In this document: positions 1-64,000 of the stretch, in pieces
Position numbering within the stretch: position 1 is the first letter of the stretch
How the letters are laid out: each line of letters opens with the position of its first letter
Assembly (NCBI GenBank): GCA_009192285.1
Contig: CM018603.1
Location: 5,205,613 to 5,269,612, forward strand
Source: Morchella semilibera
Lineage: Eukaryota > Ascomycota > Pezizomycetes > Pezizales > Morchellaceae
DNA: 64,000 bases
Direction: 5' to 3'
Translations under genes and position numbers: made by a program
Notes under the pieces: model-generated
What the model was told of the DNA's origin: nothing
The model's database searches: none
The model's input: only the letters and a program-made list of their open reading frames with translations

Positions 1-489
1 AACTGGCGTCGCCTCCTCGAGCAGGCGTACGAGGCCACCGTCCCGGGCGGGTACACCGAGGTCGACGAGTACGAGATTGCAATGTTCAGCGACGACGGGA
101 GCCTCAAGCCCGACAATATCATGGTGCGCTGGTACAAGCTGTTCTCCGAGGCGGTTGCCAAGTTCGGGAAGTCGGTGGTGGTGGCGCAGCTGGGGGACAT
201 GATGCAGGATGTTGGGTTCGAGGATGTGTGTATGGAGGTGTATAAGGTCCCTATTGGGACGTGGGCGAAGGAGAAGCGCCAGAAAGAGCTGGGCGCGTTT
301 TATCTGTTGCAGGCGGAGACGGGGTTCGAGGCGTATGGAATGGCGTTGTTCACCAGGGTGTTGGGTATGGGGGCGGAGGAAGCAGAGGCGATCACGAGGG
401 CGGCGGAGAAGGAGGTGAAGAATAGAAAGACGCACGCATATGTGAAGAGGTGGGTGTTTTATGGGAGGAGGCCGGAGACGGAGTGCTGA
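1..489 (+). CDS. LaeA-like SAM-dependent methyltransferase, C-terminal part
   Basis: The frame is open from the first base of the window and ends with TGA at 487-489, so only the last 162 residues are present and the true start lies outside. The readable part has the layout of the C-terminal half of fungal LaeA-like class I methyltransferases: a strand after a PGGY turn followed by Glu-rich TEVDEYE, an SDDGSLKPDN segment, a GFEDV segment, then PIGTWAKEKRQKELGAF and a terminal HAYVKRWVFYGRRPE. The SAM-binding glycine loop would lie upstream. LaeA relatives are putative nuclear methyltransferases that affect secondary metabolism, but this subfamily is large and most members are uncharacterised. 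It lies about 37 kb from the peptide cluster, so a functional link is not implied. Confidence 0.8.
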   Translation, partial: NWRRLLEQAYEATVPGGYTEVDEYEIAMFSDDGSLKPDNIMVRWYKLFSEAVAKFGKSVVVAQLGDMMQDVGFEDVCMEVYKVPIGTWAKEKRQKELGAFYLLQAETGFEAYGMALFTRVLGMGAEEAEAITRAAEKEVKNRKTHAYVKRWVFYGRRPETEC

Positions 490-3400
490 AGGGTGGATGG
501 CCGCAGGGGGGGGGGGATGTATATATAATTAACGACTTTGCTATGTTTTGATTGTGCTAGTGTTTGATGACATGCAACTTCCATATTTCCCTAGATGTTA
601 GCGACCAGATTAGAAGAGTAAGTATCACGGTACCTATAACGAGCGATCCCCATATGCTAAGCATTCACACAAATATATCCTTCTCCGGCTGAGTATTAGC
701 CCACCCAGCCTCGTCAGTCCAGCGCAAGGGACAAGCGTTCATTCCACTACACGCCCGTCTATCACCGTAGGAGTCCTCTCAGCAACTGGTTGTTAACTCG
801 CTTTCTTTTGTCTTGAGCTGCGCAATGATCAACCCTATGTACCAGTTACACCCCGCCAAATAGGACCGTGATGTCCACAGGGGGTTTGACCGGCGGTACT
901 AATCTTCGATCATAATCACAATGAGGCTGGTGCGGTGCATTTCCCGCCGAGTCGTCAGAAAGGCATCTGCCTACAGGTATGCCCATGGCCACCTGCACCA
1001 GGATGTCGTAAAAGCCGTGGTCGATAAATCTCCGACCAAATGGAGTACACCGCCGACTACATTCTGCACAGTAAAAGATACTTTTACGGGCTCACTCCCA
1101 TGGCCTTTCAAATCTCCTGCCTCGCCTCTTTGTTTACCTCCCAGTAAGTTGTTTGATTGACAAAGACTGCGGCGTCTACCTATGGGCAAAGATCGGCGGT
1201 ATACAAAGCACGATCATCTTTGAGTGCGGTCTTCGCAAACCTCTCACATAATGCCGTCCGGTAGTGCGAGATGGTAGTTACGGGTATAGTGGCCTAATGA
1301 GCCAGAAGAAAATGCTCGACTCCCGTGTTAGCCCCCCAGCGGCGGGAGGCACAGGGAGTCGAAATCCCCTGATTACGGTATATATCTTAAAAGTTCTCTT
1401 CTAAAGAGTCGAGGCCATGCGCGACCGGCCGCTGAGCCGGATTGATACGGTAGGATCCATGAAGACTGGTGTATCCATAGCCCCAGACATGAGCTCTTAT
1501 AGGTCTTACTGAATCTAGACATCTGTGGAAACTGTTACAAACATGGTTAGGATACAACGAATTTTGTGTGCTTTGAAGGTAAAAACTACATTTTCGGGGA
1601 TAGTGGTTGAGTTAACGTGTTTCACCGGGAAAGCGATCGTCACTGGGAAAGCAACAGAGTCCCGTTGATAAAGGATGTTAGGACTAAAGTTAAGTCTAAT
1701 ATGAAGCCAAAGATGTCGGAAGTATTTTTTGGTTTTTTTTAGGCGATATTACCTAGATAGAGCGGTGGGGGGGCCCCAAAGACCCAAAAGGAGGGATTGC
1801 TTTTGGGGGGTAATCATGTATTATGAAAACCATCCTCCACCACTCAACCTTAGCAAATATCATCCAAAATATTCAAAAGACATCTAAAAAGTGTTTCTGG
1901 ACACTTGATTCACTCCAGCTTCAAAATATCGAATTTTTAAAGTCCCGTTGTCATGATTGATAGCTTACCCGGTGACGATTGCTTTCCCGGTGACAGACTT
2001 TATAGAGGACTTGAGTGTAGTGTACCTAAGCGGTAGTGGTTCCGAGTATCGGTGCCCAACTACTTAGACTCGGCGGTAAAGTCCAATTAATTAAGTAGTA
2101 CATGTGGAAAAATACAATCTCCTTGTGTTTTGGGTATGATTGCCGCCCTGAATGCCATAGAGCTATTATGCTTTGGGCAGTATGCCGAACATGGCTAAGT
2201 AAAGGCTCGGCCAAGTCGGGGTCACGAGGATAGTCGGTATATCCTTTATCGTGGATCACCAGCTTTGGATATCCAGTCCAAGGCTGAAGGACTGGCACGA
2301 TGATCTCTATACCTTTGGCCATCCAGACGATTTTCAACTTATAGTTTAATCGCGTTGGGTTTGATTCAGTAATATCCAGATATACACTTAGCAGGGGGTG
2401 AGTGCCTTCTAGAGTTATACCCCTTTCGATTAAACCATAGGTTAAGGACTGGTCCGACGGTCAAAAAGACAGGATGCTCTCTACCAGTCTTTTAGAAAAA
2501 GCGGGCGTCAGCCATGAGCTAGCGGTCAATTTCCCCTATTGGGAGTATCTTGACTGTTATCATGCGCATCGATACAGCGGGGAAGAGTTGGCCCCGAGCA
2601 GCAATCCCTTCTCACCAGTGCTGCAGCCGGCCACTGTAGTCACCTAATACTGGGTGTCCCCTTCCATCGCTGGAGATGATAATGTTGACTCGGGGGATTT
2701 GTGAAAAGGAGAAAAAAAGTTTATCTTGGTTCCTGGTCCATGACGCTGATGGGATGTCGCTGCCCATTTGTTGTAATATGTTTCACTTCGGTGGCTAGGT
2801 GTCAACCACTGTGCCTAGGACTATTTCTTAGCATAGGTCATTACCACAGTGTATGTGTCTATGAGGTTTTATTGATGTCATGATGGGGCAGCGGCGCTGT
2901 GTGCACTGCATCTTCCTTGGCTGCGCATGCGCGTGCCGAGTGATGGAGGATGATGCTCCAGGCGCATGAGAGAATTTAAGGCTGCAGCTGATGATACGTA
3001 AAGGTGACTCTTTCCAACCGCGCAAGCTGACGATGGAAATGGTGGAGCTCAAGGTGGCTCGCCTTTGGCGTGTGAGCTTCAGCTTCGGACTGCCGGTTCC
3101 GCCCCGGTGAACACAATGTGAAGGTTGTCTGGGGGGGGGAAACATCGGTGATGGGGTGATAGGGGTCCATTTATATATACTGGTGCTCAGAGAATAAGAG
3201 GAGCAATTGCGCAAACGTAGTTGGTAAGCTGTAATCGTTGGGATGATGATGATTTCTGCCTTTGTGGTAAGGCGACGCATGAGATGGTGTAACCGATCTC
3301 GGTTAGCATCAATATTCCTGGCAAGCCCATAGAAAAGAACTGTATATGGTGCATGCTGCGCACTATAAAGGTGACACAAATTGCACCGCGAATGAGTGTT

Positions 3401-3570
3401 CGACATCAAAAACCTATGAGATAAAATTGTAGGTATAGGTATGATAAAGATTTTGATCATGTTCTTTCATATGTTGCCAGGTTGAAAAGTTATTAACCAT
3501 TCCATTTCCCTATTTTGTGTATGGCCTATCATAGGAGAAATGCCAAGACTTGGTGCATTCATCTTGAATA
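490..3570. other. Intergenic, no gene recognised
   Basis: About 3.1 kb without a convincing coding region. The open frames here (largest 210 codons, 2828-3460 minus) have no recognisable domain and low-complexity composition. An 11-G run follows the methyltransferase stop. No tRNA, rRNA or clear repeat family was recognised. Confidence 0.6.
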
Positions 3571-3612
3571 CCGCAGGCACTCGATAAATTCGCTATCATT
3601 GAGTAGGGGTTC
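3571..3612 (+). repeat. Left terminal inverted repeat of the pogo element
   Basis: The 42 bp begin CCGCAGGCACTCGATAAATT and match the reverse complement of 5413-5454 with two mismatches (repeat positions 28 and 32). Confidence 0.9.
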
Positions 3613-3622
3613 GGCTTTGGTT

Positions 3623-3668
3623 TACCTGTGGGTGTAGGGGTTCACCTGTGGGTGTAGGGGTTCACCTG
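3623..3668 (+). repeat. 20-bp tandem repeat inside the left end of the pogo element
   Basis: The unit ACCTGTGGGTGTAGGGGTTC is present twice in perfect tandem (3623-3642, 3643-3662), followed by a partial third copy. It has no counterpart at the right end, so it may be a local duplication or a subterminal protein-binding array. Confidence 0.85.
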
Positions 3669-3707
3669 TAAGCCAAGGCAGGGCGTACTCTAGAAATTGA
3701 AGAGACT

Positions 3708-5303
3708 TTATTCTCCGTGAGCTACAAATTCCATATCATCAAAATCATGCGCTACCTCAACATCAGCAAATGCGTGATCTGCAACTAAGGGTACAGGTTG
3801 CCGCCTCCAGTCCCCAATCTCAATGCCCTCGAACCCTTTGATATTGCGAGTGTAATCTTCGCTGCCATCCACAGATAATGATAATCCTACATTTCTGAAC
3901 GAGTTCCTGATAACTTCGGGCTTCTCTATACAAAATTGATACCAAGCATCGCCAACTGACCAAGTAGTTAAGATCCTTCTCCTTCCAATAGTCCATTTAT
4001 CAAATTCATCAATATGCTCGCAATTAATAATTGCCTCATCGGTCAACTCTCTAATCCGGTCCTTGATAGGTTTGTTGATAGAGATGTCAAGAGGTTGTAC
4101 TAGGCTTGTACATCCCGCGGGTATTAAACTGGGTAAAATATTATTTTGTCGGAAGCATTCCATGACGGTAGGTGTATAGTGCGAGGTGCATTTGTCAAGG
4201 GCAAATAGGGTAGGCCGGTTCCCCAAAGCAGGAAGTAAATGAAGCTCGATATATTTGAGAAAAAGATTATCGTTCATATAGGCTGTGTCATTGAATTCAA
4301 CAATGACACCTGGGTGGTATTCCGGTAATTCTCTGGCCAAAACTGCACCTTTACCATGAAATATAATCATAGGAGGTATCCGATTCACACTATCTGCGAA
4401 TACACATAACACCAAGCTTGCTTGTCTCTTATCACATCCACTTCTCGTTTCTTTAATCCATATTGTTTTCATTCCTATCAAATCATAGGTAAGACCCGTC
4501 AGGTATTCAAATGGTAATGGTGTTTCGTCAAGATTGCATATATTGCTTAACAAGTATTTGTTAATCGATTTATTGAGTACGGTTTCCATCCAGTTGCCAG
4601 CAGGAGGCTGTGAGTTGCGTCGGTTGTACTTGAGCCAGTTAATGACTAGGAGTCGATAATCTTCAGGGATTTTTTGTGCCTTTTTGGTGATACACCGTAA
4701 AGAAATTCGGAACCGAACCAGGAATGCTGAAAACCAACCATTGGAAAATCGAAAAACAGACTGTGCAGTCTCGTTGTTGATACCCAGAAACAACTCTTGA
4801 AAGAGTAGCTGTGCATGCATTCTAAACCATCCCCTACGGACAGTTTGTCCCTTTTCTCTGCGTGTCAAGAATAAAGAGTACCAAGAGGTTTCCAGTTCTG
4901 GCCATTTGCATATCATTACTGTACGTGCACTCCTGGTTGTACTCGCACTTCCCAGCGTCTCAATCTTGTTTTGGTTCTTCACCCATTCACTAATCGTTCT
5001 TTGCGGAACCCCAAAAATCTCGGCAGCCTCCCTTTGGGAAGGACATCTGTAAGAATAACCACCTGGCCGGTGATCTGATTCAACTGGTATGCGATGGTGT
5101 TGAAGGAAGACTAGAACCCGCACTTTTTGATTCTGGCTCCAGGAGCGTTCCTGCCTTCGTATAGGTTGCATATCTTTGGGCTTCAGGACACGGTCTTTGA
5201 TAGCTGTGGGTTTTGGTCCATGGCGCCGAGTATTTTTGGCACTGCTAGTAAGCCGATGAAGAACATCCTTTGTTGGTACCGGCATTCTCAAACTGACAGT
5301 CAC
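3708..5303 (-). CDS. Pogo/psq-type DDE transposase, 531 aa
   Basis: The intact ORF fills the pogo element. In order: a basic N-terminus; a pipsqueak-type helix-turn-helix around residues 85-115 (REAAEIFGVPQRTISEWVKN); a CENP-B/Tc5-like DNA-binding region around 130-205 ending FSNGWFSAFLVRFRISLR; and a DDE_1 catalytic domain. Candidate catalytic aspartates are in CNLDETPLPFEY, in LFALDKCTSHYTP, and in TSLVQPLDISINKPIKD, giving a DDD triad as in pogo relatives. Length is normal for the family and no stop or frameshift is visible. It would bind the 42-bp ends and move the element by cut-and-paste at TA. The ATG at 5303 is the first in frame and lies about 110 bp inside the right end. Activity is inferred, not shown. 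Confidence 0.9.
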   Translation of the reverse strand: MTVSLRMPVPTKDVLHRLTSSAKNTRRHGPKPTAIKDRVLKPKDMQPIRRQERSWSQNQKVRVLVFLQHHRIPVESDHRPGGYSYRCPSQREAAEIFGVPQRTISEWVKNQNKIETLGSASTTRSARTVMICKWPELETSWYSLFLTRREKGQTVRRGWFRMHAQLLFQELFLGINNETAQSVFRFSNGWFSAFLVRFRISLRCITKKAQKIPEDYRLLVINWLKYNRRNSQPPAGNWMETVLNKSINKYLLSNICNLDETPLPFEYLTGLTYDLIGMKTIWIKETRSGCDKRQASLVLCVFADSVNRIPPMIIFHGKGAVLARELPEYHPGVIVEFNDTAYMNDNLFLKYIELHLLPALGNRPTLFALDKCTSHYTPTVMECFRQNNILPSLIPAGCTSLVQPLDISINKPIKDRIRELTDEAIINCEHIDEFDKWTIGRRRILTTWSVGDAWYQFCIEKPEVIRNSFRNVGLSLSVDGSEDYTRNIKGFEGIEIGDWRRQPVPLVADHAFADVEVAHDFDDMEFVAHGE

Positions 5304-5412
5304 AATGTTCTCTAGTCATGTCAGTGGTCTACTCACTCTACACGAGGTTTTGTCGCGGTCACTTTCACAACAACACCTAATTGGGACGCGCCCTACAGCA
5401 CACACCCCAACT

Positions 5413-5454
5413 GAACCCCTACCCAACGATAGCGAATTTATCGAGTGCCTGCGG
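5413..5454 (-). repeat. Right terminal inverted repeat of the pogo element
   Basis: The reverse complement matches 3571-3612 at 40 of 42 positions. It is followed by the TA target duplicate at 5455-5456. Confidence 0.9.
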
Positions 5455-5674
5455 TATTCCCTTTACTGCCCGTACCCTTCGCTTATCTTGACAAGCCGGA
5501 CAGTACCATATGCGTAAGCACCCCCTCCCAAAGGTTTTCCCTTCATCTAGTACGGGGGCAGTTATAGACCAGTATACAAAAAAAATGTGTATTGCAACGC
5601 ACTGCCGTTTAGGTACAGGACTATTTGTAGGGCACAATATTAATTGATATATCATTTTCTCAAACTGGACTATT

Positions 5675-6060
5675 AGTAAGATACAGGACTATAGAATGGG
5701 TAGCTCAGTTTTATTTTTCCCTGTCAGGTACAGTAAAATAGACTAACGGTCAGGTACCGGACTATAAAATAGGTACTTTGGTTTTTGATACAGTAAGATA
5801 AACTATCGGTAAAATACAAGATTATAGAACAGGTAATTTGGTTTTGTCATTCTCAACTAGATACAGTAAGATCAACCGTCGGTAAGTTACAGGATTATAG
5901 AATGGATACTTCGGTTTTGTCATTCTCAACTAGATACATTAAAATAAACTATCGGTAAGATACAGGACTATAGAATGAATACTTTAGTATTTTCTTTTTT
6001 AATAAAATATATTAGAATAGACTATCGGTAAGGTACAGCAATATGGAGCAGGTACATTGA
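5675..6060. repeat. ~73-bp imperfect tandem repeat, about six copies
   Basis: The block built on GATACAGGACTATAGAATG and ACTATCGGTAAG recurs with its core near 5682, 5755, 5815, 5888, 5961 and 6034, a period of about 73 bp with one shorter step. Two related blocks in inverted orientation lie near 9085-9210. Together they may be subterminal repeats of one decayed element. Confidence 0.7.
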
Positions 6061-6120
6061 TTTGATATTTTTAACTCTTTGCAGATTATAATAATATCAG
6101 TCAATCATATTGTTATTTTA

Positions 6121-6870
6121 TTAAGAATCTTCCTCCTTCATATTAGTAATATCATCAATAAATCCATCCAATCCTTTGCTACCACTGACATCTACTTCCT
6201 CATAGTCTTCCAGAATTCCTCCTAACTTTTGTATTTTCTGTACCGTTGTATTTATAGGATAGTAAGCTTTGCGGAGTGGTTTAATTCATTCAAGTAATGG
6301 GTTTTTGATCCCTTGTATAGAGACATGATTCTTGACGTTTCAACGCAGTGTACAATAGATCAGAAATTGTGATTGGGTTTCACCAGGTTCACGTGCTTCA
6401 TACGATATAGGTAGTGTAAAGCCATAATGGTTTAGAGTATCTGTACACCATAGTACCGTAGTCTCTAGTAAATATGGATCGTTATCTTTTTGAATTAGTA
6501 AATTGTATGTTACTGAATCTCATAGAAATTAAACTAACCATAATTTGTAATTCTTTAATGAATATGATCTAATAGATTTGTTATTAGTGTATTAGCGTAG
6601 TCCTCAATACTATCTCTTGGAAAAGAATAATTGTGCCATGGGTTGCCAGTAGAAAGATTTAGTCGATTTTTTTGCTTTCAAATTTTATCGTTATTCCACC
6701 ATTCAACAAAATCATTTGGTTTGTCCCTAACAAGTGGCATATAAACGTTGATTAAAGCGATAATATCTTAATCAGAACCATCGAATAGATGGAAGTTTTG
6801 TAGTTCAACAGAATACCATTAATAATAAAAGTAAGTACTAATTCAAAATACTCATACCGGATTTAAAACT
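6121..6870 (-). pseudogene. Decayed coding region of unknown family, probably from a mobile element
   Basis: The minus strand keeps long readable peptide stretches in one frame, interrupted by stops. Towards the 3' end it reads ...DPYLLETTVLWCTDTLNHYG..., then LRKAYYPINTTVQKIQKLGG and a final acidic tail ending KEEDS before the TAA at 6121-6123. Further upstream it reads DIIALINVYMPLVRDKPNDF and NLSTGNPWHNYSFPRDSIED. Several stops are TGA where CGA would fit, typical of CpG-to-TpG decay. A short intron may lie near 6490-6545. I do not recognise the family. The position between inverted repeat blocks suggests the former protein of a DNA transposon, but that is inference. Confidence 0.55.
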
Positions 6871-6999
6871 TACCTTCCACTCTGTCTCTTTTCCTTTGCT
6901 CAATTGGCCCCACCATGATTCCTAGCACGGAGCGAAGCGAGGACGAGGACAGAACTTGCCAAAGTATAATACCAAGTAAAGCGAGGCGAGGCGAGGCTA

Positions 7000-7440
7000 G
7001 GTGGGGTGAGGCGGGGGGAAGCGAGGCAGCAGAATATAATACTAATAACTAAAAACGAGGCGAGCAATAAACGAGAACTATAGTGAGGCAGAGACTATTG
7101 TTATCTCTCTGTCCCCTAGAGGGTGGGAGGAGGATCTTGGCGATAATTAAGGATTCTAAAGTCAGTAATAACTAAAAGGATAAGAAGGTTGCGTGAAGAA
7201 GAAAGGAAGAAAAGAAAAATCCTGCAAGTGAGGGAGAGAACTCCCTCTATATAGCCCCAAAATCTCTTCGCTGACTTATTTCATATACTCTATAGAACTT
7301 CAAGTAAATCTCTCTATTAGAAAAACATGCATACCGTTGACTCATGAAAACCCTGTAACAGAAACTTATGGAACACTATAGAAAACCTTAACTAATCCTT
7401 CTTCCCGCAACGTCGCAAACTATACTCCACCCCGTGATAA
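7000..7440 (-). repeat. Solo-LTR-like copy, family 2 (decayed, inverted)
   Basis: In reverse complement this segment starts TTATCACGGGGTGGAG and follows the sequence of the family-2 LTR at 10570-11686, including the GAAGAAGGATTAGT, TATATAGGGAG and CGCAACCTTCTTATCC blocks. The distal end is strongly diverged and its boundary is approximate. Confidence 0.55.
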
Positions 7441-7841
7441 TTCCATTCTAATATTTTTAATTGAGGTCCCATATATGAATATTTCGGATAGTAGTATATT
7501 AAAGTTTTAACTCTTATGTAGTTCCCAATGAACATCAGCAATCATAAAAGTTCCTGTACCTCAATTTGCACAAAGAAATAATGGGAACCAATAATTATGC
7601 TTTACAGTATTCAGATACTGTCTTAGGACACTGACGTCAATATTTGCAGATATAATGTAATAGAACCAAGTTATATGTCTCGAATAAGCATCTATTGCAA
7701 CATAAATTTTGATAATGAATACTTCCAGCTTCATATGTCCACTGATACTCCAATACCAGTTAGGGCCAGCATAACTGAATTATTTATGTTTCGTATTGAA
7801 ATGTTTTTGTCTTGCAGCAACACTTTCTGGATCAACTAAAA

Positions 7842-8474
7842 TGTCCCAGCGTTTTGGTAACGGTCCCGAGAGTTCGGTAGTCGAAGCGCTGATGTGACTA
7901 ACGGAGGAATGTCAAGCGAGGGGGCGATGCGACAAGGTGGAGGTACCGTCATCAGGTTCTATAGGATTCTATGTGGTGATGGATTTGTAATATAAGTAGA
8001 GAAGGTAATGGGTAGGAATACGAGGTGTGGTTGCGATGGGTTTCTATGAATGAAGAGATGAGTCATAGTGGACTGGCAGAGGGGGGTATTAAATAGCGTA
8101 GGAAGACTTTTCCTTTAATTTCTTTCTTTTTTTCTTCTCTGTTTCGTCTTCTTGTTATCTCGGTACATAGGAATATACTCCTATTCTTAAGCCATACTTT
8201 ATCGGACCAAAGAGTTTGTCCTTTTAGAGGAAATCAATAATACCACTCATCGTTCTCATTGAGGTCCATCTGGTCCTCACTCTCCCTGCTCTGTATCCTC
8301 TTGCCTTTGCCTTTGCCTTTACTTTTGCCGGTGCAGGTGCCTATGCTTGTGCTTGCCCGGTGGCTTTTGTCTTCATCGGTATCCTCGTCGCGTTAGCTGT
8401 GCTCCTCGAGTCCTTCTACGTTATTCTTATTATCTTCTACTTTGCGTCGGGTTGCTCCATCACACTCATTATGA
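7842..8474 (-). repeat. LTR, family 1 (inverted copy)
   Basis: The 633-bp segment is the reverse complement of the LTR at 10873-11506. It starts TGTCCCAGCG and ends with the complement of TGTGATGG. The flanking 5-mers (TAAAA / CTCAT) do not match, so it is not a simple insertion; recombination or decay of the flanks is likely. No retroviral-type coding sequence lies beside it. Confidence 0.8.
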
Positions 8475-9022
8475 TACGTGTACTATTGAGAAGAAAAACA
8501 GGAGTATGTAATACCAATTGCAATTTGAGTATCCACTAACTAACATATATACTATAGAAACCTCTGAGCAGAAACAGTAAAATTCCAGAGAGCTTTACAG
8601 ACTCAACAATCAGGTAAAGGTTGCTGGAGCATCCGGAATTTCCAACTTTATAGTTTAGCCAAAAAAGAAATCAGAGATTGCTGGTAAAGGCTGAGATGCT
8701 ATTGTTCAATCGGCAGAATAGAAGAAGTTAGCAAGGAGGTGAAAATTGGTACTTGAGAAGGAACAGTAGAATACTGCTAAATCGGAGAAAGCGCAAAGCA
8801 GTACAGAGAATTCTTAGGGGGCTAAAAGTATAATCAAGGCTGTTAAGAAGGGAAACTGAAGCGATAACTTGCTTAGGTGCAGTATAAATTTCCGCATTTC
8901 TTAAGCATTAAGATGTACAATAACCTAATTAAATTATTTTTATATTACTCTACAAATCTTTCTCATCAAAATGGTATATATATTGTACTTTACCTATTCT
9001 TAACTCCTATGGTATTCCTGTG

Positions 9023-9067
9023 TTGCGCTGCACTGCTTTGTTGCAGCAACAGAGCAGTGCAGCACAA
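9023..9067. repeat. 45-bp near-perfect palindrome
   Basis: The sequence reads almost identically on both strands around the centre TTGCAGCAA, with arms rich in GCTGCACTGCT. It sits just inside the inverted repeat blocks at 9085-9210. Confidence 0.8.
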
Positions 9068-9084
9068 TCAGAGCTTATAATATA

Positions 9085-9210
9085 CCCTACTTGTAGCCCT
9101 GTATCTTACCGATAGTTAGTTGCACCTAACGCACCTAGCATTTACCCACCCACTTCACATTTCCGATGTACCCTACCTATAGTCCTGTGCCCTACTGATA
9201 GTCTGTTGCA
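9085..9210. repeat. Two inverted copies of the 5675-6060 repeat motif
   Basis: Read on the minus strand, the segments near 9098 and 9180 contain ACTATCGGTAAGATACAGGG and ACTATCAGTAGGGCACAGGA, the same motif as the 73-bp repeat at 5.7-6.0 kb but in opposite orientation. Confidence 0.6.
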
Positions 9211-9433
9211 CTATCCGCTAATACAACCTTACCTTTCAAACCCACACCTGATTTTTTTCTTTGCATACTGGTCTATTAGCACCCCCATAATCCAGTCTTC
9301 ATACTGTGCCGCTGTGTGGTTACTGCCGGTGTTGGAGGTCAGTTGACACCTATTCGGCATGAGAAATCGTGGGGAGACGCCCTTTTTCAAAAGCTAGCAA
9401 GACTGGGTCTGACATAGAGAGTTTTCCTCAAGG

Positions 9434-9571
9434 CATCAGCAAGACTTCATTTGTCTCCTGATGTCTCCTGAGTCTCAAAAAACTGAAAAAAATGTCGAGA
9501 AGTCTCAGGAGACTCTCAAGAGACCCGGGAAATTGCTGGGAGACTCCAGTCACAAGTTGAGTTTGCTGATG
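9434..9571 (-). mobile_element. MITE copy 1 (CATCAGCAA family)
   Basis: The full-length 138-bp copy starts CATCAGCAAGACTTCATTTG and ends with TTTGCTGATG. The family has ~9-10 bp terminal inverted repeats CATCAGCAA/TTGCTGATG, no coding capacity, and an interior made of alternating AGTCTCC and GGAGACT blocks that can fold into several hairpins (such as GTCTCCTGAG against CTCAGGAGAC). Plus is defined here as the orientation starting CATCAGCAAACTCAACTT. The driving transposase is not in the window. Confidence 0.85.
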
Positions 9572-9988
9572 GGATCTATACGGACCTGGCTGCCGTTTGC
9601 ATTGCCAAGCTCTATCCTTATTTGTCCACCCACTTATACCACATATGTTCAAAGCTTAAACTTCAGCCTTTCAGTTTGCAACTCAAGAAAGCATTAGAGA
9701 AAATATTTCTTTGACGAAGCTATATATTAGACGCCCTATGTGAATAGGTTTTACTGCATAAATCTGGGTGGCAAGGTTTTACCACTCACAAATATTGATG
9801 CACAGTCTTTATTTAATTGAGAAGTCCAGTAAGAGAGAATTAGGTAGACTATCTGAGTATTGGAACTGAGAACTAGCTTGAGATTGATGCAACGTTCACC
9901 ACTCCATTTTTTTTAAGTACAAAACAAGGTTTTAACTTTGGAGGTGCGAGACCAGGAGAGGGACCAAATTGGAACTTTTGATGCGTGG

Positions 9989-10125
9989 CATCAGCAAACT
10001 CAACTTATGACTGCAGTCTCCCAACAGTCTCCCAAGTCTCCCAAGAGTCTCCTGAGACTCCTGGAGATCTTTTGAGTCTCCTGAGGCTCAGGAGACATTA
10101 GGAGACAAATGAAGTCTTGCTGATG
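9989..10125 (+). mobile_element. MITE copy 2 (CATCAGCAA family)
   Basis: Full-length 137-bp copy with both terminal repeats intact. Confidence 0.85.
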
Positions 10126-10569
10126 GGTATATTAGGCACAAGACGAGTTATCCCTCGAGGTCTTTGGCAAACCAAGACAAAGCTTAGGGGCAACGAGGTG
10201 ACCTTTTTCCACCAAACAATTTTCATATTACTTAGTTATGGTTAGGGTTTTTAAATAGCTCTGACAAAGTCATGTTTCCAGGCTTTTCTGTACTTCACTG
10301 ACCCTTGCTGTGGTTTCTGGAATTAAGGTCATATGACCATAAACTGTCGAGCTCTACCAATTATGTAAACGAATCAAAAAATGCATCATTCAGGCTTACC
10401 ACCTTTAATATGCTATTAAAAGGGACCAAAAACCGAGCAAAAAGGCACCTTTTACTATGGTAAGCGTATCAAAAAATGAATCTATAGTTCCATTTGATAT
10501 ATTTAAAGTGCTTTTTTTCTTCTTATAAAAATTTAGAAGAAAAAAAGAATTGATCTCCCAAGGAACTGA

Positions 10570-11686
10570 ATATCACGGCGTGGAGCATACTTGGCGATGT
10601 TGTGTGAAGAAGGATTAGTCAGGGTTTTCTAGAGTGTTCTATGAGGTTCTGTTACAGAGATTATATGATTTAATGTTGCGCATGTATTTCTAATAGAAAG
10701 ATTGAGTCCTTGGAGTTCTACGGGTTTCTATGGTATAAGTCAAAGAAGAGATTTTGGGGCTATATATAGGGAGCTCTCTCTCTCGCTTGTAGGGTTTCTC
10801 TTTCTTTCCTTTCTTCTTCACGCAACCTTCTTGTCCTTTTAGTCAATTTATACTTTAGGAACCTAAACTCCGTGTGACGGAGTAACCCGACGCAAAGAAG
10901 AAGATGACAATGATGACGCAGAGGGACTCGAGGAGCACAGTGTACTCGACGAGGGGGCCGATGAAGACAGGGACAACGCCGGGCAGGCACAAGCACAGGC
11001 ACCGGCGAAGACAAAGGCAAGAGCAAGGGCACAAGAGCACAGAGCAGGGAGGGTGAGGACCGAATGGACCTCAACGAGAACAATGAGGGATACTATGAGT
11101 TTCCTCTTGTCAGAGGATCGAGTCTTTGGTACGAGAGGCTATGGCTTTAGAAATAGGAGTAGATTCCTATGTACCGAGATAATAGGAAGACGAGACAGAG
11201 AGAAAAGAAAGAAAGAACTAAGGAAAACATCTATCCCCGCTATTTAACACACCTCCTCCACTAGTCCGCTATGACTCACACTCTCGCTCATAGAACCTCA
11301 TAGAAACCCGTCGCTACCACACCTCGTAATCCTCCCCACCATCTCCGCTATTCTACATTACCAATCCATCACGCCATCGAACCTCCTAGAACCTAATGAC
11401 GACAGCCTCCACCTCGTACTTCCCACTCTCGCTTATCATTACCTTAACAACCACAATCGTGCATCGCCTACCGAACTGTCGGGACGACTGCCAAGACGCC
11501 GGGACACTCCGCCAAGACATTCTTGATATCCCCTGAAGGACTTCAGGAGCTCCCATAGTCTCCGTGCCTTCTCTTACCTCGCCCTTTGCTCATAGTTACC
11601 CCTACGTCCCGCTTCGCTCCACTTCACCTTGTCTCGGCTGTATGCCTTAGCCTACCTCAATCCTAGTCTCCGCCAAGCCCCGTGAT
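10570..11686 (+). repeat. Solo LTR, family 2, interrupted by a family-1 LTR
   Basis: Flanked by a perfect 5-bp duplication ACTGA (10565-10569 and 11687-11691). The ends are ATATCACGGCG... and ...CCCCGTGAT. After subtracting the nested insertion and its duplicated target, the LTR is about 478 bp, close in size and in its first bases (TATCACGG) to the 488-bp LTR of the gypsy element at 18645, so the two are probably related. A TATATATAGGGAG promoter-like block lies near 10760. Confidence 0.75.
10873..11506 (+). repeat. Solo LTR, family 1, nested in the family-2 LTR
   Basis: The 634-bp LTR starts TGTGACGGAGTAACCCGACG and ends GACGCCGGGACA. It is flanked by a perfect target duplication CTCCG (10868-10872 and 11507-11511). 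TG...CA ends plus a 5-bp duplication identify it as an LTR-retrotransposon insertion that lost its interior by LTR-LTR recombination. ORFs inside it are not genes. Confidence 0.9.
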
Positions 11687-11691
11687 ACTGA

Positions 11692-12874
11692 ACCTTGGCT
11701 ATTGCAATTACTTAACCTGAATCTTATCAACTATGCTATCAGAGAATATATTAATATATTATTTGAGCTATGTTGAATCGCCAGAGAAGAAAATCATCAA
11801 AAAATTGGTGAGGAAAGGGCACCATGGAAAAGAATCATAAAAAGGTATCATGAAAATGAAAAGACATCATGGAAATGAATCCGAGTGTCTTTTACAAATG
11901 CATAACCTCTAAACGAATCAAAAGATTCATTTACCAAAACTTATTGTGTGGAAACGAATCAAAAGATTCATTTACATATCTGATAGAAGGGAGCCTATGA
12001 GCTGTAATGAAAAATTCAAGGCAAAATAAAACCTATTCAGGTCTCGACTCGTCCCATGTCGTACACATAACTTAGATTCAAGTTACAAACAAACCCCCGA
12101 CGAACTGTGGCAAAATCTGCAAGGCAACAGACTTAGTGACTATGCCCTTAAATATGAAGCGCTGCATTCTGCGAGTCTCAACAACCCAAGGGATAATGTT
12201 GTCACACCATAAAATATTACCTGGTCACATGCCTCAGTTATGAACATGGAAAGCACGATAACCAAGCTTCCAGACTTCCTAGCTATAAATCTCCTGGTAC
12301 CTCATATACATCTCGTACTCCTAACACATTTACACCACTCCCAGTGTGTTCCATACATAAATCATACCACCACATACTTCCGCCATAAGCATAGCCGTCC
12401 TATGCAGCATTGTTGACACGCTAATAGGAGCGCAAGTAGTCACCAAACATGTTACTCACGGAGGTCATGCCCACTTTCACCTGGAACATAGCTTTGACCC
12501 ACTCTGTTACCTCGACCTGAACAAGAGTATTGCAGAAATGACGCTATACTGACGTTAGTAGTTGTCTACAGGCATATGCAGGTAAGAAGGATTACCTGAT
12601 AAGGCCTGTAATCATTGTTGTGGTAGACAAGAAAGCAGTGCTCGTTATATACATTCTTCTGGCCGTAATTGAACCTGCTATCAATCTGGACACCGTAGCT
12701 ACCCTCTATTTTATCAATCAGTAAGGTATCTAGATCAGGAAAATGAGCAATGAGAAAATTATTATCTTAACGATAGCCTTTCTGATTCTGGACATATGCC
12801 CAGCAGCACTAGAGCTAGAAATGTACCAGTCTTTCTGGACGAACATAAGGAGATTGACATTGCCCTTGAAGATA
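11692..12874. other. AT-rich repeat-derived DNA, no gene recognised
   Basis: No coding region or RNA gene was seen. The short repeated phrase ACGAATCAAAAGATTCATTTA occurs twice near 11910-11975. Confidence 0.5.
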
Positions 12875-13011
12875 CATCAGCAAACTCAACTTGTGACTGG
12901 AGTCTCCCAACAGTCTCCCAGGTCTCATGAGAGTCTCCTGAGACCCCCAGATATTTTTTGAGCCTCCTGAGGCTCAGGAGACATCAGGAAACAAATGAAG
13001 TCTTGCTGATG
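12875..13011 (+). mobile_element. MITE copy 3 (CATCAGCAA family)
   Basis: Full-length copy. Here the inverted repeat can be extended to ACATCAGCAA / TTGCTGATGT. Confidence 0.85.
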
Positions 13012-13845
13012 TACCTCCGTAGTGGACGGTGTAGTACACCTAAGACTCCTTGGAGAAGAAATGGCTTCAGGTAATTTTACGGCAGGTCTCCTCGCTTTTG
13101 CTGTTATGAGCGGAGACTCTAACGATATTGTCGGCAGTGAGGCAGTTTCAGCAGACATATTGGTTGCCTGAAATGTTTGAAAAGAAGTTTGAAGATATTG
13201 TTAGTTTGGTGTTGGGGGTATGTAGATTGTGTTTTCTGCGTGAAGTGTTGAAGTGAAGTATGTGTAAATTGTTGGGGCTGCGGTGTAGATGATTTATATA
13301 CTCTTTACCATAGTCTACGCTGTCCTTTTGCTACTCGAGATTCAGCGTGAATGCAGTGTCTTCGAAGAACCAAGACAAGTTTGGAGAGCTACAGTGATTA
13401 TGACAAGGGTTCTCTGAGTTAAAACGCCATCCAATGTGATTGCGCAACAAACCAGCTAGCTGTGCGTCTGCTTAGGTGCCTATATATCAATAGTAGACTT
13501 TTGATCATTAATTCCGCTAACATTGTCAAATCGACCAGTCTGCGCATTGGATCAATTCATAGCCATTATTGGGTGCTACTTTTTGTCGAAGGCCGGGTTT
13601 AAACCATGGTTTCCATGCGGTTAATAACTGAGAGATTGAAATTATCTGCATCATTCTGATAGACGTCGTCCAACAAATAAGAGGAGAAAAAAAAATACAC
13701 CGACTTCACATATACACTTATATTGTTTGCTTCTGAATAACATAGTATACAGTACGATATCTAAGTATCTCATACCAACGAAAGAACGTTTTACGATCAA
13801 ACCCCACCATCAATACTCATGTAATTGGCGAAGGTAGGCAGAACA
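13012..13845. other. AT-rich DNA, no gene recognised
   Basis: No supported coding region, RNA or repeat family was recognised in this stretch. Confidence 0.5.
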
Positions 13846-13981
13846 CATCAGCAAACTCAACTTGTGACTGAAGTCTCCCAATAGTCTCCCGAGTCTCCTG
13901 AGAGTCTTCCCAGACTCCCGGATATTTTTTGAGTCTCCTGAAGCTTAGGAGACATTAGGAGACAATTGAAGTTTTGCTGAT
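13846..13981 (+). mobile_element. MITE copy 4 (CATCAGCAA family)
   Basis: Nearly full-length copy with some C-to-T type changes. It abuts a fragment of family-2 LTR in reverse orientation (13982-14050). Confidence 0.8.
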
Positions 13982-14079
13982 ACATTGAAAATCCTGACTA
14001 ATCTTTCTTTCCTCGACGTCGCTAGGTACTCTCTATGCCGTATTATTGCAACCTATCGTATATGTTGGTATTGCACCAG

Positions 14080-14707
14080 TGTGACGGAATAACTAGGAGA
14101 GGTAGCGGAAGACAATGACAATGTAGAAGGACTTGATGAGTACAACAAGTACAACGAGGACACTAACGAAGACACAGACAACACCGGGCACACAGACACC
14201 GGCACCGGCGAGTGTAAAGGCAAAGGCAAAGGCAAAAAGACACAAGACAAGTAGAGTGAGAACCCAATGGACCTTAACGGGAACAATGAAAGGTGATATA
14301 AGTTTCCTTGTTGCTGAGAACAGAGTTCGAGGTTAGGGAAATAATGGATCAGAGATAAAAGTATATTCCTATGTATCGAGATAAAAAGCAGATGGGACAG
14401 AGAGAAAAGAAAGAAAAAACTACAGGAAAAATCTATCCGTGCTATTTAACATCCTCTTCCACCAGTCTGCTATAACTCATACCTCAACCCATAGAATTCC
14501 ACCAAAAACCTGTTACTACTATACCTCGTATTCCTTTCCACTATCTTCTCTGCTTACATTACAAATCCATCATGCCATCAAATCTCATAGAACCTAATGA
14601 CGTCAACCTCACCTCCCCTCAATCCCTCCTTGCTTAACATTACTTCATTAGTCACAATAGCCCTTCGACTACCGAGCCCTCGGAACTGATACCAAGACGT
14701 TAGGATG
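14080..14707 (+). repeat. Solo LTR, family 1 (diverged)
   Basis: 628 bp flanked by the perfect 5-bp duplication ACCAG (14075-14079 and 14708-14712). It starts TGTGACGGAATAAC. The 3' end has changed from the family CCGGGACA to a transition-rich variant, fitting an older, mutated copy. Confidence 0.85.
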
Positions 14708-14921
14708 ACCAGTAACTAACTTTATCTATTATTAATTCTCTTTAATATCAATAAATGGGAATATATACCATAACATATAAAAATATTTTCTTATAAATAA
14801 ATTTGACTTGGGAAATAGACCTTCGCCTGTATTAGGTGATTTACATTGAAAACCTTGATGGCAAAGTTATATAAGATCATAATATAGCATAATTAGTCAT
14901 TTAGCAATTACTTAACAAGTA

Positions 14922-15025
14922 CATCAGCAAAATTTCATTTGTTTCATGATGTCTCCTGAGTCTCAGGTGACTCTCAGGAGACCAGGGAAACTGTTGGGAG
15001 ACTCCAGTCATAAATTGGGTTGATA
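14922..15025 (-). mobile_element. MITE copy 5 (internally deleted)
   Basis: About 104 bp. Both ends are recognisable, but roughly 30 bp of the interior palindromic section is missing. Confidence 0.75.
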
Positions 15026-15558
15026 ATGTACTTGTTTTTTATTATATATATACGTATGAGCTTTCTTTTACAAATGTACCGTATATTGTCATTCTCCAGT
15101 GTTCATCGATGATATTTTATTCTATCAATCATTATTGGAAACTCGTATACATTAAGAATCTCTGAATTTAGCGTCAGGAAATTCACCATATCTTACAGCT
15201 TTATACGTATAGCTAATACAGTTGACTTGTGCTCTGATATAATCACAAGTAATAATATAGTTACTACCTTTCTCAGTCATCGAATATTGAATCTACAATT
15301 GATTAGCAACTTTTTATCAATTAATTAAATGTAACTATATTCTATGAGTAAGTAAAAAACTTGAGTTCAACAAATAAGTTGGGCCAAAATGTATAATATG
15401 TCGAATACCCATCTCAAATATTTGAAATATTGGGGAAATACTTTATAATGTTGAATATATTCTACAGTCATGTACGTCCAATACTAAAACATGTAAACTC
15501 TGTAGTTACAACTGTATTGTATTGCTCTGTATTTTATTGAAAATTGATTAGCAAGTAC
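15026..15558. other. Very AT-rich DNA, no gene recognised
   Basis: No supported feature was seen between MITE copies 5 and 6. Confidence 0.5.
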
Positions 15559-15695
15559 CATCAGCAAGACTTCATTTGTCTCCTGATGTTTCCTGAGTCT
15601 CATGAGACTCAAAAATTATCCAGGAGTCTCAGGAGACTCTCAGGAGACCCGGGAGACTGTTGGGAGACTCCAGTCACAAGTTGAGTTTGCTGATG
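15559..15695 (-). mobile_element. MITE copy 6 (CATCAGCAA family)
   Basis: Full-length copy with intact ends. Confidence 0.85.
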
Positions 15696-15992
15696 ACTAG
15701 CCAAATACGTAATGAAATTATAATACCGGAGTTGTTCATTTGTACCACCATTGAATTAAAAATATTACTTTCCTCCTCGAAAAACATATTTGTCGAAAGA
15801 TTTAATTCGTTACATTTTTCTAGTAGAGAACCTGCTTCAAAAATAGTCCCACAACTACAATTATTATGTTGGGTAATTACTTGCTAAGTACTTATTAACC
15901 AATTTCTAGTAATCAGATAGAAAGCTTTTTACTTTTGCATTTGAAATGGGGTTGGTAATAGGTAATTCTAATGGGACGAGTTCGGGTTCAGA

Positions 15993-16339
15993 TATCCCAG
16001 CGTCTTGCCTAGATTCCGACAGTTCGGTATACGCAACGCTGTAGTAACTAATAGAGTTGTTTTAAACGAGGAAGGGATGAAATAAGGTAAGGTTGTAGTT
16101 ATTAGATTCTATGAGATTCAATGACGTGATAAAATTGTAATATAAATAATAAAGATAGTAGGGAGGAATGCAAGGTATGGTAGTAATAGGTTTTCTATGA
16201 GATTGCATGTATCGAGGTATGAGTCATAATGGACTAACAGGGGAGAGTGTTAAATAGTGAAAATGTTTCCTTTAGTTCTTTCTTTCTTTTCTCTCTGTCT
16301 CATCTTCCCGTGATCTCACCACATAGGAATATACCCTTA
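15993..16339 (-). repeat. Truncated LTR, family 1 (inverted)
   Basis: In reverse complement this matches the 3' half of the family-1 LTR. It breaks off exactly where MITE copy 7 begins, and the LTR does not resume after the MITE. Confidence 0.7.
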
Positions 16340-16476
16340 CATCAACAAAACTTCATTTGTTTCCTGATGTCTCCTGAGCCTCAGGAGACTCAAAGATTAT
16401 CCGAAAATCTCAGCAAACTTTCAGGAGATCCGGGAGACTATTAGAAGACTTCAATCACAAGTTGAGTTTGCTGATG
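16340..16476 (-). mobile_element. MITE copy 7 (CATCAGCAA family)
   Basis: Full-length, mutated copy located at the break in the truncated family-1 LTR. Confidence 0.8.
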
Positions 16477-17141
16477 TATATAGATAATTGATTAACAGGT
16501 ATATAAGCTCTGTTTGTTGTCTAGCTTTTATGGTAAGTATCATGAAGCTACTAAAACTACCTACAAAGCGAAATGAAAATAATAATGCAAGGTATTTCAG
16601 TAAGATTGCATTTATCTCCTGATATTTTTTTAGTTTCAACAGATTCAGGGAACAATCATAAAACTTAGGAGACTGTCAAGAGATTGTAGTCTACTATTAG
16701 TAAAATTAAATTTAAACTTTTTTTATTTTACTGAGAAACTTTCTAATCAATTTCATTTTTCTATTGATTGTATATTTTTTGACTGCTATAACGACTCCAA
16801 CTTTCAAGTCAATAAAAGCATTAACAGATTTCAAATGGATAGATTCCTTATTTTTTTAATTTTATTTTCTTCCTACTCCTATATATAATTTTCCTTTTCA
16901 TTATTAGAGTCAGTAACATGTTCAGTAGATATATAGCTCTTATTATTATCAGTCTTTTCCCCTGAAACTGTACCTGACTTCACAATTTCTCTGCCGTTAT
17001 TTTCCTCCTCGTTATAGCCTCTATCAATTACAATTCCATTAGGTATTTAATTGAAACAACTAAAGTTGAATGTACCTATACATCTCTTAAAAAGCTTAAT
17101 AGCTCTTTTGTTTTGAGATCTTTTAACTTTAAGTCTAGTAA
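16477..17141. other. AT-rich DNA with a decayed MITE trace, no gene
   Basis: Around 16600-16700 the words GATTGCATTTATCTCCTGAT and AGGAGACTGTCAAGAGA resemble a strongly decayed MITE. Nothing else was recognised. Confidence 0.4.
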
Positions 17142-17278
17142 CATCAGCAAACTCAACTTGTGACTGGAGTCTCCCAACAGTCTCCCAGGTCTCCTGAGAG
17201 TCTCCTGAGACCCCTGGATATTTTCTGAGTCTCCTGAGGCTCAGGAGACATCAGGAGACAAATGAAGTCTTGCTGATG
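17142..17278 (+). mobile_element. MITE copy 8 (CATCAGCAA family, best conserved)
   Basis: 137 bp with the cleanest sequence of the family. The central hairpin GAGTCTCCTGAGGCTCAGGA is perfect. Confidence 0.9.
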
Positions 17279-17509
17279 AAAGTGAAAACGAAAAACATGA
17301 GATTGAATATTTGAGGTGTTACTAAAAACAGTACAACAAATATCAATACCAAAAGTCATGGTTATAGCAAATAGAAACTTTTAACATCTAAAAGTGAGAG
17401 TGATACGCATTCTTGATTGCATTTGGTTGAACATATTTTAGATGCCTTTAAGTCGAATACACTATAAATTACTCACTGACTGTTCCTAGTTGGATACTAT
17501 GAATCTCTT

Positions 17510-17634
17510 CATCAACAAGATTGCATTTGTTTCCTGATATTTTTTCAGTTTTAGAAGATTTAATAAACTTTTAGGAAACCCAAAAAAATTTCAAGATATT
17601 ATCAGGCGACTGTTAGAAGCTTCTCAGGAAACTG
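17510..17634 (-). mobile_element. MITE copy 9 (strongly decayed)
   Basis: Starts CATCAACAAGATTGCATTTG and keeps scattered family words. The right boundary is uncertain. Confidence 0.45.
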
Positions 17635-17751
17635 CATCAGGAAACCCAACTTGTATCTGGAGTCTCCCAACAGTCTCCAGAGTCCCCTAAAAGTCTCTTG
17701 AGACTCCAGGATATTTTTTGAATTTCCTGAAACATCAGGAGACAAAGGAAG
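17635..17751 (+). mobile_element. MITE copy 10, right end removed by a family-1 LTR
   Basis: The copy runs from CATCAGGAAACCCAACTTGT to the family word GACAAAGGAAG and then stops at the first base of the LTR at 17752. About 11 terminal bases are missing. Confidence 0.75.
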
Positions 17752-18386
17752 TGTGACAGAGTAATCCGACGCAAAGAAGAAGATGACAATGATGACGCAA
17801 ATAGGCTCGAAGAGCACAGTCTACGCAACGAGGAAACCGACGAAGACAGAGACAATTCCGGGCTGGCACAACCACAGGCACCGGTGAAGGCAAAGGCAAG
17901 GGCAAAGGCACAGGAACGCAGAGCAGGGAGAGTGAGGACCAGATGGACCTCAACGAGAACGATAAGGGATACTATAAATGTCCTCTCGTTAGAGGATCAA
18001 GTATTTGGTACGAGAGACTATGGCTTAGAAATAGGAGTAGATTCCTATGTACCGAGATAGTAACAGGAAGACGAGACAGAGAGAAAAGAAAGAAAAAACT
18101 AAGGAAAACTTCTGTCCCCGCTATTTAACATATCTCCTCCACTAGTCCGCTATGACTCACACTTTCACTCATAGAAACTCATAGAAACCCGTCGCTACCA
18201 CACTTCGTATTCCTCCCCACCATCTCCGCTATTTACATTACCAATCCATCACGCCATCAAACCTCCTAGAACCCAATGATGACACCCCTTCCTCAGCATA
18301 CCTCCTTCTCGCTTACCATTACCCCAACAACCACAACAGCGCTTCGACTACCGAACTTTCGGAACCAATGCCAAGACGCCGGGACA
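17752..18386 (+). repeat. Solo LTR, family 1, with mismatched flanks
   Basis: The 635-bp LTR starts TGTGACAGAGTAATCC and ends GACGCCGGGACA. The flanking 5-mers are GGAAG and AGTCT. The left flank is one MITE cut near its right end and the right flank is another MITE cut near its left end. This indicates recombination between LTRs of two separate insertions rather than a single insertion. Confidence 0.85.
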
Positions 18387-18497
18387 AGTCTCCTAACAGT
18401 CTCCCGGGTCTCTTGAGAGTCTACTGAGATTCCTGGATATTTTTTGAGACTCCTGAAGCTTAGGAAACATCAGGAAACAAATGAAGTCTTGCTGCTG
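18387..18497 (+). mobile_element. MITE copy 11, left end removed by a family-1 LTR
   Basis: Begins at AGTCTCCTAACAGTCTCCC, about 26 bases into the family consensus, and runs to GTCTTGCTGCTG. Confidence 0.75.
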
Positions 18498-18578
18498 AAT
18501 CCAAGAGAGCATGGAAAGCTATTTCGGAATCAAGGTTAGAGTTATATCTTGCTCTCTAACAAAGCTTTATTTATTAAT

Positions 18579-18644
18579 ATAAAATAGATGGATCAAGGGA
18601 TATGGCTGTTGAAACACGTTGTAGAGATGGTACCGCTGATGACG
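18579..18644 (+). pseudogene. Pogo/Fot1-like transposase remnant, part upstream of the gypsy insertion
   Basis: The frame reading DGSRDMAVETRCRDGTADD up to 18644 continues in frame at 25392 as AASMIIYRSENS once the 5-bp duplication is counted once. This is the segment just before the central DDE core in Fot1-like transposases. A TAA at 18575-18577 breaks the frame further upstream, and earlier parts of the gene are not recognisable. Confidence 0.6.
18640..18644 (+). repeat. Target-site duplication (left) of the gypsy element
   Basis: TGACG, identical to 25387-25391. Confidence 0.9.
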
Positions 18645-19132
18645 TATCACGGCTCCGCCTCCTGCACCTCGCCTTCCGCCAAGGCGTCTTCGGAACAAGG
18701 TTGTTGGATAGTATCGGTCGATTTCGGAAGTAGAATGATGGATTAGGAAGGAGCTCAGGTGATAGAATATAAGCACTAGGAAAGATGGGGTAGTATCGGG
18801 TTAGAGGTATGGGTATCAGAACTAGTATGGGTGGTACGGAAGTGGGGGAGGTTCTATGGGATTCTATGGTTATGAGTCAGCGGTGTGACGGGGTAGTTGT
18901 ATATATAGTGTTTGTTCTTTCCTATGTTTCTGCCTCTCTAGGCAACGTCTTCTTTCTGTTAGCAATATATTACTTTGGCTCCAGCCCTTCTGCCTGTGCC
19001 TCGTTCCAGAACCTGCCCCTGACCCCGAACCTGAATCTGCCTCGCCTCGGGTATCTCCTGAGCCGACCCCGTCCTTGTCTCTGTTCCTGAATCCACCCGG
19101 CTTTGCCCTTGAACCGACCCTGCCCCGTTAGA
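18645..19132 (+). repeat. 5' LTR of the gypsy element
   Basis: 488 bp, starting TATCACGGCTCCGCC and ending CCCCGTTAGA. It contains a TATATATAG block near 18902. Same length as the 3' LTR. The terminal bases are not the usual TG...CA. Confidence 0.85.
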
Positions 19133-19170
19133 CTACGTTGCCCTCACTGTTTGGCTCCCGAGATACTACT

Positions 19171-20646
19171 ATGGTAGCCTCCAGATCTTCATTTATTATT
19201 GCTCCTTCACCTGTTATTACCGAACGGATCGCTAACAGCGATGTGGTTCCTACCACTTGGGCTGCTCCTGAGGATGTTCAAGCTTTCTCTAATCAATACG
19301 ACCATGACAAGGCCCTTCTCTTCGATCTTCTGGGGTATAATATCTTTCGCATTAGACATGAGAGAGACTTGGCCCGTTTCGAGAGAGACACGGCCTTGAA
19401 CACCGCCTCCGTTATCCCTGATCTTGAACAGCAAATTACGAACCTAGAGAGCCAACTCACAGAGGTCCGCCAGCTCAATACTTTGCTGTCTGCCCAGGCT
19501 TCTGCTCCTCCCGCTGTTCCTCCTGTTCCTCCTGCTGCTCCTGCTGCTGCTCCTGCTGTTCCTCCACCTCCGGCCGCTTCTCCTGTCGTTCCCCCAGTAG
19601 TTCCTCCTCCGGCCGCTGTTGCTCCTCGCTCCGAGAAGGTCCCTGACCCACCTAAGTTTGACGGTAAGCGAGAGGAACTTGGCCCCTTTGTTACCCAACT
19701 TCGTCTTAAGATGCTCGCCAACCGTGATCGTTTCTCCGCCGCCCAAGCCCGCCTTGCCTATGCCATTAATCTTCTCTCTGGTCGTGCTCTGGCCCAAGTA
19801 ATGCCCCTCGTGGTTGGAGGACACATCGATCTGGAAGATATTGAGGCCCTGATTACTATTCTGGAAACCGCCTTTGGAGATCCAGACCGCACTGCCACCG
19901 CTGAACGAGAACTCGAACGTCTTACCCAAGGCAGCCGAGACTTCTCTACTTACTTCGCTGAGTTCCAACGTTTGGCTGCTGAGATTAGATGGAACAATGA
20001 GGACAAGAAACATGCACTTACTCAGGGCCTCTCTCGCGAGCTCTGCTCCACCATGATTCACCACGATGTCCCTGCCGCTACTTCGGAATATGTTCTTTTG
20101 CTCCAAAAGTTGGATAACAGACTCCGGGATGCTCGTGCCAGAGATCGCTCCTCTCCCTTTGCCGCCCGCCAACCCTTTGCTTCTCCTGCTCCTGCTCGTG
20201 CCCCTGCCCCTGCCTCTGTTGCCCCTACTCCTCACCCCTCTTATTCTCCCGGTGGTGCGGTGCCAATGGATCTCTCTGATGCCCGCCGTCCTCAACGATG
20301 TGGCCCTATTACCCCCGCTGAACGCGCCCGTCGTGCCGCTCAAGGACTCTGCATGTATTGCGGAAGTCCTAGGCATTTTGCTGCCGAATGTCCCGCTCGC
20401 CCCAATGCTCGCCCTGCTCGTGTTTGTACTACTTCTGAGGTCGGTGTACCTCTGGTTATGTCTGGGGCCGGTGCGCCCCCTGCTGTTAATAATACTTCTC
20501 ATCCTTCTTCTTCTCCGGGTTATGTTTTTGAGTTTCCTTTTGGTGCTTCTTCTTCTTCTGGTTCTGGTGCTTTAGGTTTAGGTTCTCCCGGTGCGATGTC
20601 TGCTACTGCCCCGGATCAGTCGGGTTTTCACGAGGACCTGTCTTAG
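19171..20646 (+). CDS. gag polyprotein of the gypsy element
   Basis: The frame is open from before 19138, but the first ATG is at 19171, giving about 491 residues; the TTG at 19138 is not a convincing start. N-terminal region with a coiled-coil-like stretch, then a proline/alanine-rich linker (about 19500-19630), then a Retrotrans_gag capsid domain (about 19650-20130, with PKFDGKREELGPFVTQL and ELERLTQGSRDFSTYFAEFQ), then a CCHC zinc knuckle CMYCGSPRHFAAEC (about 20350-20395) that binds the RNA genome. The capsid would form the virus-like particle. The frame is intact. The pol frame is offset by -1 and is open across the end of gag, so expression by -1 frameshifting is plausible, though no slippery site was identified. 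Confidence 0.85.
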   Translation: MVASRSSFIIAPSPVITERIANSDVVPTTWAAPEDVQAFSNQYDHDKALLFDLLGYNIFRIRHERDLARFERDTALNTASVIPDLEQQITNLESQLTEVRQLNTLLSAQASAPPAVPPVPPAAPAAAPAVPPPPAASPVVPPVVPPPAAVAPRSEKVPDPPKFDGKREELGPFVTQLRLKMLANRDRFSAAQARLAYAINLLSGRALAQVMPLVVGGHIDLEDIEALITILETAFGDPDRTATAERELERLTQGSRDFSTYFAEFQRLAAEIRWNNEDKKHALTQGLSRELCSTMIHHDVPAATSEYVLLLQKLDNRLRDARARDRSSPFAARQPFASPAPARAPAPASVAPTPHPSYSPGGAVPMDLSDARRPQRCGPITPAERARRAAQGLCMYCGSPRHFAAECPARPNARPARVCTTSEVGVPLVMSGAGAPPAVNNTSHPSSSPGYVFEFPFGASSSSGSGALGLGSPGAMSATAPDQSGFHEDLS

Positions 20647-20754
20647 GTGGCTTAGGCCAGGTCTCCTCTCTTTCTTTGTCTGCTTCTGCTGCTTCTGGTG
20701 TCTCTGGTGAGAAGGTCTCGGATAACGATCATCTTGTTGTTTCATGTATTGTAT

Positions 20755-21386
20755 TGTGACGGAGTAACCCGACGCAAAGAAGAAGATGATAATGATAACG
20801 CAAATAGACTCGAGGAGCACAGTCTCCGTGACGAGGTAACTGACGAAGACAGAGACGACACCGGGCAGCAACAGACACAGGTACCGGCAAAGGCAAAGGC
20901 AAGGGCAAAGACACAAGAGCGCAAGGCAGGGAGAGTGAGGACCGAATGGACCTCAACGGGAACGATGAGAGGTACTATGGTTTTCCTCGTTGGAGGACAG
21001 AATCTTGGATACGTGAGGCTATGGCTTGAGAATAGGAGTGGATTCCTATGTACCGAGATGACAGGAAGACGAGACAGAGAGAAAAGAAAGAAAGAACTAA
21101 GGAAAACATCTATCCCCGCTATTTAACACACCTCCTCCACTAGTCCACTATGACTCACACTTTCGCTTATAGAACCTCATAGAAACCCGTCGCTACCACA
21201 CCTCGTAATCCTCCCCACCATCTTCGCTATTCTACATTACCAATCCATCACGCCATCGAACCTCCCAGAACCTAATGACGACAACCTCCACCTCGCACTC
21301 CCCACTTCTCGCTTAACATTACCCTAACCACCACAACCGTGCATCGTCTACCGAACTATCGGAACAAATGTCAAGATGCCGGGACA
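20755..21386 (+). repeat. Solo LTR, family 1, nested in the gypsy element
   Basis: 632 bp, starting TGTGACGGAGTAACCCGACG and ending GATGCCGGGACA. Perfect duplication TGTAT on both sides (20750-20754, 21387-21391). Removing the LTR and one duplicate leaves the gypsy gag-pol junction open in the pol frame, proving secondary insertion. ORFs inside it are not genes. Confidence 0.92.
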
Positions 21387-24300
21387 TGTATCTGATGAAA
21401 ATAAAACCGTTAAGACCTACTCGCTTGTTGACACCAGGGCTTCCGCATTTGCATTCAATGATGAATCATTTGTACGCCACAAAGAAATTTCTACTACTCT
21501 TCTTCCTAATCCCCGCGCTCTTCATGTTATCGATGGAAGAGAAATCTCCTCTGGTAGCATTACTCATATCGCCCACTTTTCTCTTCGTATCCAAGGTCAT
21601 ACCGAAAGGATTTCCGCCTATGTTACCCGCCTAGGACATTATCCGTTGGTGCTAGGAATCCCCTGGCTGCGTCGACATAATGTTGCTATTAACTTCGCCG
21701 ATAATTCGTTGACCTTCGGGTCCCCTCGCTGTCTCCAACGTTGCAATGATGATCAAGTTCCCGCTTATGTTAAGGGAATGACCTCACTGCTCCCCACTAA
21801 TCACGACTTTGAGATTGTCAACGCTGCCACCTTTGCCGAAACCACCCAGGGACTAACTGTGTATGCCCTGTTTCTTGGCGGTTCTACGGAGTCGATACCC
21901 CCGGAAATTGCCACTTTGGTTCCTCCCGAACATCACCACCTTTGGCAACGGTTTGGCAAGGAAGGTCCTGAGAAACTGCCCCGCACTGTCCTTATGATAT
22001 TCAGATCAATCTTCATGAGGGAAAAGCACCCCCCTTCGGTCCTCTATATAGTATGTCTCGAGACGAGCTGGCCGCATTGATTGAATATATCGACGATATG
22101 TTAAAGAAAGGGTTCATCGAGTCTAGTTCCTCCCCCGCCGGATCCCCTGTTTTGTTTGTGAAAAAGCCTGGTGGTGGACTTCGATTCTGTGTGGATTACC
22201 GAGGCCTGAATGCGATTACCATTAAGAATCGCTATCCATTGCCGCTGCCCAAAGAAACGTTTAATCAACTTTACAAGGCCAAATGGTATCTTAAGTTGGA
22301 TTTGAAGAATGCCTATAACCTGGTCCGAGTTGCAGCTGGAGATGAATGGAAAACGGCATTTCGCACCAGGGTTAGTCATTCTCAGTATAAAGTGATGCCC
22401 TTTGGATTGACCAATGCTCCTGCCGTCTTTCAGCATTTTATTAACGATACCCTTCGTCCCTTCTTGGACCGCATCTGCACGGCTTATCTTGATAATATCC
22501 TTATTTATAGTGAGGATTTGGAGTCACACCGCAGCCATGTTAATCAGGTTCTGCAAGCCCTCACCGATGCCGATCTCTATTGCTCCCCCGAGAAGTGTGA
22601 ATTCCAGGTTAAGGAAGTCAAGTATCTGGGAATGATTGTTACCACCGAAGGCCTGAAGCTCGACCCCAAAAAGATTGAAACCATCGTTAAGTGGGCTCAT
22701 CCCCTAAACGTTAGGGATATACAGGTGTTCAATGATTGGGCAAACTTTTATCGGCGTTTTATTAAAAACTATTCGGGAATCGTTCGTCCTCTTACTACGT
22801 TGACCAAAGGGAATGTTGCGTTTGTTTGGTCCCCTGCCTGCGAGGAAGCCTTCGAAGAACTTAAAACCACATTTACTACGGCCCCGATCCTTTGTTATTT
22901 TGATTTCGATTGTCGAGCTATTGTGGAATCGGATGCATCGGACTATGTTTTGGGTGGTACACTCTCTCAGTATAGTGATGAGAATATCCTGCATCCTGTT
23001 GCTTTCTTTTCCGGAACTCACTCCCCCGCCGAATGTAATTACGAGATTTATGATAAGAAACTGTTGGCTATTATCAAGTGTTGTGAAGAATGGAGAGCTG
23101 AACTGATAGATATCGCCGAATCTTTTGAAGTTCTAAGTGACCATTGGAATCTGGAATATTTTATGACCAAGAGGGACTTGAATCGCCGACAGGCACGCTG
23201 ATCAGAGTTTCTTTCTCGTTTTAATTATGTGATTAAGTATCGACCGGGGAAGCAAGGAGGGAAACCGGATGCATTGACTAGGAGATCAGGAGATCTGCCT
23301 AAAGAGGGGGATGAACGCCTGACGCAGCAAAGTCAGACAGTGTTGAAGTCCCATAATTTGGGTTTGTTGGCAGCCATTCCGGCTGTCCGAGGACAGTCAT
23401 CCCTAGAAAAACTTTTTGAACAGGCTTATATCACTGACCCATTCCCAAATAAAATCTTAGGACTTCTTCGAGACGGCGTTAGGCATTCCCGAGAGATTAC
23501 CCTAGCAGAATGTTCGACCAGGAAAGGCCTTTTGACCTATCGTGGGAAACTCTTTGTCCCAGACGATGCGTTTCTGCACCTGCACTTGTTGAAAGAACAC
23601 CATGATGTTCCGTCGGCAGGTCACCCCGGGAAAGCAAAAACTTTTCAGCTTCTCGCCCGTTCCTATTATTGGCCAGAAATGCGTACTGCAGTGGATCGCT
23701 ATATCAGGAATTATCATACCTGTAGTCGTAGCAAGACAGCTCGTCATGCCCCCTATGGAGTTCTTCGACCTCTATCGATTCCTCAGAGACCTTGGACACA
23801 TATTCCCATGGACTTCGTCACAGGACTACCGGAAAGTAAGGGAAGAGACGCGATTCTCGTAGTAGTCGATCGTCTATCGAAGATGCGGCACTACATCGCC
23901 TGTAATACTACCACCGGATCTGAAGACCTTGCACGCTTGTTTATTGATCATGTTTGGAAACTTCATGGTCTTCCTACTAGTATTGTCTCCGATTGGGGTA
24001 CTCAGTTTACATCCCGGTTCTGGAAATCTCTTTGCAAGATGCTAAAGATTAATGTCGCCATGTCTTCTGCTTTCCACCCTGAAACTGACGGTCAGACGGA
24101 ACGGATTAATGCGGTAATGGAACAGTATTTGCGCAGCTATGTATCGTATCAACAGGATGACTGGGTGGATTGGTTACCTCTCGCCGAGTTTGCTTCCAAT
24201 AATCACCCCTCGGAGACGATACAGGTTTCTCCCTTTATGGCTAATTACGGATTCGATCCGCGCTTTACTGAGAATCTCGCACTGCCTCCGTTTACCAAAT

Positions 24301-24965
24301 GCCCACAAGATACCAAAGCTCTCGTCGAGAAGATGACTGAGATTCACGATCAGTTGCAAGCTGAAATACGCTATGCTCAGGACCGACAGGAGACTAATGC
24401 CAATGTCCACTGAGTTCTCGCCCCCGCTTATAATGTTAGTGACGAGGTATGGTTGAATGCCAGGAATATTCAGACTACTAGGCCATCCCGGAAGCTTGAT
24501 TGGAAACGACTCGGCAGGTTTAAGATCAAGTCGGTTATCAGCTCTTATGCCTATGAACTTGATCTGCCCTCCACCATGAAGATACATCCTGTCTTTCATG
24601 TGTCAAAGCTCGAACCCTGTGCTACGGACCCTCTACCAGGACATATTCCCCCTCCGGCACCACCGGTGATTGTTGATGGTGATGAAGAATGGGAAGTTGA
24701 TGAACTTCTAGATTCTCGTCTGCGTTATTCACGTCTGCAGTATTTGGTTAAGTGGAAGGGCTATGATGCGCCAACCTGGGAGTATGCTGAGAATCTTACC
24801 AATGTTCTCCGTCTGTTGATTCGTTTTCATACGGCATATCCTACCAAGCTGAGACCTGACGGAGTTCTGGCAGAGCTCGAATCTAATGAGAGGGCAACTA
24901 TCACGGCTCCGCCTCCTGCACCTCTTCTTCCGTCAAGGCGTCTTCGGAACAGGGTTATTGGATAG
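21387..24965 (+). pseudogene. pol of the gypsy element (PR-RT-RNaseH-IN-chromodomain), broken
   Basis: Domains in order: protease (about 21390-21740) whose active-site triad reads DTR instead of DTG/DSG; reverse transcriptase (about 22100-22680) with a YLDN motif where YxDD is required; RNase H (about 22890-23200); integrase zinc finger (about 23590-23730) and DDE core (about 23790-24260, with MDFVTGLPES and a SDWGTQF variant); chromodomain (about 24730-24840, QYLVKWKGYDAPTWEYAENL). Breaks: a one-base shift in a C run near 21981-21985 between protease and reverse transcriptase, an in-frame TGA at 23199-23201 in RNase H, another TGA at 24411-24413 after integrase, and the nested LTR. The readable frame ends at 24965 inside the 3' LTR. 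The protein cannot be made from this copy. Confidence 0.92.
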
Positions 24966-25386
24966 TATCGGTCGATTTCGGAAGTAGAATGATGGATTAG
25001 GAAGGAGCTCGGGTGATAGAATGTAAGCACTAGGAAAGATGGGGTAGTATCGGGTTAGAGGTATGGGTATCGGGACTAGTATGGGTGGTACGGAAGTGGG
25101 GGAGGTTCTATGGGATTCTATGGTTATGAGTCAGCGGTGTGACGGGGTAGTTGTATATATAGTGTTCGTTCTTTCCTATGTTTCTGCCTCTCTAGGCAAC
25201 GTCTTCTTTCTGTTAGCAATATATTACTTTGGCTCCAGCCCTTCTGCCTGTGCCTCGTTCCTGAACCTGCCCCTGACCCCGAACCTGAACCTGCCTCGCC
25301 TCGGGTATCTCCTGAGCCGACCCCATCCTTGTCTCTGTTCCTGAATCTACCCCGCTTTGCCCTTGAATCGACCCTGCCCCGTTAGA
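24899..25386 (+). repeat. 3' LTR of the gypsy element
   Basis: 488 bp, about 96-97 percent identical to the 5' LTR by eye. It overlaps the last ~67 bp of the pol frame. Confidence 0.88.
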
Positions 25387-26616
25387 TGACGCCGCATCGA
25401 TGATTATTTACAGGTCAGAGAATTCGATGGCGGAGTGGTTCAAGAATATTAAAAATGTACCGGACAACTTTCTGTTTCGATGTTCTTCAAATGGTTGGTC
25501 TGATCAAACAATGGCGATGCGATAGTTGGAGATGAATTTTGATTCAACTAGCCGTACATCATTGAAAGCGGGTAATGAATACAGAGCCCTAATTTTTGAT
25601 GGACATGATTATCATGTTAACCCCTGGTTACTTAACTACTGCATTATCAAAAAGTAATTCCAAGTTGCTTACCACCATATACAACACATAGACTATAGCC
25701 TGTTGACGTCTGCATTTTCAGCTACTACAAAAAACACTACTCCAACATTTTGAATGAGCAATATACTTCCTGTTTTTGTGGAGTCAGAAAGTCCAACTTT
25801 TACACGATTTTATATCAGGCACGGGAACGAGCTTTTACCCTGACAAATATTCCGAGCGGATTTTGGCATACCAGTCTGATTCCTATAGATAGAAATTTTG
25901 TAATCCGCAAAATTTCAGCCTTACGCCAAACTGGACCTCAACCTCAGAACGATTTGGTAGTTCAAGAAAAGCCTATACCAACTATCCGTAATATAAACGG
26001 TTATGAAGCAGAAGAGCTTTACGCACTTGAAACCCCCCGCAAACAGCAGACACTTTACTAATTATCTGAAACTTTATTGACCGGACTCAGTCAAACAGAA
26101 ACCTGCCCTGAAGCTTGGAGATTTCATTTGCTTGCGCAAAAACTCAGTAATTCAGCTGAGATGTCAATGCTTCTGCTAGCTGAAAAATAAAAAGAGAATG
26201 AGGATTTGAAGGAAAAGTTGTGGGAAAAGGCTATTTAACAATCATCTAAAAGAACGCAAATACCAATGGAGGATATGGTAGTACGGAGTCGGCAAGAAAT
26301 TGAAGATTTTTTCATTAAGACTAAGGAACGGGAGAAGGAGAAAAGGGAAAAAAAGATGGGAGTATTTAAGGAAAAGATTGAAAAACTCACCACTAGTTTG
26401 GTTCATGTCCGGGATAATAGAAAGCAGACAGAATTGAAGGAACAGATGAACATGCTACCGAAGCATTGGAAATCTTCCTTTAACCACCTACAGGATGAGA
26501 AAAAGATACAAAATCAAATCAGTAATAGTAATGAGATACTTATAGAGGTCGAAAAAGAATTGTGCGAGCTAGATGTTGCTTCTTCAGATTCAGATAGCGA
26601 ATTTAGGATAGTTTAG
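25387..26616 (+). pseudogene. Pogo/Fot1-like transposase remnant, part downstream of the gypsy insertion
   Basis: Recognisable Fot1-type order: MIIYRSENSMAEWF, then VPDNFLFRCSSNGWSDQ, then YRALIFDGHDYHVNPWLLNY (the FDGH catalytic segment), then after a degraded stretch an ARERAFTLTNIPSGF segment typical of the end of the DDE domain, and a Lys/Glu-rich coiled-coil tail around 26200-26600 ending at TAG. At least five in-frame stops and probable indels break the frame. It is interrupted at 18644/25387 by the gypsy element. Unrelated in sequence to the intact pogo element at 3571. Confidence 0.8.
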
Positions 26617-26620
26617 AAGG

Positions 26621-27640
26621 ATAAGGTCTGTAACTCAACCAATAGAAATTGCGGGTCAATTCTGATATCATATTTGGATTCCTCGTCAAAATCTGCTCTA
26701 GAGAGAACCTTTATTTATCACATATCACACTTATATTGAATGAATGACATGGCAATCGAGATTTGATATTTACTATATTCATAACCGAGACCTCCTTTTG
26801 AGCCATATCTTCCTGAATATTGCCAGCGGGTAAAATCTAACGCTAGGATAAGATTCTTTACATAATTTTACACTAGAAATAGCTCTCATTCATAGTATCA
26901 TATGTCTCTTTTACTCAAACAAAGTACGGGTTGGTAGGTTACTTTACCATATCCTACGGTTCACAGTTAGTTTTGGGCTATATCTTTCTGAATATTGCCA
27001 GTGGGTAAAATCCAATGCCAGGAGAAGATTTCTTACATAATATTACTCTAGAAATAACTTTCATTCATAGTATTATATGTCTCTTTTATCCAAACAAAGT
27101 ACGGGTTGGTAGGTTACTTTATCAAATCTTGCGATTCACAATCAGTTTTGGACTATATCTCTATGAGTATTCCCGGCGGGTAGAATCCAACACCAGGAGA
27201 GGATTCTAGACACAAAACTACCCTAAAAGGAGTTCTTACTCATAGGATAGCATCTTTCTCTCACATGAATATAGTAGAGATCGATATGAATTCTATGAAA
27301 TTCTACAATTTAGGAACAGTTTTGGCTTATATTTTCAAGAATATTGCCGGTGGGTAAAATCCAACGCCAGGAGAAGATTCTAGATACAAAACTACCGTAG
27401 AAAAAGTTCTCCTTCATAAGATAGTGTTATTTTCCCATCTGAGTATGATAGGGATCGGTGGTTAACTCTATGAAATTCTACGGTTCAGAAACAGTTTTGG
27501 CCCATATCTTCATGAACATTGCTGGCGGGTAGAATCTGCTTCCAGATTTCGATTCCTGGTGTAAAACTACTTTAAAAACAATCTTCCATCATATTTTAGG
27601 TCCCTCTTGTTCCATGAATGATATGAACGGTCTGTAACGG
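26621..27640. repeat. ~175-bp tandem repeat array, five clear copies plus one degraded
   Basis: Units begin at TTTTG(A/G)(G/C)C-like words at 26796, 26971, 27146, 27320 and 27495, i.e. spacings of 175, 175, 174 and 175. Each unit holds TATTGCCAGCGGGTAAAATC-like and GATTCTAGAC-like blocks. A sixth, weaker copy appears to precede them from about 26621. Copies have diverged noticeably. No coding potential was recognised. Confidence 0.85.
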
Positions 27641-28328
27641 CCCACCCCATGAGTAACCCTAACCCATACAATGGCCCAGCCAAGAGATCATCAGATTAGA
27701 TGCTCGGCACAGGTGCAATCTCGCCAAAGGTACACATGGTCTACATCACTTCATCTCCCTCTCATCCTCACTTACAATTACCATATACACAGAAAGGTGC
27801 TGAGAGCACCGAAACGCAGGGACAGATAACTTCACAAAGGACTCGATATGTTTATGCATCAACCGATCCATTTTTCGCGCTGGTAGAGTCGTTCCTACTT
27901 GTTAGAAGTTCAATTCCTCTATTATATATAGGAGCCAGCCGGGCAGCAATCGACAGGGGAGGAGATAACCTTAATTGACGCCTCGTGGAGCTTGGTATCG
28001 GGGCCAGTCCTTAGATTTTAGCACAATATCGTCCCTGATCATAATATCTCACAACACAGTTTCACCTCGGTACTGTGTCCTGGAAGATCAGTGCGTCCGT
28101 ACAGAAGAGCTATCCACCCACCACGGCTGGCCAAATTACAAAAACACAGAGGAACGAAAAGTAAGAAAGCAACCAAAGCAAAGAGCCTCATCACAGACCA
28201 GGCATTTCAACCTAGTTCTACCAGTAATCCTTTTCCCTGGGCTCCCATCAAACCTACTGTCCGGCTGCCGGCGTGGAATGTAGTCTCTTCTCGCGTTTAT
28301 TTATATGAACAGGAAGCTAGCTGGGTGG

Positions 28329-28440
28329 TAGTCTCGTGCCCATCCCCTATTTTGGTGTGGTTGGAGATGTAGTATTTTTTATGTATCCACACCAGTACAC
28401 CACAATAAAAAAATACCGATTGGGTCTGGGAACGAGACTA
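28329..28440. mobile_element. 112-bp MITE with 9-bp target duplication (Mutator-like)
   Basis: Ends TAGTCTCGTGCCCA and TGGGAACGAGACTA form a terminal inverted repeat of about 19 bp with three mismatches. GCTGGGTGG is duplicated on both sides (28320-28328 and 28441-28449). A 9-bp duplication is typical of Mutator-like elements. Non-coding. Confidence 0.65.
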
Positions 28441-31400
28441 GCTGGGTGGTTCCCATGAAGAGGACGGCGGACATTATTATATTTGGGGTGTGCTCGCTTA
28501 TGCGCCGAGACCTTTGCTGTTGGTGGTTCTTTTCTCCGGGGAAGACTCGGTATCACCCTAAAATCTCAGGCAACCCGCAACCCGCATCCTGGATTCCTTC
28601 TTTCTCTGCGGTGATATGAACTCATATGATAAATGAATGAACAAGGGGAGTGTTGAGCAACCCCCCCCCCAAAAAAAAAAAGAAAGAAAAAAAAAAAAGA
28701 GAATAGATAACGTATTCTTTATGAAACCATATGCGTAGCATAATATAGACCCCATTGATGTACAAATTATACTCAAAGATGAATATCGGTACCGAAATAT
28801 TTGCTTTCCACTAACTGTCCGGTAGCAGGCCAAAGGTTTGAGTGTTTTATGCCAGTTACACTAGTGAGCTCTGGACCGCCCCCCCCCCCCCCCGACCAAT
28901 GAAAATCTCAGTAATCGAATGTATCGTGGTCATAAAAATACAGAAGCCGGGAGCACCTAAAGCATAACTGCAGCACTATCTTTGATAGCAGAATACCTCC
29001 AATGGGAGTCTAGTTTCGCATTCTTTGGTACCGATGGTTCTGTGAGAGGGCTTTTTGTATTGGTTCGAGCAGTGCCACATGCAACGCTAGCGTTCTTTCT
29101 AAGTGCAGCAAGTAGAGGCAACCTGGCGTGGGGGTTATCCAAAAGATGCCAAAAGATTGCTCCCAACCGTCACGGCTCCGCTGGATTAGACGAAAAACAA
29201 GCCGACTTCTTGCACTCGTTCCAGGAAATACAGAGGTAGGAATCATGTTGATTTGATGTCGGGAACAAAGATCATGGATGTACCCAGTAGCTGCATAGCA
29301 GTGGAGCTTGTATCCCTGACGGATAAGCTTGGCTGGCATTTTGTGAGTGTCTGTTGAATGTCGGTGGAGAGCGATATCTGCGTAATTAGTCTAGGAATGG
29401 GTTAGCTTTTGAGCACCGGAGACGTCTTCCTGACTTTGTTTCCTTGGGTGCTTCGGGATGTGGGGATGGAAAAACCTCAAAACGTGCATGTCTTAGTTTG
29501 GCGTATTCAGAGGGCGGTGTGCCAAGACATAGAAGCGAGTGAGATTCCGTGGTGCTGTCTCGACTGGATGGTATGAATGGGATGTACTCGTTAGTTGGGG
29601 TATTGTTCCCCGTTACTGTAGTTAGAAGTTAGTGGGATGGTATTTCTCGGTGCTAACGTCACGTCTCGAGGAGATGGATGATACTTTAATGTCACTATCT
29701 GAGGCTCAAGTTGTTAGCAGAGCCGCATTGCCCCAGTACCCTGCGCAGAGCCTCAACCCCACTTTACTGTTTACGTCAGGTCCATTTTTCTACACCGCTC
29801 TCCACCAGCGATGATAGGCCACAGGTACACCGTCACGAAAGCACCGACCGCGCACAATTGATGGATGGATTGGCGACCACCCTCGCCGCGACGCAATGGT
29901 TTCTAACTACCCCCCGCCGGATACCAAACACCGCCCCCGAGCGCCTGCGATCCATAGCTGACAACACCGCGCTCCCGAGAACCCTAGCAGTAGCGGCGTG
30001 TCTGGGATACCACTGATTGACGGTGCATCATCTGGTGATGGGTGGTGGGAGCGGTTTGTACCCCTCCAGGAGGATGTTTGTTAGGGTTGTAGCCGTGGGT
30101 AAGCGCAGGAGTGGGCTCGCTTGGAGGAGCGGTGGTAGATACGGAGCTGGCCAAACCAAGCGGGCTCCCGCTTTCATGTCCCTGGCAGGGACTGGCTGTA
30201 TCTCTTTCATAGAGTACAGTGGGATGGGATGCTGTCCGTGATGTAGGAGGAGAGCTCAACCTTCTGTCGCGTCGGTAGTGTGGAAGAATGTAAATCGATT
30301 GTGCGTTTTTTCTATGTACTTATGTCCATACACTGCCTGTCTCCGTCTGCTGTGGTGCAGAGCTGGGGAGCCTTGTGGCTGTTGGTAAATGCGTAAAGGT
30401 TTGGAGTGGGGAGCTGGGTTTTTTTTTTCTACTTCCACCTCCACTTTAGGTTTTTCTTCTTTGATCCTTCATTACCGCTCCAATGGTAAATGAACTAGTA
30501 AGTGGACTAGTAAAAGAATAGGCTTTACATACACACCCCAAATCCCTAACCCTGAGAGCTAGAGGAGAAATACATATCATCTAAAAACCATTCCTACGCC
30601 GCTCACTCGATACTGGGCCACTAACTTCCAAAATTACTATATATTGTCCGTCACCTTGATAGCACACCGGGGAAAAAGGGTAATAGTGACTTTATAAATA
30701 ATTTTGCTGGTAAATCGTTGGGTAAGATGCATTAATTACATCAGACATTGCACGCCATTTACCGATTCCCGCTTCTTTTGTGTTAGAGGTGACTACATGT
30801 ACTAGAGCCCTTCCCCCGCTTTTCAGCCGGCCTTGGACGGTTAGACACTATACGGGACCATATGTATGCAATATATGCATCGCGATCGTCAGAGGCCCAG
30901 CAAGACAGGAAGTGGAAGAGGATACTACCCCGGAACTAGGGTTGTTATCTCAAGGCATAAGCACATTTCTTCAAAAAAGACGGGGTGGGGACTGCAGAAG
31001 AGAAGCTGTACGTGAATAAAGGGTAGGCTCCAGGATGAGTTGAAACGGGGTTGGTCGGGTTAGTCATGGATTATCACTCGGAGCCCTCCCCCCCGGGGGG
31101 CCACACAACTTTTTTTTTGGTGGTTGGTTACATGTAGTTAAGTGCTCATGTGACTCTAGCGATGCCAGTGAGCGAGTCGGCAGCCTTTTAGTATGAAGTA
31201 TTAAAAAAAAAAGAGTGCCAAAACCTAACCCTGATTTGAAGTTAGTAATATTAAATTGTGTGGTTTAGAAAAAAGTCAAAAAGGTCTTGAGACAAGTCTC
31301 TGGACATCCATGACCAATCCTGTCCTGTCCTCTCGCTCCGTTGTCCCCGGGGTCCTGTCTTGTCTCGCCAAAAGTCTCGAGCTAGACAAGGTCTTGAGAT

Positions 31401-32956
31401 AACTTCAGTATGAAAAAATGGGGTGAAATCAACACCGTAGGAGGACAGAATTTAGTGGCAGATACCGAATGAAACCGGTATTAGAAGGAGAGTACTGTAG
31501 AAATACCCGCATCGCTGGTGTAGCAGCGGGAATGCCATACTATAGAGTAAGTGATCGCGCCCCTCTTTTAATATTGGTACTGTTGTCTCGTGGCTACCAC
31601 TACCCAGGCTGACAGCTTGCCGGTTGTCTCTATGGTACAAATACACACAGCACGGTGAGATCTATGTAAAAGCCAACTACTGACAGGTCTTCTCAAAATA
31701 CTACTACTGCACCCATGGTTCTCTACTCGTTCATGAGCGGCCACCCCCCCGTTGGTTCATTCATGGGATATCACTCGGCCAAAGGTCTTTTTTTTGTTTT
31801 TGTTTTTGTTTTTGTTTTTGTTTAATTCATTAACTTGTAGCTTACAATATGTACAGAGTGACCGTACCCGTCAATGCCCCCCAGGGCGTCTCGCGAGTAT
31901 GGTTTGGTTTTTCAACAGTAATTTTAAGCATAGATTATCACTCGACCGGCATATTCCGGACATGTCTAAACATTTTGCTGGGCGTAGCTTAAGTATTTCT
32001 CTGGGGCTGGGAGCCCGTCTTAAAGTATTATAGGTAGAGTACTGAGCTCAGTGGCTCTCCCCCGCACAACACACAAAGAAATAACTCTGGGTGGGGTTTG
32101 AACTTGACGTCTGGGAAACAGGCGAAGATAGAATATTTCATGGAGCTATAGATTTTGTTACTGACCTCGATTTGGACATTGCTGCAAGAATAACGTGATC
32201 GATGAAAGCGGCTGCTCAGGCTACATGTGTGTCGAGATTTGTGTGAGCTGGAGAGGTCTCTTCATCATTACCTGATTAGGACGCTTCAAGGGTTAACAGT
32301 TCCGTATTCTACTTGTAAAATGGCTGGCAGCTGAGAGTTGAACTTGAGATGTATATCCGGGGATCACCCAAGCGCAGAAAACATTAACGGAGATTGTAAG
32401 ATTGCCGTAAACCACTTTTATATACTCAATCCATTTAGGTTTTCCTCAGCCGAAGAGCGGCAGATAAGCTTTTAAAGGTACAGGGTCTTGGATGTATCCG
32501 CCGCTAAATATGCTGAGAGGCACACATTACTCGCCAAAAATAAAACCTATTAATATTTTTGGTGTGGTTGCTAGGTAAATCCTTAATAGACCTTTTTTTC
32601 GGGCGAGTAGATGAGGGTTATACATTGCTTCATAGTGACTTTTGTCGCATTCATGTCACTTGGCACAGCGAGATCGAGACTTAGATCCTCTTGGATATCT
32701 TTCTGGATATATTCATAGCATGCATGTCATGGGATTTAGATCAATATGGTGACAGAATATTATGTGACCAGTAATAAACTTCTTATAACACAAGAAAGGC
32801 CACAGGGATGGCGGCCTAGGTAGCTACATAGTCCGAACACAAAGAGTTGATCAACATGCGAGCATATATATATACAAAGATACATAGGTTAGGGGCGCCA
32901 GTCAGGAGAGTCACAAGACCGATCGACATTCAAACAAGCATAACTATTATCTCTTA

Positions 32957-33113
32957 AGGATAAAATGGTCAAATTTGCGGCCTGGCCCGTGCTTCTGGCA
33001 ACTTTCCTATTATCGAGAGCTGAGAAGCTGATCATATGTTGTCAATCATTGCCGGCCAGATGATCAACGGATATGATATAGCATTGGATAGGTGGATTTG
33101 ACCATTTTATCCT
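32957..33113. mobile_element. 157-bp inverted-repeat element (MITE candidate)
   Basis: An 18-bp perfect terminal inverted repeat AGGATAAAATGGTCAAAT occurs at 32957-32974 and, inverted, at 33096-33113. No clear target duplication was found, so the class is unknown. Confidence 0.55.
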
Positions 33114-33502
33114 ACCATGGGATACTTTACGTTCTCCACTATGATGCTTTATTACACGTCGGCCACTCATTTTTACCGATTCAAAAATGTGCAAAAGGCT
33201 TCTCGATCTCCCAGGGGTCAGGATATTTTACCACTGTTCATCATTACAATTAATTGTCTTGTGGTTGGGGGCCTGGCTCCACCTATGTAGTTTGGGTGGT
33301 AACTGGCCCTTTCACGAAAACTTTTGGGTAGCGACTTTACATATCGAAGCGATGCACAGCAGCATTGCTCACCAAGATACCAGTACAATTTCAATTTCTT
33401 TGTTAAGCCCGGCGGCCTTCATGCCACCCCGTCAATTTGTGCCATCGCGTCATACATCTGCAGAATTATAAACAACTTATTACCACACGCATTAAATCTA
33501 CC

Positions 33503-34195
33503 TTACACATTCCCGGACCTATCTGCAGCTGGGACCCCAGGCTCCCGCGCCCCCTGTACCGGCCTTGCAATACCACGCATATCTTGAATATTTCTGACTG
33601 GGTACGCAGCGAGTAAATCAACTGCATCTCTGAAATCCACCATCTGTATGCTCACATACCGCCCCGGATATATATCTATACACAGTCCCGGACCCAAACT
33701 CAGTCCCGGAACCCTCATGACCAGTAGCGACCCTCCCCATGGATGTGTCGCATTTCCTTTTGTCACCGCAGGAACACACTCATTAAAGCCACTCCCATCA
33801 ATCATGAAGTTGTCATTGTAGTACACCCTCAGCGGGTTCTCCCTCCATCGTTTTCTAAGCGCATTCGCCCTCATATCCATCGACCTTGCTATTCTGAAGC
33901 CAAGCTCTGGAAGTACGGCCCTCTCCCATGGCTGGTCCCCATCTTCACCGGGCTGAAGTGGGCAGTCGACCCAGGTGAGGCGTGGTGCCCGAGAGTTTTG
34001 CGGCAAGAGGATACCCAGACGATGTGACGGACTTGGGGGGGTAGTGAAAGTGCTGTAGCTGGCACAGAGGAGCTTGTGTGTGGGCCAGTCGGTTTTTTGG
34101 CAGCTTTTACTACAGTATGCAGAGCTTTTGCAAGCTCCGCAGCGGTTGGGGGCCATATTAGGGCACATGGAGCATTGTTCGGTAGAGTTGGCCAT
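33503..34195 (-). CDS. MYND-type zinc-finger protein, 230 aa
   Basis: The N-terminal 40 residues hold the MYND pattern: CSMCPNM, RCGACKSSAYCSKSCQ, then WPTHKLLC, giving seven cysteines plus the histidine that coordinate two zinc ions. MYND fingers mediate protein-protein contacts. The remaining ~180 residues (WVDCPLQPGEDGDQPWERAV, FRIARSMDMRANALRKRW, LCIDIYPGRYVSIQMVDFRD) match nothing I can name. Fungal genomes encode many small MYND proteins of this layout with unknown roles. Single exon, ATG at 34195. A strong hairpin lies about 200 bp upstream. Not obviously related to the peptide cluster that starts 3.5 kb away. Confidence 0.8.
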   Translation of the reverse strand: MANSTEQCSMCPNMAPNRCGACKSSAYCSKSCQKTDWPTHKLLCASYSTFTTPPSPSHRLGILLPQNSRAPRLTWVDCPLQPGEDGDQPWERAVLPELGFRIARSMDMRANALRKRWRENPLRVYYNDNFMIDGSGFNECVPAVTKGNATHPWGGSLLVMRVPGLSLGPGLCIDIYPGRYVSIQMVDFRDAVDLLAAYPVRNIQDMRGIARPVQGAREPGVPAADRSGNV

Positions 34196-34403
34196 TTTAC
34201 CTATGGTAGGCGTGGTGATAGCTGGAGATGGAGATAGACTGTAGGGGCGGCGAGTATATTAGGCGCCTTCCGTTGCAGCAGCCCCAGTGTGGGCTGCCTG
34301 AATTGAGTTTTGGTCGCCTGAACTGTGGCGTGTGTACCAGAAAGGTACCATATGTTAGTGGCGGCATGGCAGTGGCGTAGGTTGTGGAAGGGGTGTTAGA
34401 CAT

Positions 34404-34516
34404 GAGCGGTGGAGGGTCGGGCGAGAGGGAGGGTATGGCGGGGCTTGGCAGTTTTTACTAGCAAATTGATGCCAAGCCCCGCCATACCCTCCCTCTCGCG
34501 CGACCCTCCACCGCTC
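34404..34516. repeat. Long hairpin: 47-bp arms, 19-bp loop
   Basis: Arms 34404-34450 and 34470-34516 are inverted copies with a single mismatch. The arm begins GAGCGGTGGAGGGTCG and is GC-rich. No flanking duplication is evident. It lies in the 5' region of the MYND gene. Confidence 0.9.
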
Positions 34517-37500
34517 AATTCGGGTTCTGATAAGATTTAAGCTTAGACCCTAGGCTCTCGACCCAAACACCACTATTTTGAGATCCTCACGTCGTAATGT
34601 TCGCCGGGGTTTAATAATTTAATAACAGTAAGCTCCTGCGGGCTTCTATTCCTAGCTAATTCTCCTAGACGTATTGATATATACATGTATATAGTCGACT
34701 TCCTCATCCCTATTATATTAACAGAACGAAGTACATGCCGATATCTTGCCCTTGATCTCCTAATACCAACAAATGAGACTTTTTCTCAATTTGCCAATTC
34801 AAAAGCCGGAATCAAATAATCGTGACTCTCAGAGGTATGGAAGACTTCGGTGGCAATTTATTTCATATCTTTGACAAGCTCTTGGTTTTTTTTTTTTTTT
34901 ACTATATGGATCGTTGTGGTATGGTGGCGGACACGACAACGGGGTCGATGAAAATAGAAGAACGCCAAATCTATCCCTTCACCACAGCCCAATAATTTCT
35001 AGATTCAACCACCGTACTTCTGTGGGGAATCAGTAGGAGAATCAAAGTACGGTGTGTAAATTAAATTAGATTGTGTTGGGTTTCAATTTTGTTCGGCAGG
35101 ACAAAGTTTGTCACCCATACAAATTTGTTAAGGCCGAATTGAAATCCTCATGAGTCAGCACTCGATCTGTCCTTATTAGGATTAATCACTTCCCTAAACG
35201 GGACTGATCAGCGCCGGGAACTTTGCTACTTCTGCCAAGACTGACCCTTTCATACAATGTTCAGGGTTAGGGTTTCTTCGTCTGTAAGGTGCTGTGGTGA
35301 TAGATACTCGGATCCCGCCAAAGAGAAACAGGCAAGCCGATTTTTTACTACCTAGTCCTTTCCCGGTTCCACCGGTCTTCGGCCAACAACGTTTTTTACG
35401 GTGGGAATGCACCCCCGCTCATGCCCTTTATGAGTAGCTAAATCCGCTACATCTTCAATCGAAAATTAGTGAACTGGTCCGTGCCATTACTAAACTCTAT
35501 AATAATCAGAATTGCGCAGCTGACCACATTCATCCAGCTTTTGATTGCCTCTGGTGACTTCCGACGCCAAAGACATTTCGAGGAAGTATGTACCCGGGGG
35601 TGCTGGAAAGTGATGCAACGATCAAATAACTCAACAACCAAGCTAGCTAGCAGAATCTAGAGCAAATCTACGGTAAGTTAGAAGCTGGAGATCCTATTTA
35701 TGGTAAGAGTTGATACGAAGAGCCCTTGCCTCCTTTTATTACTGTCTTCTGCTATAAGTTGTTCTAGTTTTGCGGGCTAAAGGCCCAAATCAATGACTGG
35801 AAAAAACATCCAGATCTACTCTAGAGACTCATATCACACATATGACTAAGTATCTATGTTCTTCAAACATTGTGTAGACTTAAAAATTGAATTTCTGAGT
35901 ACCTTTCCGCGTTTCTAGATCAAACGTTGTGGCTGCGGACACGAGTCTAGAGGTTTTGGAGGAGGAGGTGAAGATTTTGTATTAGATAGAGATTCAGGAG
36001 CGAAGGCTTTGATTAACTGATTAATTCACTGTTCAATATGCTCGAACTATTGCTCGAACCGATGAACCATGAAAACTGATGATATTGATGATGATTAGCT
36101 AAAGGAAGCGAAAGGAAAAGAAGCAAAGAACTATCGCTAACACGCCACGTGACAAAACATCGCCAAGGCGCCAAGGCGCGCTAATCTCTAGCCGCGCTCT
36201 TCGCCCTCGCTTACACGTTGGTTGCCTAATCTTCGCCCTACAACGTTGCAGAAAAATGACCAGCTGGATGTATCTGCGATCACCGACTGGGTCATGAACA
36301 ATATTTCATCGCAGCCCGAGTCCCTTAGTTGGCCTATTGGAGCTCTTAGTTTGTTAAAAACCGGGCCATCTCTCCATTCTATGCATATAGGACGACGGAC
36401 GCGAGAGGCACGTGATTGCTTTAGGCTTGGGTTGTGTTCTGGCGACTCTTTCGACGTCTTGCCCAAGCATGCCCACTGCGGCTCTGCGGAGGATCCCTGT
36501 AGCCTCGATCCCAGGCTCTGTGTGGTGGTGAGCGTTGCGCGCGCAACACCGCGCGCCCAAAATCATAGTAAAATGGAGACTTTCTGTGCTTATAACTCAA
36601 CAACCAGGGCTCGCGTATAATATTCAAGTAGTGGATATGAATGACTGCTGCTTAGAGAATTATCTGAGAGAAAACTGTATTTTTTCGCGGGGTTTTTATG
36701 TTCGTGATTGTTACGCTCGCTTCAATTTCACCAAATCTCGCGATCGAGCCTGGGACGGAGGCTAGGATCCCTGCGCCCGCACCTAATTAGCCGAATCGAA
36801 GCTTGTTTCAAACGTGTCGAGTCTAGATACAGTATTGTGCTCTGTTACCCTCCTGCTGATCTTCTTCCAACGTCAGTCGGTCGATGCACGCTTGCGATTA
36901 TCAAGAACAGCAGCAAAGAATTCGAACCTCTACTCTCTCCGTATGTCTCTCTCACCAATGATCTTTACGTTTATATGGCTCACAGTGTTTGCACCCGAAT
37001 CTAGTCTCTACCCTCGTCTACTCCTCACGCCCCCCTACGCGATGAACACTTCAATTCACTTACCAACGAATGCCAACACCCGGCTGCCCTGGCGCACAAC
37101 CACGCATGAAATACTAGGATGGATTGTTTTTCATGATACCTTTGCGGCCTCTCGCCTATTTCTCGCCTATTTCTACAGATATACAATACGACATGGGTGT
37201 CTCACCCTCGGCTGTGTCGGAGTGGGTGTTGAAGTAAGAGTTGGGTTGGAGTGGGAGTGGGACTAGTGTTCACTTCGGATCATATATACTCAACTAAATA
37301 GTCATTGTCTCCTGAGGTTCGTCTTCAGCCCATAGCTTTCAAGGACGTAACTAACTCCTATCGCAAGAGAGCTTCGTTGGCACATGATCATTTCGGAACA
37401 ATTCGGGAAAGTCCAAGGTCACCGCACACCCGAGTCAGAGTTATCAAAGCGTTGTAATTCCAGTACAAACAAAACGAAAGCCATTTACGATACATCGAGA

Positions 37501-37657
37501 ACCAATCAAATCCACAAATCGCGCGCAAAAAAGTACACGCCAATAGACATCAAAGCTGACAATCAAAAACGAAAAGGGAAAAAAAAGAAATGTTATACAT
37601 ATACATCAATCACATCCTATGTCTTACAGTCTTTGGGTCTTCCTCCGGAATAGTCCT
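34517..37657. other. Intergenic, no gene recognised
   Basis: About 3.1 kb between the hairpin and the 3' end of the peptide precursor. Short frames such as 36222-36620 (plus) and 36814-37266 (plus) lack domains and I do not support them. A short CGCCAAGG repeat lies near 36160. Confidence 0.5.
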
Positions 37658-39432
37658 CTATTTGTCGAGAACGTCGTTAGCAACGTGGAAGTACTCAGTA
37701 GCAGCCTCACGCTTGTCAAGGACATCGTTGGCGACATGGAAGTACTCCTTTGCAGCCTCGCGCTTGTCGAGGACATCGTTAGCGACATGGAAGTACTCCT
37801 TGGCAGCCTCCCTCTTGTCCAAGACGTCGTTGGCGACGTGGAAGTACTCCTTAGCAGCCTCGCGCTTGTCGAGGACATCGTTGGCGACGTGGAAGTACTC
37901 CTTAGCAGCCTCGCGCTTGTCGAGGACATCGTTGGCGACGTGGAAGTACTCCTTGGCTGGCTCGCGCTTGTCGAGGACATCGTTGGCGACATGGAAATAT
38001 TCCTTAGCAGCCTCGCGCTTGTCGAGGACATCATTGGCGACATGGAAGTACTCCTTGGCAGCCTCCCTCTTATCCAGAACATCGTTGGCGACGTGGAAGT
38101 ACTCCTTGGCGGCCTCCCTCTTGTCTAGAACATCGTTGGCGACGTGGAAGTACTCCTTGGCGGCCTCCCTCTTGTCCAGAACATCGTTGGCGACGTGGAA
38201 GTACTCCTTGGCGGCCTCCCTCTTGTCCAGAACATCGTTGGCGACGTGGAAGTACTCCTTGGCGGCCTCCCTCTTGTCCAGAACATCGTTGGCGACGTGG
38301 AAGTACTCCTTGGCTGGCTCGCGCTTGTCCAAGACGTCGTTGGCGACATGGAAATATTCCTTAGCAGCCTCGCGCTTGTCGAGGACATCATTGGCGACGT
38401 GGAAGTACTCCTTAGCAGCCTCCCTCTTGTCCAGAACATCGTTGGCGACGTGGAAGTACTCCTTAGCAGCCTCGCGCTTGTCGAGGACATCATTGGCGAA
38501 ATGGATGTATTCCTTGGCAGGCTCGCGCTTGTCGAGGACATCGTTGGCTACGTGGAAATATTCCTTGGCCGCCTCACGCTTGTCGAGGACATCGTTGGCG
38601 AAGTGGATGTATTCCTTGGCTGGCGCACGCTTGTCGAGGACATCGTTGGCGAAGTGGATGTATTCCTTGGCTGGCTCGCGCTTATCGAGGACATCATTGG
38701 CTACGTGGAAATATTCCTTGGCCGCCTCACGCTTGTCAAGGACATCGTTGGCGAAATGGATGTATTCCTTGGCAGGCTCACGCTTGTCGAGGACATCGTT
38801 GGCGAAATGGATGTATTCCTTGGCTGGCTCACGCTTGTCGAGGACATCGTTGGCTACGTGGAAATATTCTTTGGCCGCCTCACGCTTGTCGAGGACATCG
38901 TTGGCGAAATGGATGTATTCCTTGGCTGGCTCACGCTTGTCGAGGACATCGTTTGCGAAGTGGATGTATTCCTTGGCTGGCTCACGCTTGTCGAGGACAT
39001 CGTTTGCGAAGTGGATGTATTCCTTGGCTGGCTCACGCTTGTCGAGGACATCGTTGGCGAAGTGGATGTATTCCTTGGCTGGCTCACGCTTGTCGAGGAC
39101 ATCGTTGGCTACGTGAAAGTATTCCTTGGCGGCCTCCCTCTTATCCAGGACATCGTTGGCTACGTGGAAATACTCCTTGGCGGCCTCCCTCTTATCCAGG
39201 ACATCGTTGGCTACGTGGAAATACTCCTTGGCGGCCTCCCTCTTATCCAACACATCGTTGGCGACATGGAAGTATTCGGTGGCAGCCTCACGCTTCTCAG
39301 CGGCTTCTATGAACCTGTTAGTTTACTAATATCGAAAACCCCGGAAGGATATGGGGACAAACCAGGAACTGGGAGAGCAAGGACATTGGAGCCGAGGAGG
39401 GCAAGAGCAGCGAGAGAGAGTTGGTAACGCAT
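37658..39432 (-). CDS. Kex2-processed repeat precursor of a predicted dikaritin-type RiPP, 572 aa
   Basis: Two exons. Exon 1 (39432-39363) encodes a signal peptide beginning MRYQLSLAALALLGSNVLA. The intron 39307-39362 (56 bp) has GTTTGT, a CTAAC branch point and TAG. Exon 2 runs 39306-37658. Joining gives PVPEAAEK followed by exactly 32 repeats of 17 residues, consensus REAAKEYFHVANDVLDK, ending LDK-stop. Every junction is Lys-Arg, the cleavage site of the Golgi protease Kex2. Two repeat types exist: EYFHVANDV (23 copies) and EYIHFANDV (9 copies). The first and last repeats have Thr for Lys at position 5. This is the architecture of UstA/PhomA-type RiPP precursors, and the divergent neighbour is an UstYa-like oxidase, the signature enzyme of that class. 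It also resembles alpha-factor-type pheromone precursors, but these lack such a partner. The product is unknown. Confidence 0.9.
37661..39292 (-). repeat. 51-bp coding tandem repeat, 32 copies
   Basis: 32 x 51 = 1632 bp with no indel. Copies are highly similar at the DNA level, with runs of identical neighbours (for example 38109-38280 on the plus strand), pointing to recent homogenisation by unequal exchange or slippage. Because the unit is a multiple of three and lacks stops on both strands, long shadow ORFs appear in other frames. Confidence 0.95.
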
Positions 39433-40814
39433 TTTTGATGATTTGTTGGATTTGAGAAAGCCGGAAACTTCTTGGAGTGAGAAGAGTAGAAAGGATGATT
39501 GTATTGGACTGTTGTGAGGATGTGATTGAGTTGGATGATGGAGACAAAGAAGGCGGGACAAAGGTGGGTTTATATATTCTCTGAACCGAGACTCTCTTGC
39601 CTTGATCACTTGCTGATATCGCGATTTTAGCATTTCCGAGAATATCCCCTCATTGGTAGTGCAGGGGAGCTTCATCCCGCAACCGCTCGCTTCCTGAGAA
39701 GTTGCCGGGGGTGCTGAAAATTGAGTCGACATCTAGTCATCATCTTGGAACCCGTCCATGGTACCGCACACCCCCCTGGTAGTTCACAGAGTCCTCCACT
39801 GTGACCCACTTTGGCATCTGTCAAGGCCACAACCCGTTCAGCCCCCACCACTTCAACTTCTTCACCGAAAACCCGCAGCGTACAATTGTCCCTATCCTGA
39901 CCTCCGGATAATCATACCATCGTTCTCCGACCCTCTAAACATCGTCAAACTAAATCTCCTAGATGAAAACTAATCCCCTACCAACCGTGATACGGCACCT
40001 TCCAAAGCGGATATCTCGTCGGGCATCCTCACTTGTGATGACCCCTCAAGAACCCTTGTGCAACGCATTAATACCTAGTAGTGCTATACATATCTCCCGA
40101 TGAATAATCGTTATACGGCAATTGTCGCAATATCTGTTTTAGACTAGCAAAGGATCGTTAGAATGTTATCGTGGGGCGCTTTTCTTGATAATGCAAGGGT
40201 CCTACCTCCCTACCTCGTATCTTTCGTCGTTTTAAAAGGAATTGATCTTCATACTAGGGGGGTATTTTCTGCTCTGAGAGAGCCAAGTCCCTATTCATTA
40301 TAACAAATCCTACTCTACCTTTGAGAAGAATGAGATTATTGCTACAAAGACTATCCGCACCCTCGTACATATTGTGATTGGTATAATTGATTTTTTGCCA
40401 TTTGTCAAAGACGTTGAGTTACACCGACACCGCCACATCTCAAACTGCATTAGTTACCATTGACCGAGATGTCGTTCCGGGATTCCCGCACCCCCGTATA
40501 TCGGTTATATGCCTGCTGGTTCAATCTATACCACCTGCGGCATATCAACCTCACCTCACCTCATCACCCCCCTCCCCCCCAGCAACTTACATGGTTTCAC
40601 AGCATATTTCGGGACATGGGGCAAATAATCATCCTGCAAGATAATCAAAATACCTCTCAAGCTTTTCACACCACCTTCCTATCATACGATGCCAGGTTAG
40701 GATTACAATATATCAAGACGGCAAGTTTTCCTGGCTCCTCCTCTCTCTCCCTTCTTCCCCCCGAAGGACGCCCTCCTCCCTCTCCACAACCCATTTCTCT
40801 CTGCCATTTTTTGC
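39433..40814. promoter_or_regulatory. Divergent intergenic region between precursor and UstYa-like oxidase
   Basis: 1382 bp without a supported gene. It separates the minus-strand precursor and the plus-strand oxidase and so probably carries both promoters. A pyrimidine-rich stretch (40735-40800), common in fungal core promoters, lies just upstream of the oxidase. No specific operator was identified. Confidence 0.5.
39569..39576 (-). promoter_or_regulatory. TATA-box candidate of the precursor gene
   Basis: On the minus strand the sequence reads AGAATATATAAACCC, about 140 bp upstream of the ATG at 39432. A clean TATA element suggests strong, regulated transcription. Inferred from sequence and position only. 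Confidence 0.45.
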
Positions 40815-42002
40815 ATGTCACCTTTCCCCATCACATTCACGATGTTTCTCACGAAGAAGGGATATCTCCCCATGACCAAGAAGACCGCCGCCTACCGTGA
40901 CGAGTCCGCTGAGCATCTCGTGGGCGAAGAGTCCTCGAGAAGCTCGAGCTCGGAAGAGTTCGTCGTCCAGGAGAAGCGCACTTTGGGCAGCGTCCTACCT
41001 ACCCGCCGGGGACGCATCTTCTTCTTTCTGAATATTGGGCTCTTTTGCGTGTCTTTGATCATTCTTGGGAGCTCTTACAGCTATACATACCGCATGCGGA
41101 ACAATGTTCATAACGCGCTGCTGAAGGGGACCAACTACTATTGTGCGAACACCCTGTTAAACAATCTTCTATTTCCGTACTGACTCATCGGCATAGCTCC
41201 GCTCCTCAATCAAATCGATATCCCACTGTACGATGTCCGAGTTAATGGCTCACTGCTCGATCTGGACGACAACATCTACCGTGCTCCCTCCAGCCCGGAG
41301 GTAGATGCAGCATGGAACCGTATTGCCGACCTCCGACCCGCCTGGGTTACCACAGAAGACGTAATCAAGCTTGGGAAAAGTAGTTCTCACCCCCCCCCCC
41401 GTACCCTCGCAGACCAAACTAATTTACCCCCCTCTTCACATGTAGACCCCAACCTCACTGCCAGATACCCCGATGACTTCGGCCTTGGCCCCGACAAGCA
41501 CATTGCCGAGCTCGACGTCCTCCACCAGATCCATTGCCTCAACGCCATCCGCCGCGACCTCGACTTCGAGTACTACTTCCGCGCCAAATACCCCGACGGG
41601 CAGCTCCCCGAGCTGCACAAAGTGCACACCTCGCACTGCCTATACATCATCCTGCAGCATCTCATGTGCACTGCCTCGACCGACATCGTGACGCAGGCGT
41701 GGGTCGAGGGCCAGACCCACCCCTTCCCCGACTTCAGCATCAACCGCAAGTGCAGGGATTTCAACGCCATCCTAGAGTGGCAGGACAAGAACGTTGTTGA
41801 CCTCGAAAAGTTCAAGGCCTTGAGGAAGCCGGAGGGCCAGGTCCCGGCTAGGATGAGCGACGAGTTCAAGAGGATGTTTGGCGTTGAGGAATGGGACGAC
41901 CACGACCATGGACATGCTGGTGGTGCTGGGGCTGGTGCTGGTGCTGCTGCAGGAGCGCATGGGGAGCATGGGGAGCATGGTGGACATGCTGGTCATAGCT
42001 GA
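40815..42002 (+). CDS. UstYa-like (DUF3328) oxidase with His-rich C-terminal tail, ~355 aa
   Basis: Three exons: 40815-41142, 41197-41379, 41446-42002. Intron 1 (41143-41196) uses GTGCGA, a CTGAC branch point and CATAG; intron 2 (41380-41445) uses GTAGTT and TGTAG. A start at the next ATG (40842) is also possible (346 aa). Layout: ~65-residue cytosolic N-terminus, one membrane segment (about 68-87, IFFFLNIGLFCVSLIILGSS), then the lumenal DUF3328 domain with IDIPLYDVRVNGSLLDLDDN and EVDAAWNRI. Both family motifs are present: HQIHC (197-201) and HTSHC (231-235). These HxxHC motifs define the UstYa family, whose members perform oxidative cyclisation, hydroxylation or desaturation of RiPP core peptides, often at Tyr. 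The last ~35 residues are almost only His, Gly, Ala, Asp and Glu, not a usual feature. Divergent partner of the precursor. Confidence 0.9.
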
Positions 42003-45000
42003 GTTAGTTAGTCGGGTAGTGTAATTTAGCAAAAGGCGTATTTCCTTATCATTATGTTATTATTAGATTAGTAGCAATATTACCCTCAACTCATATGCAT
42101 GCCTATCTCTCCATATGCAGTAAATTAAGCCCCTCCCTCCATATCTAAAACGGTGAAGTCATTTCAAGCAAAGATTACGCTTTCCCTTAGACACTCTATC
42201 CCTCTTCCCAATTAAGCAGCCACTATCCCACGTACCGCCAATCGCAGATAATACACGTCTCCGCAATTCCAAATCCCATGCAAGCCGCCATCTGCTCAGC
42301 ACGCAAGCCCGCCCCCACCCCACCCCACCGCATCAAGAAAGTGCCACACCAAGACAACAGGCCAAGGATGCCTTTTCCATGCACGTTATCTCGCCGATCA
42401 TCCCGAGCGGACCCCTGATCCCTGATCCCTGCCCCTCCCCCAAACCGCCAAGGCTCGTCTCGCTGCAGGTCCGGGGTGTGGCGCATGGGTGCGAATTCTC
42501 CTATTGGCCCGGGGGTGGGCGGGTGGTGGCGCCCGAGTTGTTCCGTGGCTACATGTAGCTAGCTAGCACGTACAGTCAGATGGGAAGGTGGCCCCCCGGG
42601 GGTAACTCTAGAAGCAGATCTTGCTTAATCTACCGCTCGGAGAGATATGGGAAGGCGGTTTAATTCTGCAGAGATTGTGTGATGACCTAGGACTTGGTCG
42701 CCATCGTTCATCCCCCCCCCCCCAATCCAATTGACGGCCGTGGTGGCGGTGGGCGCCTCTCCCTGAACGTTTGGTGGGGGTTGCAGAGAAAACCGCCCGC
42801 CCCCATGCACGGGGTAGGCCGTACTGCGATATCTATCTATCTAACGCTTACATGTACTTACTTACCTGCCCCATCCATCCATCCGTCCATCCGTCCTTCT
42901 ATTGTAATACTAGCTATCGATCCCTCAGTGGGTGTTTCTAAATAAGCTCCATATATATCCTTTGTATGCTGAGTATGCACCCCGGGGGTGATGCAATTGA
43001 ACCCTGGTGTCGCGACCGCCATCTAAGCCATACCCAACCTTTGCATTTCTATTTTTCATGTATGTATGTAACTGTTTATCACACGGCTCCTGTCTCTATC
43101 TGGCGCAATTCGATCTATAGAAACTATTTTCAGCCTTTAGGCGTGGTGGCCAAAATCGCGGTTCTTTCTCGCCGTTGCATCACCTTGAGGACCCCCGGCC
43201 GGCCCAGGGGGTGGATGCAACGACTCACGACCTCAACCACATGCGACCCAATTGTAACCCTAATGAGGCAACATATATCGTATACAGAGTAAAGAATTCA
43301 TCAATCATATTCAGATACAAGAAATCAAGGGGGCGGCTGTGAACCTACTAAGGCCTTGATCACGGTACCTATAATAGTGTAATCCCAAATTAAACCGTAG
43401 CACCACTTTTAGGACCATACATGTTTCAGTAGATGGTATTGTAATGATGATTAACTCGGATGGTGGCCATGGGGGTTGGAGGGATTACTGTGGTGTTGGT
43501 CTGGATGGTGAATCTGTGGTGGCGAGATGGTAATTGATGTTGGGCTGCTAGCAGGGCTCCGTCACCGGGTATCACTCGATATCAACATCTCTTACACTAC
43601 TCGGGTCAGGTAATAAGTGGAAATGAAGCGGTGTAGTTTTTTTACTAGTAGTAGCGAGTCAGAGGTTGTAGTACACGCTGTTCTACCGCACCACACTGTG
43701 ACCCACACAATCCCGACCCCAGCGCACCAGCCACACAACAACCCCCGACCCAGCAAATTACCCCGCATACCGCAGCACCCCAGGGTGTGTACGAGGTTTA
43801 ATTCGTTTAATTCAGTGTGTGTGCTCAAACACCGGTAAAGATATATAGCAGATCGATGTAATCAGAGTGCTGGGCTCCTTCTATATTTTACCGAACCTTG
43901 GCGCCCTCCTCCTTCCTATGAGAGCGGGACCGGGGGTGTGCATGTAGCCCCCCCCCCCCCGAGATGAGGATGAGATGATGTCTGACCGCGCGCGCAGTTG
44001 AAACATGTGCTTCTGGCTCGCTTGGCCTGGAGAGGGAAGGTCTACTACTCTGGGGGTTGGCCGTTCCAGCGGTTGGCTTCTGGCCCTGGTTGGTGCTTGG
44101 TTAATTTACTCCATCTTACTTAGATTATAAGCTTTCGAGGTGGTTCTGTGCGGAGACAACTGTCGACACTACCTAGGTCAGCCGTCAAATCAGTATTACA
44201 TATGGCGCAGGTAAGCCTGGACTGTATTGGCTGTGATTGCATATCGTAGGAATGTTACAGGGTAGCTAGCCACATGTAGTAAGCCATTAGTTGGCAGCCA
44301 AAAAGCTAATCGTCATAGGTCAAGCACACATTGCAAGTAATCACGGGCGCTGATTACACGTGTAGGTAGTAATTAATTAATAACGAACGAATGAAGCTTT
44401 ATCAAATACTCGCGCGGTCAGCAGCGGATTGATTTTAGCCACACACCCTGGGTAGCTTGCCAAGGAGTATTATTCCCGATAGGGGGTTAGCGCGTAATGT
44501 GCCCCTCCCCCCCCCAACCCCAACCCCAGGTCGGTGCGGTTCCGGGTTAACGTGAGATTGAGATGTGAGTAGGTGTGTGGAATGTAGATTAATGAGGCAG
44601 CCCTCATTGTGGTGATTTGAATTAAAGAGGAGGGAGAGGAGAGATTCCCCTGCGTTGTGTCAGCACCCTAAACAGACCTCGGTTTGATGCTTGTAATTAT
44701 GTACATTACTCGACAACACACTGTATCGCGAGAATTAATAAATAATTACAACTACCTGTACTACATGTAGCTAGCCTGGCGGACCCTGGGAGGCTATAGT
44801 AATACCGACCTTCCAACTGCCAGTCGGATGAATTGCAGACGATAGCACTGCGGATGATTCGGATGGCTGAACACTAACGCGTTGATAAGCATTACACTAG
44901 TCACGACCACTCACTCCACTACGGGCGATCAACGGTCTCTTAACCTTCATTAGGTATGAGACAAGGCCGTGCGGTGTGTGATTACCGCCACAAAAACGCC

Positions 45001-45754
45001 AACCGAGAGTCACTGTCACTGTCACTTCTGACACAGTTGCAAGTCCAGGGGTTCAGATAGTCTCTTCTCAGGGCACGGGGGGGGGGGGTGCGTTAAAAAA
45101 AGATTACAGTCATTCAACCGTGTCGGTCAGACACAAACCACCGGTCTAGCCAACGGGTTCACCACCGTTGCCAAGGGCACCCCCGACCGACGGCCCCCAC
45201 GACACGGGAGTGGCTGAAAATAAGCTCCTCGTCTGGATAAACCGTCGCTCGGCAGGGTCCGGGGTGGTTGTGAGATTGGCCACATAGCCCACCCAGCCAG
45301 GCCGAGAACCGGAGGAGGGCGATAATCACCCCGTGGATTACCTACATCCTTTCCGTCAGCGAATAAGATAGTGGCAAAATACCGCCATTACTCTGTGAAA
45401 TGTGAGAAACAAAATTGCCATAAGCAGACCCTCCAGCCAATCGTGGTGGAGGGGATGGGCCAATTTTTTGCTCAGGCTGACGGGGACACAGCCAGCCCCC
45501 GCGCCGGCCCGAGCTCGGATAGTTCGGGTGCACGGGTCCCGATGCGGTCGGGTGCATGCATATGTTAGTGTGGTGTGGTGGTGTGTTGTGGCTACTCTTG
45601 GCGATCGGCAGGACAGGGGTCAAAGATGGAAGGTGGGCACTATCTTGGTACTCTACGCTAGATGCCGCATCGGCGGTGGGGGCGGCGTGTGGGGTCATGG
45701 GGGTATCACGCTGGTGCGGCGATGCGGTGTCGGTGTCGGTGTTGTCTTTTTTTT

Positions 45755-45787
<33 letters not shown>

Positions 45788-46412
45788 GGACGGCGGCGAG
45801 GGCGTGGGTGTTTGTTGGTCCGTCTCTACTGCGATTGTTGCTTGGTTATTGCTGTGTTGCCAGGTCGTGGTGGGAGGAAGTTTGTAAATTATAAAAAAAA
45901 GACTCAAAAAAAAAGTTTCAAGATGGCTACCTAAAGACATTATAGTCCAGACCCCGTTACTAGAGAGTTTTTCGTCGCTATTCGGTATCAATGGCTTTAG
46001 CGAGCCCTGCGTATACATTTATCGCCATTGTTTCTTTAATTCAAAGGGATTGATGAATTGACAACAACAATCTCGTTCGTGACCCCCGAAAGTCGAGTGA
46101 GAACTCATGATTTAAAGGTTCACACATTCTTTATCTATACTTCATACATGCATGCAGCCCTCAGGCTATGGCAACTAAAGGTTCACACATCCTGCTAACT
46201 AAACACTTTTAAAATGGCCGTGTTGTATTCCTGGCAATTGGATGCTAAATGTTTGGGGAATTGCTTGATAGGTGTCGAGGGGGCTTGTTTTCACGAGTTG
46301 CCTTGATGGATTCACTACTCGGAATAGAAAACTGGCTTGAATTTATTTATTGACAACACATACGTACAAGTAGCTACATGAACCAAGACTGAACAAACAG
46401 ACCCACACAACT
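42003..46412. other. Intergenic, no gene recognised
   Basis: About 4.4 kb within the cluster without a supported gene. It holds several homopolymer runs (poly-C near 42712 and 43950, poly-G near 45080, poly-T near 45755-45785) and CATC/CGTC microsatellites near 42870-42900. The frame at 45342-45887 is low-complexity in all readings and is not supported. Confidence 0.5.
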
Positions 46413-48054
46413 CTACTCTCTCCCCGCTCTCTCCTCCTCCGCCTCCTCCCCCTCCACTCTTGAATACCCGCCCTCCGCCTCGCCACCCCCGACCCTCACC
46501 TGCATCACCACCGCCCCCACAAGCGCAAACAGCGCCGCCGCCACCGCAAACGGCAACCCGACCCAGCCACCGCCCCACCTCGCCCCGACCCCAAAACACA
46601 GCCCCAGCGCCGGCCCCGCCACAAGCCCACCAACCATATCCGCCACCGCAATCGCCGTGTACAGCCTCCCCACCTCGCTGCGCTCCACCATCCCCGTCAC
46701 CAGACTGCGCGCCGCAGCGCCAAACCCGCTGCCGGCGGTATAGACGCCCAGGCCGGCGACCATTATCGCGGCGCCGGGGGCGACCGCGACGAGGGCGAAG
46801 CCGGCAGTCATCAGGAGGATGGACACGCGCGCGATGGCGAGGTCCTTTTTGGCAGAGGACATGCCGAGGCGGGAGAGGAGGAGCTGGCCGGTGACGGGGA
46901 GAATGATGAGCAGGAGGATGAGGTTGATGAACGCGCGGAGCGAGAACAGGATGTTCGCCTTCTGGATCGGCCAGCCGTAACGGCTCGACACGTACTGGAG
47001 CAGCAGCTCGAGGGCCTGCCGTCCGATGGTGGCAATCAGGAACGTAAATACCAGTAGCGCTGTGTTCCAGTCCGCCATGAGGAAGCTTAGAACGGCCTTG
47101 TAATCGCCCTCCTTCTTCGTCGGCTGTGCCTCCTCGTCGTCGTCGCCGTCGGAGGTTGCGTCGGGGGCGGCGGTCTTGGTCTCCGGTAACATGGCGGCGA
47201 TGGGGATGCCGATGGTTTGGATGACGAGGCCGGCAAGGAGCGGGATCCAGACGTTGCGGCCCATGAGGAGGGAGCCGATGAGGGGAGCGACGAGCTCAGA
47301 GAGGAGGACACAGGCTTGCAGGTGGAAGAAAAGGGTACTGCGTTGGGCGGCGGGGGTCACATCGGCAATGATCATGAGGATGAGGGCGGAGCCGACAGAG
47401 GAGCCGCCGCCAAGCGTGTAGAAGAAAGAGGAGAGCCAGGTGAGTTTAATGGGGAGGTCAAACCAGCCTAGAGTTTGTTAGTGAGTGCGGAGAGGGGCGG
47501 GTGGGGCGGGAGGGGGGCATACAAATCAGTAGAACCCAGGCAGAAGAGAGGGAAAGACCCAGTAGGGTGAGCATTAGCATTGGCCGGCGGCCATAGCGGT
47601 CAGCGAGAACTCCGAAGGGGATAGCAAGAATGACACCTACACACAGGTCAGCAACTATTTATCCATGGCCGCAGAATATAAATACAGGAAGCTTACCCGG
47701 AATATTCGAAAACAACGTTTGCATGCCGTTCAGCATCGCAATCTCGCTCTGTACGCTCTCAATCTTGCACAAATCCTCGGGCACGCTTCCGTCCAGCCCT
47801 ATTTTGAGGGGGTCATGCTCTCGGTAGTAGGCGAGGCATATGATCGACTCAAAGAGGCGGACCTGCGGGGCCGAGCTGAGGTAGCCCGCCATGTCCACCG
47901 TTACAATGATGACGAAGCATAGCAGCGTTGCACGGAATTGTGTACTTGTCAGGAGGCGCTGGAGGATTGTGCGGAGAGAGCTGAGTGTGGGGAGGGAGCG
48001 GGCGGGACTGAAGGGGGGGAGATCCTCGGCCATGGTGGGGGGGTGGACGGTCAT
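46413..48054 (-). CDS. Major facilitator superfamily transporter, ~508 aa
   Basis: Three exons: 48054-47697, 47636-47523, 47467-46413. Introns 47637-47696 (GTAAGC...TAG, with CTGAC) and 47468-47522 (GTATGC...CTAACAAACTCTAG) keep the frame. The first exon holds one membrane segment (FRATLLCFVIIVTVDMAGYL) and a hydrophilic loop. The second carries MFS motif A, GVLADRYGRRP. The third gives the remaining membrane helices (LTWLSSFFYTLGGGSSVGSA, VWIPLLAGLVIQTIGIPIAA, IMVAGLGVYTAGSGFGAAAR), a charged central loop with ETKTAAPDATSDGDDDEEAQ, and a charged C-terminus. Length suits a 12-helix drug:H+ antiporter-like protein. MFS exporters are standard in fungal metabolite clusters. Here it is divergent from the methyltransferase and probably exports the finished peptide or provides self-protection (inference). 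Confidence 0.87.
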
Positions 48055-48751
48055 GATTGTGGTGGGGGTTGAGTGTGTCTGTCTGTCTGTCCGTGTAGAG
48101 AGAGCAGAGAGATGAGGAAGGTGAAGGGAGAAGAGGAGGGGGACGTTCCGGTGAGCTTGAGCTTGAGCTGTACCATTGTCATCATCGTCGTCGTTGTCGT
48201 CGTCGTAACTGTTGTTCCTATCATTAATCCCGGCTATCGTGTTGCATGGATTATCATTGGCTTGGTTGAATTATCGCTGACTGAGACAATAGAATTGCAG
48301 GGGGTTTACTAATTAAGGCTGCATTAGGGAGGTCTACTATTTGATTAGTATGCCGAGGGCGCTCACGAAGACAACTCCCCAATCACGGGTAAAAACACAG
48401 AGTGGCTGGAAATTGAAGGATTATTGTCATCATCACTGCCGATGACTCCCGTGAAGAATATCCTCCCCCCCCCCCCAGTAAATCATCGTGGTGTAAAAAT
48501 AGTTACCCCAGGCTCTTCTTCAAGCGCCGAGCCCCCCCCGGGAAAACCCCCACTTCACACCGCAACGTCCAAATCCAGCCTTCACGAAAACAGGAAGGTC
48601 ACACACCCTCCCATCGCGCATCAATAGAAAGCTCGTGCGAAAGCCCTCAAGTCATCTAGTAAACCACTCCTCACACCGCACTGACTGACTGCACCGCACT
48701 GACTGCACTCCCAATTTTCTCTATTCATTTCCAAAAACTCAATTCTCCACG
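48055..48751. promoter_or_regulatory. Divergent intergenic region between MFS and methyltransferase genes
   Basis: 697 bp, no gene seen. Contains TCTG and GACTG/CACTG short repeats and a poly-C run near 48467. Likely holds both promoters. Confidence 0.45.
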
Positions 48752-49750
48752 ATGCTCATCCCCGTTGCATTGACCTCCGCAACTCACGATGCCGCCGCCG
48801 CCCCTATGGCCGACGACGAGATTCTCTCCCTCCTGGCCCAGAGCTACTTGCACAATCCGAAGCACCTGAACACCTTCGTGATTCCCCAGTTCCGCCACCG
48901 CCTCACCCTCATGTCCAAATTCAACATCCCCGCCGGCTCCCGCATCCTCGAGCTCGGCTGCGGCCAAGGCGAGACCACGCTGGTGCTAGCGCACCTCGTC
49001 GGCCCCACAGGCCACGTTACCGGCGTTGACCCAGCCCGGCCTGACTACGGCCACCCCATCACAGTGGCCGCTGCCCGAAACCATATCCTCGCTTCCCCGC
49101 TTGGGTCACGCACTACCTTCCATGCCATGAACCCACTCGACTATCTCAAGGCGCTTCCTGAGGGGCATAACTTCGACTTCATCATCCTCTCCCACAGCTT
49201 GTGGTACTTTCCATCGCACGAGGCGATCCTCGAGACCCTCGCCGCGATCGGCCCCTATGCGCCCCGCTTATTGGTTGCCGAGTACAACTTTGGTTACACA
49301 ATCCCTGAGCAGAAACCGCACGTCCTGGCCGCAAGATGTCAGGCCGTGTTCTACAAGGCCAAGACCGCCGAGCAGCGGGCGGCGACGGAGCCAAATGTGC
49401 GCACTGCGCCCGAGGTGGATGAGGTTCGAGAGCTAGCGGCAAAGTCAGGATGGAAGCCGGTAGAGGGGAGGGAGGGAATTGTCACACCGGTCGAGGAGGT
49501 GCTGGATGGCCAGTGGGAGGTAACCTGGGTGTGTTTCTATAGCCAGTTCTGGGATGAGGTGGAGAGTGTATTAGGTAGTGAGGATGAGAGAAAGTTGGAG
49601 GTGAAGAAGGAGGTGGCGAGGTTAAAGCAGGAGACTAGGCAAGCCTTGGATGAGGTGAATATGAAGAGGGACCCGGAAGTTATGGATGAGATGGATGTCA
49701 GTCGGTGTAGGACGATGGATGTGTGGTGGGCAGAGTTTGAGAGGGCGTAG
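48752..49750 (+). CDS. Class I SAM-dependent methyltransferase, 332 aa
   Basis: Single-exon gene with the Rossmann motif I ILELGCGQGETTLVLAHL (about residues 66-83), motif II acidic turn GVDPARPDYG, and motif IV region NFDFIILSHSLWYFPSHEAI. The C-terminal part is acidic/charged and helical. No signal peptide or membrane segment, so it is expected to be cytosolic. It could methylate the peptide or a side chain, as PhomM does in the phomopsin pathway, but nothing in the sequence fixes the substrate; the sequence does not resemble LaeA-like proteins. It shares a 697-bp divergent promoter region with the MFS gene, supporting joint regulation. Confidence 0.85.
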   Translation: MLIPVALTSATHDAAAAPMADDEILSLLAQSYLHNPKHLNTFVIPQFRHRLTLMSKFNIPAGSRILELGCGQGETTLVLAHLVGPTGHVTGVDPARPDYGHPITVAAARNHILASPLGSRTTFHAMNPLDYLKALPEGHNFDFIILSHSLWYFPSHEAILETLAAIGPYAPRLLVAEYNFGYTIPEQKPHVLAARCQAVFYKAKTAEQRAATEPNVRTAPEVDEVRELAAKSGWKPVEGREGIVTPVEEVLDGQWEVTWVCFYSQFWDEVESVLGSEDERKLEVKKEVARLKQETRQALDEVNMKRDPEVMDEMDVSRCRTMDVWWAEFERA

Positions 49751-52700
49751 ATGCAATCTGTCATGTAAAACTAGTTTTTTAGTTTGTCGTTGAATCAAAG
49801 CTTCGTCTTTTTTTTTGTAAGTGACGACATGTCGACATTGCGCAAGGATATCCTATCGGCCCGCGCATTCGTTATACTACAGATAAAGTCCATTTAATTT
49901 ACCGTGTCGTTTCGCAAGGTGAACAGTGTTTCTCTGTTAGTGGTGGTCATTAGCGTCAAGTGGCATGGAGAAAACACCAAAGGGGGCTCCATGTGTATCG
50001 AATTCGCGCTCACTGTTATTTTCCTTTCCTTCTCGAGTCGGTCACGAACTGCCGCTAACTGTCCTTCCACAATGAATCAAGTATTTTCATCAAATCACGA
50101 AACCATCTCAACAGGAGTTACAAGGCCGGCGATATCAGTAGGAGCTAGGGTCGGAGGTACCAAGAAACGACCGATAATATACGAACTCTCTCGCTCACCT
50201 CCAAACTTGAGTTTTCCAAAGAATGCTGAAAAGATGGCAGCGGCATGTGTAAGCACATACCTACAAGTCTAGCTAGATAGCGAGCTGCATCACCATAAAC
50301 CGGCAGTGATCCAGCAAGCTGGTTTCTGCCCTCTCTTCTGCTTTCTTGCTTGTTGCTCCATTTACCAACCTGGCCTTTGATTTGCGCTGACGGCTATTGC
50401 ATCCGGAAATCGGATATAGCTCAAGGAACTTCATGAGCCAGGCTGCCTGCATTGTAGCCGACCTCCACCATGGCAGAGGGTTCAAGTCAGGCCACGGCTG
50501 ACGAAGGACTCAAGGCCTACGGATGCTTCCTCGCGCGGTTGTTCAAACGTTCGATACAGCATGCTCGCCGCCTGCCAATGTAATGTCGAATACCGTCGAG
50601 TAGCGGTGGTAGAACAGAGCTCTACATCAGGTTATAGACCTTGATTACGACACCGGTGAACCACCAATTTGCAGTAGGTGGAGGTGTGGGAGTTGGTCTA
50701 AAGTCACAGAAGGCCCTATCTAGGGTAGTAAAGGAGCAAGGGAATAGCAAGTGGCGGGAGGGGGGGAGCTCGAGGCCGAGTGATAACTCATGAGTCCCAA
50801 AGGAAAAGGAAAACCTGCGCCTTGTTGGTGGCGGCGCCGCTCTCGACCATCATTGACGGATACATCGAGCGGCTCCTGCCTATGGAAATTATAAAAGACC
50901 TCGCCTTACGCGGTGTGCTTGGTCCTCCGAACGTTGAGATAAATTCCCATCGCCTACCGTGAAGGCGGTTGAGATGAATAAATTTAGTTCCACAGTTGAT
51001 TCTACCATTAAAGCCGTCGTATATATCCTATATAAATCGGACTTCCCAGTACACAGAAGAAAATCTTAGTGCCCCCGAAGAGTTTAAACACCTATTCCAA
51101 CATGTTCTTCCTGGATCCAGGGACAAAGGGGCGATACTATTTGGGTGATAGGTCGCCGTGTAGTAGGGAAATACCACAGACCGAACGTACTTTTGACTTG
51201 ATTTGGTTGTGGGCAAATTAAAGAAGCCCCGGGGGGGGGGGGGGGTGGCTGTCAGACACTGTCACAACCTCCAACAGACCCACCGACAACCCTAACCCTA
51301 AGAAATAATTTCCCCCAAAAGGCGCCGGAAAGCTCACGCAGAAGGTGGAAGGAGGAGCCCTAGTCTCTACGAGTCGTTTGATACAGGTTTGACGTTAGTC
51401 CTGTGAATATCAAAATTAATTATTTGTTGCGGTGCGTATTTGCAAACCCTAACCCTGACCGGTCCGCCTTCGATGACGGGCATTGGTGGGGATAAAGGCA
51501 GTGGAAAGGCGGGTTCTTTGATATTGAGTGTTCGTATGAGCTTGAAAAAATTGCAGCATCTCGATGCAGGTCACCTGGATTGGATTGTGGCCCTGTGCGA
51601 GTCCAGAGACGGCGCTGAGGAGACTCAGGCCGGGTACGTACGTACGAAAAGGGGGGACTTCCACCTGGACAGCTAGTCGAGGACCCCCCGTGAGCGGTAG
51701 AACGTGTTCCGCCGGGGTGGGGGGTGGTTCTTGTGTTCTTGTAAGTGTCTTGACCTAGTCGGCTGGTAATACGTGTTGGGTATGGTTCGGTACTGGCACC
51801 TCTATGACGAGAGGAAAAACAGGCGGATAGAAAGACCAGTAGCGATAGACCCCCCGTCCAGAGACTCCCGTGCACACTGCGCACTCGGGTAGTAGTACTC
51901 AGGGCCCTCCCGCGCCGAGAAAAGGGTCTCATAGGAGGGAGGTACAGTTGCCAGATACATACCCACGCGGCTGCAAAAATGTTCTACAGATCGATCAGTG
52001 GCTTTGAACTTACGCGGGTACTGGGTCTCCTGCATGGGTAGGTCCTGCTGCGGTGGGTGTAGCATCTCGTAACGTGCTGGGTTCGTAGGTTTCGACGCAC
52101 AGGGTTTCGTTTTGGCGGCTGTTTAATTGGGCGGTCGACCTGGTGGTTTTTTTTTTTTTTTTTTTATATATATCATACTTTCGTTCGTTTCTAGTGTTGC
52201 GTGCAGGGAGTCCCTATGGCAAGGGCGACCTGGTGGTTGTGTTAGTATCTAAATAGTCCCTAGTCTTGGAAAATATGAACGTGCGACATGGCTTGGTTGG
52301 TCGGCTTGGTGAAGTGGCACCGCCAAGAGCTTAATATTTAGACACAGAGATAGTTAGCGCGTCTTTCTATATAGGCGCGAGTGGCAGGAAGCATAATTTG
52401 AGACACGTGTGAGACAGGATCTACGCGATTCGATTGGTCTGGCAGGGATTAGTGCCAAGGGCCTAATATTTAGACACAGAGGTGGTTAGCGCCACTTCCT
52501 ACTTGTCTACCGGCGAGTGACAAAGTCAACGTTCAGCCATACAAATAATCCTCTCGCATTTTCTGGTTCTTGACGAGATAATGGTAGGAAGTATAAGGAT
52601 AACCGAAAAGACCGCTCCTGAAATTTTTAGTTGCCAGATTCCGCGACCCTAGCCCTGACGTAAAGCGATTTCGTTACCGCGGTGCAAAACAGTCAACAAA

Positions 52701-53339
52701 CAGCCTTGTCGCAGTTTTACGTCGGTGTATTCATTGGCCTGTCTTGCGAGGGGAAAGGGCTTGGGGTATGGCTGCTCCGTCGTCCGCGCACGTAGATAGC
52801 TAGGGGGCGCTGGATACCCCCCCCCCCCCCCAGAAAAAAAAAAGAAAGGAAAAGAAAAAGAAAAAGAGAAAGAAAAAGAAAAAGAAAAAGAAAAAGAAAA
52901 AGAGAAAGAAAAATAAGGAAAGGAAAGGAAAGGAAGTTCGAAATGAAAAAAGCGGGGGCTAGGGGGGGGGGAGGTAAAGGTGAGAATATGAGGTCTATAG
53001 AAATATAGGGATAAGAGTGCGGGATAAAAATATAACAATAGAAGTGTAAAGTGTAAACTATAAGATAAAGGAAAAAGAAAGTAAAAGGGAAAATAAAAAT
53101 AAAAAGAAAAAACCATGGCAAGCAATACAACTAGACAGTGGAACCGGAGCATAAACAGAACCCGCCAGCCGGGCAGGACATGGCCAGTGAAGGAACCGTA
53201 CGGACCATGCTCGGGGATCTGTAATGGGAGGTACATGCTGAACACACGACTTCTTTCTCTCCCGTACGCACAGCCTCCCTCAGTGATCATTACTTAACGC
53301 AAAATTATCATTACCAACATCTAAATACACAAGTCAACA
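49751..53339. other. Intergenic, no gene recognised
   Basis: About 3.6 kb. The frames at 51420-51932 (minus) and 52649-53290 (minus) are low-complexity and unsupported. Includes CCCTAACCCT-type words near 51290 and 51446, a 15-G run near 51230 and a poly-T run near 52150. Confidence 0.5.
52836..52935 (+). repeat. Polypurine (AAAAAG)n microsatellite
   Basis: About 100 bp made only of A and G apart from a single T, mainly GAAAAA units grading into GGAAA units. It follows a 14-C run. Confidence 0.9.
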
Positions 53340-56300
53340 TCAAAGCCCACCCCCTGTGCCCTCCCCATCATCCACGACCCTCCCCGCGTCCATGACCACA
53401 ACCCTCCCATACCCCTCCAGCCCGCCCCGATGGACAACACTGACCACCGTCCACCCGTCAAACTCCTCCCTGACCACCCGCTCCATGACCCTCCCCGTGC
53501 GCACATCAACACTACTCATCGCCTCATCAAGCACCAACACGCCGCCCACGGCCCGCCGCCTCCTGACCCTCGCCGCGACCACCGCCCTCCCCAGCCCCAC
53601 CATCTGCCTCTGCCCAACACTCAACCTGCCCACATCCACCTCCGCGGGCAGCCCCACGCGCGCCATCACCTCCGCCACCTCCTCATCCCCAAGACACCCC
53701 GCAGGGTCCAGATTCGCCCGCACCCCCCCAGGAAGGAAGTAACACTCCTGCGGGACGACGGTGAGCGCGCTGCGCACCGCCCCGCGCGCCACACACCCCA
53801 CGTCAACACCGTCGATGAGGATCTCGCCGCTCTGCACGTCGAGCAGCCGCGTCAGTGCCCCCAGGAGGGTACTCTTTCCGCTTCCGCTGGGGCCGCGGAC
53901 GGCGACGCGCTCGCCCGCGCGGATGCGCAGCGTCACGCCGTCCAGCGCGCGCGGGCCCCCGTCGGTGTAGGATGCTGTTACGGCGCGGAACTCGATCTCG
54001 CCGCGGGCGGGCCAGCCGGGTGGTGCCCCCGCCCCCTCGGCGGGGGAGTCGGTCTCCTGCGGCGTGCGCTGAGAGAAGGATTGCAGGCGGGCGATGGCGC
54101 CCAGGGAGGTCTCGAGGGAGGTGTAGGATACGACCAGGTTCTTGAGGGTTTCGCCGAGGGTGGTGATGTTTGTTAGTGCTAGGCCTACGGCGCTGGCGCT
54201 GAGGACGCCGGCGTTGGAGCGGCCGCCGAGGGCCACGGCGACGGCGATGACGACGACGGCTAGGCCTGCTACGATTAGGTCGAGGACGAGGTTGAGCCAC
54301 ACTTGCACGGCGTACATGAGGTAGACTGCGTTCTGGGAGGTGTCGAGGTGGGTTGTGAGGGTGGTGGTGAGGAAGGAGGGGGTGGCGGGGTTGCTGCGGA
54401 TTGTGGCGAGGCCGAGCGTGGTGGAGGTGAAGAGGGTGTAGAGGGGGGATTTCAGCGAGATGTCGAGGAGGCGGAGGCGCTTCGAGGTGCGCAGGTAGGT
54501 GTGTTGCAGGAGGGAGGTGGTGAACAGGATCGGGGGGAAGGTGCATAGGATGAAGGGGGAGGCAGCGGCGATGAGTGCGAGTTGGGTGAGGAATGTGAAG
54601 AGTTCTGTGTAGGGTTTGTTAGTGGTTGTGGGGTTGAGGGTAGTTATACAGGGAGGGGGGAGGTACCAGCGGCGGTGTTGAGTAGTGATAATGGCAGTGT
54701 GCCATCCACGAGCAGCATATCTTGACTGAACCTGCAGACCGTCAGTATATAAAACCATTACCGAGAGCGAATCAAATACCTATTCGTAGTCACCCCCGTG
54801 TCCACACGACTGATGTATGCAAACGGCGCACTAACCACCAGTTAGCCCTTGATCCCCCACCAAATGGGAAAGAAAAAACCTACTTCATGACCGTCCGCAA
54901 CAGCTCCCTGTGCAGATTCCGTCCCGACGATGCAGCAACGCCGTGGAAGAGATGCCTGTGTCGCAGTGTCAGTGAGTGAGGATGTGAGACAGAGATGGAG
55001 AGGAGGAGAACGTACCAGGCCCAGGCGCAGAGAGAGACGAAGGCGAGGACGTTGAACATTGCGTAGATGCCGAGGTAATATCCGATTCGCTGGTTTGGGT
55101 GCGAGGCGTTTGCGTTTGACCACCAGGTGAGCCATTGGTCTGCGGTGGGATTTTGTTAGCATGGGGAGAAGAAGGGGAAAAAGGAAGTAACATCAACCCA
55201 CCCGGAAACTTCAGCAAAACCCCAAAACACACGCCCCCCACCAGAAAGCAAACCGTGTTCACCCTCCCAATCGACCTGAAATAATACCTATACACATCTC
55301 TATCCCTCGCACTATCGTCCTCCTCCTCCCCCTCCTCTCCCTCTCCGCCCTCCCGCCCACCTCCCGACACCACCGCCTTCTCCTCCTCCCTCTCCTCATC
55401 GACAATGTCCTCGACGTCGCCTGCACCGCTGCCCGACAGAAGACTACTCAGATACCCCCCGCGGCCAACACCTCCGCCGTCGGCCCCTGCTCCACGATCC
55501 GCCCGTCGGCGCCGAACGCAATTACTTCGTCCGCATAGCGGAGATATCCAACTGTAGTGTACCCGTCAGTATGATACTTCATTTACTACCCGCCACCAAG
55601 AGAAGAGACGAACCGCCATGGGTGGCAAAGACCACCGTGGTCCCCAACCGCCGCAAGAGACCGTCCGCCCCCCACAGCCGCTCAAGGATCAAATCGAGCG
55701 TCTTCCGGTCCAGCCCCGAGAACACGTCGTCGAGCAACAGGACCGGCCTCCTGGAATATATCGCCCTCGCCAGGGCCTGTTATAGTCAGCATCAACCACA
55801 TCCTCGCTCGTACAAGCCACTTACAACTCTCTGCCTCTGCCCCCCGCTCAGCCCAACCCCGCCGCTGCCAACACTGACCAAATCACTAATCTCAGGCGCA
55901 TCAATGCCGCACGCCCGCACCACCGCGCGATACCACTCCTCGTCGTCCTCCCCGGGCCCCACCACGTTCGCGCGAACACCCGCATTCACCAGCCAGGGCG
56001 TCTGGTCGCAATACGCCATCGCGCCGCCGCCGACGCTCCCGGCCAGCAGCGGCACCTCGCCCAGCAGCCCCTTCAGGAACACGCTCTTCCCGCACCCGAC
56101 GGGGCCCAGCACCATCACCGTCTTTCCGCTCTCCACCCGCACCTCCACGCCGCTTATCACCGGCTTCGCCGCGTCCCACCCGAACGCCCCGCCGCGCACC
56201 GTCACCGCTGCTCCTTCCCCCCCCTCGCCCTCCCGCTTCTCCAGCTCCGCAATACATAGGAACGCCTGGATCCGCCCCGCGCACGCCCACGCCGCACTCA

Positions 56301-58152
56301 GCGCCGGCAGCGCCTGGAACAGGTGCACCAGCGGCGCAGCCAACAGCCCAATGACCGTAAGACTGGTGAACAGCCTGGCTGCATCCAGCGTCTCGCCGCG
56401 GCCCCCCGCCGCCGCAACACCCATGAACGCGCCAAACACCACAACAGGGCTGAAGATGAGCGTCGCGTACGACAGCCCCACGCTCACAACGATGGAGCTC
56501 CTGAAGCCGCCCGCCGCGGACACCTCGTTATCGCGGAGCCCCTGCAGCAGCGTACTCACCGCGGGCTCGAGGTTCAGGAGCTTGATTGCCTTGAGGGATG
56601 CGAGGGTCGCGGCCGTGGTCGTCACGCGGTGCTGCAGCGCCGCCATCCACGCCCCTTGCAGGCGCGCGGAGCGGGCGGCAACGAGCGTGGAGAGGAACAC
56701 GCACAGGAGGGCCAGCGCGACCATGGACAGGGAGGAGAGCCCGACCTGGCGGGTGAGCAGGTAGATGGCGAGGATGGCTTCGAGCGTGTTGGCCCACGGC
56801 TCGTGGACGTATTTGAGACCGCTGAGGATGCGCTCGGTGTCGGTGGACATGAGCGTGAGCGCGCTGTTTGCGTCGGGTGTTGGGGGGGGAGGTTTTGCGG
56901 TTGAGGTTGTGGACGCGGCGGAGGAGGAGACGTCGGAGGCTTTTTCGTCGGTGGCGGGCTGGTCCTCGGTCGAGGCGGGCTTCTCTTTCTCGCTGGGGGA
57001 AGGGGAGGACACACCGCCGGCGGGCATGGGTACGAGTAGTAACTTCTCCCAGACAAGCCCCACGAGCCCCCCCCGCACCGCGACCATCATCCGGTACGTC
57101 ATCCAATTATACCACGCCGTAGACCCCTAAACTAAATCAGCACCCTCCAAGCACAAACACCACACAAAAAACTCACCGCAATCCCGCAATACACAAGCGC
57201 ATACGCCGCCATCAGCGCCCAGCCAACCTCCCCCCTCTCCCTCTCCCCAACACTCTGCAAATACCCCATGACCCTCGCGACCAAGAACGGCTGCGCAAAC
57301 GTGAACCCCACCATTGCGAGCCTCGGGATCACCGGCGCCGCCAGCGGCCGCCACAGCCCCACAGCAGCACAAACCAGCAGCGGGCGGCGCGGCGTCCACG
57401 CGCCGCGCACGGCCGCAACAGTCCCACGCGTCTCCAGCGGCGCCGGCAGCGCCGGTAGCATCCCCGCCGTCAGCGGGGTCCGGTATCCGCGCGCCAGCAG
57501 CGGAAGCAGCCACGTCATCAGTGTCAGCCCGAGCGGGGAGGCCGTCTGTTCCCCCCGAGCCCTGGCACGGCGGGGGGGAAGGACTCGAGGAGGAGCAGGA
57601 GGACGGAGGTTGCGGTTGTGGCCGCGAGGAGCGAGGGCTGCAGCGGCGGGTAGGAGAGGAAGAGGGTGCGTGTTTGGGCGGCGGTGAAGACCGGCGTTAT
57701 GAGGTGGTAGGTGGTGAGGAGGGGGTCGGGGCGGGGGGTGCGCGTGGCGGCGAGGATGCTCAGCGCCGGGTGGAGGAGCGTGGGCAGGAGGCGCAGCACA
57801 GCGGAGGCCGTGGACACCCTGGTCGGTGGGTTTGTGGCCGTCACGGCGAGGAATGAGAGCTGGAGGGCGAAATGGACGAGTAGCGTCGCCTACACGGTGT
57901 TAGCATTGTGTCATCCCCGCACACATATAGAGTACGTACCCCCCTCGCCCACCACCCCCACCACCGCCGCTCCAGCGGCCGGCTCTTTTTCCGCAGCAGC
58001 AGGTACAGCCGCGGCGCAGCAAGGAGGATGAAGAGGCCTGCGGGCAGCATGGCGAGCAGCGTCTCGCTGAACAGGAGTGTGAAGTCGAATGTCCGCCGGC
58101 AGGGCGCGGCGGCGGGGCCAAAGGCGTCGTCGAGGCTGGGGGGGCAGGACAT
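53340..58152 (-). CDS. ABCC-type (MRP-like) full ABC transporter, multi-exon, with two apparent frameshifts
   Basis: Starts at 58152 with MSCPPSLDDAFGPAAAP and FDFTLLFSETLLAML, the TMD0 start typical of fungal ABCC proteins. Then TMD1 (about 57130-56400); NBD1 with Walker A GPVGCGKSV (about 56085-56110), signature LSGGQRQR (about 55835), Walker B VLLLDD (about 55735); a linker; TMD2 (about 55160-54300, including DQWLTWWSNANASHPNQRIG); and NBD2 with Walker A GPSGSGKST (about 53870-53895), signature LSVGQRQM, Walker B VLVLDEA; stop at 53340. At least seven short introns fit (for example 57892-57938, GTACGT...GTGTAG). Two places need one extra base to keep the frame, both in six-base C/G runs: 57551-57556 and 55455-55460. 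ABCC proteins export large or conjugated molecules at plasma membrane or vacuole. Divergent from the peptidase gene, so likely cluster-specific export or vacuolar storage. Confidence 0.85.
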
Positions 58153-58896
58153 GTTTTTTGGGTTTTTGTAAGTTGGGGGTGGGAGGAGGGGGGGGGGGGA
58201 TTATATGTGAGGGTGGGTGAGGTTAGAGGGGCGGATTGGAGGGTGGGTGGTGTGCATGTGGCTTCTGTAATTGGGTATTGTAGATATATCTGCTTATTAG
58301 GTAGTTAGATAGCTTCATAATGTTGTGATTTAATATTTTTACTCTTTTCCCTTCCTCCTTTCCTTTCTTCTTTCTCTTCCTTTAATTTCACGCCCTCCCT
58401 TCTCCCATCTCCAGCTAACTATCACAAAAAAAACCCCCATCTTCAGTATGTACAATATTCTACCCAGGCCTCCACCCTCTCCCACCATACCATCATCCGC
58501 TATCATTACCACCGCCACACCACACCTGCTCTCGCACCTTCCCCGGGGCGTGCAAGCTCCCGCGCCGATCGCACGCTGCCGGAATAGGAAGGCGGCACAT
58601 TCCCTGCCGGTCGCCGGCCCCCACACACACCCCGGCTAAGTGATCAGTAATCCGGACAGATAAGCTGGCGGTGTGGATTGTGTGCAGGGGCTCTGAGTCG
58701 AGTGACGGGTGAATGGATGGGGGAGTGTAAGAGGAGGAGGGCTACAGCTGGGGGTGCTTTTTTTATTTCTTGGGGGGGGGGGGTGACGGAGGTGCTGGTG
58801 AAAGCTGTCTAGATCACACCTCACACTTGACCCTCACCGCCCAGCTATATAGCAGTATACCTCTACGCCTACACACCCACCCACCCACAGAACGCA
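58153..58896. promoter_or_regulatory. Divergent intergenic region between ABC transporter and M3 peptidase genes
   Basis: 744 bp with no gene. C/T-rich around 58330-58500 and CACCCACCCACC just before the peptidase ATG. Likely holds both promoters. Confidence 0.45.
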
Positions 58897-61089
58897 ATGT
58901 CTCGCCTCCCCTTCCTCTGGCCATCGGCCATCCTGCTCCTGATCCTCATCACCACCTTCAGCATCCTGCACATCTTCCTCTCGCTGCCCATCCCGCAGCC
59001 CGCGCGCCCCCCCGCCGACCATGACGACCACGCAGACACCACCAGCACCCGCCGCATCCCCCCACAGGCACCATACACGTTCCCGCCCTCCGCAGCAGCC
59101 GTACACGCCGCCATCGCCGCCTCCTCCGCGGTACTAGACCACCTCTCCACGCTCACCCCCGCCGACGCAACCGTCGACACCGTGCTCCTGCCGCTAGCCG
59201 CAACAGAGGCGTCACTAACGGGGCTCCTCAACACGCTCACGATCCTCTCCCTCGCCTCCCCAACCGACGAGGTCCTCTCCCTCCTCACCCAGCTGAACGA
59301 GCACCAGCTGCGCACCTCCGCGCACGCCTCCCTCCCACGCCTCTTCTCCGCCCTCCACGACAACACCACAACCGACACGGACCCGGAAACCGCCCGCTAC
59401 ATCACCGCGCTGCACACCTCCCTCCTCGACGCGGGCGCCGCGCTCCCAGCCGAGCAGCAAGCCCGCCTCGAGCGCCTCCAGGAGCACATGTCGAACCTGA
59501 CAGCCACCTTCCAGAACAACCTCATCACCGCGACGGCCTCCCTCCCCGTGGCAGCCCTGAACATGAGCGGCGTTCCGCCCTCCGCGTACCCGTCGGGAGT
59601 GATAGAGCTGACGCCGCGCAGCGTGGGCGCGGTGCTCAGCACCGCGCTCGACCCGCGCACGCGGCGCACCGTGTGGGCCGCCGCCGAGAACAGCGTGCCA
59701 GAGAACGTCCCCGTGTTTCAGGAGCTGGTTGGGGCGCGCCACGAGGCCGCCGCGATCCTGGGCTACGAGGGGTGGGCTGACATGCGGCTGGGGGGCGGGC
59801 GGCTGGTGCCCGACGCGGAGTTTGTGGGCGGGTTCTTGGCGGAGGTTCGGGATGCGTTGAGGCCTGTTGGGGTCGCGGAGGCGGCGGAGATGGCGGCCGC
59901 GATTGGGAGCACGCCCGCCGAGTATGGGTTGTGGGATAAGCGGTTTGCGGAGCGGGCCAGGGAGAGGACGGAGGGGAGTGGGATGGTGTTTGTGGTGGAG
60001 GAGGTGCTGGAGCGGGTGTTGGGCGTCGTGGGGGGCGTGTTTGGGTTGGTGTTTGAGGGCCCGCTGACGGGCGAGGAGTGGGCGGCGATGAGGGGTGTCA
60101 AGACCGCCAAGAACGCCGCCGGCACGGGGGGAGAGTCGGCGTGGGACGACGTGAGGGACGGCGAAGACGCGGTGAAGGGCGGAATGGCATGGCACGAAGA
60201 CGTAAAACTCTTTGCAGTCTGGGACGCGCCACCCCCCCACCAGAAAAGACACGGCGACGAACACCCGGCCCCGAATTTCATCGGATACCTCTACCTCGAC
60301 CTCCTCTCCCGCCCCACCAAAACCTCCCAAGCCGGCAACCTCAACATCGTCCCGGGCTACCACCACCCCCCCCGCCCGCGCCACCACCCCTCCACCGCAA
60401 TCCTCACAACCTTCCCCGCCACCGGCCGCCTCTCCCACACAGACCTAACCGTCCTCTTCCACGAGCTCGGCCACGCCGTCCACGACCTCGTCTCCCACAC
60501 GCGCTTCGCGCGCCACCACGGCCCCCCCGGCGTCCCCGTCGACTTCGCAGAGGTACCCAGCCGCCTCGCCGAGGAGTTCGCGTGGGACGCCGACGTCCTC
60601 GTCTCGCTGGGCGCCGACGCGGCCCACGCGCGCGCCGTGGTCGCCGCGCGCTGGGAGGGCGCCGCACTCGCCGCCCTGCGGGGCGTCCACATTGCTGCGT
60701 TCGACATGGCCGTCCATGGGCGCGCGCCGCCGCGCAGCGCCGACGAGACGGGCGCGCTGTATAACCGGTTGCGCGGGAGGTGATTCCTGTTGTTGGCGGG
60801 GGGCGCGGGGAGCGGCTGGACGGGTATGCGGCGTTTGGGCATCTGGCGGCGGGGTACGACGCGGGGTATTATGGCTATCTGGTTAGTAGTTGCTGGGCGG
60901 CGGATGTGTGGGGGGTTTTTGAGGCGGAGGGGTGGGCGGCGGTGGGGGGGCAGGTGGAGGGCGGTGTTGGAGGGTGGGGGCGTGGGGGGCGTGGGGGGGT
61001 TGGTGAGGGAGTTCTTGGCAGGGGGGCGGGGTGTGGTGTGTTTTATGGGCGGTTGGGGTGGGGGCCCAGGGGGCGTAGACTTTGTATAG
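58897..61089 (+). CDS. M3-family zinc oligopeptidase with N-terminal membrane anchor (apparent 3' frameshifts)
   Basis: The main frame (58897-60783) gives 628 residues. Residues ~4-31 form a strong signal anchor (LPFLWPSAILLLILITTFSI), unlike the soluble thimet oligopeptidases of this family. The helical N-domain is followed by FIGYLYLDLL, then the zinc site LFHELGHAVHDL (HExxH at 522-526) and third ligand E552 in DFAEVPSRLAEEF. The frame stops early at 60781-60783, but the sequence continues one frame over as typical M3 C-terminus (VIPVVGGGRGERLDGYAAFG, YYGYLVSSCWAADVWGVFEA), so one base seems missing in the G run at 60774-60779; a second shift in G runs near 60970-61000 is likely before VREFLAGG. 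The end at 61089 is therefore provisional. Phomopsin clusters also carry an oligopeptidase (PhomG). The anchor would place this one in the secretory path where Kex2-cut repeats appear. Confidence 0.82.
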
Positions 61090-64000
61090 TGTAGGAGTAA
61101 TGATATTTTAGTTTTTGGGTACAGCAGAATTAGAGCGCAGTGACCGGTAGTCCAGAAAGATGTGGTTCACTGTATAAAGACCGATATCCAGACCGCCCCT
61201 AGATACACATGTCAAAATACTTTAATTAGAGATCTAAGTAACAGCAGAGTCGACATTCTCCACGTTATTGAAGCGAAAGCACTTACAGACGGATCATAAG
61301 GAACTAATACCCGTGCTAGCACCTTTGATAGGACACGGGGGATATTCAAGGCATGAAACATCACTCGCTCGCCTGTCGGGTCCGTCTTTTTTTTTTTTTT
61401 TTGTTTGTTTAATTTATTTATTTATACCCCATCCATGCGGCGTAGGCTATGACAGCCATCCTCCCCTCTTTAGTTCCGGAGTTGACGAATTCCCCCCCCC
61501 CCTTCCCCGCCACTCATCGCAGAAAACACTCAAACCCAAACACACAAAACAAGTTTTTTGCTCCTTCCCCCTAGTATCCCGAGACTCATCATTCAAGGAG
61601 GCGTCGTCCGTTCCAATTAACCCGCGCGCCCCATCCGTACTGGTTCCATCCTCCCCTCCTCGCTGTCTTCTCCCCCCTCTTCTCCTCTGGAACGTTTGTT
61701 TGTTTAGTTCACTCATTGGTCGATCGTAAAGAGCGATGGTTTGCAGACACTGCGGTACACACACGTACACATAACGAGTGATAGCTATAGTGCAGTCGAG
61801 TCCAGCATTAACATCTGGCCTCCGTATGCGTGCTCATCGGAAGATTAACCCTCTACGCTCTCCTGTACTGCTACCTCCGCTTCATTGGCCTCGCGAGTTT
61901 GTATGTTCAGTGGGAATCGATAGATATAGAAGCTACACAGCTTGATGCCAGTGCCGGTATATTCTCTCTCCCAAGCCAGCCTAGCCGCCAAGCCCAGCCC
62001 GCGACTGAGGTTTCCAGATGCCGGGGGTGGCCTCTAGCTCCGTGGGATGGCCGATTGCTTCTGAGCCACCTAGGTGGATTCAATATCTCGTCGTGTCCTG
62101 CATGGTGGGCCGTACACCACGCGGGGCTGCTGAGACTCTTTTCGCTAAAGGTTTTGGCGTCATGGATTATCACCCGCTTGGGCGGTCACGGGGAATTTTG
62201 TGATTAGGGGATTTTTTTTTGTTTACATCATGAATTGTTGCGATTAGAGGAGTACTGAATAGTATGACTTGATCGACTAGGAGTACGTCTTGTACGCCCA
62301 CTAAAGACAGTCAAACGCTATGTTTGTGTACCGGACAAAGGCAACTATGCTTGGGGGCAACGTACGCATATTACAACAAAACTCTTGACCTACCAGAGCA
62401 GGGCCAGGACGAGACAGCGACACAGCTTCTGCTGCTCCCAATCTAGTCCTTTTACATACAGGCCAGACACAGGCCCGTAACCACAGGAACTGCCCGTCGC
62501 GCCTTGCGGAGCAACAGGATGTACAAAACAATAAGATTTAGAGCAACTAGCTTGGCCGGCGGTCCCTGATTCCAGAAGATTAGCTCTTGGCAACCAGCTT
62601 TTAGTGTAGAGAGCCCGCCGGCAGCTCGATCTAGATTTATTGGCAAAAGAAAATTAGGGTTAGGGTTGGGAATTTGTATATAGATATTGATCATACATGC
62701 CCTCCCTTTCCTCTTCTCTACATCGCTTTATCATTGTCACAATCATCCAGATATGGGCTAACCACCCCGTCAACCTGGATGAAACGGGTCAAGCGAATCC
62801 GGCACAGGGTCGAGCACTATATCGAGGAAAAATACCAAATTGAGAAGCAGGTGCAAGTACATGTAGGTAGGTTTTGAAAAAAAGGGAGAGTTGGTCTGAT
62901 AACGACGTTGGAAAAGAAATAGTAGCTAATTGAGGGTTAAATAATTCTTGATCCGGGCGCACACGAATATATGGACTGGGGCCGATTACGATATGTACCA
63001 AATTCCCCCTCCGCACCCCAAAGCATCATCCTCGCGGGACGGAGACAATGTATCGCTACACAGGGGTAGAAAGAATTTTTCAAACATTGTCTTGGGAAGA
63101 GGGGAGAACATAGAAAACGCAAACTGGCTGTGGGATAATTGGCTATAGAGGGGGTCTCCTGCCGGTGATGGACGGGGGAAATTCGATCGTACAACTCAAA
63201 AATTAGTTAGATTGAATCACAAAGCGATAGATCATGGCGGATGCCTTGTCATGGTATGATTGAGAACTGGAAAGGGAATTTGAGTTGCATATATATATTT
63301 GATGGGTTCTATAGGTGTCGTATCGGGGATGCTAAGGAGCAACGCAACCCAAAAAAGTTGCTACTCCTCGGTTGATTGACCGGGTATTTTTATGTAGCCC
63401 TTTAGCTATGAGATTATTCATACTCGATAAATTGCTATCGTTATTTGCACGATATCCATAATTAGCCTTTGATAATTTACTTATCAAAACTTCATAATTT
63501 GTCGGAACGCAACCGCTATTGTATGCCGCAGCAAAATATAGCCTTGACGGTCCTTTGTGTGTAGCTCTAGTAGCGTAGGGAAACGAGTCGGTATAGGAAT
63601 CAAAAATCCTTACCTAAGTGATTTGGTGGGTGAGGTGTGTGTACGTGTGGTAATGTGTAGCTGGGGGAATGGCATTAGAATTACTAAGGGGAATTCGAAA
63701 GGCATCTGATTATGAATCATAAGGCTCTTGGGAAACCTTTTTTGACCCTTCTCTAACTAAACGCACTCCCCCGCGAATCCAGGAAATATTAAAATGCGAA
63801 TTAAAAATAAAATATATGCCGGAGTCGAACCTTTAACAATAGAGAATCAAAGACCTGCAGCACGAATTATAGTTTCGGATGGAATATTAATATATAAATA
63901 CTACATCACACACCTATAATTATTGACTCTTAGCATCAATCAAGGTATCAGGGAATGTATCAAAAATTATGTAAATGTAAGATTCAGAGTAAATGAATTA
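61090..64000. other. Intergenic, no gene recognised
   Basis: About 2.9 kb. Frames are short and domain-free. Includes poly-T tracts (61387-61402, 62210), a TTAGGGTTAGGGTT word near 62655, and an AT-rich end (63300-64000). Two tRNA-like words near the end do not fold into a full tRNA. Confidence 0.5.

Follow-up and report, generated by a model that had tools for sequence, protein, structure and literature searches.

Within a 64,000-nucleotide stretch of Morchella semilibera DNA (the window), a gene for a Kex2-bounded repeat precursor lies head to head with a gene for an UstYa-family oxidase, the two having a 1.4-kb divergent intergenic region in common (56.8-Mb assembly). We consider it likely that this pair is a morel RiPP locus of the dikaritin type. 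Because a Kex2-repeat precursor adjoining an UstYa gene defines the dikaritins, we assign the locus to this family as a new member, with predicted chemistry. UstYa enzymes are known to cross-link peptides of this sort. Judged from its sequence, this edible true morel is a probable producer of a modified peptide not yet described, made by a route of known type. Throughout, PMC numbers refer to excerpts of the papers concerned.

The precursor gene (37658-39432, minus strand) has two exons, encoding a signal-like N-terminus and 32 Kex2-bounded repeats of 17 residues. In our gene model, exon 1 (39363..39432, minus strand) supplies the start codon and, from its hydrophobic segment, a probable secretion signal (MRYQLSLAALALLGSNVLA-LPVP). 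A 56-bp GT...AG intron (39307..39362, minus strand) keeps the frame into exon 2 (37658..39306, minus strand), which holds the repeat array. The units span 37658-39289 as 32 x 51 bp, with the stop codon ending the final unit, and Tandem Repeats Finder independently returned 32.0 copies of 51 bp. The secreted, 32-repeat precursor of the original prediction is thus borne out by an in-frame model with a hydrophobic N-terminus.

Across the 32 units, pS is 0.54 and pN is 0.057 (pN/pS = 0.10), against ratios of 2.3 and 42 in the remaining two sense frames and 2.9, 0.16 and 25 in the antisense frames, where the 0.16 is expected because third positions coincide. The repeat peptide is strongly constrained, beyond chance. 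An intron-less plus-strand reading of the array, with open frames of at most 518 aa, was considered and rejected: its pN/pS is higher (0.16 vs 0.10), a value that the coinciding third positions account for, and no signal-like start was seen in it. A search with the signal, units 1 to 17 and the final unit, a query that perhaps leaves relatives with other cores out of reach, gave no precursor relatives at E ≤ 0.001 (7996 candidates scored). Pfam matches of a six-unit query to LysM2, DUF1699, TfoX_N and DUF3263 fell under curated cut-offs and were taken as repeat artefacts. Elsewhere in the genome there are decayed arrays whose repeats belong to the precursor's family.

The neighboring gene (40842..42002, plus strand) encodes a 346-aa UstYa-family (DUF3328) oxidase (PF11807 E = 1e-52) with one hydrophobic helix, at its N-terminus; the model has introns at 41143-41196 and 41380-41445, and an alternative ATG lies upstream at 40815. 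Both expected HxxHC motifs were found, as HQIHC (41523..41537, plus strand) and HTSHC (41625..41639, plus strand), and their H188, H191 and C192 and H222, H225 and C226, respectively, are invariant in 28/28 aligned sequences. The database search for relatives that had been proposed for both genes succeeded for the oxidase, which has an orthologue in Morchella importuna, LAJ45_05170 (89% identity over 91%), but not for the precursor at the threshold given above. An AlphaFold2 model of the orthologue has a mean pLDDT of 80.7. No solved relative was found by sequence at E ≤ 1, and Foldseek gave nothing at E ≤ 0.001 among 97 PDB and 178 BFVD matches, so no mechanism is gained from structure.

Two features mark the pair as dikaritin-like: a secretion signal (judged on hydrophobicity) preceding repeated cores between dibasic Kex2 sites, and, close to the precursor, an UstYa/DUF3328 gene with two HxxHC motifs, the latter following the definition in PMC10512285 and PMC12048977. 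A loose first look at the assembly found one UstYa (PF11807) gene, which is a lower bound; under random placement among ~10,240 genes, the chance of this sole match adjoining the precursor is ~2e-4. In a published survey, 1758 of 7878 Kex2-repeat genes (22%) have an UstYa (DUF3328) gene within 15 genes, mostly next door, and Tyr is found in the repeats of 65.6% with an UstYa neighbor vs 38.2% without (PMC7329392). Counted against the dikaritin reading is the original marker set of Ding et al., given in PMC12048977 as tyrosinase, multiple UstYa, methyltransferase, and transporters or peptidases, of which tyrosinase and multiple UstYa are missing here. As originally predicted, the window gave no match for tyrosinase, S41 peptidase or a second UstYa; the nearest tyrosinase match lies about 330 kb away, near 5597 kb of C1. 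Methyltransferase, transporter and peptidase genes are present within 23.4 kb as putative pathway members, the peptidase with a frame change.

Each of these further genes had been predicted. An MFS transporter of 508 aa (46413..48054, minus strand; introns 47637-47696 and 47468-47522) matches MFS_1 (E = 4.3e-20), and a class I SAM-dependent methyltransferase in a single open frame (48752..49750, plus strand) matches Methyltransf_23 (E = 1.1e-9) and, as its top PDB match, the SAM-dependent methyltransferase 3bkx (E = 6.2e-36). An ABCC/MRP-type ABC transporter (53340..58152, minus strand) is seen in several pieces: ABC_tran matches in two of them, ABC_membrane falls below cut-off, and the top PDB matches are ABCC3, MRP1 and ABCC2. 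Inspection by eye suggests frame changes close to G-runs, at about 57.56 and 55.46 kb.

The M3 oligopeptidase (58897..61094, plus strand), which has a hydrophobic N-terminal segment, is recognizable by PF01432 (main piece, E = 7.6e-43), but the single open frame assumed for it did not hold. By tblastn with orthologues, frame 1 runs until a stop at 60781 and the C-terminal part reads in frame 3 from about 60774; that part alone reaches E = 1.7e-5, below cut-off (24.8 vs 27 bits). Frame-1 alignments extend past the stop to 60840 or 60867, overlapping the frame-3 alignment. There is no run of at least 6 equal bases at the change, and a G-run as its cause is not borne out for runs of that length; a second change, which inspection by eye had suggested near 60943, was dropped, as tblastn stays in frame 3 to 61058. 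Three homologues of 745-750 aa (including those of M. snyderi and M. sextelata) and a 624-aa M. conica protein all pass from frame 1 to frame 3 in the alignments, and past the change the three long ones align stop-free at 62.5-63.5% to 61058. In a search that scored 7994 candidates, listed at E ≤ 1e-30, morel homologues were H6S33_008177 (M. sextelata), DFP73DRAFT_613457 (M. snyderi) and the M. conica protein; among the matches listed, UstYa and M3 homologues never both come from one named genome. The genome has three M3 loci, including this one, whose nearest PDB entries are thimet oligopeptidase and neurolysin.

How far the pathway extends beyond the pair is less certain, and a six-gene cluster is less well supported than the precursor and UstYa genes together. 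It is quite possible, though short of an even chance, that these two form the real pathway and that the other four genes (methyltransferase, MFS, ABCC and M3) take no part in it, which is compatible with the dikaritin reading. At the gene spacing of ~5.5 kb taken from M. sextelata figures, ~4.2 genes are expected in 23.4 kb and six are present, in a row with two interruptions, 42002-46413 (4.4 kb) and 49750-53340 (3.6 kb). The claim that no unrelated supported gene lies within 23 kb holds among ten further ORFs (eight without a Pfam match, one below cut-off to DUF5870 at E 0.087, and one MYND finger at 33.5 kb, outside the claimed cluster) but is weak evidence, because density is near average. 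Asperipin-2a, moreover, is described with four genes only, including one UstYa (PMC6514808). On the other side, the M3 enzyme is an extra, apparently membrane-anchored copy of a type that cuts short peptides and hence a plausible trimmer, and the chance that any of the three M3 loci would fall within five genes is ~0.3%, a post hoc figure. The dikaritin interpretation of the original prediction is partly supported, namely for the Kex2-repeat precursor beside the sole UstYa gene found; for the other four genes a pathway role is putative.

We examined the repeat units for what processing they would undergo. Two main peptides are encoded between KR sites: the units comprise 19 EAAKEYFHVANDVLD, eight EPAKEYIHFANDVLD, two EPAKEYFHVANDVLD, one APAKEYIHFANDVLD and two beginning EAAT (first and last), with YFHV in 23/32 and YIHF in 9/32. 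All 32 begin with X-Ala or X-Pro. This is the Ste13 signature, defined as XA/XP after a Kex2 site and in Ascomycota generally confined to alpha-pheromones (PMC6339444); its presence at every unit start predicts Ste13 trimming to a 13-residue AKEY(F/I)H(V/F)ANDVLD. The YFHV and YIHF of the cores first proposed (YFHVANDV/YIHFANDV) are retained, whereas the predicted core is altered to allow for this 13-residue intermediate. Predicted lengths are 15 residues after Kex2/Kex1 and 13 after Ste13; for ustiloxin, cleavage of the precursor into peptides of 13-14 residues is presumed (PMC6514808). Genes of the Kex2 and dipeptidyl-peptidase IV types are present in the genome.

In the proposed route, Kex2 would cleave after each KR in the Golgi and Kex1 would take off the KR. 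A Ste13-type dipeptidyl aminopeptidase would remove the leading EA, EP or AP, giving 13-mers AKEYFHVANDVLD (21 units), AKEYIHFANDVLD (9) and ATEYFHVANDVLD (2, the last unit retaining a C-terminal K). Oxidation by the membrane-anchored UstYa enzyme would follow, with the invariant Tyr as its likeliest site, and the 13-mers may be shortened to the final core by the M3 oligopeptidase, which is apparently membrane-anchored and of the thimet/neurolysin type. The class I enzyme could methylate the product and the MFS or ABCC transporter could export it, as putative roles. Calculated [M+H]+ values are 1520.738 (linear), 1518.722 (-2 H) and 1516.707 (-4 H) for AKEYFHVANDVLD; 1534.754, 1532.738 and 1530.722, respectively, for AKEYIHFANDVLD; and 565.277 (linear) and 563.261 (-2 H) for a YFHV fragment.

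The tetrapeptide that aligns with the YxIx of ustiloxin and phomopsin reads YxHx, an invariant His replacing Ile. Like the YAIG/YVIG/YVIP cores (PMC7329392), the morel cores hold Tyr and Tyr+2 invariant and vary at Tyr+1 and Tyr+3; in ustiloxin and phomopsin, however, the residue at Tyr+2 is a cross-linked Ile. We tentatively raise the possibility, itself doubtful, that UstYa joins Tyr to the invariant His at +2 in YFHV/YIHF, yielding a Tyr-His macrocycle from a precursor trimmed by the alpha-pheromone (Ste13) route. Such a linkage would differ from those of ustiloxin, phomopsin and asperipin in PMC6514808, with epichloecyclin and victorin outside the comparison.

Among described systems, the asperipin-2a locus of Aspergillus flavus (aprA, aprY, aprT, aprR) likewise combines one UstYa-family gene with a repeat precursor and a transporter, and no tyrosinase is described for it (PMC6514808, PMC12048977). 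In contrast to the morel locus with its nearby M3, no peptidase gene is described for it in the excerpts of those papers. Its core, FYYTGY, has three Tyr where the morel unit has one within a YxHx core, and it has an isoflavone-reductase gene, whereas the morel locus has no reductase among the ORFs tested and a methyltransferase nearby. Ustiloxin B and phomopsin share with the morel a signal peptide, KR-bounded repeats (16 and 8), UstYa enzymes and a methyltransferase (PMC6514808). They differ in having two and five UstYa genes (PMC7329392) rather than one, and in their tyrosinase, as do related clusters in their S41 peptidases (PMC6514808), neither of which is matched in the window.

The chief rival to the dikaritin reading is that the precursor encodes a linear signaling peptide, perhaps an alpha-type pheromone or a pheromone-like Kex2-repeat protein, on which UstYa does not act. 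As in alpha-pheromone precursors and STE13-signature Kex2-repeat proteins, every unit (32/32) has KR followed by X-Ala/X-Pro. The genome also encodes a Ste2 receptor (E 1.1e-61), and profile and motif searches found no other alpha-pheromone gene in it. Four short matches to the MF_alpha profile had E 1.3 to 7.2; one of them reaches the cut-off solely when same-frame neighbors are added, and the ORF list there holds no KR-repeat protein; the alpha-pheromone motif W-C-x3-G-Q-x-C gave 3 scattered matches vs 4 for a reversed control. Several observations nevertheless make this reading unlikely. The morel units have neither Trp nor Cys, both of which the pheromone-like peptide of PMC6339444 contains, and they number 32, vs one to 16 quoted for alpha-pheromones (PMC6339444). 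Such precursors and proteins usually lack an UstYa neighbor, and UstYa beside pheromone genes is almost never seen, with three exceptions (PMC7329392); here, the sole UstYa gene found adjoins the precursor. The excerpt of PMC13300869, on morel mating-type strains, contains nothing on a morel pheromone precursor.

A still less probable reading is that the locus is in decay and has no product, with the frame change near the M3 C-terminus and the fragmentation of the ABC gene as true lesions. Agreement of four M3 homologues on the change from frame 1 to frame 3, with no run of at least 6 equal bases there, speaks for such lesions, as do the decayed arrays elsewhere in the genome. The precursor, UstYa, MFS and methyltransferase genes are all open, however, and M3 aligns without a stop past its frame change, as would be expected of a recent lesion or of an error in the assembly. 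Finally, one short unit in high copy number recalls the Ustilago maydis Rep1 peptides, which form amyloid-like fibrils (PMC9769878), but a structural protein assembling in this way on the cell surface is very improbable given the adjoining UstYa gene and a charged, polar unit that carries Ste13-type sites.

A dikaritin-type locus in a morel would add to a small family, of which a 2022 review counted only five as reported (PMC10512285). A limited search of openly licensed papers found no published morel RiPP cluster, and for M. sextelata neither the published antiSMASH 8 analysis nor an older one, with four clusters typed only 'other', names one. antiSMASH recognizes fungal RiPP clusters when a peptidase lies next to a marker, for instance DUF3328 (PMC12048977), so it may miss a locus whose sole peptidase is M3. 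A Tyr-His macrocycle, if real, would be a product class unreported for morels, as far as our limited literature search extends, and would broaden the repertoire of UstYa enzymes. Together, these findings place a dikaritin candidate in a mushroom genus that is widely eaten, and its exact peptide masses can be searched for. To our knowledge, no agent has been established for the illness caused by raw morels, and the predicted peptides could be checked in this light.

The precursor gene, which encodes the putatively secreted Kex2-repeat protein, lies on the minus strand as two exons (39363-39432 and 37658-39306) that share one frame across a 56-bp intron. The protein starts with a hydrophobic N-terminus and a brief LPVPEAAEKR segment, followed by 32 units of 17 residues that terminate in KR, the final unit terminating in DK and a stop. 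Among these units synonymous changes are frequent and amino-acid changes rare (pS 0.54, pN 0.057, pN/pS 0.10). This single in-frame model bears out the Kex2-bounded 32-repeat precursor of the original prediction. Aside from the last unit's stop, only positions 1, 2, 4, 7 and 9 vary. Position 1 is Glu in 31 of the 32 units and Ala in one, position 2 is Ala in 21/32 and Pro in 11/32, and all 32 start with X-Ala or X-Pro, dipeptides that Ste13 is described as removing (PMC6339444). Positions 7 and 9 covary (Y-F-H-V in 23/32 units, Y-I-H-F in 9/32), while Tyr, the His two residues after it and ANDVLD are invariant throughout. As the array arose by tandem duplication, the YFHV/YIHF alternation may go back to one ancient event, and the covariation pattern alone therefore carries little statistical weight. 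A protein-database search with the signal, the first 17 units and the last unit as its query returned no precursor relative at E ≤ 0.001 among 7996 scored candidates, a result that counts against the dikaritin-type reading.

Related repeats do appear elsewhere in the genome. Scanning six frames with the precursor unit as template, and with shuffled sequences as control, we found 8 unit-like stretches within 4.0 kb on contig C5 (495500-499500; shuffles mean 0.15, maximum 1, n = 20). C22 and C21 each gave 14 within 3.5 kb at positions 29500-33000, against a shuffle mean of 0 (maximum 0) for C22 and of 0.2 (maximum 1) for C21. These two pieces share 99.97% identity, and both lie about 31 kb from their contig starts, like a duplicated contig-end segment. 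Unit-like stretches were absent from the window beyond the array (1-37500, 39501-64000) and from a 10-kb control segment to the right of the claimed cluster, whose shuffles averaged 0.45 (maximum 2). The stretches switch frames, and stops fall within the C21/C22 match and none within the C5 match; all three therefore look like decayed arrays of the precursor's repeat family. The window array is the sole intact one among those found. Since the template itself is biased towards Tyr, Phe and His, their conservation in the relics is no evidence for the core. Very weak matches to the repeat family were seen at C17:449856-450230 (E 0.013) and at C1:5294825-5295013 (E 0.1), the latter about 25 kb past the window's right end.

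The three-exon gene for the UstYa-family oxidase (40842-42002, plus strand) stands head to head with the precursor gene across a 1.4-kb gap. It matches nearly the whole PF11807 model (positions 9-220 of 220, E 1e-52), and both HxxHC motifs keep their His and Cys without exception in 28/28 aligned sequences (the window protein and 27 chosen of 71 matches) and in 43/43 of a second set (43 chosen of 71), confirming the UstYa-like protein originally proposed with both motifs. Across 91% of its length the window protein is 89% identical to a Morchella importuna protein; the AlphaFold2 model of this orthologue (mean pLDDT 80.7; 203/346 residues ≥ 90) contains one long N-terminal helix, which is hydrophobic in the window protein. 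Neither sequence search (E ≤ 1) nor Foldseek (E ≤ 0.001 among 97 PDB matches) found a solved structure resembling UstYa. The window protein ends in a His-rich, Gly/Ala-rich tail (residues about 310-346, DHDHGHAGG...HGEHGEHGGHAGHS), which the orthologue's model predicts with low confidence and which recurs in shorter versions in several distant relatives; this tail possibly binds metal. The whole-genome search gave one UstYa match, at the precursor's neighbour gene, a lower bound because only candidates from a loose first look were scored. In a genome of about 10,240 genes, a single UstYa gene in a random position would adjoin the precursor with a probability near 2e-4.

This adjacency also bears on the main alternative, that the precursor yields a linear pheromone-like peptide, as pheromone genes are described as being without such a neighbour, with three exceptions (PMC7329392). 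The precursor moreover has 32 copies of its unit, from which Trp and Cys are absent. A pheromone-like product nevertheless retains appreciable probability, because the Ste13 signature in Ascomycota is described as being, in general, restricted to alpha-pheromones (PMC6339444), the genome carries a Ste2 receptor gene, and genome searches with the MF_alpha profile and with a W-C-x3-G-Q-x-C motif found no other pheromone gene.

Most probably the locus yields a dikaritin-type product: Kex2 and Kex1 would process the precursor, Ste13-type trimming of the units would give 13-residue peptides, and UstYa would oxidise these, with the M3 oligopeptidase perhaps trimming them. The genome holds a Kex2-type match and dipeptidyl-peptidase IV-type matches.

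The M3 gene (58897-61094) encodes a hydrophobic N-terminal segment, and its closest solved structures are thimet oligopeptidase and neurolysin. Both of these enzymes are known to cleave only short peptides. By position, the 7 M3 matches of the genome group into three loci, of which this is one. The M3 protein is 61% identical to a protein of M. snyderi, 63% to one of M. sextelata and 53% to one of M. conica; together with the UstYa identity, these values mark the organism as a true morel. Aligned with three longer homologues (745-750 aa, M. snyderi and M. sextelata among their sources) and the 624-aa M. conica one, the gene is read in frame 1 and then in frame 3 from 60774, the frame-1 alignments continuing beyond the frame-1 stop. 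No homopolymer run of ≥ 6 bases marks the frame change, and either a true lesion or a fault in the assembly accounts for it. Open as well are the MFS gene (46413-48054) and the methyltransferase (48752-49750). The latter occupies one uninterrupted frame and has as its best solved match 3bkx (E = 6.2e-36), an entry titled simply SAM-dependent methyltransferase. The ABCC-type transporter (53340-58152) has apparent frame changes near G-runs. M. sextelata has one gene per 5.5 kb (52.93 Mb, 9,550 genes, PMC6814724); at that density a 23.4-kb stretch should hold about 4.2 genes, which makes this neighbourhood unremarkable as such. The six-gene row first proposed is less secure than the precursor and UstYa pair, given the frame-changed M3, the apparently frame-changed ABCC gene and the ordinary gene count, and the MFS and methyltransferase genes are possible members of the pathway. 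The stated lack of a tyrosinase and an S41 peptidase is borne out among the matches found: of at least 28 and at least 4 across the genome, respectively, none lies in the window.

The window (C1:5205613-5269612 of a 56.76 Mb, 23-contig assembly) contains in its left flank a DDE-superfamily transposase (3708-5315) and a gypsy-type retroelement (19132-24965) with gag, reverse transcriptase, RNase H, integrase and chromodomain. The presumed cluster is located at the border of a repeat-rich, lower-GC region.

The kind of locus is already known: dikaritins are by definition Kex2-repeat peptides that UstYa homologues cyclise (PMC10512285), and a UstYa gene neighbours 22% of 7878 Kex2-repeat genes (PMC7329392). 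PMC7329392 gives the ustiloxin and phomopsin core as YxIx, in which Tyr and Ile are conserved; the precursor's matching tetrapeptide is YxHx. The nearest plan is that of asperipin-2a, described with one UstYa and a four-gene list without a tyrosinase (PMC6514808, PMC12048977). Among the openly licensed papers listed by our searches, we saw none that reported a morel locus of this kind. For M. sextelata, the available text of one study gives 12 clusters and no RiPP (PMC13208314), and another gives 10, four typed 'other', from an early antiSMASH (PMC6814724); that of a further morel paper has no antiSMASH (PMC10868677). Prior automatic calls may exist, because PMC10455484, in its available text, lists 12 M. 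importuna clusters without types and names one fungal-RiPP cluster in Sphaerosporella brunnea, another member of the Pezizomycetes. The morel locus is hence a probable new instance of the known dikaritin kind.
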